Positions 1 through 64,000 of a stretch of DNA of 64,000 nt are shown in pieces. Source of the stretch: Hysterangium stoloniferum (lineage: Eukaryota; Basidiomycota; Agaricomycetes; Hysterangiales; Hysterangiaceae). The stretch lies in contig WHVD01000002.1 in assembly GCA_015178975.1 (NCBI GenBank), forward strand, positions 1 to 64,000, given 5' to 3'. Below the pieces are notes generated by a model. The model was not told the origin of the DNA and ran no database searches. It saw only the letters and a program-made list of their open reading frames with translations. How positions within the stretch are numbered: the stretch's first letter is position 1; every line of letters starts with the position of its first letter. Position numbers and translations under genes: made by a program.

Positions 1-720
1 AGACATCTGCAAATTCATGGTATTTTTTAGGAACACCTTCTAAATCTGCGATCGGTTCGGTCACCGGGGATGCAAAGCGACCGGTGACTTCGTCAACTTT
101 AAGATTGACTGTAAATGCTCGGGAGCCGTCCAATTTGATGGCTCTCATAAAAGCTGCGGCGTTTATTAGAGAGACGGGCGGCGGAGAGCTCGGATTTGCC
201 ACGGGGGCCGGAGGTGCTGTAGAGGCCATATTTGCCGAAACAGGCGGAAACGGACCAGTCGTATCGGGTGCCGACGGGGTTCGGAAATGGATACTGCTCA
301 ATACCCAATCAATCAACGGATTATAGCGGGTGAGCCAGTTATGTCCTAGAACCACGGAGCAGCTCGAGTCCAACTGTGTTACAAAAAACGTAACTGTCTG
401 AAAGGTTCCACACGGGAACCGAAGTCGGAGTTCGCAGGCTTGCGAGATTACGGAGTTTGAGGTACCATCAAAAGGTCGGAGCGGAATCGGATCTATTGCA
501 TAGGTTTTCAACTGATTTTTTCTGGAAAAACTTGTATCTATAAAACAATGGGTTGAACCTGAATCTATGAGAGCTTGAAAAGTGAAACTCCCGAGAGGTT
601 CCGAAGTAAGATTTATGAACAAAGAATTAGGATCATACAATGCGGATGCGTTAAGATGACAATTTTCCGGTGTGCGAGGAGATTCAACGCAACTCTCCAA
701 CCGCACGGAATCCAGAGAGT
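1..720 (-). CDS. Ty3/gypsy pol, N-terminal part (aspartic protease), cut by window edge
   Basis: Retrotransposon polyprotein fragment read leftward in the frame -1 to gag. Seen: an aspartic protease active site ALIDSGSTHCFID (nt ~580-540) and the downstream flap/hydrophobic-glycine region SVVLGHNWLTRYNPLIDW, then a proline/alanine-rich linker and GVPKKYHEFADV at the extreme left edge, which in Ty3/gypsy elements lies just before the reverse transcriptase. RT, RNase H and integrase would lie outside the window. There is no ATG at the start; the frame is entered from gag across a run of seven A residues next to the gag stop, so expression by -1 frameshifting is plausible. No stop was seen in this frame between ~720 and the protease. 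The coding frame drifts in the linker, so small indels there cannot be excluded. Confidence 0.75.
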
Positions 721-723
721 TGC

Positions 724-2022
724 TTAATCTTTTTTTGACTCGGCAGCCGGCTTGGCCGGTTGTGAGGTCGTGGCCGTGTTGGCCGATCGGGCTTTTGTGG
801 CTTTTGGGCATGCAGCGACTCGGTGTCCGGGATCTGCACACAACAAACAAAGGTTGTTGTCCATTCGGCGTTGCTTTTCCTGTGGTAGGAGCTTGCCATC
901 GGAGCCGAGTTTGCCAGTTAGGTCGGGTTTGTCTTTGTCTTGAGACTTATTCGACTGTTTGCCCTTGCCTTTTTTGTCGTTAGACCCTTTGTTTTCGGAC
1001 TTCTTATCGGAAGTCGAGTTGCCAGTTATATTGGTGTTTTGGTTACCAGACTTGTTGGCATTTTTGTTGTCCGATGATTTTTTGTCCGACGGGTTTTCGC
1101 GACTGATTTCCGAACGTCGTTCCCAGTATCGAGCGTCTGCGTTTTGGGCTTTCAGGCGCATGAGAGGGAGGGTTTTCGGCTTGCCGGTCTCTCCTTTGGA
1201 GACTTCGTCTTTGAGGCGAGACGGAAGGCCGGAGTAAAACTGGTAACGGAGGGCCGAATCGCCCCAGTCGCAACGCGCGGCGAGGTTGTTGAACTGGACG
1301 ATATAATCGGTGATGCGCTGAGTGTCTTTCATTTTGAGATTAGAAAGCGCGGTTTCGGCATCGCCGGTTTGGTCGTAGGGGCCGAAATTGGTTTCGAGTT
1401 CCTCGACAAAGGCATCCCAATCGTGGAGCCAATCGGGGTCTTCAGAGGTGAGGCCAGAAAATGCGGGTTCAAACCAGGCTGCTGCGGAATCCTTAAGGTA
1501 TGAGAGTGCGAAGTTTACCTTTCGGTCATCCGTTGTGAATGCAGCCAGGCGGTCCCGAAAGTTGAATCGACATTGCATAAGGAATGTCGGCAATTTCTTC
1601 GGGTTTGAGCCAGTAAATGGCTCGGGTTTGTTGACTCAGGTTTGCCCAGGTTCCTTTTCCTTGATATTGCTTTTAAGGAATTCATTAAGGGATCCTAGTG
1701 TACCTGAAAACAATTCCCATGTTTCTTCAGGGTCGAGAGCCGGTTTCTTCTTTGCAGACTTCTTGGAGCCACTAGCCTGAGGTTGGTCGCCATCCTCGGG
1801 TTCGTGTTCCGAAACTGGTTGATTGTTAATCTCCTCAGTTGCTTCGGGATCGGTTGCTTCAGTTACTTCTTCAGCATCGCCGGTAATCTCCACAAAGCGA
1901 GATTCTTCGGAGGTTTCTGGTAGCGGAGTTTTCTGAGTAGCTCGGGCTGTATACAGAAAAGGAGACTTGAGAGTGGAAGATTCTGCTTCGCCGCTAGGCT
2001 TGGCATTTTTCCTCGGAGGCAT
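724..2022 (-). pseudogene. Ty3/gypsy gag with one in-frame stop codon
   Basis: Nucleocapsid/capsid protein of the element whose protease lies just downstream. The N-terminal 128 codons (MPPRKNAKPSGE..., acidic, Lys-rich) end in TGA at 1636-1638. The same frame continues without a shift as VNKPEPFTGSNPKKLPTFL into the retrotransposon-gag domain (AAAWFEPAF, LETNFGPYDQTGDAETAL, FNNLAARCDWGDSAL), a Lys/Asn/Ser-rich linker and a CCHC zinc knuckle CLLCADPGHRVAAC. The joined frame would be about 430 aa, a normal length for this family. The TGA is one C-to-T step from CGA. A 7-T run on the plus strand (730-736) directly precedes the stop and could serve as the gag-pol slip site. Recognition as gypsy gag is firm; whether the TGA is read through or is a mutation is open. 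Confidence 0.8.
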
Positions 2023-2060
2023 GTTTAGACGGAAAATGCGAGTGTGAAATCAGAATATAC

Positions 2061-2780
2061 TGTTAAGAACTGGAAACTGACTAATGTCGGTGGCCGACAG
2101 GGACCGATCGGAAGGACTTGGCTTCAGCTTATGTGCTGCGCCCTCGCAAATATCCGCAGGATGTCCTTAAATTTCGGGCGGGCGAAGACTAGTCCTAGTG
2201 AGTACCTTTCGGCGTGATACCGATCGGAATCGAAGGACAAGTCGAGCGTCGGGCCAAGGGGTCGGGGCCGGGAGTGGGCGAGCGCACGCGAAGGCGGATG
2301 GGGGAAGTCTTAGTATGAGACTGATACAGGTGTATGAGGGTATTCTGAGTCGATATTCTGATTGTCTCGTAACTACAATTACAGCGGGTTCATATACAAG
2401 TAACAGGCGTCTGGAAAATACTAATGGGGAGAAGGGCGGAACACGGTATTAACAATAAGCTTGACTAGGAACGGGAAGTTTATGATTAGTTCGGAGGCCG
2501 ATGATAACCGAGAGCGGAATTACGATAAAAGGAAATGGTTCGAGGACTACAAATATAGATAGACATATGCGAAACATAAGATTGAACGGATCAACATAAT
2601 AAAGGGGACGTATCAAAGTTTGACCAGACAATACGAGTTATTTGACGTGGGCGTAAATGGAGTTTGATCTTCGCGAAACATTCGTCAGCTTCGGGGCCGA
2701 TGGTTTCCGAGGGGACGACTTGAAACGTTGACAAGTGGCGATAACCTCGGGGCCGATAGGGTTGCGACACGGTCGTAACA
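2061..2780 (-). mobile_element. 5' LTR of the Ty3/gypsy element (720 bp)
   Basis: Begins TGTTAAGAAC and ends GTCGTAACA, giving TGTTA...TAACA inverted ends, and sits immediately upstream of the gag ORF on the minus strand. A second copy of the same LTR occurs at 45621-47011, which confirms both ends. The partner LTR of this element is outside the window, so the target duplication cannot be checked here. Confidence 0.8.
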
Positions 2781-5560
2781 TAAACCCTCTGATAAGCTCC
2801 ATGCACACCACTTAACACAGACTGACAGAATGGGATATGAGTCAAAGGGGACTTGAGGGATGAGGGTCAGGTTCCAGTGGATTTGAGATCTTTATACTGG
2901 TCTGGAAGATGGTTCAGAACCTAATATAATATCTGACGGATACTCTGTGGAGTTCCTGGGAATCGGTCTTGACACTTACAGTAGGGCATCCAACTTGTTT
3001 CAGACTGAATAGTCACCATATTAACAAGTATGCCATGACTAGAAATGAGAAAAAAAATGAGATGTTCACATTCTGGAGGAAGTCACAAGGCTATCAGCAA
3101 GCTATACATGTGACACTGAGATGGATCGTGCCCCTGTGAAGGACTGGGCCATGGGAAAGTGCCATGCAGGGTGTCACAACTACCACAAACACTCCAAAAT
3201 ACCTTCAAAAATGCATTTGACTAGAATAAAATGGATATAATTTTCCATGTATTCTTCATGGGCCCTGTTAATTTACTTTAAGACTGGGTTTTAATGTTTA
3301 ATGAGCCCCTTTTCTAAGAGCATATGTCATTTAGAATGGTATTTTGAGTATTACCATTCAAAATATAACTATGTTCTAGTTTGAAGCCAACATGTGTGTC
3401 TGTGGCAATTTCCACTTTTTGTGACACCTTCACAGCTTCACCAAATCTTCTTTCAGAACCAAACAGTCGAAGAAATCAAACCCTCTTACAGATCTCGTTG
3501 AGAGCGAAAGGGAATATGTAGGCCTTTTAGGAGTATCATACGGGTATGTTATTTATGTTATTTATAGAGGAATGTTTGGTTAAGTTACTCATGTCCTAAC
3601 ATATCAGAAAGTAGTGAGTGTGTGGCACCCACCCAACACAGTGAGATTCAATGGCAGAGTTTGAAAGAAAAATTGGAATTTTCTTTCTCTGTCTTATTTC
3701 TCTAATGGTATATTATTATAATATTTTTTGGAACTAATTCTTATGACTATCTATATAGTTTCTACTCCATCATTTTTGCAAACTGTTTGGGTTTCATTCC
3801 AGGCCTGATATTGTTAATAGCAAAGAATATGAACTAATAATATCTATTCCTGGAAAAGGTATGTCAACTTTTCCTTAATAATTTCTTTATTTTACAAAAT
3901 TATACATATAGTTGCTGGACTATACCATCATGGACCTTATCCACCTAGGATATTACCTGGTTATAACCTGGAAGGTACAAGCCACACTCAATTATTTAGT
4001 ACAAAATTATTGACAGAAAATCCATTTGGCTATTTTTTAAATCCAAAATATATTAATCCATCCATCCTCAATTCCTAAGCTTCATTTCACACTATTCCTG
4101 ATGATATTACTTCCAAGCTGTGAAAACACACCATTACCATTGCTACTCCCTCACTTTCTTTACCAAAATTAGAGCAATCATCACTATTGTTAAGGAGGAT
4201 AATCCAAAGCTTTAAAAGTTATTTGTCCACTCAAGTATATATATTTATATTGTTTGTTGTAGAATTAATAGTTAACTTTCTAAACCAAATAAATTTAAAT
4301 TATATGAACTATAGTTGAAAGTTCACATGTATACAAGAGCATACATCTTATCCCAAAGATTAAGTCATAACCCAAATAATTTTGTTTAACCAGGACATTT
4401 GTAAATATTTTAAAAGTCACAGAGATACTAGAGAATGCATCTTATCCGAAAGATTAGGTAACAACCCAGATAATCTTGTATAGCCATGAGATTTGTGCAT
4501 ATTTTAAAAGAGCATACAAGTCTTAAAGATGAAATTTTGGGATAATGAAATATAAATCCCTAAAACATGAAGTCATAGCCAGAGGAAACAGTCTTACTTA
4601 TAAATATGAGGATTTTTCCATAAAGTTTTGTATATTCAATGAATTGTGATTATCCTCTTAAGATCTAAGTAAAGGGGGGCAGAAGAGATGATTTTGAAGA
4701 TCCAAAAATTGTAGTAATCAGGAAGTCCAATTCTATAAGACAGGGTGGTGCTTGGCTTCAATGTTTGTGTTGCACCCTCACAAGAACTGTTAGAGTGCTG
4801 CAGTATTTCAAACAGAGTGGATAGTACAGTGGAGACTAAAGACAACACTTAGCTCAATTGACTGAAGGGCTGAAATCCTAGGAGTTGAAGGGGGTAAGAG
4901 TCATGGCTGGCCAATGACATTGTAAGCCTGGCACCTCAGTCTTACTCTTTCACTCATTGTTCCTGTTACGTGTTCACTCCTTTGTTATGTGTTCACCCTT
5001 TGTTCTTGTTTCCTTTGTTCCACTCCTTTTGTTCTGGCACGTGACCACATCATACATGTATATAGCCTAGGTACTTTTCTCTCTCTTACCTTACTGTACG
5101 CTGTAACCTCCTGTATCCCGTCTCGGTTCTAGACAATACACCGTGGTCCTGTCAACTCGTGTGACCACCAGTGATCTCATTGACAACGAGATTCCAGACA
5201 TCTTCAATAAGAATAAGAGGACAGTAGAGGGAATTGAACAATAGAGAGGGGTAACCTAAGTCAAGTTTCAAACTAAGAAACTGTAGCATACATGATAGGA
5301 ACTTTATACAAAGGTATATCAAAGAGTTGGAGGTCTGATTAAGAAAGTGGAAGTAGTGATGGGTCAAGGGAAACATGGAAGGGGCAAGGATCAAACTAAA
5401 ACTAAATGGGATGTAACAAAAGTATTCTAAAGGGTATGAGGTGGGAAATGATGTTTATATGTAGAATGGATGAATGGAGGGGGTTGGGATGGAGATGGAA
5501 TAGAATGACTAGAGATAGCATTGGGAATTTAGGGTGAAATACTATCCCCTCCACTATTGT
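2781..5560. other. AT-rich non-coding stretch
   Basis: No convincing ORF. Apart from the TIR-bounded repeat at 3171-3428, the only structure seen is a stretch near 4740-4800 that weakly resembles the 5' part of the gypsy LTR (TTGGCTTCA...CACCCTCACAAG), and an LTR-like promoter block around 5040-5150 with TATATAG that I could not delimit. Probably decayed transposon sequence. Confidence 0.5.
3171..3428. mobile_element. MITE-like element with 10-bp terminal inverted repeats
   Basis: Perfect 10-bp inverted ends GGTGTCACAA / TTGTGACACC flank about 258 bp of AT-rich non-coding sequence. No clear target-site duplication is visible next to the ends and no second copy was found in the window, so this is a structural guess only. 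Confidence 0.35.
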
Positions 5561-6153
5561 GTCTTCAGGACATGAAATTTGGTATACATTGCTATATGTC
5601 CCAAGGTGTGTACATGGCTAGCCATGGTGCTTGGTGTGTTTGGGGGCTCTGGGTGAAGCAATCACTTGCCGACCTCCAAGAGCGACACTTCCAGCTCTGG
5701 AGCTTCTGCATATTTTCCCAGATTGCACAATATGCATACTAAGTTTCAATATATCTGGATGGTTGGAGCCAAGGAGTGTTGTGAATGCCTCCAGGACCTA
5801 CACCTCCAGCTCTTGAGCTTTAGTAAATGTTCCCAGATTCTGCAATGTGCCCACCAAGTTTTCCATAATCCATAATATGGATGGATGTTCTAGCCAAGAA
5901 ATTACTTGTGTGCACCCAGCACCTGCACTTCCAGCTCTTGAGCTTGAGTGTATTTTCCCAGATTCTGCAATGTGCATGCCAAATTTACCATGGCCTTTAA
6001 TGTATATGGATGTTCTGGGCCCAGGAATTGCTTGTGTGCCTCCAGGACCTGCACTTCCAACTCCTGAGCTTCAGTGTATTTTCCCAGATTCCACAATGTG
6101 CCTGCCAAGTTTCCCATAACCCAGAATGTATCTGGATGTTCTGGGCCTAGGAA
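5560..6153 (-). pseudogene. Orphaned TPR units downstream of the NLR-A stop codon
   Basis: About four to five further 126-bp TPR units continue past the NLR-A stop codon in the same orientation. Units at 5902-6117 still read GKYTEAQELEVQVLEAHK and LGPEHPYTLKAMVNLACTL, then hit a second TAA at 5902-5904. The part below 5900 is degenerate. Both stops replace the CAA of the conserved KQF triplet, a single C-to-T change. The tail shows that NLR-A once had a longer array. Confidence 0.8.
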
Positions 6154-8110
6154 TTACTTGTTTGCCTCCAGGACCTGCACTTCCAACTCTTGAGCTTCAG
6201 TGTATTTTCCCAGATTCCGCAATGTGTCTGCCAAGTTTCCCATAACCCAGAATATATCTGGATGTTCTGGGCCAAGCAAATGCTTGTATGCATCCAGGGC
6301 TTGTACTTCCAGCTCTTGAGCTTGAGTGTATTTTCCTAGATTCTGCAATGTGCATGCCAAATTTACAATGGCATTTAACATGTCTGGATGTTCTGGGCCA
6401 AGTAAATGCTTGTATGCATCCAGGGCCTGTACTTCCAGCTCTTGAGCTTCAGTGTATTTTCCTTGATTCCGCAATGTGCATGCCAAATTTACCATGGCCT
6501 TTAATGTATATGGATGTTCTGGGCCCAGGAATTGCTTGTGTGCCTCCAGGACCTGCACTTCCAACTCCTGAGCTTCAGTGTATTTTCCCAGATTCCGCAA
6601 TGTGCCTGCCAAGTTTCCCATAGCCCAGAATGTTTCTGGATGTTCTGGGCCAAGCAAATGCTTGTATGTATCCAGGGCCTGTACTTCCAGCTCTTGAGCT
6701 TGAGTGTATTTTCCTAGATTCCGCAATGTGCATGCCAAATTTACCATGGCCTTCGATGTATATGGATGTTCTGGGCCCAGGAATTGCTTGTGTGCCTCCA
6801 GGACCTGCACTTCCAACTCCTGAGCTTCAGTGTATTTTCCCAGATTCCGCAATGTGTCTGCCAAGTTTCCCATAGCCCAGAATGTTTCTGGATGTTCTGG
6901 GCCAAGCAAATGCTTGTATGCATCCAGGGCCTGTACTTCCAACTCTTGAGCTTCAGTGTATTTTCCTAGATTCCACAATGTGCATGCCAAATTTACCATG
7001 GCCTTTAATGTATATGGATGTTCTGGGCCAAGCAAATGCTTGTATGCATCCAGGGCCTGTACTTCCAGCTCTTGAGCTTCAGTGTATTTTCCCAGATTCC
7101 GCAATGTGCCTGCCAAGTTTCCCATAACCCAGAATGTATGTGGATGTTCTGGGCCCAGGAATTGCTTGCATCCCTCCAGGACCTGCACTTCCAGCCCTTG
7201 AGCTTCAGTATATTTTCCCAGATTCCGCAATGTGTCTGCCAAGTTTCCCATAACCCAGAATATATCTGGATGTTCTGGGCCAAGCAAATGCTTGTATGCA
7301 TCCAGGGCATGTACTTCCAGCTCTTGAGCTTGAGTGTATTTTCCTAGATTCTGCAATGTGCATGCCAAATTTACAATGGCATTTAATGTGTCTGGATGTT
7401 CTGGGCCCAAAAATTGCTTGCGTCCCTCCAGGACCTGCACTTCCAGCCCTTGAGCTTCAGTATATTTTCCCAGATACCGCAATGTGCATGCCAAGTTTTC
7501 CATACTCCACAATGTATCTGGATGTTCTGGGCCCAGGAATTGCTTGTGTGCCTCCAGGACCTGCACTTCCAACTCCTGAGCTTCAGTGTATTTTCCCAGA
7601 TTCCGCAATGTGTCTGCCAAGTTTCCCATAGCCCAGAAGGTTTCTGGATGTTCTGGGCCAAGCAAATGCTTGTATGCATCCAGGGCCTGTACTTCCAGCT
7701 CTTGAGCTTCAGTGTATTTTCCTAGATTCCACAATGTGCATGCCAAATTTACCATGGCCTTTAATGTATATGGATGTTCTGGGCCCAGGAATTGCTTGTG
7801 TCCCTCCAGGACCTGCACTCCCAGTTCTTGAGCTTCAGTGTATTTTCCAAGATTCCCCAATGTGCATGCCAAATTTCTCATGGCATTCAATGTATCTGGA
7901 TGTTCTGGGCCTAGGAATTGCTTGCATCCCTCCAGGACCTGCACTTCCAGTTCTTGAGCTTCAGTGTATTTTCCAAGATTCCCCAATGTGCCTGCCAAGT
8001 TTCCCATGGCATTCAATGTATCTGGATGTTCTGGGCCAATTAATTGCTTGTATGCCTCCAGGACCTGTACTTCTAGCTCTTGAGCTTCACTGTATTTTCC
8101 CCACTTTCTC
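6154..8110 (-). repeat. Tandem TPR array of NLR-A, 126-bp units
   Basis: Sixteen in-frame units of 42 codons before the stop. Two unit types recur: VLEAHKQFLGPEHP (or VLEGCKQF) and ALDAYKHLLGPEHP. They often alternate, so parts of the array behave as a 252-bp higher-order repeat. Most differences fall at a few positions (A/G/R/C after LE, D/Y/H/E after HP, W/R/Q before N). Confidence 0.9.
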
Positions 8111-10794
8111 CAAATGTGTGCCATGTATGCCATTATGTACATTGTATGTTGATGCTCTGGACCCAAAATCCATCTTCTGATGGCTAATACCTGTTGACAA
8201 AGTCTGCTAGCATGTTCCCAGTAACAATTCTTGATGAGCTCTGTTACATGAGCACAGTGCTCATCATCAAAGTAGCACAATGCAGCCCCTACACTATAAC
8301 TATAATATGCTGTGACATGGGACAATATCATTCTATCAAAGTGCTGCGAATGCCCAACCAAATATTTATTCACATTGATTGAATTTACAATTAAAGCTCG
8401 TGCTGCAGCCAAATATATTCCCTGCTTCTCATTCACAACTTTGTCTCTGGCCCATATCTGCACTACAGGATGAAGAGACCATGAAAGTCTGGATGGAATA
8501 TGTGATATCAGTGAATAATCACATAGCAATTGCATTGCTGTTCTAAACTTTGTAGGAATCCATTTATAATTTTTGTCACATTTAAGAAACTGAAATGGAA
8601 GATCCTGCTTTGTATTTCTTAACCGGGAATCTTGGATGTACCATTCTGGTGCCTCAGCAGCCCTCTTGAATATTTCCTCCATAATATCTTGGTGATGAAA
8701 AAAGCCCAGCATTTTGAGAAGAAATAATGCATCCTTAGCTACATCTCCCTGAACACTTTTCTTCTCAATCAAATCATATGAGATATTGAGTGTTTCACAG
8801 ATTGTCTGGTTATACAATGAGGCACCCTTATATAAGGGATGATCTCTATGTAGAATTATCTCCTGGTTCTTGAGATAAGTTGACATGTATTCTTCCACTG
8901 TACACAATTTTGTATACAGAGCTGCACCAGCAACATCTATGGCCAAAGGCAAGAAGTCAAGTGCTTCTGCAATGGCCTGCATTTCCCCATTCTCTAACAA
9001 CACATCAGTTTCATCCTCCCTCATTGAGGATTTCATGAGTAATGCAAAGGCATCTTCTTTAGACATGACTTCAAGTTTGAGAGTGCTACCCACAGACTGC
9101 TGTAGATCAGGATTTCTACTTGTGATCAACACATCCAATGAATGTGCTGGAGGGAGGTACTTTGAAACCAGAGTTCCCATGCCATCAGCATTACCAAACA
9201 CAAGCAAGCACTTTCTGCACAGTCCTGCCAGCCATCCTATGATGGCTTCACCTGACTCCTCAATGCCATGAGACTTCATTACAGGATCATGTTTAGAGAT
9301 TTCTGCAAAACTTGTTAGAAGGCTTTCTGCCGTTGTAGCATCAAGCCATAAGATCCTCCAGTAGCTATATGATTATCAGTGTTGTGAGAATTGCAATGTG
9401 TTCAGAGATGATAATGTGTTTACCCACAGCTTAAGATCTGCACACTCTTCAGCGAACTTCAAGGAAATTTGTGTTTTTCCAATACCACCCATGCCATACA
9501 ACAGAAGGTGTTTTCGGCTAGTTGCAGCATTCTCATGAATAAAGAATTTTCTCAACCTGTCCAGGTACATATCTTGACCAGTAAACCTCGGACTGGAGAA
9601 GAGCTTGCGCCTGTAAAATGGACCCTCATGGATATCTGATGGACTGAATAAGAATATATAGTTATAAGTGGAACAGTTACTATACCTTCAGACCGACTAG
9701 GATTTCTTCCATTATCCGGCTCTGATTGGGAAGGATCATTTCCCATACATTGCAACAATGAGACCACTACATCGAAACCATCCTCTTCAACCGTGGAAAA
9801 TTTTACCATATCCATGTGATTCTTGCTCAGCCCAATAGCTTCAGCATTCCGTGCACCCGGAACAACAGCAGAGGACTTTGGCACAATCTGACTCCATGTG
9901 AGCTGATAAGAACCAAATAGTGCTGTTCAAGGCACTTACGAAGCTAGATGTGCCGTCATGCAGCACAGTTTGATATATCTCGTAAAGAAACTTTGTATTG
10001 AAAGAAGCACTGATCCCGTTGTACAGGGATAACTGTATCTCCAACATGTTTGAGTTGCTTGCCAAGTCGCGTAACAATGCGTGAACAGTATTCTCTTTAA
10101 CTGGGAGAAGTACACGGAGCATCTGGGAGGCAGAGAGTGCAACGGCTGTCCCTTGGTGCGGCGTCCCAAAGAACAGTATCCCAATTGTGGAGAGCATTAT
10201 TCGTTTGTGATAAGAGAGGTGAGAATTATTGCATTGATTGGCATAAATCAACGCCTACGGGGATACATCCCAGTTTGAACTCAGCGAGGAGTGCAGCGAA
10301 ATTAAACACATACAAATTTAAGAATAATCCCACCTAAGCTGTGGGCAAGAAAAATGATGGGACGGGTCTAGCCATAATTCAATAAGCATCCTCCATCAAT
10401 AGCATAAACTCACGGTAGTAGTTGTTCTGGTCCTAAACAGAGCGAGTCGCGAAATAAAATTCTGTGCATGACCATACAATGTCTCCTCTATCTTGCTTGA
10501 TTCACTACCGGTGGATGCGTCATAGCCGTATGTAGCAATTCTGGCGTGAGGCAATCGCTGGGGCAATAAATCTTTCAGCCAGAGTATTCCGTTTTCGGCA
10601 GTCCAGGACTGTTCGCGGTGACCATCTAGGCCGTGGATGGCGACAATGCTGTTATAAGTGTCATTAGGGGAGAAGGGGAGGAAACTTGTTCATAGGACAC
10701 ACTCGATATTCGGGGAGATGCCCTCGACAAGCACTTTGATGCCTAGTCTAGAGTCTGGGCGATCACGAGTATTGTTCACAATTTCTGGTTCCAT
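6154..10794 (-). CDS. NLR-A: alpha/beta-hydrolase - NB-ARC - TPR STAND receptor
   Basis: Putative fungal NLR. Seven exons fit splice signals: 10794-10703, 10648-10414, 10367-10314, 10254-9940, 9887-9686, 9635-9428 and 9364-6154. They sum to 4317 nt, a multiple of three (1438 aa). Start MEPEIVNNTRD is shared with NLR-C. Order: a SesB/lipase-like alpha/beta hydrolase domain (IVAIHGLDGH, nucleophile motif AHSLGG at ~aa 115, FFGTPHQG), NB-ARC with P-loop GMGGIGKT (~aa 348), Walker B, sensor-like VLITSRNPD and a GLPL-type FLPLA motif, then a linker and 16 TPR units of 42 aa ending in TAA. Odd: the Walker B core reads LLVFGNAD where the two paralogues have LLVFDNAD, and the stop falls inside a repeat. 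In this family the hydrolase or partner domain is the presumed effector and the TPRs the sensor; function here is inferred, and the protein may be ATPase-impaired. Confidence 0.85.
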
Positions 10795-10960
10795 CTGAAG
10801 ACCAAGTGTTCAAGATACTACTCCCTTTATCTGAAAGGAGATGAAGCTACCTAAATTTCAAGTTTTTCCGTCGAATAGCTTCAAGGATGCTGCGGGTCGT
10901 AGAGAGATAACACGTGTAGCTGTGACCTTGTCACGTCTTCACTGCACTGCATCGTATAAT
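10795..10960. promoter_or_regulatory. Candidate bidirectional promoter between NLR-A and upstream ORF Y-A
   Basis: 166 bp separate the NLR-A start (minus) and the ATG of a divergent small exon at 10961. It holds an E-box palindrome CACGTG (10911-10916) and an interrupted palindrome GTGACCTTGTCAC (10922-10934). Both are kept in the NLR-C promoter (58077-58100) despite sequence drift around them. The whole block is deleted in NLR-B. No TATA box was recognised. Confidence 0.45.
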
Positions 10961-11660
10961 ATGACTGGGAAACACGCACAGGAGCACTCTGAGGTATGTC
11001 GATCATCGCATTTAACCATTTGATGTTTGCATTTCTTATATGATTTGTTTTTGTCTACGGGAATGGCTGTTTGCCTGCTATTCCTCTCCTTGATGTTGAA
11101 GTATACTAAGCACTCAACAAGATGTTACCAGGATTGTGAGGCTCGGGCTCCATCTATCTGACCTTGATTGCTCTTGACACACTAGGCTTCGCGTCCCATA
11201 CCGTCATCTACCATTAGCCTTCATGCTTGTTCGTCCACCACCCGTTTCCTGTCACCCAGGTATCCTCTGCACTCCATTCTCCTTTGGCGTACATGGCTAA
11301 CGTTGTGGCTCTATTATATCTGGGTTCCAGCGACTTCTCTTCTGGCTTCATCCCCGCTGATACCCCCATTTCCCGCTCTTGTTCCATATTTGCCGCTTCG
11401 GTCGGGGGTTCGCACGGTGTGCATGCTCCAACCACAGCCCACAACATCATCCTTCAAGCCTCCATCAGCTTCTTGACAAATAAAACACATTTGCTACGCT
11501 ACATTCCCCATCAATCCAACTCTGCATCACGTTCGCCACTACTCAGTCTCTTCAGCGATGAACAAGCCTCGACCTGGAGGCATATTGAGACGTGTGCTGC
11601 TATATTGACATCTATGATACCTCACATAGGGTCGAATAAGACACTGTGAGAACCCTTGGT
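10961..11660 (+). CDS. Divergent ORF Y-A, conserved upstream of the NLRs, structure unresolved
   Basis: Starts with a short exon MTGKHAQEHSE followed by a strong donor GAG|GTATGT at about 10994. The same exon is found upstream of NLR-C (MTGTHAQEHSE, with synonymous codon changes) and, without its ATG, upstream of NLR-B. Downstream an open frame (11227-11649, FVHHPFPVTQ... ending IGSNKTL) is shared by all three copies, with frameshifts in B. I could not connect the exons into one continuous reading frame and do not recognise the product; it could be a short spliced gene, a decayed gene, or a transcribed non-coding leader. Confidence 0.3.
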
Positions 11661-12960
11661 GAGCATGGGGTCCATATCAGATTCTGAATGGACAATGCTG
11701 ACGTGCGTGTACACCACACCCAGATATGGGGTATCTTGAGTGTTTTTTCAACGTGTAGTATGTATGCGGTTGTTTCGACTCAAAACTGTGATCCTAATTT
11801 GTGTTGCTTTCTTTGAAGTATTTACCCTCAGTCCCACGGGTCGCCTTCAGTTGTCATGATGAATACATTTCGTTCGTACGACTTTTATTTATTTGAAGGG
11901 TTATCATGGTGACAACACAACGCCACACTACATATCTAACTGAGACGGAAACGGAAACCAGTAATCAGCTCGGGATTAGAAGCGCGAAAGGTGGGGACAA
12001 TAATGGAGAGGGGTAGGATAAACGGTCCAGGCAGAGACTCGCATACATTCATCCCTTTCTCCATAGCACCCAATCGAGATCAACTCAGACGTTCTTGTTA
12101 GTCTTGATATCCTAAGCACCCTCCCCTCGTCGCCCTCAATCCAACCTCTGGACTCAAGCCCCTGGTTTGCCTTGGCAGTTACTTCCTTACCACGTCTGCG
12201 AAGGAGACCGCGCCGAGGTTTTGGTTGTGCACTAGTCTTCGACGACGGCAGCTACCGATTTGGTGTGAAACATGAGGCCCTCACGGCTGGAGATTAGCGT
12301 GCCTGGAAGGATTTGAAAGCGAGAGCGGTGTGTCCGTCCGATGGAGGACAGTGTGATTGGAGCCTTGGGGACAGCATGGTGTGGACGGGACGCATTATTA
12401 CAAGTGTGTCGGGAAGGGAGGATGGCGCCCCGTACATTTCAGGCATGACGCCTGTCCTGCAGCGGCTGCCCTTGCACCGAGCTTGCAACGCGGGTTACTG
12501 TTTGTGCGAATTACTCAATGGAATTAGGAGGATGGGAATGAAAACGAGTGCAAGTAGGGCTGTAGTCGTCTATTGCACTGTAGTGGTAATCCAGGTCCTG
12601 AAAGATAGCACAATCAGTATCATAACGTAACACATCAGAAAAGCAAACGAGAAGAGAAAGGGAAGGGAGCGAAGCTCACATCAATCTCCTCGCCGCATAG
12701 ATCTCATCCCGCCAGAGCCACGTTCCACACATGCCAGTCATTGAAAGATGATGTAGTCTCTACTCTCTTAAACTCTTCAAACCCCAACCATTCTTTCCAG
12801 AAAGCCACCTGCCATCGCCATTCAGAGTAGGTAGTGCTGTCTCGGCACAAAACAAGAGTGGCAAAAGACCCGGAGGAATGGCAAAGATTACTGGGGGAAG
12901 AAAGGGATTACGTCCCTGGACACTAAGCCCGGACAACGAACTTCCTTTTTCGTTTAGCAT
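11660..12960 (-). other. Conserved upstream block X-A (unknown, possibly coding)
   Basis: Homologous to X-B (16100-17250) and X-C (56030-57150) in the same orientation relative to the NLR. On the strand of the NLR it contains an open stretch QGRNPFLPPVIFAIPPG...LPTLNGDG (12960-12760), a likely intron ending CTTTCAG, and a frame that in copies B and C reads as a hydrophobic helix TTTLLALIFIPILLIP; in A the codon before it is a TAG stop. Homology with copy B ends near 12921. No known family recognised; it may be a membrane-protein gene in decay. Confidence 0.35.
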
Positions 12961-12999
12961 CGGAAATTAAGTCGGCAGCAATGACGGACTTTGAGTTTA

Positions 13000-13900
13000 C
13001 ATGACACAAAATATAGTATTATGCACTGCACATCTATGCCGTTGAACTCCAAGCAAACAGCTCACCCCAAAAATCAACCTTCAAAAAATATCTTTCGCAA
13101 TGTAATGCTAATTAATGATACCCCAACCATTGATATTATTACTAGGAGCCTCGAGTTGGAAGTTGTCAATAATTAATACAAGTCGGAACTACAGCTACTT
13201 AGACCCGGATACATGGAAACTAGTGATTTTCCGAAATACTATCTCGTATCTACGTAGTATGCTCTACGAGTAGAACTTGAAGGACGGGGAAACTAATCAG
13301 TCTCATGCATATGAGTTCCCACACGTACATTGAAATCATATATAGTATATCTTCATATACAGAATAACAAGTGGACACCAAGAATGTTGACCATCCTGGC
13401 GGCTCATTGCTGCAACATAAGGGCGGGCATTCAGAAACTATTCACATTTGTCTCCATAGAAAAAAGAAAAGTCTGTATGTAGCAATAAAATTCTTCCGAA
13501 CTAGCGGGGGGCTAAGGTAGGACAGCGCAAAAACAAGGATAGGGCTCACGCTTTCGAGCTTGACTTTCCCAAATCGCAACAGAATACCTCAATCCCTCCA
13601 CTTCATAATCTGCCGATGATGCGTTAGATGGCCACGCCACAAACTCGCGTTTATCCCGTTCGGGTATCTATTTCCTGTATTTCGTTATCTGCTGTCGAAG
13701 TTACTTTCTAGGGTTGGAAGAGATGATAGCCCGCGTTCCGACTTGGCTTCATCGAGCACCGAGCCGTCTGATATCATGGCCATCATTTCATAGTCGACCA
13801 TTTTGTCGATTCAATGTTCGGTTCCTGTCTTGTACACCCCGGTCTTATTAGTGACTTCACCTCCAAGGAATAATATGAGTCACGATACCTAATGAACAAA
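13000..13900. other. Intergenic stretch without recognised genes
   Basis: AT-rich to about 13540, with no supported ORF. From about 13550 it becomes homologous to the stretch starting near 48815, so 13550 marks the left end of the duplicated segment. It probably contains the 3' flank of the DUF6533-like gene. Confidence 0.5.
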
Positions 13901-13904
13901 CGAT

Positions 13905-15697
13905 ATATCAATGAAAACGGATTTCATTTGGGAGGAGAATACGTACAGTTATTGAATACGCCCCAACTAGGGATCTTGTAAAAGTGTTGAGAATAAGCGA
14001 GTGGTATGGAAAAATAGTTCTCTTGGACGTACTGGACTGCCGCGTCGGCGATAAAACGGTTAGGGAACAGAGCACGGTACATAAAATTGACCAGGACAAC
14101 CCCTATGAGACATGAGCAATGCAATATAAACGTGAACATTGTAGCTTTACCGAGTGTCCTTCACTGGTGGATATGAGTGGCGTGTAAGAAATTACGAGAG
14201 AATATGCTTACGAAAAGTAAAACAGAACAGTGTCCCGTAATAGGAATGAAAAGATAGATACCATATTTTGACCGTCCCACTCAGTACGCAAGAGACCACG
14301 TTCTCCCAGGTGTTTCATTACTTTATAGATGGCAAGACCAAAATACATCGCTATGGTACGTGTCAGACGACATCCGCCATATGTCGCATTTTCTTGCATA
14401 TCAGCACAAAATTTGGGATCCTTCACAGAAACACACACTATGGGGTACGAGGTGGATAGGCAATTGCATATATACCAACGTAGTAACGAAAAGGCGGAAA
14501 CGTGTGCATTACAACCATAGGGCATGATGGCAATATTTTGGTTTGAGGAACACGGACCGTTGCAGTGCGAGTGAGGGCTAACAGAGCTGTAACCCCCTAA
14601 GATGATGTGGTCAGTAGTGATATGCTGGGCTGTCTGAAAGCCATACAATATTTTCGGGTGAATTAAACATGATGTGAGAAAGTGTTATTTAAGGATATAA
14701 TGGAACGAGAACGTTGCGAACTTATACATATAGAGAGCGATTGAAATGAAGCCAACTTGAAGAATATCGTAAAACATATGCCGTCAAGAGGAGAGCGCGA
14801 GAGAGAATCAAACCCACAATATTTTACGTCTCGAAACTGGGCATGTAGCAACATTGTGAAGAGGGCGTTACCGGGGATGGAGGAGGCCAGTATGACACCA
14901 CTAAATAAAAATAATCATTAAAATTTTAATAAGTCCCAATTGGACGTGGTCGTCAACTTACAAAACGCCATACCAGGATCAAATATTACATCTGCCGCCA
15001 TCGTCCATCAGCGCACGCAACCACAAAGGGAATTCCAAAAACTAACATCTAGTTCGTATTGGAATTATATCAGCAGCTTTGGGATTTTCTTTAATCGGAC
15101 TTGCCTGTACGGAAGGCTAGCTGCTGGTTTGGGCTAGTAGCGTATAAAAAGCTGAACAAATAACCGCAACATATGTGGATCACTATTAACTAGAAATTGC
15201 AGACTTGATAATAGACGTTTATCAGTTCATCCAAACGCATTAAAAATAAATGACTTACAGGCCAGGCCGTTGAATAATCCCAAGTTTCGACTCAGCATAT
15301 ATAGGACCTTCGTAAGTGACCAGTTACCTCTAAAAACCTCGTCAGTATCAAGTGTTTCAATTGCGGCTACTCGTTGAAATAATGACCTCCATATGTACTG
15401 AATCTGTGGTTCAGCAAGCAAATGATGAAAAGCGACAACTTTTCAAAAAGCTTAGGTTTGTGAGCCTCCCTCGATATCTAAAGTGAGGGAAATATCGCAA
15501 AGTATGACAGCAAACGCCGCGGCTAATGGAGGCTTATGGGAAGTTTGTTTGTTGCTTAAAGTAAGTAGTGGCACAGGCCAGACGTCCGAGTGACCATCAG
15601 ATTGTCGACAACAAGCTGGAGGACAGCGGGAGGCAGCGTGGCAAGATCCCATACTCGAGTTTGGAGCATTTGACATTGCGGCCTGTGCAGCCAGCAA
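13905..15697 (-). CDS. DUF6533-like multi-pass membrane protein, copy B (multi-exon)
   Basis: Agaricomycete membrane-protein family member, function unknown. The N-terminal exon (from 15697, MLAAQAAMSNAPN) leads to AAAFAVILCDISLTLDIE, then across introns to IQYIWR and GNWSLTKVLYMLSRNLGLF, matching the DUF6533 pattern 'YD..LTfddEI.yIWR...SL.KvLyll.RY'. Later exons give LTRTIAMYFGLAIYKVMKHLGERGLLRT and LRDTVLFYFS, and the last (14139-13924) a hydrophobic helix FILHCSCLIGVVLVNFMY; these fit the C-terminal helices of the family. The central exons were not resolved. Odd: the donor after LDIE reads GGAGGC here but GTAGGC in the copy at 50.8 kb, so splicing may be broken. Relative to that copy, 9 nt are missing in frame after LLRT. 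It lies between the inverted NLR arms. The family call rests on pattern memory. Confidence 0.5.
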
Positions 15698-16099
15698 CTG
15701 CTATCGGAATTTACAACGGACTTCCGAGTTCAAGCTGACACAGACTAGAAAATTGAGAGTTAGTGTTACAGTGACAATTATCGGATGGATCGTGGAATAG
15801 ACCGAGAAGGAGTAATTATATCACGGGAGTGCTTTTACTTATTATCGCCAAGGGTAGAGACAGAAGAACAATGTTACATATTGATACGAGCTCCGGCGTG
15901 ATGAAAATTAAATTCAAGTTGGTGAATTATTTTATAGAAATGTGTGCACCAGTTTTTGGTCACAGTCACGAAGTCTATCGTCACGGATTTCGAAACTGTG
16001 CAATCAATGCCTCATCACATAGGAATGAGAAAGAGCAGGGAATTCATAACATAGTAGGTGGTAGTGATTGTCGTGGCCATCGTGTGCATGCGTTTATCG

Positions 16100-17250
16100 C
16101 GTCTTGTCCTATAGTTCGGTTTGCCCACCCTCAACTCTACCCGCAGGCTATCTTACGGTCCATTCACGTCGGCACCACGCAGGGACGTAATCCCTGTCTT
16201 CAATCACTAATCTTTGCCATTCCTCCTAGTCTTTTGAAACCCTTGTTTTGTGCCGGGGAAGCGCTATCTACTCTGAATGGTGATGGCAAGTGGCTTACGG
16301 AAAACAATGCGTTGTGGGGTTTGAAGAGTTTAAGAGAGCGGAGACTATGCATCATCTTTCGATGCCTAGCATATTTTGTGGAACACAGCTCTGGCGGGAT
16401 GAGATGCATGCGAGGAGATTGATCTGGCATAGGAACCATTTCCGTGTGAGCTTCGCTCCTTCCCTTTCTCTTCTCGTTTGCTTTTCTGATGTGTTGCGCT
16501 ATGATACCGATTGTGCTATCTTTCAGGACCTGGATTATAGCTACAGTGCAATGGGCGACTACAACACTACTTGCACTCATTTTTATCCCCATCCTCCTAA
16601 TTCCATCGAGTAATTCGCACAAACAGTAACCCGCGTTGCAAGCTCGGTGCAAGGGCAGCCGCTGCAGGACAGGCGTTATGCCTGAAATGTACATGGCGCC
16701 ATCTTCCCTGACTCACTTTTAATAATACATCCCGTCCACACACCATGCTGTCCCCAAGGCTCTAACCACACTGTCCTCCATCGGACGGACACACCGCTCT
16801 CGCTTTCAAATCCATCCGGGCACGCTAATCCCCAGCTGTGAGGGCCTCATGTTTCACACCACTTCGGTAGCTGCCGTCGTCATCGAAGACTAGTGCACAA
16901 CCAAAATCTCGGCGCGGTCTCCTTCGACGACGTGGTAAGGAAGTAACCGCCAAGGCACACTAGGGACTTGAGTCCAGAGGTTGGATTGAGGGCGATGAGG
17001 GAAGGGTGCTTAGTATATCAAGACTAACAAGAACTTCTGAGGAGATCTCGATTGGGTGTTATGGAGAAAGGGATGGATGTATGCGAGTCTCCGCCTGGAC
17101 CGCTTATCCTACCCCTCTCCATTATTGTCCCCACCTTTCGCGCTTCTAATCCCGAGCTGATTACTGGTTTCCGTTTCCGTCTCGGTTAGATGTCTAGTGG
17201 GGGCGTTGTGTTGTTACCATTATAACCCTTCAAAGAAATAAAAGTTATAT
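16100..17250 (+). other. Conserved upstream block X-B (unknown, possibly coding)
   Basis: Same block as X-A and X-C. Plus-strand frame: QGRNPCLQSLIFAIPPSLL, LSTLNGDGKW, HHLSMPSIFCGTQLWRDEM, then an apparent intron (GTGAGC...CTTTCAG, ~16444-16526) and TWIIATVQWATTTLLALIFI, a likely membrane helix ending in a stop near 16625. No family recognised; frames differ between copies, so it may be a pseudogene. Confidence 0.35.
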
Positions 17251-18155
17251 AAACGAAATATATTCATCATGACAACTGAAGACGATCCATGGGACTGAGG
17301 GTAAATACAAATTAGGATCATAGTTTTGAGTCGAAACAGCGTCGCATACATACTACACATTGAAAGAATACTTAAGATACCCCATAACTCCTCTAGGGTG
17401 TGGTTTACACGCACGTCAGCATTGTCTTCCGTTCAGAAACTCAGATGGACCCCATACTCACCAAGAGTTCTCACAGTGTCTTATTCGACCTTATGGGAGG
17501 TATCATAGATGTCAATATAGCAGCACACGTCTCAATATGCCTCCAGGTCGAGGCTTGTTCATCGCTGAGGAGACTGAGTAGTGGCGGACGTGATGCAGAG
17601 TTGGATTGATGGGGAATGTAGCGTAGGAAATGTTTTTTATTCGTCAAGAAGCTGATGGAGGATTGAAGGATGATGTTGTGGGCTGTGGTTGGAGCATGCA
17701 CACCATGCGAACCCCCGACAGAAGCGCAAATGTGGAACAAGAACGGGAAATGGTGGTATCAGCGGGGATGAAGCCAGATGAGAGGTCGCTGGAACCCAAC
17801 AGCGAGATATAGTAGAGCCACAACATTAGCCACGTACGCCAAAGGAGAATGGAGTGAAGAGGATACCCGGGTGGCAGGAAACGGGTGGTGGACGAACAAG
17901 TATGAAGGGCAATGGTAGATGAGGGTATGGGATGCGAAGCGTAGTGTGTCAATAGCAACCAAGGTCAGATAGATGGAGCACAATCCTGATAACATCTTGC
18001 TGAGCGCTTAGAATATTTCAACATAGCCAAGGAGAGGAATAGCAGACGAGCATCAATTCCTGGAGACAAAAACAAATCATGTAAGAAATGCAAACATCAA
18101 CTGGTTAAATACGATGATCGACATACCTCAGAGTGCTCCTGTGCGTGTTTCCCAG
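17250..18155 (-). pseudogene. ORF Y-B, start codon lost
   Basis: Counterpart of Y-A and Y-C, divergent from NLR-B. The first exon still reads TGKHAQEHSE followed by GTATGT at 18127, but the sequence upstream is cut at 18155 so the ATG is gone. The conserved segment HAPTTAHNIILQSSISFLTN...IRSNKTL (17740-17471) is open but frameshifted relative to the preceding part near 17735. Product unknown. Confidence 0.35.
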
Positions 18156-18156
18156 T

Positions 18157-21100
18157 ACTCGTGGTCGCCCAGACTCTGGACTAGGCATCAAAGTGCTTGT
18201 CGAGGGCATCTCCCCGAATATCGAGTGTGTCCTATGAACACGTTTCCTTCCCTTCTCCCCTAATGACACTCCTAACAGCATTGTCGCCATCCACGGCCTA
18301 GATGGACACCGCGAACAGTCCTGGACTGCCGAAAACGGAATACTCTGGCTGAAAGACCTATTGCCCCAGCGATTGCCTCATGCCAGAATTACTACATACG
18401 GTTATGACACATCCACCAGTAGTGAATTAAACAAGATAGAGGAGACATTGTATGGTCATGCACAGAATTTTATTTCGCGACTCGCTTTGCTTAGGAACAA
18501 AACAACTACTACCGTAAGTTTCTTTTATTGATGGAGAATACTTATTGAGTTATGGCTAGACACGTCCCATCATTTTCCTTGCCCACAGCCTAGGTGGAAT
18601 TATTCTCAAATTTGTACGTGTTTAATTTCGATGCACTTCTTGCTGAGTTCAAACTGGGATGTGTCCCCGTAGGCGTTGATTCATGCCAATCAATGCAACG
18701 ATTCTCACCTCTCTTATCACAAACGAATAATGCTCTCTACAATTGGGATATTGTTCTTCGGGACCCCGCACCAAGGAACAGCCGTTGCACTATCTGCCTC
18801 CCAAATGCTCCGTGTACTTCTCCCAGTTAAAGAGAATACTGCTCATGCATTGTTACGCGACTTGGCAAGCAACTCAAACATGTTGGAGATACAGTTATCT
18901 CTGTACAACGGGATCAGTGCTTCTTTCACTACAAAGTTTCTTTACGAGGTATATCAAACTGTGCTTCATGACGGCACATCTAGCTTCGTAAGTACCTTGA
19001 ACAGCACTATTTGGTTCTTATCAGCTCACACGGGTCAGATTGTGCCAAAGTCCTCTGCTGTTGTTCCGGGTGCACGGAATGCTGAAGCTATTGGGCTGAA
19101 CAAGAATCACATGGATATGGTAAAATTTTCCACGGTTGAAGAGGATGGTTTCGATGTAGTGGTCTCATTGTTGCAATGTATGGGAAATGAGCCTTCCGAA
19201 TCAGAGCCGGACAATGGAAGAAATCTTAGTCGGTCTGAAGGTATAGTAACTGTTCCGCTTGTAAAACTACATATTCTATTTAGTCCATCAGATATCCACG
19301 AGGCTCCATCTTACAGATGGAAGCTCTCGTCCAGTCCGAGGTTCACTGGTCAAGACATATACCTGGAGAGGTTGAGAACATTCTTTTTTCATGAGACTAC
19401 TGCAAGTAGCACAAAACACTTCTTGTTGTATGGCATGGGTGGTATTGGAAAAACACAAATTTCCTTGAAGTTTGCTGAGGAGTGTGCAGATCTTAAGCTG
19501 TGGGTAAACTCATTATTATCTCGGAACACAATGCATTTCTCACAATACTGATAATTATCTAGCTACTGGAGGATATTATGGCTTGATGCTACAACAGCAG
19601 ACACCCTTCTAACAAGTTTTACAAAAATCTCTAAACATGATCCTGTAATGAAATCTCTCAAGATTGAGGAGTCATGCGAAGCTAGCATAGAACGCCTGGC
19701 TGGACTAGGCAGAAAGTGCTTGCTTGTTTTTGATAATGCTGATGGCATGACTACTTTGGTGTCAAAACTTCTCCCTCCAGCACATTCATTGGCTGTGTTA
19801 ATCACAAGTAGAAATCCTGATCTACAGCAGTCTGTGGGTAGCATGCTCAATCTTGAAGTGATGTCTACAGAAGATGCCCTGTCACTGCTCAAGAAATCCT
19901 TATTGAGGGAGGGCAAAACTGATGTGTTGTTAGAGAATGGGGAATTGCAGGCCATTGCAGAAGCACTTGACTTCTTGCCTTTGGCCCTAGATGTTGCTGG
20001 TGCAGCTCTATATACAAAATTGTGTACAGTGGAAGAGTACATGTCAACATATCTCAAGAACCAGAAGATAATTCTACATAGAGATCATCCTTTGTATAAG
20101 GGTGCCTCATTGTATAACCAGACAATTTGTGAAACATTGAATATCTCATATGATTTGATAAAGAAGAAAAGTTTTCAGGAAGATACAGCTAACAATGCAT
20201 TATTTCTTCTCAAAATGCTGGGCTTTTTTCATCATCAAAATATTATGGAGGAAATATTCAAGAGAGCTGCTGAGGCACCAGAATGGTATATCCAAGATTC
20301 CCGGTTAAGAAATACGAAGCAGGATCTTCCAGTTCAGTTCCTGAAATGTGACAAAAGCAATAAGTGGATCCCCACAAGGTTCAGAACAGCAATGCAACTG
20401 CTATGTGATTATTCACTGGTATCACCAATTCCATCTAGACTTTCATGGTCTATTCATCCGGTAGTGCAGGTATGGGTAAGAGACAAAGTAGTGAATGAAA
20501 ACCAGGCAATATGTTTTGGTGCAGTGCGAGCTATAATTGTAAATTCAATCAATGTCAATGAAGATTTGGCAGTGCATTCCCAGCACTTTTATAAAGTGAT
20601 ATTGCCCCATATGATAGCATATTATAGTTATAATGCAGAGTTTGAATTATCCTACTTTGATGATGAGCACTGTGCTCATTTAACAGGGTTCATTAAGAAT
20701 TGTTACTGGGAACATGCTAGAAGATGTTGCCAACAAGTGTTGGCCATGAGAAAATGGATCCTGGGTCCAGAGCATTATCATTCAATGTGGATGATGGGAG
20801 ACATGGCATACATTTGGAGAGAACAGGGAAAGTATCACAAGGCATGGGAATTGGCATGGAAAGTCTTGGAGGCATGCAAGATGATGGATGACCCAAAACA
20901 TGCATATACATGGTGGGCTATGAGAAGCTTGTCAGACATATTGAGGTATATGGGAAAATATACTGAAGCTCAAGAGCTGGAATTGCAGGTCCTGGAGGCA
21001 CACAAGCAATCCCTTGGCCCAGAACATCCAGATACATTAAAAGACATGGCAAGTTTAGCATGCACATTGTGGAATGTTGGAAAATACACTGAAGCTCAAG

Positions 21101-22314
21101 AGCTGCAAGTGCAGGTCCTGGAGGCACACAAGGAATTCCTTGGCCCACAACATCCAGATACATTGAATGCCAAGGCAAATTTGGCATGTACATTGCAGAA
21201 TGTTGGAAAATACACTGAAGCTCAAGAGCTGGAAGTGCAGGTCCTGGAGGCACACAAGGAATTCCTTGGCCCACAACATCCAGATACATTGAATGCCATG
21301 GCAAATTTGGCATGTACATTGCGGAATGTTGGAAAATACACTGAAGCTCAAGAGCTGGAAGTGCAGGTCCTGGAGGCACACAAGGAATTCCTTGGCCCAC
21401 AACATCCAGATACATTGAAAGCCAAGGCAAATTTGGCATGTACATTGCAGAATGTTGGAAAATACACTGAAGCTCAAGAGCTGGAAGTGCAGGTCCTGGA
21501 GGCACACAAGGAATTCCTTGGCCCACAACATCCAGATACATTGAATGCCAAGGCAAATTTGGCATGTACATTGCAGAATGTTGGAAAATACACTGAAGCT
21601 CAAGAGCTGGAAGTGCAGGTCCTGGAGGCACACAAGGAATTCCTTGGCCCACAACATCCAGATACATTGAATGCCATGGCAAATTTGGCATGTACATTGC
21701 AGAATGTTGGAAAATACACTGAAGCTCAAGAGCTGGAAGTGCAGGTCCTGGAGGCACACAAGGAATTCCTTGGCCCACAACATCCAGATACATTGAATGC
21801 CATGGCAAATTTGGCATGTACATTGCAGAATGTTGGAAAATACACTGAAGCTCAAGAGCTGGAAGTGCAGGTCCTGGAGGCACACAAGGAATTCCTTGGC
21901 CCACAACATCCAGATACATTGAAAGCCAAGGCAAATTTGGCATGTACATTGCGGAATGTTGGAAAATATGCTGAAGCTCAAGAGCTGGAAGTGCAGGTCC
22001 TGGAGGCACACAAGGAATTCCTTGGCCCACAACATTCACATACATTGAAAGCCATGGCAAATTTGGGATGCACATTGTGTAATCTTGGAAAATACACTGA
22101 AGCTCAAGAGCTGCAAGTGCAGGTCTTAGAAGCAAGGAAGCAATTCCTTGGCCCAGAACATCCAGATTCATTGAAAGACATGGCAAATTTGGCATACACA
22201 TTGTGTAATCTTGGAAAACACACTGAAGCTGAAGAGCTGCAAGTTGTTATGCTTGAGCGTGAGCCTACAGGGAGACATCCAGGAACAACCCATGGATGCT
22301 CCAAGGACAGGTAA
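18157..22314 (+). CDS. NLR-B: alpha/beta-hydrolase - NB-ARC - TPR receptor lacking its start and promoter
   Basis: Paralogue of NLR-A with the same exon pattern: (exon 1 remnant to 18224), 18279-18513, 18560-18613, 18673-18987, 19039-19240, 19292-19499, 19563-22314. Exons 2-6 have the same lengths as in A and C (235, 54, 315, 202, 208 nt) and all are open. Motifs: IVAIHGLDGH, AHSLGG, FFGTPHQG, P-loop GMGGIGKT, intact Walker B LLVFDNADG, VLITSRNPD, FLPLALDVAGAAL, then 10-11 TPRs and a distinct tail ending GTTHGCSKDR. Odd: about 198 bp present in NLR-C (58043-58240) are missing at 18155/18156, removing the promoter, the ATG and the first eight codons. The next in-frame ATG is inside the hydrolase domain (SQMLRVLL). 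It may be silent, or use a new upstream exon that I cannot see. The intron at 18988-19038 is 51 nt, so its retention would keep frame. Confidence 0.8.
20950..22250 (+). repeat. Tandem TPR array of NLR-B, 126-bp units
   Basis: Ten full 42-codon units and a final diverged one. The central seven (about 21090-21960) are almost identical (KEFLGPQHPDTLNAMANLA), differing at single sites such as N/K and M/K. The outer units are more diverged, as expected for arrays homogenised by unequal exchange in the middle. Confidence 0.92.
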
Positions 22315-22560
22315 TACTTGGCTTCAGATTTCATGCTGTTCCCTCACACAATCACTGGGTCCAACTTCAATCATAGGAGGGTGGATTGGAGCAACCTGGG
22401 CAGACCAATAATACACTCTGAGTCCAAGTCAGGATCTCCAGGGGCTTCAAGAATTCACTGGTTCAAGGTGAGAGAAATGCACTGACATAGAGAGAAGGGT
22501 AGACATTCTGTGGGTACCATGTTGGTGCTAAGTTGAATTTCTGATGAAAATGTAGGTACA
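22315..22560. other. 3' flank of NLR-B, LTR-like remnant
   Basis: No ORF. The start (ACTTGGCTTCAGATTTCATG...CCCTCACAC) weakly resembles the gypsy LTR at 2061-2780, so this may be an old LTR remnant next to the pol fragment that follows. Confidence 0.3.
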
Positions 22561-23069
22561 CCAAATCAGCTCATCTTGTCATAGCATTGGGTTTCTAAGG
22601 TGGCCATGGTGGCAACAAATTCTCCTGTTAAATGTAGACATAGATTTGGACAATCAGGCTTGCTGATGCCTGAGGAGTTTCATGGCTGAATACTATTCCG
22701 AATTTGTGTCATCCATTACAACATCAATGAGAATACTAGCATCTTCAAGGTAATGATGGCAACGTTTGAAGGGTTCAAATATTGCAAGTAATTTCTTCTC
22801 ATCAATGTTGTAGTTGAGTTCACAACCTGTAAGAGTGTGAGATAAACAATGCCCTGGGTGGACTTCTCCATCTGTGTCATAAATGGAGAGTATGGTGGCA
22901 CTGCCATACTCTAATGCATCCATTTCTCTTATGAGTGGAACATCTGGTGTCCAGTGAGAGAGTATAGGGGCAGATCTAAAAGGATCTTTCAAAGATTGAA
23001 ATGACAGATGACACTCATTAGTAAAATTCCAAGGGGCATATTTATGAGTATGGTGAGTAAGAGGAATGG
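22560..23069 (-). pseudogene. Ty3/gypsy pol fragment (RT end and RNase H)
   Basis: Minus-strand reading gives ISSIPLTHHTHKYAPWNF, SFQSLKDPFRSAPILSHWTP and SHTLTGCELNYNIDEKKLLA, then FKRCHHYLEDA. These match the RT-connection/RNase H of basidiomycete gypsy elements. Past a TGA the similarity continues (LLRHQQA, STFNRRI) to about 22560. Catalytic residues are partly lost (METD-type motif reads REMDALEYG). A clear relic. Confidence 0.75.
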
Positions 23070-23733
23070 AGGATATCTGAAAACTATTGAGTATACCAAA
23101 TTCTAATATACTAAAGGTCATTTAAACATCTGGGATGTGATTCAAACATAATTTGGTTTTTAAAACTTTCAAAAAGTTTTAAACTCTCTTGTACATTAAA
23201 AACTAAAGAATCTTTCCAGACACAAGTAGACAATAAAAAAAGTTAGTAGTTTGAAACACTAATACTTTTAAAAAATAGATACCTTTAGATAGTCTATTCC
23301 ATGCATATGTATGTAAATCATTGGTACCTCTAAATACATATGTATTACTTTGGAATGGATCTGTTAATCTGAACAGATTTCTACTTGATTCAACATACTC
23401 AGAATATATAGGTGATTTCACCCAACTAAGAAGGCCATAGGATGAAAAATTTCCAATGACATCTCACATATTTTACTACAGTTTAGCTTTTAAAAAACAA
23501 ATTACTAACAACAGTATTAGCAAGTATTTACATAACTTGGAAAACTATATACAATAGGTTCTATTAATTGACTCTGAATTGTTTAGGATGTAATATGGAG
23601 AATTGTTTCTCATGGTTGGTGGCTAACAATATAATAGTCTCAGAATAGATATTGCTATTTAAAGATGAAGTTTTGTAGCAATATTGCTTTTATTAGTAAA
23701 CATTTGCTATTATAATGATTATAGACAACCTCC
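23070..23733. mobile_element. Non-autonomous element, 664 bp (copy 1)
   Basis: Highly similar to 46038-46681 over its whole length (AGGATATCTGAAAAC...CAACCTCC). AT-rich, no coding capacity. It lies at the broken end of the gypsy pol fragment. The copy in the LTR at 46 kb defines the ends; here the right flank carries no matching target duplication. Confidence 0.65.
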
Positions 23734-23770
23734 TTAATGAGAGTCTTGATTCTCAAATTGAAAAAATGTA

Positions 23771-24585
23771 ATGAGCATACTACTGTTACAATCTCCCATG
23801 GTAAATGAGGTTTTCAAAGAATATGTTGACATCATGAAAGAGTTCAGTATACCTGATGTTCTGGACACTAAATACCACAATCTTTTAGAAGCCATTAGAC
23901 TATCTTTTGAATCTGCTAATACTTTATATATTTTTTGTGATAATGTAATTCTTTGGTCTATTGGAGGGGACTTGTAGAAATAATATATATGGAAAATGTA
24001 AAGTATATTTCTCACTTTCCTTTAAAATCAAGTTACTATGCTCAGATACTCTCAAGAATGATGATATTGCAACTCAAAACACTCCTTACTTTTCTTATAA
24101 AATTTCATTATCTGAAGTACCTATCAAAAACATAATAAAATTCCTAAGAGAAACTATTTGTGATGAAATTATCTTACATGATATAGATATCTCCCAAGAT
24201 ACATATATCCTATGTTACTACTAGAAAAGATGTTCTCAAGCATATGTATACTACTGTAAATCATGGAATAAAGGCAGAAGATATTGTCAATGATAGAAAA
24301 AAGGTTGGGGGCAATTGTATATCCTTCTTTAATGATGACCATTCATGCAAAATTAAAGTATATAATAAATTTGTACAAATGCCACAAAGCTGTGATGTGA
24401 TGACTACTCTAGGATCTAGAATCCACAATTTATATGTTGATCCTACTGAGTCCATGCCACAATCACTAGAAAGATTAAAGAATGTGGGAATGACAAGGAT
24501 TGAAATTGATTTTTATGGTAAAAAAGTATTTTTTAAAGCATGGTATATAGACAACTTTATCAGTATTAGAAACAATTTTTAATGG
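23771..24585 (+). pseudogene. Broken AT-rich ORF, replication-initiator-like (tentative)
   Basis: Three plus-strand pieces in successive frames (23771-23977, 23961-24224, 24244-24582) look like one protein broken by two shifts. Recognisable patches are DEIILHDIDIS followed after a shift by ISYVTTRKDVLKHM, then CKIKVYNKFVQMPQSCDV and GMTRIEIDFYGKKVF. An '(I)HDIDI..D' strand plus a 'KVYNK...RIE' pair recalls Rep proteins of rolling-circle replicons, but I do not recognise a specific family. Base composition is much more AT-rich than the NLR genes, suggesting foreign or plasmid-like origin. Function unassigned. Confidence 0.35.
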
Positions 24586-24696
24586 ATGTAGATTCTGTAG
24601 AAGTTCTTTTGAAGAGCAGTGGAGAGCACTTGTGAAAACATTTATTCCAAATCAATAATAATGGTTTACTTGGAAGATAGAAAGTTTTTCACATAT

Positions 24697-25296
24697 TGTT
24701 ATGACCGGAATTCCCACTGGACTCCGGGCACTAACTTATATGCACCCATGCCCTATATGCACTAATTGTCAGTTTACTGGAATTCCCACCAGACTCCGTA
24801 TGTCAGACTTGTCCATGTTCGACTTCATTATGACATATATCAGTCACCGGAATACCCACCGGACTCCATCCCTGTCTATGTCCACTCTGTCCCACGTATC
24901 AGTCACCAGACCCTGCTCGGAAAACCTGTCATCCCTCTAACAGAGCCCCGTTCCCATTTTAGTCAAATGACCTGTCACGATTCAGACTCCACTCCCACTC
25001 CATTTCCCGTTATGGTTTATGATTTGTCATGATTTGGACTCCACTCCATTCCGTCCCATTCCTAACACCAAATTTGGTGTTTACTATTCTCGTTTCATGT
25101 TTTGCTAGTTTCATTTCATCATTACTGGACTTGGTATGTCATTAATTCCATGGTCTATATAGTCTGGCAGATGTTGTACATACAATCCAGTCAGAAAATC
25201 AGCTTAGATTCCCCCCAGTAATCTAATATATTTTCCGCTCTAAACTCCTACTTGAATTACACCGCTCACACTAGTCGGAGCCCATGGGCTCTGACA
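24697..25296 (+). mobile_element. Candidate solo LTR, 600 bp
   Basis: Starts TGTTATGACC and ends GCTCTGACA, flanked by CATAT on the left and CATCT on the right (a 5-bp target duplication with one mismatch). Near the 3' third is a promoter-like TCTATATAGTC followed by a transcript-start-like region. The first part holds three copies of a GGAATTCCCACCGGACTCC-type motif. No coding sequence and no related LTR in this window. Confidence 0.45.
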
Positions 25297-25487
25297 CATC
25301 TATCTCTCTTATTTACAGTGACTCAAAAACCCTTCCAATGTTTGGTACTTCAGATGTATATCCTTGATAGCTCAGAGGAGAAAATTGCAAAAATATCAAA
25401 AATATTTGTGAATATGCTCTATCAATATATAGTAAAGCTGCTTGGTGGGTGGTGGGCGTTTTTAGGCGCCGCAGGCCCTATTTGTGA

Positions 25488-25580
25488 GGGCGCGGAGCGC
25501 CCGAGCTTTTTCCCCAATTTGTGAGGGCGCGCAGCGCCCGAACCTCACTGTCTGACTAAGCTGAGGGCGCGTTAGCGCCC
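25488..25580. repeat. Three iterated GGGCGC hairpins near the Helitron 5' end
   Basis: GGGCGC-GGA-GCGCCC (25488-25502), GGGCGC-GCA-GCGCCC (25525-25539) and GGGCGC-GTTA-GCGCCC (25565-25580). The six-base stems are perfect while the loops differ, which suggests conserved structure. Downstream, CGCGGGAGTATT recurs three times (25622-25670). Confidence 0.8.
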
Positions 25581-26184
25581 GAAGTCTCTTATTAGTCAGC
25601 CCGGGGGCATTTTTGCACACGCGGGAGTATTTAATGACGCCGCGGGAGTATTTCTGCACTCGCGGGAGTATTGTGTGACGCCATGTGACGCACGCGGGAG
25701 CTTTTTCGTGATGCGTGGGAACATTCTGCACCACGGGACGCTGCAAAGCCTCGAGGCTGCCACACTTTCTCCTTTCCCCTCTCCCTCCCCCAGCTTGGTG
25801 CTCCTTAAATTGTGAGGTGTTGCTCTTTGGAATATTTCTCAAGGGATTTGGGCCCATACCAAGGTGTGTTGAGGCCTCTATTTAATTCTATTAAATTTCG
25901 CTTTTTTAATAATTAAATATATTATTCTGCAGTTGGAGTCTGGCCATCCACTGGCCCTGGACCCCCCATATTAAACAGTTATTATCTCTGAAGCTTTCCT
26001 CAACTCCACAGGCAATATAAAAAGTGTGGTGAGCTCCTATCTATTATTATTTAATTTTCACTTTTTTAAATGATTAAATAATGTATTTGCAGTCAAATTA
26101 CCCTTTCCTGGGTATTATTCTCATTGGAATATACAGTCTGAAGGCTCCTCTATAATCCCAGGTATGTCTTGGGCTTTATCATGC

Positions 26185-26740
26185 TGTTTTAATGTATTTA
26201 TGCATTATTCTTCATGCCTTTGGGCTATTTTAGACTTATTTCTCTGAATTTGGGTTCCCTGGGACTTTCCATTACTTCTTTGAGTCCTCTCTGTAAGTAT
26301 AAGTGGAGTACTGAAGGTGAGTCCTGTCCCTGTAATTAATTTTGTCTTTTTTGACTTAAATATTATTCATACAGTGAAGTTGACCCTCTATTCTGTGCCT
26401 TTTTGTGTTTCCATTCTTACTGGAAGATATAACATACTTTCAGGTTAGTATTAGTACTTTCTCTCATGCTGTTAAAAAAAATTATTTATGCATTATTTTT
26501 CGCGTTTTTGGGCTATTTTAGACCTATTTGTCTGAACTCCCTTTCTCTGGCACTCTCTACTGTTTTTGTGACTGCTCCCTATAAGTATAAGTGGAGTGTT
26601 GAAAGTGTGTCCTTTCCCTGTAATTGGTTTCACTATTTGCTACTTAGATATAATTTATACAGTTAAAATTGACCTTCCATTCTGTGACTTTTGAAACAAC
26701 TCCAGGTTAGTATTAATACCTTCTCTGAGGCTATAAAAGA
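26185..26740 (+). repeat. Diverged ~280-bp direct duplication in the Helitron leader
   Basis: The stretch around 26185-26460 (TTATGCATTATTCTTC...GGGCTATTTTAGAC...AAGTATAAGTGGAGT...GTTGACCCT) is repeated at about 26466-26715 with substitutions. It lies upstream of the Helitron ORF. A TTTTGCAG acceptor-like site at ~26802 suggests a spliced leader. Confidence 0.6.
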
Positions 26741-26842
26741 TTATTCATGATTTCCTTTTCATATTTCACTCCCCCTGCTCTCTTCCCCCCTCTTTTGCAG
26801 GCTTTCTGTCTCTGCTGCTACTGTTGTCATTGCTGTATTATT

Positions 26843-29800
26843 ATGGATCGAACACCTGAGCGTGATCGGGAGGAGGAGCGAAGGCAGCGTAGGGCACAAT
26901 TGCAAATGACATCTCCATCTGATCGTCATCGACGTTTAGCTGTGAATTCTAATATATTACTCCCTCCTCGACCATTTGGAGATCTCCCTGTTGGTAGAGG
27001 TCAACCTGATAATCCATTTTTGGTTGCTCAGCCAGGTGGCTCTACTGCAGGTGGCTTTACTGCAGGTGGCTCTACTGCAGGTGGCTCTGCTGCAAGTGGC
27101 TCTGCTGCAAGTGGCTCTGCTGCAAGTGGCTCTGCTGCAAGTGGCTCTGCTATAGTTGGCTCTGATGCAGTGGCTCTTTTGCGTAGGCAGTATGAAAATT
27201 TGCCACCATTACAACCTCTTAGGCAGGGTCGTGGACAGAGAAATCCAGCTGCTCAATTGCAGCAACCAATTTTGCAGTTAGCACCACATATCCAGCAGGG
27301 TCATCAACCAGCAAATGCACCTGTTCAGCCACAGGCACCAGGTCGTATACGAGGCAATGTAGCTATAGCTGCTCAACTGCAGCAACCAATTTTGCAATTA
27401 GCACTACATACCCAGCATAGTCATCAGCCAGCAAATGTACCTGTTCAACTACAGGCAGTTAATGTCCAATTAGCACCTGAAGCTGTCCAGCCTGTAGTTG
27501 GCTCTGCTGCAGTAGCTACTCTGTATGCTCAGTATAATGCTTTACCACCATTACGCCAACCTGCTCAACTGCAGCCACCAGTCCAGGCACAGCTACCTAT
27601 TTTGCAGTTAGCACCACCACAGCATCACCATCCACAGCAACAACAACAACAACCTATTTTGCAGTGGGCACCACCACAGCTTTACCATCCACCTGGACAT
27701 CCAGCCCCACAACTGCACTATGGTCATGTACCTATTAATGCTATTCCACAACCTCAGGTACAGGTACCCATTTTGCAGTTAGCACCACCACAGCATAACC
27801 ATCCAGGTGGAAATCCAGTTCCACAACAACAGCAACCACCTATTGTACAGTGGGCACCACCACAGCTTCACCATCCACCTGGAAATCCAGTTCCACAGCA
27901 ACAACAACAACCACCTATTGTACAGTGGGCACCACCACAGCTTCACCATCCACCTGGAAATCCAGTTCCACAACAGCTACAGCTACAGTTAGCCCCACCT
28001 CCAGCTATTCCCCCACCTCCAGCCATTTTACAGCCTGCAGCCATGCCTCCACCTCCACCTCCCATTCCACAATTACCCATTGGACGGCAACCAGTTGTGG
28101 AGGAGAGATTCTCAAGACATAACTTGGGACGTATGAACATACAGTGTCCAGACTGTGGAGCTTTGCACTGGATGGATGAGCGTGTGGCAAATAGCTCTAA
28201 GACACATCCAAAATTTGGCAAGTGTTGCAAGCAAGGAAAGGTGGCCCTTCCAATACTTGAGCCAGTCCCTCACACTTTAAGGTCTCTTATAGAGGGTAAT
28301 ACAGATAATAGCAGGGAATTTCTCAAGAATATTCGTGCCTATAATAATGCTTTTGCATTTACATCACTGGGTGTCAATTTGGATGAGTCTGTCTTGCAGG
28401 GTGGTGGTGGCCCATATGTCTTCAAAATCCATGGGGAATTGTATCACCAGCATGGTTCTTTGATTCCTTATGGAGAGGGTGTATCACATAGTTATGCTCA
28501 GCTTTACATCCATGATCCTGCATTGGCACAGGAGCATGGACTGATGCAGGCATTGCAGCAGAGGCAGAATCACAGGGCAAATAGAAGCCTAAACAACCAA
28601 ACCTTTTCTGACTTGCAGGATATGATGGAGCAATATAATCCCTTTGTACAACTCTATCGCCAGGCACATGAGCGATTGAGGACACAGGCAGAGACTCCAA
28701 GGTTGCATGTCAGGCTGAGCTACAAGGCTTTTAATGATCCCAGACGGTACAACCTTCCAACTGGTGATGAACTTGCAGTTATTCTTCCTGGAGAGGGTGA
28801 CACAGGTCGTGGTGATCCAAGGGATATTATTGTTCAGAGGAGGGGGGGCCAGTTCCATCATGTCCATGAAGCACAGGCCATTTATACACCCCTTCATTAT
28901 GTCATGCTCTTCCCCAGGGGTGAGCGTGGTTGGTCATGGGATATTCCCTATGCAAATCAAAATTGGCAGCCCCAGCCTGGACAGCAGGATGAAGGTGAAG
29001 ATGAAGAAAAAAGTCGGAAAGTGATCCAATGTGAATATTATGCCTATCGCCTATTTCCCAGAGCATATGAAGCCATGACCCTTTTTTATGCACAAAAGCT
29101 ATTCCAGCAGTATATTGTCAATGCCTGGGCAGTAACAGAGCAGCGCAGATTGAGATTTCTCAGGGATAATCAACCAAGGTTACATGCAGAACTCTACAAC
29201 CAGGTGGTCGATGCATTTACAAATCAGGATGTCAGTACAGATGCCAATAGTATTGGCCAGAGGGTCATACTCCCTTCCACATTTACTGGCAGTTCAAGGG
29301 ATATGAGACAAAGTCTACAAAATTCATTTGCAATTGCACGCAAGTATGGCAATGCCAGCTGCTTCATCACCATGACAGCCAATCCCAAGTGGAAGGAGGT
29401 TACTGATGAATTGCTTCCTGGACAGACTGCTGCTGATCGTCCTGATTTGGTCTCCCGTGTCTTTGCTGCCAAGAAGGCTAAGTTGCTCAAGATGATTACA
29501 GAGGACCAGATCTTTGGGAGAACAGTTGCCCATATCCATGTCATTGAATTCCAAAAGCGGGGTCTTCCACACATGCACTGCCTTATATGGTTTGATGACC
29601 AGAATAAGCCAAGGACACCAGAAGATGTTGACTCATTTGTTTCTGCCTGTTTTCCAGATCCTGAAACACATCCCAGACTATTCAATTTAGTAGGTCAACT
29701 CATGACCCATGGTCCCTGTGGAGCTGAACATCCAAATGCTGCCTGTATGGTTGACAAGAAGTGCAGTAAATACTATCCAAAGGATTGGTGTGAAGCCACC

Positions 29801-32329
29801 ATTGTCAATGAGGAAGGCTATCCAACATATGCTCGCCCCAACAATGGAAGAGTTTATGAAACTCCCAAGTTTACATATGACAACAGACATGTTGTCCCTT
29901 ACTCTCCCATTTTGATTCTCACCTTTGAATGCCACATCAATGTTGAGTTGACCTTTACCAATAGGTCAATGAAGTACATGCATAAATACTGTTACAAAGG
30001 GCATGATCGTACAACTATGGAATTTGGAAGGACACCAGATGAGATTCAACAGTACCTTGATGCACGTTATGTCAGTGCACATGAGTCTGTCTGGCGGTTA
30101 ATGCGTAATGAACTCCACACCCAGGTTCCTGCAGTAATGGCACTTGGTGTCCATCTCCCTGGGGAAAACACTGTACTTTTTGATGGTGATCAAGGTCCTG
30201 CTGAGGCTTTACAAAGGGCAGAGCGTTCAGGGACAACTCTCATGGCCTATTTTGAAGCTAATGCCAAAGGTCTCATTGGTTATAATGGACAGCGTGCCCA
30301 GGATACATTTTATATGGATTTTCCTGAGTATTTCACATTTGTACCCAAGAAGAAATCATGGAAGCCACGTCAAAGTGGGTTTTCAATAGGGCATATTCAT
30401 TTTGTCAATATTGCCAGTGGGGAAAGATTCCACCTCCGTACTTTGCTCACTGTTGTCAAAGGAGCCACCTCATTTGAACAGCTCAGGACCTTTCAGGGTG
30501 AGACTTATCCTACATTTCAACAAGCCTGTGTGGCACGTGGTTTGCTTGAAGATGACCGCCAGTGGCATATGTGCCTCAGAGAAGCCAGTGGTATACAATC
30601 TGGGTTTCAACTGCGGAGGTTATTTGCCATCATTTTGACCATGTCCTCCCCTGCACAACCCCATGAACTCTGGAATGACTTCAAAGTTTTTCTTTGTGAT
30701 GATTTGGAGTTCATACTTCAGCAAACACATGGCATTGTCAATCCATCACCAATCCAAGTTTATGACTTTGGTCTTTATGAAATTGATAAGATCCTACGCT
30801 ATTCTGGAAGGTCCCTCTCACACTATCCAACCATGCCAAGCTGCACTGACAATTGGGATACCATTGTTGGCAACCGTCTCATTAAGGAGCAAAAGAGTTA
30901 TAATATTCAACATGAGCTCGCCAGTGCCCAAGCTAATCTTGAAAAGTGCAATCCTGAACAACATGCTGCCTTTGAGACTATCATGAAGGCAGTGGATGAG
31001 CAACAAGAAGGCAAATTGTTCTTTGTCAATGGTCCAGGAGGCACTGGCAAGTCCTTTGTATGGAATACTCTGGCACATGCATGTAGGGCCAAGGGCTACA
31101 TTGTGCTTTGTGTGGCATCCTCTGGAATTGCATCAATGATTCTCAAGGGTGGTCGCACTTCTCACAGCACATTTTCAATCCCTGTTCCCTGTGAGAAGGA
31201 TGCTCTATGTCATATCAAAAAGGGATCACAAAAGGCAGAACTCATGAAGGAAGTGCGACTGATTATCTGGGATGAAGTTCCTATGCAATCACGTTTCACA
31301 TGTGAGGCAGTTGACAGAACCCTAAGGGATTTATTAGACAAGGAGGATCTTCCCTTTGGGGGGATTCCTGTTGCCTGGGGAGGTGACTTCCAGCAAACTT
31401 TGCCTGTTGTACCCAAGGGTTCAAAAGAACAGATCATTGGACAATGTATCCAGAAATCAGAACTCTGGAAGCATATTAAGATACTATTCTTGAAAAAGAA
31501 TATGCGGGTGGATCAGGATGATCCAGAAAGTGAACAGTTTGCTCAGTGGCTCTTAGATGTAGGCCATGGAAAGGATTTGCCTTTGGATCATACAATGGAT
31601 ATCCCTCCTCATATGATCTGTGGTCCAGAAATGTCAGATCTAATTGCTGAGATATATCCAGACATCCATGTGGATAGAGACCAAAGAGATTGGCAAGATG
31701 GAGACTTCTTAGACCGGGCAATTCTGTGTCCAAGAAATTCAGAGGTGGATGAGATTAATTCAGAACTTCTGAATAAATTTCCAGGGGAGAGTCGGATGTA
31801 CCACAGTGCTGATACTGCAGAGGGAGACAGCGAGACAGAGATGTATCCTGTAGAGTATTTGAACAGCCTGAACTTTGGTGGAATCTCTCCGAGTCGACTT
31901 GAGATGAAGCCAGGAGTACCTTTGATGCTGTTACGGAATATAGATCCACAGAGGGGACTTTTCAATGGGACACGATTGCGACTGTTGAAAATGGAAAATA
32001 ATTTGCTTCAAGTGCGGATCCTAACTGGACCATGTACTGGGCAACCAGCATTTATTTCACGGGTGATAATCATTACGAATGATGATCAACTGCCATTTAA
32101 ACTGCATCGTATTCAGTTTCCAGTGCGGTTAGCATTTGCAATGACTATTAACAAGTCACAGGGACAGTCTTTGAAGGTGGTGGGAATAGATTTGAGAATG
32201 GCAGTATTTGGACATGGACAATTGTATGTGGGACTTTCAAGAGGAAGAAGTTGGAATAGGATAAAAATATTATTAAAGGAGAAAAAGAGAACTGCGAATA
32301 TAGTGTACAAAGATGTATTATTAGATTGA
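26843..32329 (+). CDS. Helitron RepHel transposase (Rep endonuclease + Pif1-like helicase)
   Basis: Rolling-circle transposase of 1828 aa. The ATG at 26843 (MDRTPERDREEERRQ) is chosen because the homologous start is kept in Helitron 2; the frame is open 32 codons further up but that part is hydrophobic and not conserved. Order: a Ser/Ala/Gly repeat, then a Pro/Gln-rich region to ~aa 430, a CxxC...CC zinc-like patch (CPDCGALHW...KCCKQ, ~435-460), the Helitron-like N-terminal/Rep domain with HUH motif GLPHMHCLIW (~aa 905) and Tyr-rich KYMHKYCYKG (~aa 1045), then a Pif1-type helicase: Walker A GPGGTGKS (~1397), Walker B IIWDEVPM, GGDFQQTLPV and motif VI VGLSRGRS (~1795). All motifs are present and no stop interrupts, so this copy could be autonomous. 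RepHel nicks, unwinds and rejoins DNA in the nucleus. Confidence 0.93.
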   Translation: MDRTPERDREEERRQRRAQLQMTSPSDRHRRLAVNSNILLPPRPFGDLPVGRGQPDNPFLVAQPGGSTAGGFTAGGSTAGGSAASGSAASGSAASGSAASGSAIVGSDAVALLRRQYENLPPLQPLRQGRGQRNPAAQLQQPILQLAPHIQQGHQPANAPVQPQAPGRIRGNVAIAAQLQQPILQLALHTQHSHQPANVPVQLQAVNVQLAPEAVQPVVGSAAVATLYAQYNALPPLRQPAQLQPPVQAQLPILQLAPPQHHHPQQQQQQPILQWAPPQLYHPPGHPAPQLHYGHVPINAIPQPQVQVPILQLAPPQHNHPGGNPVPQQQQPPIVQWAPPQLHHPPGNPVPQQQQQPPIVQWAPPQLHHPPGNPVPQQLQLQLAPPPAIPPPPAILQPAAMPPPPPPIPQLPIGRQPVVEERFSRHNLGRMNIQCPDCGALHWMDERVANSSKTHPKFGKCCKQGKVALPILEPVPHTLRSLIEGNTDNSREFLKNIRAYNNAFAFTSLGVNLDESVLQGGGGPYVFKIHGELYHQHGSLIPYGEGVSHSYAQLYIHDPALAQEHGLMQALQQRQNHRANRSLNNQTFSDLQDMMEQYNPFVQLYRQAHERLRTQAETPRLHVRLSYKAFNDPRRYNLPTGDELAVILPGEGDTGRGDPRDIIVQRRGGQFHHVHEAQAIYTPLHYVMLFPRGERGWSWDIPYANQNWQPQPGQQDEGEDEEKSRKVIQCEYYAYRLFPRAYEAMTLFYAQKLFQQYIVNAWAVTEQRRLRFLRDNQPRLHAELYNQVVDAFTNQDVSTDANSIGQRVILPSTFTGSSRDMRQSLQNSFAIARKYGNASCFITMTANPKWKEVTDELLPGQTAADRPDLVSRVFAAKKAKLLKMITEDQIFGRTVAHIHVIEFQKRGLPHMHCLIWFDDQNKPRTPEDVDSFVSACFPDPETHPRLFNLVGQLMTHGPCGAEHPNAACMVDKKCSKYYPKDWCEATIVNEEGYPTYARPNNGRVYETPKFTYDNRHVVPYSPILILTFECHINVELTFTNRSMKYMHKYCYKGHDRTTMEFGRTPDEIQQYLDARYVSAHESVWRLMRNELHTQVPAVMALGVHLPGENTVLFDGDQGPAEALQRAERSGTTLMAYFEANAKGLIGYNGQRAQDTFYMDFPEYFTFVPKKKSWKPRQSGFSIGHIHFVNIASGERFHLRTLLTVVKGATSFEQLRTFQGETYPTFQQACVARGLLEDDRQWHMCLREASGIQSGFQLRRLFAIILTMSSPAQPHELWNDFKVFLCDDLEFILQQTHGIVNPSPIQVYDFGLYEIDKILRYSGRSLSHYPTMPSCTDNWDTIVGNRLIKEQKSYNIQHELASAQANLEKCNPEQHAAFETIMKAVDEQQEGKLFFVNGPGGTGKSFVWNTLAHACRAKGYIVLCVASSGIASMILKGGRTSHSTFSIPVPCEKDALCHIKKGSQKAELMKEVRLIIWDEVPMQSRFTCEAVDRTLRDLLDKEDLPFGGIPVAWGGDFQQTLPVVPKGSKEQIIGQCIQKSELWKHIKILFLKKNMRVDQDDPESEQFAQWLLDVGHGKDLPLDHTMDIPPHMICGPEMSDLIAEIYPDIHVDRDQRDWQDGDFLDRAILCPRNSEVDEINSELLNKFPGESRMYHSADTAEGDSETEMYPVEYLNSLNFGGISPSRLEMKPGVPLMLLRNIDPQRGLFNGTRLRLLKMENNLLQVRILTGPCTGQPAFISRVIIITNDDQLPFKLHRIQFPVRLAFAMTINKSQGQSLKVVGIDLRMAVFGHGQLYVGLSRGRSWNRIKILLKEKKRTANIVYKDVLLD

Positions 32330-32635
32330 AGCTTTAATGTATTTTGTTTGATTGAGATTTTGTAAGAGTAGAGTGATTGTGATAAATACTTAGAAGTACA
32401 CAGAAATACTTAAGAGTGATGGACGCGGGGGGGTTTGGGGGGCGAAGCCCCCCAACAAGCCGGAGCCCGCAGTGGAGTTGTGGGGCCAGTCGCAAAGCGA
32501 CTGCCCTGCAGTGTAGCAAGGGTTCCCAGGCTTGTCAATATATAGTAAAGTTGCTTGGTGGTTCCGTGTGGGCGGATTAGTCACTATTGTATGTAAGCAA
32601 GGGAACAATCGGCGACAGGCATGGTACATCTACGG

Positions 32636-33660
32636 CGCACCCACTACCATCCACAGCGCACCCATCCACAGCGCACCCATCCACCGCGCACCCATCCACC
32701 GCGCACCCATCCACCACGCACCCATCCACCGTGCACCATCCACCGCGCACCCATCCATCGCGCACCCATCCACCGCACACCTGCACCCATCCACCGCACA
32801 CCTGCACCCATCCACCACACACTCATCCACTGCGCACCCATCCACCGTGCACCATCCACCACGCACCCATCCATTGCACAGCCATCCACCGTGCACCTGC
32901 TCCCATCCACCACGCACCCATCCATCGCGCACCCATCCACCATGCACGCGCACCCATCCGCCGCGCACCCATCCGCCGTGCACCCATCCGCCGTGCACCC
33001 ATCCACCGTGCACCCATCCGCCACGCACCCATCTGCCGCGCACCCATCCGCCGCGCACCCATCCGCCGCGCACCCATCCGCCGCGCACCCATCCGCCGCG
33101 CACCCATCCGCCGCGCACCCATCCGCCGCGCACCCATCCGCCGCGCACCCATCCATTGCGCACCCATCCGCCGCGCACCCATCCATTGCGCACCCATCCA
33201 TTGCGCACCCATCCTTCGTGCACCCATCCACCGCACACGCGCACCCATCCACCGCGCACGCACACCCATCCACCGCGCACGCGCACCCATCCACCACGCA
33301 TGCGCACCCATCCACCGCGCATGCACACCCATCCACCGCACACGCGCACCCATCCACCGTGCACGCGCACCCATCCACCGCGCACGCACACCCATCCACC
33401 ACGCACGCGCACCCATCCACCGCGCACGCGCACCCATCCACCGCGCACGCGCACCCATCCACCGCGCACGCGCACCCATCCACCGCGCACGCGCACCCAT
33501 CCACCGCGCACCCATCCATGGCGCACCCATCCATGGCACACCCATCCACGGTGCACCCATCCACCGCGCACCCATCCATCGCGCACCTGCACCCATCCAT
33601 CGCGCACCTGCACCACCGCGCACCCATCCACCACTGCACACCCACTCCCATTCACAGCGC
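32636..33660. repeat. 15-bp GC-rich minisatellite (~1 kb)
   Basis: Tandem GCGCACCCATCCACC units with variants (CCGCC, CCATG) and a 21-bp form that carries an extra GCGCAC, common at 33230-33510. Because the periods are multiples of three, all six frames stay open for hundreds of codons; the resulting His/Pro/Thr-rich ORFs are not evidence of genes. Confidence 0.95.
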
Positions 33661-34655
33661 ACCCTCTCTCTTTCCTCCAGGTGATGCGTGTACTCTTTCC
33701 TTCTCCCTCCATCCTGTGCTAATCCGCCTCCTCTCTCTTTCCTCCAGCGAGTGTGTGTACCATTTCCTTCTCTCTCTGTCCTCCTCTGATTGACCTCTTC
33801 TCTCTTTTGTCCAGCCAGTGCGTGTACCATTTCCTCTTTCTTTGTCCTCTGATCATCCTCCTCTCTTTCCTCCAGGTGCTTGTACTGTTTCCTTCTCTCT
33901 CCGTCCTCCTCTCATCGGGACCCTCTCTCTTTCCTCCAGCCGGTGCGTCTACCATTTCCTTCTTCCTCTGTCCTGCACCGATTTGCCTTCTCTCTCTTTC
34001 CTCCAGCCGGTGCGCATTCCATTTCCCTCTCTCTCTGTCCTCTTCTGATTGGCCCTCTCTCTTTCCTCCAGCCGGTGTGCATTCCCTTTCCCCTCTCTCT
34101 TTGTCCTCCTCTGATTGTTCCCCTCTCTTTCCTCCAGCCAGTGCGCATTCCCTTTCCCCTCTCTTTGTCCTCCTCTGATTGTCCCCCTCTCTTTCCTCCA
34201 GCCGGTGTGTGTTCCCTTTCCCTCTCTCTGTCCTCTTCTGATTGGCCCCCTCTCTTTCCTCCAGCCGGTGCGTGTACCACTCCTTCTCCCTTTGTCCTCT
34301 CTCTTTCCTCCAGGAGGTGTGTGTCCCATTTCCTTCTCTCTTCGTCCTCTGATCGTCCTCCTCTCTCTTTCCTCCAGCCACTGTGTGTACCGTTTCCTTC
34401 TCCCTTTGTCCTCCTCTCTCTTTTCTCCAGGAGGTGCGTGTCCCCTTTCCTCCTCCCTCTGTCCCACTCCGATTGGCCTCCTCTCTCTTTCCTCCAGCGA
34501 GTGTGTGTACTATTTCCTTCTCTCCATCCTGCTCTGATCGGCCCTCTCTCTTCCCTCCAGGTGGTTTGTGTACCCTTTCCTTCTCTCTTTGTCCTGCCCT
34601 GATTGGCCTCCATTCTCTTTCCTCCAGCCAGTGCGTGTTCCTCTGATTGGCCTCC
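33660..34655. repeat. ~63-bp pyrimidine-rich tandem array with CTCTTTCCTCCAG core
   Basis: About sixteen diverged units, each with CTCTCTTTCCTCCAG followed by G/C-type GTGCGTGT, CCTTTTCCTTCTCTC, and GTCCTCCTCTGATTGG. The core resembles a polypyrimidine tract plus a CAG 3' splice site. It follows directly on the 15-bp array. Long open frames here are composition effects. Confidence 0.85.
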
Positions 34656-35300
34656 TGTAAAGGGTATGCATATATGCATACCCGGACTAAGGAATAATTG
34701 CTGGATTATAGTACTTTATTATTTACCTTTTATTTTCTTTCTTTATATTCTTTCTATATTTCGAGCACACATTGATTTTGTAGTTCGAAGCTTTGTGTAT
34801 ACGTATGGGCGCTCTCGGCACCAAAAGAGACAGACAACTTTTACCCAGCAGACACCACCTCGTAAACGACCCAGACGTCGAATAGCGAGAGGTGTCAAGG
34901 GTAACATTTCAACTACCTCTAAAGGTAGTATTCTCTTGCATACTAATGTACTTTGGACTCGAACCGTGAAGGTCGAGTTCCAATCTAAGGTCTTTGCGCT
35001 AGTCGACATTATAGTCGACTCACGCTATTATTTCTTTACTCTAGATATTCAGCTTTGCGTTGATTATCTATTTTACATATAGCTACGAGTTGTACCGTGA
35101 AGGTCAACTCTTTCATTCTTTCATTCTAGCCATCAAGAGCAACTGTACAGTTGCTCTTGTGACGCATAGCGTGTCTTCTTACTAGCACAGCTTGTCTAGT
35201 AATCTACGGTATTATACTGTACAGTCAATATCTGCTAATAGTAGTTGAATAGACACTATTCTTCGTATATCGAACGGTCAGAATCTATTGACTCTTCACA
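34656..35300 (+). mobile_element. 5' LTR of a second Ty3/gypsy family (645 bp) with adjoining PBS
   Basis: Starts TGTAAAGGGTATGC and ends GACTCTTCACA (TG...CA), immediately followed by GTGGTGATCCGAGCCGG, a primer-binding-site-like sequence of the type seen in basidiomycete gypsy elements. Near the start is a perfect 22-bp palindrome (34662-34683). The gag relic lies 76 bp downstream. No 3' LTR occurs in the window. Confidence 0.75.
34662..34683. repeat. Perfect 22-bp palindrome at the LTR start
   Basis: GGGTATGCATA followed by its exact complement, so both strands read the same. It lies six bases inside the LTR end and may be an integrase or regulatory site. Confidence 0.9.
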
Positions 35301-35376
35301 GTGGTGATCCGAGCCGGACCGTTCTTTTCCTACGAGGAAAAACTTATTATTTGACTACTAAGACCTGAACACGTGA

Positions 35377-38300
35377 ATGACTACGGGCAAGAATCAAACA
35401 TCTAGGCCTTCATCAACGCTGGGTAGCTCCATGCCTCGTCAAAAATCTTTTAACCTAGAACCACCCCGTAACGTCACCCTGAGGAAGTCTTCGTCGAATT
35501 TTCAAGGATCAGCTCCTCCGGAGGATTCCCCTGGAGTAGTAGCTGGATCGTCTACGAACATTCCCCAGCTTCCTCCAGGATCGCCTCCTCCAGAGGATTC
35601 CCCCGGAGTAGTAGCTGGATCGTCAATGAACATTCCCCCCGATCCACCTGAGGAATGCTCATTACTCAAGCAGTTGGACACCCCTGGAGTTAACGTTGAG
35701 TCTAATTGAGCACCCACGCCTGTTCTCAGATTCCCTCCGAGACAGGTCATCCTTAAGCAGTTCCTCGGAGGTCATATGGTTTACGCCCAGCCCATCGATT
35801 ACAAATGGGATATGTACTACACCGATCGAATCCCCGAGGATCAGGTTACCCCCTTCATGGAGGAGTACAGTACGGATTACCCTATTCTACCGGAGACTGT
35901 AGCAGTCTGGTTAGGGCATTATCAAGCGATTTTATCGGGGCGGGATTTATTCACGCGACCAGGGAACCTTGAGGATTTGACCCAATTGATTCCTGAATGG
36001 TCGAATGAGGTGACGACCACTATGGAAGGAGGAAGAAGAATTCTCAAGCGGGAGGTGTTTTCTCTGTTCCTTGAAGCACTTCGTACGCATGATGATGTGT
36101 TGTAGATCCTGCATGTCCTGCTTGGCGGAGATCATGTTGTGCCTAAGGTTGACTACCAGTACATGTACATCCGTATGTTGGAGGAGTCTCTCAATGGAGT
36201 CACGCCAAATCTATCGCTGGCATACCTCACTTTAAGAGGTCAGTTGAAGCGAAACCAAAGAAGACTTGATAAGATGGTTTTAGAGGTACTCCTCCCCTAT
36301 AACGACTCGATCCAGGTCCCTGATTCGCCTATCTCCACGACCAATTCATTCGTTCGCAACTTAAACGGGTCCCCTGATACTCGTTTTCTGCATTCTCTCA
36401 ACCGTCCCGTAATATTGGAGGATTTTCCACTGGACTTGAGGACGCAAGTGATAGAACGCCTTCAGGAGAAGAGGATTGAGGTCTGCACTCCCTTCCATCA
36501 ACCCCAGCCGTGTCGACTTCTGAACGCGACGGAGATTGAGAGACAAATCGCGATGTAACCGGGCCTAACGTCTCTCCAGGGAGATCACCGCTCTCGCGTC
36601 GCATTTGAGGGAGTCTCCAACAGCCCTAACTTCAGGGATGAAGTGACCACTCTCAGAAACCGATCAGTCGCCAACAAGGGTCGACCATCCTTCTCCACGG
36701 CATTCACTGAGGGCATAGCTGGCCCAGTTGCTGGTTGAGGATCGCTTAATCCAGACGGTCCCCGCCATTCTCTACTGATCGCTTCAAACCCTTTCTTGCC
36801 ATCAGGAGGACCCCCTAGCGATTCATCTGGGAGTTCGAATACTTCAGACCGGGGAGGGAACTCAGGACGTGGGGAACGCCACAATGGAGTGCCTAATACC
36901 CCTTTTCGAACTCCGATGCGGTCTTGAGCTAGCGCGCTTATTGATGACTTACCTAAGGACAAGAAGGTCACTCTTAACACCAATGACCTTAAGATCAAAT
37001 GGTCTGATCTCCCTGAATACGATGGAGCTCAATCCGAAGCCCTGGACTATATCATGGATATCATGAGTCTCGCGGAGATATCAGACTCTATGAGTGCGAT
37101 CTTAGGAGTTGCTCTGCCAAGACGACTCAAAGGGCACGCTAAGGTCTGGTGGAGTACCTTAGACCGTGAGCATCGTACTGAATTCAGTCAATCTCATGGG
37201 TCGTTTCTTTGGGGTATCGTCGAAGGATTGCTCGGAACTCGTTGGCATGAATCCTTAGCCTTAGAATGGGAAGCTATGAAATTTCGACAGGCTGGTCATG
37301 ATCGTGAGACACCCGTCCACTATATCAAACGGAGAGTCAAACTTTATCGTTTCCTGTACGGGTTCCACCAGGACAGAGGGGATGAGACACGCAGACACAT
37401 TCTCACACTGCCTACGGAATGGCTCTACCTTCTTCAAGGACAACCCATCGATGATATCATGAGTTTACAGACTTATGCTAATAACCTGCAAGAAGCTCTG
37501 ATTAACGCTTGGGTCCAAACACACTGGGAACATTACAGGTTCCAGAAACCGCGCGTAATGTTATTGGAGGGTCAAGAATTGGATTTTAGAGTCACCGGCG
37601 ACTCCTCTTCACCTAACCATATTCTCGTTAGTGAGACTAACGAGAGAGGCTCGACGAGAAGGACCGTTCCAGACGTCGCTGATCCAAAACAGGGAAAGCG
37701 TCACAGAAAAATGTTCTTCGAGAGGAGTAACAAGAGGAGTTCGGTCAAACCCACCAAGGAATGTTGGATATGCGGAAGTCCGGAGCATTTTAAGATAGAC
37801 TGCCCTCAAGCTGGCAAAATGTCTCATTATGTCTCTATCAACAAATGCTCTGCACAGGATATGTCGGAGGAAGCTGAGGAGCAAAGGTTATATGAAGCGG
37901 TTCATGGACTATCTATACAAGGACAAGTAAATAACTCTGATGACGAATTGACTTTTGTTTCCATTTATTCGCCCCATGTCGAAGACAAATTAGTGAGGGA
38001 GGAAAATCGAACGACTGGTGAAGCTCTTCTGTCTGAAGCTTATGCATCCATACTCGCTGCAGATTTCTTCGAAAAAGGAGACCGGCTGAGTGCTCATCGG
38101 CAGGACCTTGAAGGCCTGACCGAGGACTACCATCAGACTGGAGATTCTCACGAACAAATCAGTTCGAATTCGCTCTGTTCGCCTGGAGCTGATGTTGACA
38201 TGTTCCCGTTTGATCCCGGGAACCCCCCCGATTTACTACCGTACGAGAACTCGGATTCGGAGGACAGCGACGATGATCCAGTATTGGATTCCCCTTCGAA

Positions 38301-38412
38301 GCATGTTCCTTGCCGAAGAGAACGCAGGAACGTAATCTTGTCCCTGCGCAAGGAAAGCATCCAAGGCTCGCGAAGCCATTCCTCCCTTCAGAATCATGGA
38401 AAAAATAAATGA
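35377..38412 (+). pseudogene. Ty3/gypsy gag, one frame with five nonsense codons
   Basis: A single reading frame runs for 1011 codons from MTTGKNQTSRPSST to NHGKNK and is interrupted only by TGA 35707, TAG 36103, TAA 36556, TGA 36736 and TGA 36925, with no frameshift. Each is one C-to-T step from CGA, CAG or CAA. The N-terminal part has two copies of PPEDSPGVVAGSS. The centre (KIKWSDLPEYDG, LKGHAKVWWSTL, LLGTRWHESLALEWEAMKF, YIKRRVKLYRFL) is the retrotransposon-gag domain. A CCHC knuckle CWICGSPEHFKIDC and an acidic tail follow. No protease or pol is found downstream, so the element is 3' truncated. The long N-terminal extension before the gag domain is unusual for gypsy but intact in frame. 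Confidence 0.8.
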
Positions 38413-38622
38413 GAATATTCTAACGGCTCATCAACATAACGGACGACGGATATAGATTCACAGATATCGGATATCGAGATACAACGTAAGTAGTCACGGC
38501 CAGCGTAGCAGTGGGGAGGGGTGTTGCGGAGAACGGACGAGAACTGAGGTGATGGCCATGGAAGAAAAGACAGCATAGAAATTTTGACGGCATAAAGGAA
38601 AGAGATCATATCATGGTGAAGT
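38413..38622. other. Short intergenic gap
   Basis: The truncated gypsy copy ends here and the next gene is convergent. Nothing recognised except the stop codon of the minus-strand gene at its right end. Confidence 0.5.
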
Positions 38623-39985
38623 CTAGAAATGAACTGGATGTAAATGACAACCCACTGTCAGCGGCCGCCTGGACATCACCTGATTATAAGAGTTTCCAAT
38701 GGAAAGCCCTAGATTCTTATTCTTGTTTCTTTCCAGTTCATAAGCACGCTCCAGTGCTGCATAACGTTGTGTTATCTCTTCGCGCCCTTTCCTTTCATCC
38801 TCGGCCTTCTGGTCGGCTGCTTCGCGCCCTTTCCTTTCATTCTCGGCCTTCTGGTCGGCTGCTTCGCGCCCTTTCCTTTCATCCTCGGCCTTTTGCTCGG
38901 CTGCTTTGATCATCCGAAGACTTTCCTGAAATAAAATAGAGTGAGTCATCGCTTATCCTGGACTTTTTCACACTACACACCTCTTGTGAAATTGTTTTCT
39001 TATTGTACTCATGGATTTGTTCGGCGTCTTCGGCCCAAGCCTCTTCGAAGAGAGGTAACCATTCTGGCGATGAAGGTTTTCGCCCATTTGTGCCCATTAG
39101 AATAGGCACTCGAATCATACCCTGACGGGAAGTACCCGTCGGTCGTCTCGTGTTCTTAATTGAAGTCTTGACTCCCGTGTATGATGAGACGAAGCGATAT
39201 ATGCAAGCAGAAAACCAATAACATTGATTCGGAATTACTGTGTAATCAACAGCCTGGTCGTGGATCACTCTGGCCAGTGTAGCCAGCATGGCTAGAGTAA
39301 AAGGCGTCTTGACCTTCCGAAGGTCCAAGAATTCAATTGTGTCGAAATTCCGCCATGGCTCGAGAAAGTCAAGTGTGCCATCATTAGTAAACTGAAATAC
39401 ATCGGAGGCTGGTCTTCTCCCGCTGGAGTTGGATATGGCTTCAGAAATCGCACCGACATTGGAAGAAGAATGTATGGTAAGTTTCGATGTTTTCGCCACA
39501 GATTGTGGAACACCCCCCTTAGATGTTTTAGAGGGTGTAGTAGGAACTGTGGATGGAATATCAGTTGTGGAGGGAGTTTTATAGGATTTCGGTGTGGGAG
39601 GGGTTGAGGGAGGAGTTGGGCCCGGGGTTGGAGCTGTTGCGGGGTTCTCCTTATCGGACTCCGCTGCCTTACGTCGTTCCACAACTACATACGATCGCCT
39701 GGGAGTCTGTTTTGAATCATCACATTTTTCGATCAGATGGCAGAGCAGAAATTCGTGTTCGGGACTGTTGACCCCCTTGTTGAACTCGATGCGCTCTACA
39801 ATGGCTTTGTCAAGAGACCTAGACATGAGGATAGGTATGACCAGGTAAGGCTGAAGTGTACTAGGCTCTCCGCGAAAGTCGCACTCCTTGCTATTAAACA
39901 GGAACTTATCGTTGGGGTTTCCCATTATGCGGTGAAGGAGATGAATAACGCTACTGTAAGTGAGGCGAATGAGAAATGGTAGCAT
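38623..39985 (-). CDS. Two-exon host-like gene, unknown function, C-terminal coiled coil
   Basis: Exons 39985-38981 and 38925-38623 join across a 55-bp intron (GAG|GTGTGT...TTTCAG) in phase 0, giving 435 aa. MGNPNDKFLF (39925) is an alternative start. Order: N-terminal domain (ECDFRGEPSTLQPYL, SPEHEFLLCHLIE), a Pro/Thr/Ser-rich linker, a globular part (LATLARVIHDQAVDY, then NQCYWFSACIYRFV), and a coiled coil built of three 14-residue units AAxQKAExERKGRE (42-bp tandem repeat at 38780-38905). The N-x-CYWF segment recalls an LRAT/NlpC-type 'NC' box and the layout resembles unannotated agaricomycete proteins, but I do not recognise a named family. It is the only gene here with no transposon or NLR affinity and no visible lesion. 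Confidence 0.65.
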
Positions 39986-40371
39986 TCCTGTAAAGCTGCC
40001 TGTTAAATAGCAAATGGATATCTAAGAAGAGTGCAAGTTATCCAACTACAATGAGGAAACGCGGCGTCGAGCCTCGAGGCGAATGACGCACAGGTAAAGG
40101 AACTCGGCCCAAAAACTACACGTTTTGGGAAGCAAGTAAAGACGCCCGGCTACTTGACACGAGGTTTTGGCAAACTTGGCGATATGTACCAATTATAGTC
40201 TATAGATAAGTTGCCAAAAGCAAGTGTTACTTAATTGAATCAAAGATCCGTTTGAAAGGAACACAGGTCTGTGAGCCGAGATAATGCCTCATTTCAATGG
40301 CAGGGATTCCTCTCTTCCCCCTCTCTTGCAGGGTTTCTCTCTGCTGCTACTGCTGTGATTGCTATATTAGT
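39986..40371. other. Intergenic gap and truncated Helitron 2 leader
   Basis: Nothing recognised up to about 40290. From about 40305 the sequence aligns with the last ~80 bp of the Helitron 1 leader (CCCCTCTCTTGCAGG...), so Helitron 2 has lost its 5' end. Confidence 0.6.
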
Positions 40372-43300
40372 ATGGATTGAACACCTGAGCGTAATCGGGA
40401 GGAGGAGCGAAGGCAGCATAGGGCACAATTGCAAATGACATCTCCATCTGATCGTCATCGGCGTTTAGCTGTGAATTCTAATATACCACCTCCTCTTCAA
40501 CCATTCCGAGATCTCCATCTTCCTGTTGGTAGAGGTCAATCTGATAATCCATTTTTGGTTGCTCAGTCAGGTGGCTCTGCTGCAAGTGGCTCTGCTGCAG
40601 GTGGCTCTGCTGCAGGTAGCTCTGCTGCAGGTGGCTCTGCTGCAGGTGGCTCTGCTGCAGGTGGCTCTGCTGCAGGTGGCTCTGCTGCAGGTGGCTCTGA
40701 TATAGTTGGCTCTGATGCAGTGGCTCTCTTGCGTAGGCGGTATGCAGATTTGCCACCATTACAACCTCTTGGGCGGGGTCGTAGACGAGGAAATCCAGCT
40801 CCTCAATTGCAGAGACCAATTTTGCAGTTAGCACCACATATACAACAGGGTGCACCTGCAGTTGGCTCTGCTACAGTAGCTGCTCTGTATGATCAGTATG
40901 CTGCTTTACCACCATTAGACCAACCTGCTCAACTGCAGCCACCAATTTTACAGCCAGCACCAAATCCACATCATTACCATCCACCTGGAAATCCAGTTCC
41001 ACAACAACAGGTACCCATATTGCAGCTAGCACCACCACAGCATCACCATCCACCTGTTTTTCCAGCAATAAATGCACAGCAACAGCCACAGTTGGCCCTA
41101 CCCCCAGCTATTCCTCCACCTCCAGTTATTCTCCCACTTGCCCCACCCCCAGCTATTGCCCCACCTGCAGTCAATGCCCCACCCCCAGTTATTCCAGATC
41201 CTGCAGCCATCCCTCCACTTCCACTTCCTGTTGCACAATTACCCATTGGATGGCAGCCAGTTGTGGAGGCCAGGTTTCCAAGACATGATGTGGGACATAT
41301 GAACATACAGTGTTCACACTGTGGAGCTTTACACTGGATGGATGAGCATCTGTCAGCTAGCTCTCGGACAACACCAAAGTTTGGCAAGTGTTGCAAGCAA
41401 GGAAAGATCATCCTTCCAATACTTGAACCAGTCCCTCATACCTTAAAGTCTCTTCTTGAGGATAATACAGACAATGCCAAGGAATTTCGCAAAAATATCC
41501 ATGCATATAATAATGCATTTGCATTTATATCACTTGGTGTCAAATTGGATGAGTCTGTCTTGCAAGGCGGTCGGGGCCCATATGTCTTTAAAATACATGG
41601 TGGATTGTATCATGAGCATGGTTCCTTAATCCCATACGGGGAAGATGTATCACCCACTTATGCTCAGCTTTACATCCATGATCCTGCACTGGCACATGAG
41701 GATGCACTGGGGAATGCATTGCAGATAAGGCAGAATCACAGGGCAAATCGGAATCTAAACAATCAAACCTTTTCTGACTTGCAGGACATGATGGAGCAAT
41801 ATAATCCCTTTATAGTACTCTATCGCCAGGCACATGAGCGATTGAGGACACAGGCAGAGACTCCAAGGTTACATGTTAGACTGAGCTACAAGGCTTTTAC
41901 TGATCCCCGACAGTACAACCTTCCAACCGGTGATGAACTTGCAGTCATTGTGCCTGGAGATGGTGATACAGGTCAGGGTGATCCAAGGGATATTATTGTT
42001 CAGAGAAGGGGGGGGCCCTTCCATCGATTGCATGAAGGACAGGCCATTTGTACACCCCTTCATTATGTCATGCTCTTTCCCAGGGTGAGCATGGTTGGTC
42101 ATGGGACATTCCCTATGCAAATAACAATTGGCAGCCCCAGGCTGCACAGCAGCATGAACAAGCTGAAGAAGAAGACAAAAGTCGTAAGGTGACCCAGCGT
42201 GAATATTATGCCTATCGCCTATTTCTTAGAGCAAATGAAGCCAAAACCATTTTTGATGCACAAAAGCTGTTCCAGCAGTACATTGTTGATGCCTGGGCAG
42301 TCACAGAACAGAGCAGATTGAAGTTTCTGAGTCAAAATCAACCAAGGATACGTGCAGAACTCTACAACCAGGTCATTGATGCTTTTTCAAATGATGATAT
42401 CAATCCCAATAGTATCGGTCAGAGGGTCATACTCCCTTCTTCATTTACTGGCGGTTCAAGGGATATGAGGCAAAGTCTGCAAAACTCTTTTGCAATTGCA
42501 CGCAAGTATGGCAATGCCAGCTGCTTCATCACCATGACTGCTAATCCCAATTGGGAGGAAGTCACCCGTGAATCCAGTCCCCTGCTGATCGCCCTGATTT
42601 GGTCTCACGTGTCTTTGCTATCAAAAAGGCTAAAATGCTGAAAATGATTACAGAGGGCCATATCTTTGGTAAAACAGTAGCACATATCCATGTCATTGAA
42701 TTCCAAAAGTGGGGTCTTCCACACATGCACTGTCTTATATGGTTTGAGGAGCAGGATAAGCCAAGGACACCTGCAGATGTCGATTCAATTATTTCTGCCT
42801 GTTTTCCAGATCCTGAAACACATCCCAGACTATTTAATTTAGTAGGTCAACTCATGACCCATGGCCCCTGCGGTCTTCATCATCCAAATGCTGCCTGTAT
42901 GGCCAATGGTACATGTGGTAAATTCTTCCCAAAGGATTGGTGTGAAGCCACCATTGTCAATCAGGAAGGCTATCCATTCTACCTTCGTCCCAACAATGGG
43001 AGGGTTTATGTAACTCCCAAGTTTACATATGACAACAGATATGTTGTTCCTTACTCTCCTATTCTGCTTCTCACCTTTGAGTGCCATATCAATGTCGAGT
43101 TGGTCTTTACCAATAGATCAATGATGTATATGCATAAATACTGTTACAAAGGCCCCGATCGCACAACTATGGAGGTTGGAAAGACACCAGATGAGATTAA
43201 ACAGTATCTTGATGCATGATATGTTAGTGCACATGAGTCTGTCTGGCGATTAATGTGCAATGAACTCCACACCCAGGTTCCTGCAGTAATGGCACTTCGT

Positions 43301-44893
43301 GTCCACCTCCCTGGGGAAAACACTGTCATTTTTGATGCTGATCAGGGTCCTGCTGAGGCTTTACAAAGGGCAGACCGTGCTGGCACAACTTTAATGGCTT
43401 ATTTTGAAGCTAATGCCAAGGATCTTATTGGCTACAATGGTCGCCGTGCCAGGGACACACTGTATATGGATTTTCCCGAGTATTTTACATTTGTAGCTAG
43501 GACTAAATCATGGAAGCCACGTCAAAGTGGTTTTTCCATAGGACGCATCCATTTTGTCAATGCTGCCTGTGGTGAAAGATTCCACCTCCGTACATTGCTC
43601 ACTGTCGTCCAAGGTGCCACCTCATTTGAAAATCTAAGGACTTTTCAGGGTGAGACCCATCCCACATTTCAACAAGCCTGTGTTGCACGTGGTTTGCTTG
43701 AAGATGATCGCCAGTGGAACATGTGCCTCAGAGAAGCCAGTCGCATACAGCCTGGCCTTCAACTTCGCAGGTTGTTCGTCATCATTTTGACCATGTCCTC
43801 CCCTGCACAATCTCAAGAACTCTGGGATGAGTTCAAAGAATTTATCTGTGATGATTTGGACTGGATCCTGAGGGTTACATATAACATTGACAATGCAGCA
43901 CCTCACACAATTTATGACTTTGGTCTCTATCAGATTGATAAAATCCTCCGCTATTCTGGAAAGTCTCTTTCACTCTATCCAACCATGCCACAAATCACTG
44001 AGAATTGGGATCAGTTCATTGGCAATCGTCTCATTAGGGAGCAGAAGAATTATAATCTTGATCATGAGCATGCCAGTGCCCAAGCCAATCTTGAAAAGTT
44101 CAATCCTGAACAACAAGTGGCTTTTGACACTATCATCAAGGCAGTTGATGAGCAGCAGGAGGGCAAAATGTTCTTTGTCAATGGCCCAGGTGGCACTGGC
44201 AAGTCCTTTGTATGGAATACTCTTGCACATGCATGTCGTGCCAAAGGCTACATTGTCCTTTGTGTCGCCTCATCTGGAATTGCATCAATGATTCTCAAAG
44301 GTGGTCGCACCTCTCATAGCATGTTTGCAATTCCTGTTCCCTGTGAGAAGAACTCCTCATGTCACATCAAAAAGGGCTCAGAAAAGGCAGAGCTCATGAA
44401 GCAAGTACGCCTCATCATCTGGGATGAAGTTCCAATGCAGTCACATTTCATATGTGAGGCAGTCGACAGAACTCTAAGGGATGTATTAGACAAAGATGCT
44501 CTCCCCTTTGGAGGCATTCCTGTTGCCTGGGGAGGTGACTTCCAGCAGACTTTGCCTGTTGTACAACGTGCCTCTAAAGAACAGATTATTGGTGAATGTA
44601 TTCAAAAATCTCAACTCTGGAACCATGGCAAGGTACTTTTCTTGAAAAAGAATATGCGGGTTGATCAGCATGATCCACACAGTGATCAGTTTGCTCAGTG
44701 GCTCTTAGATGTAGGCCATGGAAAGGATTTGCCTTTGGATCATACAATGGATATCCCTCCTCATATGATCTGTGGTCCAGAAATATCTGATCTAATTGCT
44801 GAGATATATCCAGACATCCATGTGGATGGAGACCAAAGAGATTGGCAAGATGGAGACTTCTTAGACCGTGCTATTCTGTGTCCTAGGAATTCA
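40372..44893 (+). pseudogene. Helitron 2 RepHel, decayed and 3' truncated
   Basis: Close relative of the Helitron 1 protein. Lesions: TGA at codon 3 (40378, from CGA), loss of one G in a G run near 42084 (frame change after MLFPR), a 17-nt deletion near 42575, and TGA at 43217 (CGT in Helitron 1). The N-terminal Ser/Ala/Gly repeat is expanded (about nine GGSAA units). HUH motif region (GLPHMHCLIW), MYMHKYCYKG, Walker A GPGGTGKS, IIWDEVPM and GGDFQQTLPV are still readable. The sequence stops matching at 44893, inside the helicase and before the VGLSRG motif, and joins a gypsy fragment. It cannot make a functional transposase. Confidence 0.9.
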
Positions 44894-45620
44894 GATGCCA
44901 TTCTGTTTGTGGGACCATCTTCAGGGTTTTGACAGGTTCTACCAATTCCTGTTGTGTAGCAAAGATGGTTCTTCTAGCTGGTGTATCCTCCCATGGTTTT
45001 TCCTCAGCTCCCTTGCTGAGCAAGCTTGACACAATCATTGGGAGGTTATCTCAGGCTGGGCTTACTGAGATGGGTGCTTGCAGTAACCTGGATAGGGGGT
45101 TGACATTACTCATCCAGCACAGTATAGCATCTCCAGACCTGGATATGCTGCATACACTGCCACCCATGTGGCCAGTTGTCAATTCGTGTTTTCATATGAT
45201 CTGGCCCATTGTAAAGCAGCATGGTCCATGATGAGAAGTATGTGCTCTCCTTCCCGGAATAGCTGGAAGTGAACTAGACCCTGCTTGGCTGCTAATGCTT
45301 CCCATTCCATGGCAGAGTAATTGCATTCTGGCTTCTTGAGAGTGTGGCTCCAGTATGTGATAATGTGCTCTACAGTAATGTAGGTATCCTCAAATGTCTG
45401 TGCCCAGGAGTCCATCCAAGATTTCTGGTACTTTGGCTGTATAGTGGGTGACAAAGGTTGGTACTATTTTTGACTGTGCAAATGCTGATTCTGCTTGGAC
45501 ATAAATTTTGGTGTCCTTGAGGTCTCATAAGGTCATGTTTTGCACTTTCTGGAGACAACACCCTAAGGCAAAATCAGAGGCATCCATGTAGAGATGATAG
45601 GGTATCCCACAGGTAGGGTG
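44893..45620 (-). pseudogene. Ty3/gypsy pol fragment (RNase H), part 1
   Basis: Minus-strand reading: YHLYMDASDFALGCCLQ, then ITYWSHTLKKPECNYSAMEWEALAA (written in parts here: HTLKKPECNYSAMEWEALAA), FREGEHILLIMDHAALQWAR, and further on SNVNPLSRLL, i.e. RNase H and the linker to integrase. Several stops. The upstream half of the same copy continues at 47012 on the other side of a solo LTR. Confidence 0.75.
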
Positions 45621-47011
45621 TGTTAAGAACTGAAAACTGACTAATGTCAGTAGGCCGATGGGGACCGATCAGAAGGACTTAGCTTCAGCTTATGTGCTGC
45701 GCCCTTGCAACTATCTGTTGGGTGTCCTTAAATTTTGGATGGATGAAGACTAGTCCTAACGAGTACCTTTCAGCAAACTACCAATCGGAACCAAAGGATA
45801 GGTCAAGTGTCGGGCCAAGGGGTCGGAAACCAAAAGTGGGCGAGTGCACACAAAGGCGGATAGCAGAGTACTTAGTCGGAGACTTCTAGAGGTGTAGGAG
45901 GGTATTCTGAGTCGATATTCTGATTGCCTAGTAACTACAACTACAGCAGGTTCATATACAAATATTCAGCATCTAGAAAATACTAACTAGGAGAAGAGCA
46001 GGAAACAGTATTGACAAATAAGCTTGACTAGGAATGGAGGATATCTGAAAACTATTAAGTATACCAAATTCTAATATACTCTAAAGGTCATTTAAACATC
46101 TGGGATGTGATTCAAACATAATTTGGTTTTTAAAACTTTCAAAAAGTTTTAAACTCTCTCATACATTACAAACTAAAGAATCTTTCTGGACACGAGTAGA
46201 CAATAAAAAAAATTAGTAGTTTGAAACACTAATACTTTTAAAAAGTAGATACCTTTAGATAGTACATTCCATGCATATGTATTACTTCGGAATGGATCTG
46301 TCAATCTGAACAGATTTCTACTTGATTCAACATACCCAGAATATATAGGTAATTTCACTTAATAAAGAAGGCCATAGGATGAAAAATTTCCAATGACATC
46401 TCATATATTTTACTAGGAAATAACCACATTACAGCTTTTAAAAGACAAAGTACTAATAAAAGTATTAGTAGACATCTGTAAAAGGAAGGAAATTATATAC
46501 AATAGAATTTGTTAAATAACTATGGGTTGTATAAGATGTAATATGGAGAACTATTTCTGATGGTTGTTTTTTGATGATATAATTGTTTCAGAATAGATCT
46601 CACTATTTAAAGATGGAGTTTTGTAAAAATAAGACTTTTATTAGTAAATATTTGAGATTATAGTAATTATAAACACCCTCCAATGGGAAGGTTACAATTA
46701 GTTCGGAGGCCATGAGATAACTGAGAGCAGAATTACGAGAAAAGGAAATAGTCCGAGGGGTACAAGTATATATAGACATATGTGAAACATAGAGTAGAAC
46801 GGATCATCATAATAAAAAGGGACATATCAGAGTTTAACCAGATAGTATGAGTATATTTTGACGGGGGCGTAAATGGAGTTTGATCACCACGAAGGCATAC
46901 GTCAGCATCGGGAAACCGACAGTTTCTGATGTGAGGACTTGAACGATGACTTGAATCATCGATAGGTGGGGATAACCTCGGGGACCATCAGGGTGCAACA
47001 CAGTCATAACA
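45621..47011 (-). mobile_element. Solo LTR of the first gypsy family, with 5-bp TSD and a nested insertion
   Basis: Same LTR as 2061-2780 (TGTTAAGAACTG...CAGTCATAACA), flanked by a perfect target duplication GGGTG (45616-45620 and 47012-47016). Internal sequence 46038-46681 is an inserted element. Removing the LTR and one GGGTG rejoins the pol reading (APVLGHP / GIPYHLYMDASD). Confidence 0.9.
46038..46681. mobile_element. Non-autonomous element, 644 bp (copy 2), nested in the LTR
   Basis: Homologous to 23070-23733. Comparison with the uninterrupted LTR at 2061-2780 shows the insertion point and a duplicated AATGG (46033-46037, 46682-46686), or AAT if the element begins GGAGG and ends CCTCC as short inverted ends. 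No ORF. Class not determined. Confidence 0.75.
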
Positions 47012-47690
47012 GGGTGTCCTAAGACTGGGGCAGAGCTCAAGGCTATTTTGATGTCATTGAACGCTCTTTCCTGGTCTGCTTCCCCAATATGACCTGTGAA
47101 TCTATCTATATCCTGCCTGGCATAAACAAGTTGAGTGCTGCTCTGCCCTATCTCACCACCCCCCACAAAAAAAATATATTGAAAAGTCAATTTAAATATC
47201 AGCTGAGATTTTTTGATGTCTTTCTCAATAATGGGAACTCCTAAGTCCTCTGGATGATGGTGCATGCTCATCTGAACCTTTCTTTCTTCAGATCTGCACC
47301 AATGAATTTGCCAAGTGTTTGTTGCTTTCATAGTTAGGACAACTGAAAATTTGTGGAAGGATATGGCCTAAAAGGTGAGGCCAAGACCTTACCTACATTA
47401 ACCTACATTCATATCCAAATAATTCTGGATAAACTGTCACTGTCACTGGAAGGAAAATTCAGCTGCAGACTGTACGATAATATTCCAATTTACATCAGTA
47501 TCCATATCAATTATTAATACAACCCTGCTTCCCATTGCATCAGTAAAGTGGTTTAGCTGCTGGAGCTGCCGGCCATGATCCAGTTTGCTCCCATCCCTTT
47601 TTTGGATGTAGAGGATAGGTGCTGACTCCCAGAGGCTCTTAGAGGCTCTCAGAGTGCTTAAAGTACAAAACATCAATAATATGTATTATT
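47012..47690 (-). pseudogene. Ty3/gypsy pol fragment (RT), part 2
   Basis: Minus-strand reading gives QERAFNDIKIALSSAPVLGHP next to the solo LTR, then further upstream SKLDHGRQLQQLNHF and ESAPILYIQKRDGS, fragments of a reverse transcriptase. Highly decayed, with stops and frame changes. Confidence 0.6.
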
Positions 47691-48815
47691 TTACAACAGA
47701 TAATGTACCAATATCACTTCTAGAGTATTTAAAGCAGAAATATAACAGAGTTTCATTACTTGGAACCTGAGATCTCTTCCTTATTTGTCTTATTCAATAG
47801 GCTATAGAGGATAGGCACTAGCTCCCAGAGGCTCTGAGAGAGAGTAAATACATTCACATAGATTTAGATACAGCCGGCTAAAACCCCGAGCCACTATATT
47901 GCTGGGAAATAATGTGACATAACATGATAAATATGCATCAGTCACAGTAGCATACCAGTCACAGTTCAAACATTCCATGACATACTTATAGCGGTGTGGC
48001 CCTGCTTAGTTTCCCTTTGTGCTCTCATCACCTTCCTCTTTGTGACCTTATCCTTTCTCTGCCTGTGTATCTAGCACTATCCACACTTGTTTCCTCATCT
48101 CCGCCTTCATCTCTATGCATCTCTTCCTTCACCTTCACATCATTGTCTCTGCCTCGACACTTTGGATTCATCTTGGCCCTCACCCCCACACTTGTCCTGA
48201 CTTCTGCTTGGAATATACTGTTTCTCCTTTTCTTTCTTGTTTTTTTGCTTGTCACATTACTGTCCCTGCTGTGCTGGAAGATGCAGTATTATTACTGTTG
48301 TCTTTCTCACTGGGTTATATTTTTTATAACAACAAGCTCTACATGTTATGACAGCCAACTATACTGGTTGTTTCATTGCTTGTAGTGTGAACATTGTTGA
48401 TGGTGTGTTTTTATTTATTTATGTATTTTGGATCATTTTTTCTTATATTTTTTATTGTGTTCTGTAATTGTGTGACTAGTGATACTAATGTTTGATAATA
48501 ATAATAATCACTTTCTGCATCACAATTGTATTTAAATTTTTTAAATTTATTTTTCTAAATGAATATTTATTGTAAATATTATAAATATAGCTAGAGTAAC
48601 TAGAGTAGTGAGAGTAGTAAGAGAAAAATATTTGCAAGAGATATTGTCGTCTCTATAGTGCTCTGAGAGCATTTGAAACCGGGCGATGTTCTCTGAATAC
48701 TCCGGTGCCGCTGGAGCCTCCTGGAGGCTCCAGAGCACATGCTCATTTTACTGATGTGTGAGATAGTCAAGTATTTAGGAACAGGCACGAGGTGATTCTT
48801 CTTTCTGCCACTGAG
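47690..48815. other. No supported gene
   Basis: A plus-strand frame 47996-48385 encodes a Leu/Ser/Phe-rich hydrophobic peptide but has no family features. A 10-bp inverted repeat TGGAGCCTCC-T-GGAGGCTCCA lies near 48712-48732. The region ends where homology to 13550 onward begins. Confidence 0.5.
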
Positions 48816-49204
48816 AACGTTTTGAGCCTTACTTCCCTAAATCGCGACAAAATACCTTAATCCCTCCACTTCATCATCTGCCGATGATGCGTTAGATGGC
48901 CACGCCACAAACTCGCATCTATCGCGTTCGAGTATCTATTTCCTGTATTCCGTGATAACTGTTGTCGAAGTTACTTTCCAGAATTGGAAGAGAGAATTGG
49001 AAGAGATGATAGCCCGCGTTCCGACTTGGTTTCATCGAGCACTGAACCGTTTGATATCATGGCCATCATTTCATAGTTGACCGTTTTGTCGATCCGGTGT
49101 TCGGTTCCTGCCTTGTACACCCCGGTCTTATTAGTAACATCACCTCCAAGGAATAAAATGAGTCGCGATCCCTAATGAATAAACGATGTATCAATAAAAT
49201 CGAA

Positions 49205-50945
49205 TTTCATTTGGGAGCAGAACACGTACAGTTATTGAATATGCCGCAACGAGGAATCTTGTAAAAGTGCTGGGAATAAGCGCGTGTTACGGAAAAATAG
49301 TTCTCTTGGACGTACGGGACTGCGGCGTAGGCGATAAAACGGTCTGAGAACAGAGCACAGTACATAAAATTGACCAGGACCATCCCTATGAGACATGGGC
49401 AATGCAGTATAAACCTGAACATTGCAGTTTTACCGAGTGTCCTTCAATGGTGGATGGATATACGACATAAGTGGCGTCTAAGAAATCAGGAGAGAATATG
49501 CTCACGAAAAGTAAAACCGAACAGTGTCCCGTAATAGGAATGAAAATATAGATACCATATTTTGACCGTCCCCTTCGGTCATTAGAGTACGCAAGAGACC
49601 ACGTTCTCCCAGGTGTTTCATTACTTTATAGATGGCAAGACCAAAATACATCGCTATGGTACGTGTCAGACGACATCCGCTATATGTATGTCGCATTTTC
49701 TTACATATCAGCACAAAATTTGGGATCCTTCACAGAAACACGCGCACTATCAGTACGAGGTTGATAGGCAATTACAGATATACTAACGTAGTAACGAAAG
49801 GCGGAAACGAGTGCATCACAACCATAGGGCATGATGGCCATATTTTGGTCTGAAGAACACGGACCGTTGCAGTGCGAGTGAGGACTAGCAGAGCTGTAAC
49901 CCCTAATATGACTTGGTCAGCAGTGATATGCAGGGCCGTCTGAAAGCCATACAATATTCTCAGCTGAATTAAACATGATGTGAGAGAAGGATATACTGAA
50001 CGAGAATGTTGCGAACCTATATACAGAGCGATTAAAACGAAGCGAACTTGAAGAATATCGTAAAAAATATGCCGTCACTAGGAGAGCACAAGAATCAAAC
50101 ACAATATTTTACGTCTCGAAAGAGGGCATGTAACCGCATTGCCAAAGAGAGCGTTACAGGGGATAGAGGAGGCCAGTATGACGCTGCTAAATAATAATAA
50201 TCACTAGAATTTTTGAAAGTCCCAATCTGACGTGGTCGCCAACTTACAAAACTCCATACCAGGACCAAATATTACATCTGCCATCGTCCATCAGCGCACG
50301 CAACCACAAAAGGGAATTCCAAAAACTAACATCTGGTTCATATTGAAATTATATCAGCAGCTTTTCGTTTTTCTTTTGTCGGACTTACCTGTATGGAAGG
50401 CTGGCTGCTGCTTTGCACTAGTAACGTATAAAAAGTTGAACAAATAACCGCAACACATGTCGATCACTATTCACCTAGAAATTGTAGATTTGACAATAGA
50501 CGGTTGTCAGTTCATCCAAACGCATTCAACAACAAATGACTTACAGGCCGTTGAATACTCCCAAGTATCGACTCAGAATATATAGGACCTTCGTAAGTGA
50601 CCAGTTACGTCTAAAAATATCGTCAGTATCAAGTGTTTTCAATTGCGGCTACTCGTTGAAATAATGACCTCCATATGTACTGAATCTGTAGTTCAGCAAG
50701 TAAATGATGAAAAGTGACAAATTTTCAGAAAGCTTGGGTTGTGAAGCCTACCTCGACATCTAACGTGAGGGAGATATCGAAAAGCATGACAGCTAACGCC
50801 GCGGCTGATGGTAGCTCATCGTAAGTATATTTGGTGCTTAAAGTAAGTAGAGGCACGGACCAGACGTCAGAGTGACGATCAGATTGTCAGCAACAAGCTG
50901 GAGCAGCGCTCGAGTTTGGGGCATTTGACATCGCGGCCTGTGCAG
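49205..50945 (-). pseudogene. DUF6533-like membrane protein, copy C (probably decaying)
   Basis: Paralogue of the gene at 13905-15697 with the same exon order. Seen: AAALAVMLFDISLTLDVE with a good donor GTAGGC, then IQYIWR and RNWSLTKVLYILSRYLGVF, LTRTIAMYFGLAIYKVMKHLGERGLLRT, and the last exon FILHCPCLIGMVLVNFMY. In the presumed first-exon frame CGA of the other copy is TGA here (codon ~15), and a 5-bp GGCCT repeat is lost at a later donor, so the frame across that junction differs. Whether an alternative start rescues it is unknown. It precedes the NLR-C upstream blocks just as copy B precedes NLR-B. Confidence 0.45.
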
Positions 50946-51519
50946 CCAGCAGCTGCTATCAGAATTTACAATATGGAGCTTCCGCGTTCAGCTTTGGAGG
51001 AGTGGTTAGTGTTACAGTGACGATTTGTATCGGATGAAGCATGGAATAGACCGAGAAGAAGTAATTATATCCCGGAGTGCTTCTACCTATTATGTCCAAG
51101 GAGAGGCAGAAGAACAATGTTACATATTGATACGAGCTCCGGAGTAGTGAAAATTTAATGCAAATTATTTTATACACCAGTTTTTGGTCACTGTCACAAA
51201 GTCTATCGTCACGTATTTCGAAACTCTGCAGGTTGTCTGCTTCATCACATAGGAATGAGAAAGAGCGAGGAATTCATAACATGGTAGGTGGTAGTGATTG
51301 TCATGGCTGCCGGGTGCATGCGCTGATCGCGTCTAGTATCGAGTGCCGCACGATCCCTGCGTGCCGGGAGTAGTTCGGCACTCAACGTCCAGCCGAGCGT
51401 ATGAAGGAGTCGCACGCCTTTTGTTTCCTACGACATCTTTGTCAGTACAGTATCTAAAATTTCGCATCCTTTTACGGATTATCATTCATTAATTCTTCCT
51501 TTTATTTCACTTCGCACTT

Positions 51520-53036
51520 ATGACGTCTGGAGCCTTGCCACAAGGGGTGTTTGCGCACTTAGGTATAAATCTGAACGGTGAGACGAACCCACCTCCCACA
51601 GGGGCACAAGTGGAAACTGCCCCAGCGGACGCGAATCCAGGGCCGGATCCGTCATCATTACCGCTATCAGAAGGGGCTGGCACCAACTGCGATTCACAGA
51701 GGGTAGGCCAACACCCACCACCTTCCGAGATTGAACTACTGGATGCGCAAATAGCCCGGCTATTGGCGCACAAACATAGTCTATCAAATGAAGCTAGCCC
51801 TGGTGACCTGGACGGACGAAGTGCAACTGAAGCAGCCCTGGCTGTGACAAGGTTGTTCCTCGATCCAGAGGCACTACAGCGGGCCAGGAACATACCTTCA
51901 CCCACTAGCGAGTCCCGGACCAACAGGAAGGCCCCAATTCCTGAGATTATACCTGGGTTTAAGGCCAACCCTTTAGAGATTCGTAAGTCCACCCTTTCCT
52001 TATCTCACAGATGGACGGCCGGTCCGCATGATTTCACATGTGGACCGTCCAGACAGTCCAACGGCATTGCGGAAGGCATGCCGCAATTCACAGACAGTGC
52101 GATGGCATTGTGGAATGCATGCCATATGCTACAGCAGTCTGACGGCATTGTGGAATGCATGCCGTGCATTGTGACAGCTTCGATTCTGTGGTGTCTATAC
52201 AATCATCATGCTCATACTCCCCCCTTCCTTTTTATTTTTCAGCAATCCCACGCAAGGTGGAGGAAGCCTTTAAGAACCTTCACTACATTCCTTACATCTC
52301 CCTCACCTCCGAGGCGCGGCGAAGAGCAGAGAAAGGAGCAGAGGAGTTTATCATTTCACCATCTGGTGGCATCATTGCCAGAGGGCTGGACCGTGAGAAT
52401 GAGAAGGGCATCAGTATAATCGACTGGTTAGCAGCAGCAATGGCGGCAGTTGACCGCACTCGAGTCCATGGTGGTGTCCAAAGAGCCAATGCGTTAGCGG
52501 CCCACCATGCGATTGTGACGTCGATTGCGAAGTCACATAGTTGGGATGTTGCCATGGACTATGATGTTCAACAACGGGAGGCGGCTGCCCGCAACCTGTC
52601 TCATGACTTAGGCTGTTTAGATCCCGAGGCGCTGACGATCATATCGACTCGAACAGCACTTCGGTCAGCAAAGGTGTCCCAGACCTCAATGGCACCACCC
52701 AAGCGCTCATGGCCAGCAGAGTCCCCCTCCCCAGCCGGATCTCCACGAAAGAGACCGCGCGCTGACAGGGACTCCTCACATTGTTTTCAATGTGGAGTCC
52801 AAGGCCACCTGCCCGCTGACTGCCAATCAAAGCGTACTACAGCAGGAAAGAATCCCGCCTCAATCGCACGAGGAGCCAAAAATAAACACGCCCTCACAGC
52901 CCCTGATGGCAAGCAGTTTTGTTTCGGCTGGGCACTTGAATCTCAGTGCAGGTGGGGCACCAACTGCACCAACACCCACATGTGCAGCATCTGCTTCGAG
53001 GATACCCACGGAGCAGGAGCCTGCAGGAAGCTCTGA
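51520..53036 (+). CDS. DIRS-like ORF1 (gag-like, CCHC and CCCH zinc fingers), one intron
   Basis: Two exons, 51520-51982 and 52243-53036, sum to 1257 nt (418 aa). The 260-bp intron has a GTAAGT donor and TTTTTCAG acceptor, and reading stays in frame across it. N-terminus: a Pro-rich, acidic region and a helix with LLDAQIARLLAHKHS. C-terminus: an alanine-rich helical domain, a basic patch SPRKRPRAD, a CCHC knuckle CFQCGVQGHLPADC, a CCCH finger CFGWALESQCRWGTNCTNTH (C-x8-C-x5-C-x3-H), then CSICFEDTHGAGAC. Tandem zinc fingers of this kind are usual in ORF1 of fungal and animal DIRS elements and probably bind element RNA. An intron inside a retroelement gene is odd, because reverse transcription of spliced RNA should remove it. 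Confidence 0.75.
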
Positions 53037-53039
53037 CCC

Positions 53040-54676
53040 GAGATGGGTCACAACGCCGCTCGACCCTGTCGGCGCGGCACGTATATTGAGTAAATATGGT
53101 ATATTGCAAGACTGGCAGAATATTATAGCAGGTTTGAATAATGGATTCGACATCGGACTGAAAGAGCACATATCACGTACAGCCATTTTTCGAAAATCAC
53201 AGATCCTCCTTAGTGGACACAGAATTTATAACCAAGTATATAGCAAGCGAACAAAAGATTGGCCGCTACTCCAGGGGCTTTACACCAGAGGAACTGGAGC
53301 GAGCCATAGGACCATTTCAGACATCTCCCCTGGGGCTGATCCCAAAACCGAATTCAAGCACGTACCGCATGATACAAGACCTATCATTTCCCCGAGACGA
53401 CCCGATACATTCCTCCATAAACAGTCGCATAAATTCCGACGACTTCCCAACAGAATGGGGCACCTTTGCAGATGCGGTGGCATTGATATTATCTCTGCCA
53501 GAAGGTTCCATGGCCGCCACCTTCGACATTTCTGCAGCTTACCGGATGACACCCATACAACCAGATCAGCAGAACGCATGCTGCGTCTTCTGGGATGGCC
53601 TAGTATACGTCGATCGGGCGGTCGCATTTGGCTTAGCCTCGAGTGCAGGTGTATTCGGGAGTATTGCAGATATGCTGATTGCCTTGTACCGAAAGGCAGG
53701 ATTCGGGTGGTTGCTAAAGTGGGTCGACGATTTCCTGGCCATTCGTTTGCCAGGGCAGGTTTGGACAGAAAACGACTTCATTGCATTGACAGCACAATTT
53801 GGTGTACCCTGGAGCGAGAGCAAAACAAGACCTTTTTCGTCAGTACAGAAATACATAGGCTTCATATGGGACTTGGAGGCCAAAACTGTAGCAATGCCGA
53901 AGGAGAAACTCGAGGCGACACTGGAGCTAGTCAAGCGATGGGCCCAGGAGGAGCATCGATTCTCAGCAAACGAGGCGGAGAGGCTACATGGGAAGTTGGT
54001 CCACGTGGCATCCATCTTCCCATGGATAAAACCTTTTCTACGCTCTATATCCACATTCGCATGTGGTTTCACATCACGAAGAGCATCATTCCCCCCAAGC
54101 CCAGCATTGCAAGCAGATATGTCATGGGTTTACTTCATATTGCGGCACTTGCCAAACGAGCTCCCCATCGCATCAGTGGATCCGATCGACATAGGGTGGT
54201 GGGGGGATGCCAGTACATCATTCGGATTGGGCATCATAGTCGGCACCCAGTGGGCAGTGTGGAAGTGGGCCCCTGGTTTCGAAGTGGGCCCACATCACCA
54301 ATGCGACATCGGATGGGCAGAAGCAGTCGCTGTAGAGTTGGGGCTGAGGATGGTGTTACAGTCTGGGGCGATGCATCGACGCAACCAGTCCAATTCAGTT
54401 TTCTTGGTGCGTTCGGACAACAGTGGTGTCGTTGCAGTGGTGAACAAAGGCCGGTCACGCAACAAGGAGACAAACATGATTCTAAAAGAAATTTACAAAC
54501 TGTTAGCTACGAATCGAATACAACTAAGAGCCGAATTTGTACCATCCAGAGAGAACATCGCAGATGCCCTTTCCCGAGGCCATATCACCGACTTCCTCAA
54601 AGGCTTCCCCGGAATACAATCACGGGCCACATTAGACATCCCCAACCATTTGTTACACCGGATCCAATCACCGTAG
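53040..54676 (+). CDS. DIRS-like reverse transcriptase - RNase H
   Basis: The main frame from 53162 to 54676 encodes the RT: SPLGLIPKPNSST, FDISAAYRMTPI (catalytic Asp), AFGLASS, and LKWVDDFLAI (the YxDD box, here VDD), then RNase H with GWWGDAST, GWAEAVAVELGLR, VRSDNSGVV and SRENIADALSRG carrying the D-E-D-D set. The expected N-terminal segment (LDPVGAARILSKYGILQDW ... NNGFDIGL) is in the preceding frame (53040-53160); a +1 shift at about 53161 is needed to join them. Whether that is programmed or a mutation is unknown. The end overlaps the recombinase frame. Confidence 0.85.
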
Positions 54677-55878
54677 CACCTGCAAGGGTGTCAGCACCCT
54701 TCGCCTCATCATTGCAGACATTACCAGCTGGACAATTGCACCTCGTTTCGTCAGTACTGAGGCCTCCATGCAGAGCTAAAGAGAGACTCTTCAGGTGGAA
54801 AGGAATCAACACACCGCCTCCATCCACTGTACAGCACCCGGTACTGCAGTTACTAGCGTCCATAGCCTCTGAAGCATCACTGCGGGATGGGAATAGCTAC
54901 GGATCGGGTCTCCGCAAATTCCATGTATTTTGTGATATCTTCTCTGTATCTGAATCGGAAAGATTGCCGGCATCCTTCTCAATTTTACATTCTTTCGCAC
55001 TTTGGGCGGCAGCGGACTCATCATTGCTCAGTCAGGAGCTAACTGCTGGGACAGCATTTGAGACTGTGTCAGTTGGAGTTACTCGGAAATACTTAGCGGC
55101 GGTTAGAGCATGGCACATAGCTCAAGGTTGGCCCCCACCCCTGTCAGATGACGAACGAACGAGAATCGAATGGTCACTAAGGGGGCTAGAGAACTTACAA
55201 GGCAATACACGAAAACGGCCCCCACGTCCACTGATAAAATTGAAGATGCTACTTGCATTGAAGGCGTCATTGGATTTGAACAACTCCTTCGATGCCTGTG
55301 TGTGGGCCATATCTACGTGCGCCTTTTGGGATTTAATGCGTTTCGGGGAGGTCACAGTATCATCCAGAACACAGTTTGATGGCAAAAAGCATTTGAAGCA
55401 GAAGGACGTCCTAATTAGCCATGACAATGACGGCAGGAGGTATGCACGTTTGGACTTACCTGCGGCTAAAACGCCCAAATCTGGTGTAACCCAAGCGGTA
55501 TACCTAACAGATCAGCAAGGGACATGCCCAATAGACGCACTAATCAATTTATCGAAAGTCGTACCGGCCGGACCGGAAGAACCACTGTTTTGTTGGCTAG
55601 ACGACAGAGGTGCAGTAAGACCGATAGTCAAAAAAGCTGCACTCGAACGAATAAATCTCATTCTTAACGCATGGGGATGGGGAACAACCTTCGGACATTC
55701 ATTTCGTATCGGCGGCGCATCTTTCTTTCTAGCACAAGGAGTTGATCCTGAGATCGTGAGATTAGCAGGCAGATGGAAGTCATTAGCATATGAAACATAC
55801 ATCAGGGCCTTTGAGCAGATAGCATCACGGCATTTGGAGAACCTTTCAACAAGGAATGCAACTGCCTTGGTTGGGTAG
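54640..55878 (+). CDS. DIRS-like tyrosine recombinase
   Basis: The frame is open far upstream (as a shadow of RT) but recombinase similarity begins at about 54680. Core-binding part: HPVLQLLASIASEASL, SYGSGLRKFHVFC, then VTRKYLAAVRAWHI. Catalytic part: first Arg in WDLMRFGEVTVSS, HSFRIGGASFF (H-x-x-R), GRWKS and the nucleophile Tyr in YETYIRA, giving the R-H-R-Y set. It integrates circular cDNA without target duplications. The stop TAG is within the 10-bp inverted repeat at the right end. Start codon uncertain; overlap with the RT stop suggests coupled or shifted translation. Confidence 0.85.
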   Translation, partial: PQPFVTPDPITVAPARVSAPFASSLQTLPAGQLHLVSSVLRPPCRAKERLFRWKGINTPPPSTVQHPVLQLLASIASEASLRDGNSYGSGLRKFHVFCDIFSVSESERLPASFSILHSFALWAAADSSLLSQELTAGTAFETVSVGVTRKYLAAVRAWHIAQGWPPPLSDDERTRIEWSLRGLENLQGNTRKRPPRPLIKLKMLLALKASLDLNNSFDACVWAISTCAFWDLMRFGEVTVSSRTQFDGKKHLKQKDVLISHDNDGRRYARLDLPAAKTPKSGVTQAVYLTDQQGTCPIDALINLSKVVPAGPEEPLFCWLDDRGAVRPIVKKAALERINLILNAWGWGTTFGHSFRIGGASFFLAQGVDPEIVRLAGRWKSLAYETYIRAFEQIASRHLENLSTRNATALVG

Positions 55879-56029
55879 GCGGCGTAGCCTCGCCGCGTTT
55901 GGCAGGCAGTTGTTCTTTGTGGGTGAGCGGCGAGTCTTCCCACGCATACGCGGAGAGCTAAGCTCTCCCCCTACCCAACCATACAGCTCTCTGCTCTCAT
56001 CACGACACATAGACGAAGCTGGACTGTCC

Positions 56030-57150
56030 TATAGTTCGTTTTGCCCACCATCAACTCTACCCGCAGGCTATCTTACGGTCCATTCACGTCGGCACCACGC
56101 AGGGACGTAATCCCTTTCTTCAATCACTAATCCTTGCCATTCCTCCTGGTCTTTGGTCACTCTTGTTTTGTACCGAGAAAGCGCTACCTACTCTGAATGG
56201 TGATGGCAAGAAAAGAACGGGTTGGGGTTTGAAGAGTTTAAGAGTGAAGACTATGCATCATCTTTCAATGCCTGCCATGTCGTGTGGAACACGGCTCTGG
56301 CGGGATGAGATGTATGCGAGGAGATTGATGTGGAATAGGAATCATTTCCTTGTGAGCTTCGCTCCTTCCCTTTCTCTTTTCGTTTGCTTTTCTGATGTGT
56401 TGCGCTATGATACTGATTGTGCTATCTTTCAGGACCTGGATTGCAACTACAGTGCAATGGGCGACTACAACACTACTTGCACTCATTTTCATTCCCATCC
56501 TCCTAATTCCATCGAGTAATTCACACGAATAGTAACCCACGTTGCAAGCTCGGTGCAAGGGCAGCCGCTGCAGGACAGGCGTCATGCCTCAAATGTACAG
56601 GGCGCCATCCACCCTTCCTGACACACTTGTAATAATGCGTCCCGTCCACACCATGCTGTCCCCAAGGCTCCAACCACACTATCCTCCATCGGACGGACAC
56701 ACCGCTCTCGCTTTCAAATCATTCCAGGCACGCTAATCCCCAGCGATGAGTGCCTCATGTTTCACACCAATTCGGTAGGTGCCGTCGTCGTCGAAGACTA
56801 GTGCACAACCAAAACCTCGGAGCGGCCTCCTTCGACGTAGTAAGGAAGTAACCGCCAAGGTACACTAGGGGCTTGAGTCAAGAGGTTGGATTGAGGCTGA
56901 TGAGGGTGGTTAGGATATCGAGATGAACAAGAACTTTTGAGGAGATCTCAATCGGGTGTTATGGGGATGAATGTGAGAGTCTTTGCTTGGACCGCTTCTC
57001 CTGCCCTCTACATTGTTGTTCCCAACTGTCGTGCTTCTAATCCCGAGCTGATTACTGGCGGCCTCAATTAGATGTGTAGCGGGGCGTGGTGTTGTCACCA
57101 TGATAGGCCTTTCAATAAATAAAAGTTATATGAACGAAATATATTCATCA
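56030..57150 (+). other. Conserved upstream block X-C (unknown, possibly coding)
   Basis: Third copy of block X. Plus-strand: FCTEKALPTLNGDG, MHHLSMPAMSCGTRLWRDEM, an apparent intron ending TATCTTTCAG (~56431), then TWIATTVQWATTTLLALIFI. The membrane-helix frame is open here as in B and broken in A. Product not recognised. Confidence 0.35.
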
Positions 57151-57159
57151 TGACAACTG

Positions 57160-58046
57160 AAGGCGACGCGTGTGACAGAGGGTAAATACTTCAAAGAAAG
57201 AAACACGAATTGGGATCATATTTTTGAGTCGAAACAACGTCGCATACATACTACACGTTGAAAAAACACTTAAGGTACCCCATAACTCATCTAGGGTGGT
57301 GTACACGGACGTCAGCATCGTCTTCCGTTCAGACACTGAGATGGGCCCGATGCTCATGAAGAGTTCTCACAGTGTGTTATTCGACCCTATGGGAGGTATC
57401 ATAGATGTCTATATAGCAGCACACGTCTCAATATGCCTCCAGGTCGAGGCTTGTTCATCGGTGAGGAGACTGAGTAGTGGCGGACGTGACGCAGAGTTGG
57501 ATTGATGGGGAATGTAGCGTAGCAGGTGTTTTTTATTCTTCAAGAAGCTGATGGAGGCGTGAAGGATGATGTTGTGGGCTGTGGTTGGAGCATGCATGCC
57601 GTGCGAACCCCCGACAGACGCGGCAAATGCGGAACAAGAACAGGCAATGGGGGCATCAGCGGGGATGAAGCCAGAAGAGAGGTCCCTGGAACCCAACAGC
57701 GAGATATGATAGAGCCACAGCATTAGCCACGTACGCCAAAGGAGAATGGAGTGAAGAGGATACCCGGGTGTCAGGAAACAAACGGGTGGTGGACGAACAA
57801 GTATGAAGGCCAATGACAGATGAGGGTATGGGGCGCGAAGCCTAGTGTGTCAAGAGCAACCAAGGTCAGATAGATGGAGCCAGAGCTTCACAATCCTGAT
57901 AACATTTCAACAATCGCAAGGAGAGGAATGGCAGACGATCAGCAATTCTGAGACAAAAACAAATCATGTAAGAAATGCAAACATCAGATGGTTAAATGCG
58001 ATAATCGACATACCTCAGAGTGTTCCTGTGCGTGTGTACCAGTCAT
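57160..58046 (-). CDS. Divergent ORF Y-C, structure unresolved
   Basis: Starts MTGTHAQEHSE at 58046 (minus) with donor GAG|GTATGT, then further left an open frame 57813-57409 (LHSILLWRTWLMLWLYHISLLG, IPADAPIA, HAPTTAHNIILHASISFL) ending at a stop. Conservation of the first exon with silent changes supports coding there, but the downstream exons could not be joined confidently. Product unknown. Confidence 0.3.
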
Positions 58047-58217
58047 ATAAATGATGCAGTGCAGTGCTGTGAAGATGTGACAAGGTCACAGCTACACGTG
58101 TTATCTCTCTACAACCCCGCAGCATCCTTGAAGCCATTCGACGGAAAAACTTGAAATTTGGGTAGCTTCATCTCCTTTCAGATAAAGGGAGTAGTATCTT
58201 GAACACTTGGTCTTCAG
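58047..58217. promoter_or_regulatory. Candidate bidirectional promoter of NLR-C and Y-C
   Basis: 171 bp with GTGACAAGGTCAC (58077-58089) and the E-box CACGTG (58095-58100), both also present upstream of NLR-A. A purine-rich GATAAAGGGAG is near the NLR start. Missing entirely from NLR-B. Confidence 0.45.
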
Positions 58218-61200
58218 ATGGAACCAGAAATTGTGAACAATACTCGTGATCGCCCAGACTCTGGACTAGGCATCAAAGTGCTTGTCGAGGGCATATCCCC
58301 GAATATCGAGTGTGTCCTATGAACAAGTTTCCTCCCCCTCTCTCCTAATGACACTTCTAACAGCATTGTCGCCATCCACGGCCTAGATGGACACCGCGAA
58401 CAGTCCTGGACTGCCGAAAACGGAATACTCTGGCTTAAAGACCTATTGCCCCAGCGATTGCCTCACGCCAGAATTGCTACATACGGCTATGACGCATCCA
58501 CCGGTAGTGAATCAAACAAGATAGACGAGACATTGTATGGTCATGCACAGAATTTTATTTCGCGACTCGCTCTGCTTAGGACCAAAACAACTACTATAGT
58601 GAGTTTCTTTTGTTGATGGAGAATGCTTATTGAATTATAGCTAGACACGTCCGATCATCTTTCTTGCCCACAGCTTAGGCGGCATTATTCTTAAATTTGT
58701 ACGTATTTAATTTTGAAACACTTCGTGCTGAGTTCAAACTGGGATGTTTCCCCGTAGGCCTTGATTCATGCCAATCAATGTAACAATTCTCACCTCTCTT
58801 ATCACAAACGAATAATACGCTCTACAATTGGGATACTGTTCTTTGGGACGCCGCACCAAGGGACAGCCGTTGTGCTCTCTGCCTCCCAGATGCTGCGTGT
58901 ACTTCTACCAGTTAAAGAGAATACTGTTCACGCATTGTTACGCGACTTGGCAAGCAACTCAAACATGTTGGAGATACAGTTATCTCTGTACAACGGGATC
59001 AGTGCTTCTTTCACTACAAAGTTTCTGTACGAGGTATATCAAACTGTGCTTCATGACGGCACATCTAGCTTCGTAAGTGCCTTGAACAGCACTATTTGGT
59101 TCTTATCAGCTCACACGGGGTCAGATTGTGTCAAAGTCCTCTGCTGTTGTTCCAGGTGCACGGAATGCTGAAGCTATTGGCCTGAACAAGAATCACATGG
59201 ATATGGTAAAGTTTTCCTCGGTTGAAGAGGATGATTTTGATGTAGTGGTCTCATTGTTGCAAACTATGGGAATTCATCCTTCCCAATCAGAGCCTGAAAA
59301 TGGAAGAAATCTTAGTCGGTCTGAAGGTATAGTTACTCTTCCGGTTGTAAGACTATATATTCTTATTTAGTCTATCAGATATCCACGAAGGTGCATCTTA
59401 CAGGCGCAAGCTCTTCTCCAGTCCGACGTTCACTGGTCAAGATATGTACCTGGAGAGGCTGAGAACATTCTTTTTTCATGAGAATACTGGAAGTGGCCGA
59501 AAGCACTTCCTGTTGTATGGCATGGGTGGTATTGGAAAGACGCAAATTTCCTTGAAGTTTGCTGAGGAGTGTGCAGATCGTAAGCTGTGGGTAACTTCAT
59601 TATTATCTCGGAACACATGTTAATTCTCACAACACTGATAATGATCTAGCTACTGGAGAATATTATGGCTTGATGCTACAACAGCAGAAAGCCTTCGAAC
59701 AAGTTTTGCAGAAATTTCTAAATATGATTCTGTAATGAATTCTCACAGGATTGAGGAGTCAGGTGAAGCCATTATAGCATGGCTGGCAGGACTAGGCAGA
59801 AAGTGCTTGCTCGTTTTTGATAATGCTGATGGCATGACTACTTTGGTTTCAAAATACCTTCCTCCTGCACATTCATTGGATGTGTTGATCACAAGTAGAA
59901 ATCCTGATCTACAGCGGTCTGGGGGTAGCACTCTCAAGCTTGAAGTGATGTCTAAAGAAGATGCCTTTTCACTGCTTAAGAAATCCTCAATGAGGGAGGG
60001 CAAAACTGATGTGTTAGAGGATGGGCAACTCCAAGCCATTGCAGAAGCACTTGACTTCTTACCTTTGGCCCTAGATGTTGCTGGTGCAGCTATACATACA
60101 AAATTGTGTACAGTGGAAGAGTATATGTCAACATATCTCAAGAACCAGCAGATAATTCTACATGGAGATCATCCTTTATATAAGGGTGCCTCATTGTATG
60201 ACCAGACAATTTGTGAAACACTGAATATCTCATATGATTTGATAGAGAAGAAAAGTGTTCAGGGAGATGTAGCTAAGGATGCATTATTTCTCCTCAAAAT
60301 GCTGGGCTTTTTTCATCATCAAAATATTATGGAGGAGATATTCAAGAGGGCTGCTGAGGCACCAGAATGGTACATCCAAGATCCCCAGTTAAGAAATACA
60401 AAGCAGGATCTTCCATTTCAGTTCCTGAAATGTGATAAAAGTAATAAATGGATCCCCACAACAGTCAGAGCAGCAATGCAACTGCTATGTGATTATTCAC
60501 TGGTATCACCTATTCCATCTAGACTTTCATGGTCCATTCATCCTGTAGTACAGATATGGGCAAGAGACAAAGTAGTGAATGAGAACCAGGCAATATATTT
60601 TGGTGCAGTGCGAGCTATAATTGTAAATTCAATCAATGTCAGCAAAGATTTGGCAGTGCATTCCCAGCACTTTTATAAAGTGGTATTGCCCCATATGATG
60701 GCATATTATAGTTATAAAGCAGAGTTTGAATTATCCTACTATGATGATGAGCACTGTGCTCATTTAACAGGGTTCATTAAGAATTGTTACTGGGAACATG
60801 CTAGAAGATGTTGCCAACAAGTGTTGGCCATGAGAAAATGGATCCTGGGTCCAGAGCATTGTCATTCAATGCAGATGATGGGAGACATGGTATACATTTG
60901 GAGAGAACAGGGAAAATATCAGAAGGCACAGGAGTTGGCACTGTATGTCTTGGAGGCATGCAAGATGATGTATGACCCAGAACATCCAGATACATTGGAA
61001 GCCAAGGCAAATTTGGCATGTACATTGCGGAATGTTGGAAAGTACACTGAAGCTCAAGAGCTGCAAGTGCAGGTCCTAGAGGCACACAAGCAATCCCTTG
61101 GCCCAGAACATCCAGATACATTGAAAGACATGACAAGTTTAGCATGCACATTGTGGATTCTGGGAAAATACACAGAAGCTCAAGAGCTGGAAATGCAGGT

Positions 61201-64000
61201 CCTGGAGGCATGCAAGCAATTCCTTGGCCCACAACATCCAGATACACTGGAAGCCATGGCAAATTTGGCATGTATATTGCAGAATGTTGGAAAATACACT
61301 GAAGCTCAAGAGCTGCAAGTGCAGGTCCTGGAGGCACACAAGCAATTCCTTGGCCCAGAACATCCAGATACATTGAAAACCATGGCAAATTTGGCATGTA
61401 TATTGCAGAATGTTGGAAAATACACTGAAGGTCAAGAGCTGCAAGTGCAGGTCCTGGAGGCACACAAGCAATTCCTTGGCCCAGAACATCCAGATACATT
61501 GAAAACCATGGCAAATTTGGCATGTATATTGTGGAATGTTGGAAAATACACTGAAGCTCAAGAGCTGCAAGTGCAGGTCCTGGAGGCACACAAGGAATTC
61601 CTTGGCCCAGAACATCCCCATGCATTGGAAGCCATGGCAAGTTTGGCATGCACATTGTGGAGTGTGGGAAAATACACTGAAGCTCAAGAGCTGCAAGTGC
61701 AGGTCCTGGAGGCACACAAGCAATCCCTTGGCCCAGAACATCCCCATACATTGAAAGCCATGGCAAGTTTGGCATGCACATTGCAGAGTGTTGGAAAATA
61801 CACTGAAGCTCAAGAGCTGGAAATGCAGGTCCTGGAGGCACACAAGCAATCCCTTGGCCCAGAACATCCCCATACATTGAAAGCCATGGCAAGTTTAGCA
61901 TGCACATTGTGGATTCTGGGAAAATACACAGAAGCTCAAGAGCTAGAAGTGCAGGTTCTGGAGGCACACAAGCAATTCCTTGGCCTAGAACATCCAGATA
62001 CATTGGAAGCCATGGCAAATTTGGCATGTACATTGCGGAATGTTGGAAAATACACTGAAGCTCAAGAGCTGGAAGTGCAGGTCCTGGAGGCACACAAGCA
62101 ATCCCTTGGCCCAGAACATCCCCATACATTGAAAGCCATGGCAAGTTTAGCATGCACATTGTGGATTCTGGGAAAATACACAGAAGCTCAAGAGCTAGAA
62201 GTGCAGGTCCTGGAGGCACACAAGCAATCCCTTGGCCCAGACCATCCAGATACATTGAATGCCATGGCAAATTTGGGATGCACATTGTGGAGTGTTGGAA
62301 AATACACAGAAGCTCAAGAGGTGGAAGTGCAGGTCCTGGAGGTACACAAGCAATTCCTTGGCCCAGAACATCCCCATACATTGGAAGCCATGGCAAGTTT
62401 GGCATGCACATTGCAGAGTGTTGGAAAATACACTGAAGCTCAAGAGCTGAAAATGCAGGTCCTGGAGGCACACAAGCAATCCCTTGGCCCAGACCATCCA
62501 GATTCATTGAAAGCCATGGCAAGTTTAGCACGCACATTGTGGATTCTGGGAAAATACACAGAAGCTCAAGAGCTAGAAGTGCAGGTTCTGGAGGCACACA
62601 AGCAATTCCTTGGCCTAGAACATCCAGATACATTGGAAGCCATGGCAAATTTGGCATGTACATTGCGGAATGTTGGAAAATACACTGAAGCTCAAGAGCT
62701 GGAAGTGCAGGTCCTGGAGGCACGCAAGCAATTCCTTGGCCCAGAACATCCAGATACATTGAATGCCATGGCAAATCTGGGACGCACATTGCAAAATGTT
62801 GGAAAATACACAGAAGCTCAAGAGCTGGAAGTGCAGGTCCTGGAGGCACACAAGGAATTCCTTGGCTCACAACATCCAGATACATTGAATGCCAGGGCAA
62901 ATTTGGGACGCACATTGCGAAATGTTGGAAAATACACAAAAGCTCAAGAGCTGGAAGTGCAGGTCCTGGAGGCACGCAAGCAATTCCTTGGCCCAGAACA
63001 TCCACATACATTGAATGCCATGGCAAATTTGGGATGCACATTGCGAAATGTTGGAAAATACACAGAAGCTCAAGAGCTGGAAGTGCAGGTCCTGGAGGCA
63101 CGCAAGCAATTCCTTGGCCTTGAACATCCAGATACATTGGAAGCCATGGCAAATTTGGCATGTACATTGCAGAATGTTGGAAAATACACTGAAGCTCAAG
63201 AGCTGGAAGTGCAGGTCCTGGAGGCACGCAAGCAATTCCTTGGCCCAGAACATCCAGATACACTGAATGCCATGGCAAATTTGGGATGCACATTGCGGAA
63301 TATTGGAAAATACACTGAGGCTCAAGAGCTGCAAGTGCAGGTCCTGGAGGCATGCAAGCAATTCCTTGGCCCAGAACATCCAGATACATTGAATGCCATG
63401 GAAAATCTGGGACGCACATTGCAAAATGTTGGAAAATACACAGAAGCTCAAGAGCTGGAAGTGCAGGTCCTGGAGACACGCAAGGAATTCCTTGGCTCAC
63501 AACATCCAGATACATTGAATGCCAAGGGAAATTTGGCATCTACATTGCAGACTGTTGGAAAATATTTTGAAGCTCAAGAGCTGCAAGTGCAGGTCCTGGA
63601 GGCACACAAGCAATCTCTTGGCCCAGAACATCCCCATACATTGAAAGACATGGCACGTTTAGCATGCACATTGCGAATTGTTGGAAAATACACAGAAGCT
63701 CAAGAGCTGGAAGTGCAGGTCCTGGAGGCATGCAAGGAATTCCTTGGCTCACAACATCCAGATTCATTGAATGCCATGGCAAATTTGGGACACACATTGC
63801 AAAATGTTGGAAAATACACAGAAGCTCAAGAGCTGGAAGTGCAGGTCCTGGAGGCACGCAAGGAATTCCTTGGCTCACAACATCCAGATACATTGAATGC
63901 CATGGCAAATTTGGGACGCACATTGCGAAATGTTGGAAAATACACAAAAGCTCAAGAGCTGGAAGTGCAGGTCCTGGAGGCACACAAGCAATTCCTTGGC
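58218..64000 (+). CDS. NLR-C: alpha/beta-hydrolase - NB-ARC - TPR receptor, runs off the window
   Basis: The most intact paralogue. Exons: 58218-58309, 58364-58598, 58645-58698, 58758-59072, ~59125-59326, 59379-59586, 59650 to beyond 64000, with exon lengths equal to NLR-A. Start MEPEIVNN; hydrolase motifs IVAIHGLDGH, AHSLGG and FFGTPHQG; P-loop GMGGIGKT; Walker B LLVFDNADG; VLITSRNPD; FLPLALDVAGAA. From ~60880 to the window end the frame is open through about 24-25 TPR units of 42 aa (GKYTEAQELEVQVLEAHK, LGPEHPDTLEAMANLACTL). No in-frame stop was found where I read it. Consensus introns of 46-63 bp. Like other fungal STAND NTPases it is expected to be cytoplasmic, switching on NTP binding after ligand contact with the repeats; ligand unknown. 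Confidence 0.87.
60880..64000 (+). repeat. Tandem TPR array of NLR-C, at least 24 units of 126 bp
   Basis: Near-identical units with recurring variants: KQSLGPEHPHTLKAM, KQFLGPEHPDTLEAM and KEFLGSQHPDTLNAM. A block with the variants WILGKYTEAQ and QSVGKYTEAQ (about 61600-62560) is partly repeated, indicating multi-unit duplications. The array continues past the window. The complementary strand is open for 912 codons as a composition effect. Confidence 0.92.

What the first reader, a model, noticed from the sequence alone, without database searches (positions are those of the whole stretch)
6154..64000. NLR TPR arrays with extreme internal identity and variable copy number (16+, 11, 24+ units)
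Units of exactly 126 bp are nearly identical within each gene and vary at few codons, the hallmark of repeats kept alike by recombination and of fungal recognition receptors (the high-internal-conservation repeat NLRs of allorecognition). Copy number differs strongly among paralogues.
Basis: partly seen in the sequence, partly recalled or inferred. Interest (0 to 1): 0.75.

Follow-up and report, generated by a model that had tools for sequence, protein, structure and literature searches.

The report
Fungal immune-receptor repeats with CpG scar
Three fungal immune-receptor-like genes carry long repeat arrays whose variable sites match the expected binding groove; unexpectedly, the sensor half of each gene has lost nearly all its CpG letters while the effector half has not, a pattern that looks like DNA-methylation mutation concentrated on the recognition end.

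Summary
The arrays are real: three paralogous NLR-like genes (SesB-like hydrolase, NB-ARC, 42-residue TPRs) with exact 126-bp units: A 16 before a stop, B 11, C 30 (running past the window). Only B is extremely uniform (93% nt; A and C about 87%). A has a stop and altered Walker B; B lacks the start exon; C is intact over 2,054 codons.

This is a known kind: high-internal-conservation fungal NLRs (Dyrka 2014). Replacements concentrate at five canonical TPR groove positions (pN/pS>1 in 22 of 23 arrays; other codons in 1 of 23); hydrolase and NB-ARC are constrained.

New here: a sharp intragenic CpG boundary. Median CpG o/e is 0.86 in the head, 0.08 in NB-ARC, 0.05 in the array (22 loci, 20 sharp); eight Cpn60/TCP1-family genes score 0.84-1.15. 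Remaining CpGs sit mainly in Arg codons at hypervariable positions beside their deamination products (R/H/C, R/Q/W) and differ between close units about 13-20 times as often as other C/G (7 times within the same codons). A DNMT5-like gene is present. Best reading: the recognition half lies in a CpG-methylation-type mutational domain that adds to selection and unit turnover. Methylation itself was not measured.

The parts
58218..64000 (+). Gene C, apparently intact: SesB-like hydrolase / NB-ARC / TPR NLR, 2,054 aa over 7 exons (58218-58309, 58364-58598, 58645-58698, 58758-59072, 59125-59326, 59379-59586, 59650-); stop ends at contig 64708, outside the window
   Evidence: splicing by GT-AG inspection, one open frame; DUF676 21.1 bits (cut-off 20.3), NB-ARC 30 bits (cut-off 23.5)
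60911..64000 (+). TPR array C, 24 units in the window, 30 in all
18279..22314 (+). Gene B, exons 2-7; about 194 bp including the ATG of exon 1 is missing relative to C
   Evidence: the alignment of B and C upstream regions leaves out about C 58044-58237
20827..22212 (+). TPR array B, 11 units, the most uniform of the three
   Evidence: AlphaFold2 gives 22 alternating helices, mean pLDDT 87.8
6154..10794 (-). Gene A: exons 10703-10794, 10414-10648, 10314-10367, 9940-10254, 9686-9887, 9428-9635, then last exon 6154-9364; Walker B reads LVFGNAD, whereas the other 20 loci in which my scan found the motif have F-D-N
6157..8100 (-). TPR array A before the stop, 16 units
5593..6156 (-). Decayed units of array A behind the stop
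   Evidence: 3 units with stops, 2 register breaks in the array
9591..10794 (-). CpG-normal head of gene A
   Evidence: o/e 0.69 over 9428-10794; change point 1,490 bp before the array
18279..19337 (+). CpG-normal head of gene B
   Evidence: o/e 0.70 over 18279-19499; change point 1,490 bp before the array
58218..59609 (+). CpG-normal head of gene C
   Evidence: o/e 0.75 over 58218-59586; change point 1,302 bp before the array
3001..9590 (.). CpG-poor domain of A (NB-ARC, array, 3' flank)
   Evidence: 1-kb windows 0.07-0.31
19338..24000 (.). CpG-poor domain of B (NB-ARC, array, 3' flank)
   Evidence: 1-kb windows 0.00-0.33
59610..64000 (.). CpG-poor domain of C; continues outside the window
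   Evidence: 1-kb windows 0.02-0.20 from 60001 on

Best explanation
A, B and C are paralogous fungal NLRs: an N-terminal SesB-like lipase/esterase effector, an NB-ARC switch and a TPR solenoid as sensor. Shown by sequence: units turn over inside arrays, replacements concentrate at the TPR groove positions, and the rest of the protein is constrained. Inferred: the groove binds a variable partner (non-self or a modified host protein), NB-ARC oligomerises and the hydrolase acts as cell-death effector. Also shown: the gene is split into two compositional halves. Promoter and hydrolase exons keep normal CpG; from about the P-loop exon through the array and 1-2 kb beyond, CpG is almost gone, and CpGs still present in the arrays differ between close units 13-20 times as often as other C/G. 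Inferred: the sensor half is, or long was, CpG-methylated (a DNMT5-like gene is present), either because tandem repeats attract methylation that spreads about 1.5 kb each way, or because the gene body is methylated behind a protected 5' end. Deamination of methyl-CpG then feeds R to H/C and R to Q/W changes into the variable codons 17 and 40; selection and unit recombination sort and spread them.
For: Architecture; P-loop GMGG[IV]GKT found in 20 of 22 loci and AHSLGG elbow in 20 of 22. Selection: groove positions 30,33,37,40,41 pN/pS>1 in 22 of 23 arrays, other codons in 1 of 23; above random 5-codon sets at p<0.05 in 20 of 23; with CpG-type changes removed still >1 in 21 of 23. Body dN/dS among A, B, C: hydrolase 0.20-0.23, NB-ARC and following part 0.27-0.36. 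CpG boundary: medians head 0.86, NB-ARC 0.08, array 0.05, first kb of 3' flank 0.08; sharp in 20 of 22 loci by a criterion set afterwards; Wilcoxon p 4.8e-7, loci not independent (change points). Not codon choice alone: 0 of 1000 synonymous resamplings with head codon usage reach the low CpG count in any of six tail segments. Controls: eight Cpn60/TCP1-family genes 0.84-1.15 (8 of the 12 places), RPB2 windows 0.87-1.13. TpG+CpA o/e 1.47-1.79 in tails, 1.19-1.24 in heads. CpG change in unit pairs differing by up to 3 nt: 61/442 against 166/24163; inside hypervariable codons (nt 1-2) 53/360 against 42/2080; outside them 8/66 against 118/20861. Per array (pairs up to 6 nt; 16 of 23 arrays have enough CpG): higher in all 15 with a computable ratio, median 13.5, and 8/20 against 0/1700 in B; CpG-creating changes not raised, 0.0150 against 0.0187. 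CpGs: 140 of 208 lie in six hypervariable codons; all 9 sites where CpG is the array consensus are codons 17, 40 or 41. Arg is CGN in 138 of 356 at codons 17,37,40,41, in 24 of 531 elsewhere. DNMT5-like: E 6.6e-79 to PDB 7r76.
Against: No methylation data were seen. A 2022 review reports no CG gene-body methylation in a study of 40 fungal genomes and CG methylation mainly at repeats (PMC9246332, passages); a 2026 review calls gene-body methylation largely lost in fungi, with exceptions (PMC13297926, passages). So a methylated coding half would be unusual; a 2025 rust paper does report gene-body CpG methylation (PMC12129025, abstract and passages). Among variants seen in a single unit, none was C>T at a consensus CpG (0 of 270 unit-sites): at those sites the TpG and CpA forms are shared by 2 to 14 units, apart from one single-unit case that gives a stop. 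The CpG differences may therefore be standing variants spread by unit exchange rather than fresh mutations. Loci with a short array (L043, about 6 units) and a short divergent one (L044, 7 units, 69% alike) show the same depletion, so long uniform arrays are not needed. Codons 30 and 33, clearly variable, show no CpG-type differences: CpG-type changes make up only 17% of replacement differences at codon 40 and 32% at codon 17. I chose the loci from matches to array B and several pairs are near-copies. Two of the three window genes look broken.
Confidence: 0.7

Rival explanations
1. A RIP-like process that senses repeats and mutates CpG at meiosis or in the dikaryon, leaking into the flanks, made the CpG-poor domain; no standing methylation of a gene body is involved.
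For: The depleted domain surrounds the array, about 1-2 kb on either side. CpG-biased, RIP-like hypermutation, more frequent near repeats, is reported for the basidiomycete Rhizoctonia solani AG8 (PMC4014442, passages). RIP as mutation supply for repeat NLRs was proposed for Podospora (PMC1805685, passages).
Against: Little CpA preference among singleton variants: C>T per 1000 unit-sites CpA 10.5, CpC 9.0, CpT 8.9. G+C is 0.40 in the NB-ARC parts and 0.45-0.47 in the arrays against 0.44-0.45 in the heads, so no general fall. The hydrolase heads of A, B and C are also duplicated (amino-acid identity 0.92-0.94) but spared. Short arrays L043 and L044 lie in depleted domains too.
Confidence: 0.2
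2. The hypervariable sites reflect mutation bias and relaxed constraint, not diversifying selection on a binding groove.
For: CpG sites differ more between close units; at codon 17 the excess disappears without CpG-type changes (0.97); A has a stop and a Walker B change, B lacks its start exon.
Against: With CpG-type changes removed, groove positions keep median pN/pS 1.58 (>1 in 21 of 23), codon 30 alone 1.97; codons outside 17,30,33,37,40,41 have 0.52. Hydrolase and NB-ARC dN/dS 0.20-0.36. 91 units in one open frame without stop or indel at C157.
Confidence: 0.15
3. Ordinary high-internal-conservation NLRs with nothing special about CpG: the boundary is codon usage or amino-acid composition.
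For: TPR units have few obligatory CpG contexts; absolute counts are low.
Against: The non-repeat NB-ARC part is as depleted (0.08-0.12) and so is the 3' flank (0.07 and 0.00 in the two kilobases 22001-24000); synonymous resampling expects 43.8-46.6 CpGs in the NB-ARC part and 4-6 are seen; GpC is not lowered.
Confidence: 0.05
4. Array lengths are assembly artefacts (collapsed or expanded repeats).
For: Tandem arrays are hard to assemble; no reads were available.
Against: Units are mostly distinct: 29 of 30 in C, 10 of 11 in B, 19 of 19 in A, 78 of 91 in C157; frames stay open across the arrays of B and C.
Confidence: 0.05

Closest known systems
[quoted passage not shown] 2014
   Same: Same domain order, same TPR family (PF13374), unit-number variation, positive selection on the concave face (PMC4986451, sections 17 and 20 read)
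   Different: Here a head-to-tail CpG boundary, CpG-type variation at codons 17 and 40, arrays of up to 91 units; no isolates compared. The TPR protein the paper chose as having the most highly conserved motifs had 21
HET-D/HET-E/HNWD family of Podospora with RIP as proposed mutation supply (Paoletti et al. 2007)
   Different: WD40 not TPR; there the footprint is CpA-type RIP in pseudogenes; here CpG-type, also in a gene with an open frame
CpG-biased hypermutation of Rhizoctonia solani AG8
   Same: CpG to TpG bias reaching coding regions, more near repeats (PMC4014442, passages)
   Different: There spread across genes in general; here confined to one half of one gene class, with nine control genes near 1
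DNMT5 CG maintenance methylation of fungi
   Same: A DNMT5-like gene is in this genome (that PDB 7r76 'Rad8' is Cryptococcus DNMT5 is recalled)
   Different: Known targets are repeats and transposons (PMC9246332, passages); a methylated NLR sensor half is not described in the passages I saw
Kinesin light chain TPR domain
   Same: Best sequence match in PDB (7ai4, E 7.4e-30) and among fold matches (6fv0, TM 0.75 over the target)
   Different: Cargo adaptor without NB-ARC (recalled)

Membership tests
High-internal-conservation fungal NLR (Dyrka et al. 2014) | N-terminal effector domain (here SesB-like alpha/beta hydrolase) | tested here: met
   DUF676 putative serine esterase 21.1 bits, cut-off 20.3; AHSLGG elbow in 20 of 22 loci. 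The margin is thin; no PDB match at E<=1
High-internal-conservation fungal NLR (Dyrka et al. 2014) | NB-ARC nucleotide-binding domain | tested here: met
   Gene C 30 bits, cut-off 23.5; P-loop in 20 of 22 loci, Walker B in 21 of 22; gene A has Walker B D to G
High-internal-conservation fungal NLR (Dyrka et al. 2014) | C-terminal WD, ANK or TPR repeats | tested here: met
   TPR_10 E 5.7e-174, 2e-113, 3.6e-252
High-internal-conservation fungal NLR (Dyrka et al. 2014) | Repeats at least 85% alike over at least 100 residues | tested here: met
   Own count of identity to consensus, not T-REKS: runs of 10 (A), 11 (B), 29 (C) units at >=85%; 22 of 23 arrays have a run of 3 or more, L011 none
High-internal-conservation fungal NLR (Dyrka et al. 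2014) | Positive selection at concave-face positions | tested here: met
   pN/pS counts, not HyPhy; 22 of 23 arrays, L018 0.93; groove positions taken from recalled canonical TPR numbering and helix limits; no geometry computed
High-internal-conservation fungal NLR (Dyrka et al. 2014) | Repeat-number polymorphism among isolates | not testable with these tools
   One genome only; near-copy pair L012/L020 has 14 against 11 units at 98.6% identity over 6.5 kb but allele or duplicate is unresolved
High-internal-conservation fungal NLR (Dyrka et al. 2014) | Role in heterokaryon incompatibility or cell death | not testable with these tools
   No expression or genetic data
RIP (ascomycete type) | C to T bias in CpA | tested here: not met
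   CpA 10.5 against CpC 9.0 and CpT 8.9 per 1000; synonymous only 11.9, 9.7, 11.1
RIP (ascomycete type) | Falling G+C in the affected stretch | tested here: inconclusive
   NB-ARC parts 0.40, arrays 0.45-0.47, heads 0.44-0.45
CpG methylation domain | CpG depletion with TpG/CpA excess | tested here: met
CpG methylation domain | Raised CpG mutation rate | tested here: inconclusive
   Raised in close unit pairs; no single-unit C>T at consensus CpG, 0 of 270, the variants there being shared by several units
CpG methylation domain | 5-methylcytosine present | not testable with these tools
   No reads or bisulfite data

The most novel reading that the evidence does not exclude
Methylation-steered receptor diversification: the fungus keeps the effector half of its NLR genes outside, and the sensor half inside, a CpG-methylated domain, and hypermutable methyl-CpGs survive mainly in the recognition codons, where deamination toggles Arg to His/Cys or Gln/Trp; the methylated half is thus a mutation engine aimed at the binding groove, in working receptor genes rather than in silenced transposons.
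Probability: 0.24. Interest if true: 0.85.

Novelty: new variant of a known kind. Interest (0 to 1): 0.6.

Why it matters
[quoted passage not shown] A sharp CpG boundary between effector and sensor, with surviving CpGs in recognition codons, makes the question directly testable from long reads. It also warns that part of the hypervariability in such receptors may be mutational, so selection tests on them need CpG-aware models.

Tried and rejected
Rejected: RIP of the CpA type. Rejected: CpG loss as plain codon choice. Rejected as sole cause: CpG-type change for the hypervariable sites. L012/L020 as a clean allelic pair: in the stretches fetched downstream only about 0.8 kb match, at 85-87%, and of two probes from C218 one hits a high-copy dispersed sequence and the other a smaller dispersed family, so I call them near-copies only. 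A higher-order period in arrays: of seven arrays tested, lag profiles are nearly flat in most; L022 alternates and L014 peaks at lag 7; B falls off steadily with distance. Organism: not identified; the 5S search was too weak to place it. A NACHT-NLR control for CpG was wanted but could not be fetched.

My first exon models for intron 5 and intron 6 were wrong and were corrected; one search failed on a file name.

The groove set (codons 30,33,37,40,41) came from recalled TPR numbering, but I had already seen per-site variability of all arrays except C157, and C157's residue counts, before the formal test. Of 520 units in 23 arrays, 481 without stops and above a score of 60 were used; 39 were left out. 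The arrays are those I chose to fetch from the matches; several further matches there were not fetched.

Papers: PMC4986451 sections 17 and 20 and passages; PMC12258605, PMC13297926, PMC4014442, PMC1805685, PMC9246332, PMC12129025 passages; others search listing only. That I found no report of such a CpG boundary in fungal NLRs rests on the searches in an open-access library only.
Full report
WHAT IS THERE. Its short introns (46-63 bp in the final model of gene C, from the exon limits) and the NLR types point to a filamentous fungus (inference). Three paralogous genes carry arrays of exactly 126-bp units. Spliced by eye, gene C reads 2,054 codons without a stop: SesB-like alpha/beta hydrolase (DUF676 21.1 bits against a cut-off of 20.3), NB-ARC (30 against 23.5), 30 TPR units. 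Gene A is alike but ends at a TAA at 6154 after 16 units, with three decayed units behind it and LVFGNAD in place of LVFDNAD; of the 21 loci where my motif scan found Walker B, only A lacks the aspartate. Gene B has 11 units but about 194 bp holding the ATG are missing. The loci are parts of segmental duplications (A 5745-12918 against C 56100-63267, 86.5%).

HOW UNIFORM. Mean pairwise nt identity is 0.933 in B, 0.869 in A, 0.875 in C. From the matches to array B I fetched 19 further arrays and the rest of array C, and one very large array at C157: 23 arrays, 520 units, 11 to 91 per array. The choice was mine and not complete. The C157 array has 91 units, all spaced 126 bp, no stop; one search gives the open frame touching its NB-ARC match as 4,320 codons. 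Units are closer within than between arrays (0.849 against 0.694). In the near-copy pair L012/L020 (98.6% over 6.5 kb) the first and last units differ by 1 nt each, while the inner units have turned over and number 12 against 9.

SELECTION. AlphaFold2 on array B with three rows gives 11 helix pairs at mean pLDDT 87.8, helix B at unit positions 3-21 and helix A at about 26-42; Foldseek finds kinesin light chain and other TPR superhelices. By recalled canonical TPR numbering the groove positions 2, 5, 9, 12, 13 are unit codons 30, 33, 37, 40, 41; I computed no geometry. Their pN/pS exceeds 1 in 22 of 23 arrays (L018 0.93); that of all other codons in 1 of 23 (L014); they beat random five-codon sets at p<0.05 in 20 of 23. 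In hydrolase and NB-ARC, dN/dS among A, B and C is 0.20-0.23 and 0.27-0.36. This repeats, in other loci, what Dyrka et al. reported for Podospora Pa_2_10340 (PMC4986451).

THE CpG BOUNDARY. CpG observed/expected is 0.69-0.75 in the hydrolase/P-loop exons of A, B and C, but 0.08-0.12 in the NB-ARC part of the last exon, 0.03-0.12 in the arrays, and 0.07 and 0.00 in the two kilobases 22001-24000 behind B. TpG plus CpA is 1.47-1.79 in the tails against 1.19-1.24 in the heads, and GpC is not lowered. Over 22 loci the medians are head 0.86, NB-ARC 0.08, array 0.05, first 3' kb 0.08; 20 of 22 meet a sharp criterion that I set afterwards. The exceptions are L011, a decayed locus poor in CpG in its head too (0.30), and L025 (NB-ARC 0.43). 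Change points lie 524 to 2,043 bp before the array, L011 being the 524. With head codon usage 43.8-46.6 CpGs would be expected in each NB-ARC part against 4-6 seen; none of 1000 resamplings reached the observed count in any of six segments. Eight Cpn60/TCP1-family genes, of 12 places, score 0.84-1.15; RPB2 windows 0.87-1.13, and the DNMT5-like locus 0.67-1.28 in seven of eight windows, 0.25 in the first. Helitrons score 0.22-0.27 and the Ty3-like first two kilobases 1.12. A locus with a short array (L043, about 6 units) and one with a short divergent array (L044, 7 units at 69%) show the depletion as well.

CpGs IN RECOGNITION CODONS. Of 208 CpGs left in 481 units, 140 lie in codons 17, 30, 33, 37, 40, 41; 65 at codon 17 and 45 at codon 40 start an Arg CGN codon. 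All 9 places where CpG is the array consensus are codons 17, 40 or 41. Arg is CGN in 138 of 356 cases at codons 17, 37, 40, 41 and in 24 of 531 elsewhere (units are not independent). At codon 17 CGC, CAC, TGC coexist in many arrays (R, H, C), at codon 40 CGG, CAG, TGG or CGT, CAT, TGT: the set that deamination of a methyl-CpG on either strand would give.

ARE THEY HOT? In unit pairs differing by up to 3 nt, C>T or G>A at CpG is 61/442 against 166/24163 elsewhere; in nt 1-2 of the hypervariable codons 53/360 against 42/2080; outside those codons 8/66 against 118/20861. With pairs up to 6 nt, 16 of 23 arrays hold enough CpG: the ratio is above 1 in all 15 where it can be computed (median 13.5), and in B it is 8/20 against 0/1700; changes that would create CpG are not raised (0.0150 against 0.0187). 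Against this, no variant confined to one unit was C>T at a consensus CpG (0 of 270 unit-sites): the TpG and CpA forms there are shared by 2 to 14 units, apart from one single-unit case that gives a stop. Old variants spread by unit exchange could therefore produce part of the excess. Removing CpG-type changes lowers codon 17 from 2.23 to 0.97 but leaves the groove set at 1.58, above 1 in 21 of 23 arrays. So CpG supply may add to, and does not explain away, the groove signal.

MECHANISM. A DNMT5-like gene is present (frame in L045; DNA_methylase 39 bits; E 6.6e-79 to PDB 7r76, listed as Rad8, which I recall as Cryptococcus DNMT5). The simplest account is CpG methylation over NB-ARC and array with a protected 5' end. 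A RIP-like CpG process that leaks from repeats is the main rival; CpA-type RIP is not supported. Reviews hold that fungi lack, or have largely lost, CG gene-body methylation, with a recent rust report to the contrary. I saw no methylation data.

VERDICT. The new element is the bipartite CpG regime. Whether it is exploited for diversification or merely tolerated is open.

Noticed in passing
window 26729-32329 and 40381-44932: Helitron with PIF1 helicase and Helitron_like_N domains in one 1,866-codon frame, and a second, frame-broken copy at about 85% identity; both CpG-poor (0.22, 0.27)
   Followed up: partly
window 1-2000 (-): Ty3-like gag and aspartyl-protease frames with normal CpG (1.12), so probably a young insertion next to the CpG-poor flank of gene A
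   Followed up: no
window 60801-63539 (-) and 20918-22246 (-): Antisense frames open for 912 and 442 codons across arrays C and B; probably a by-product of the repeated unit lacking reverse-strand stops
   Followed up: no
G000:C157:173251-184716 (L029, L030): 91 consecutive TPR units, all 126 bp apart, no stop; recurring groove words such as RTNLSN, WASWSK, REVVYN
   Followed up: partly
L012 and L020: Near-copy loci, 98.6% alike over 6.5 kb, with 14 and 11 units; end units conserved, inner units turned over; allele or recent duplicate not resolved
   Followed up: partly
L011: Decayed NLR-TPR locus (6 of 14 units with stops) that is CpG-poor in its head as well, unlike the other loci
   Followed up: no
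window 13548-16104 and 48817-51334: A further duplicated block at about 85% identity
   Followed up: no
window 27033-27177 and 40568-40727; 32647-33632; 33662-34627: 15-bp minisatellite (CAGGTGGCTCTGCTG) in both Helitron copies; a 15/21-bp CCATCCACCGCGCAC array; a CT-rich 67-bp array
   Followed up: no
window 2061-2780 and L025:3294-4013: 720 bp shared at 98.3% with another NLR locus, likely a young mobile element piece
   Followed up: no
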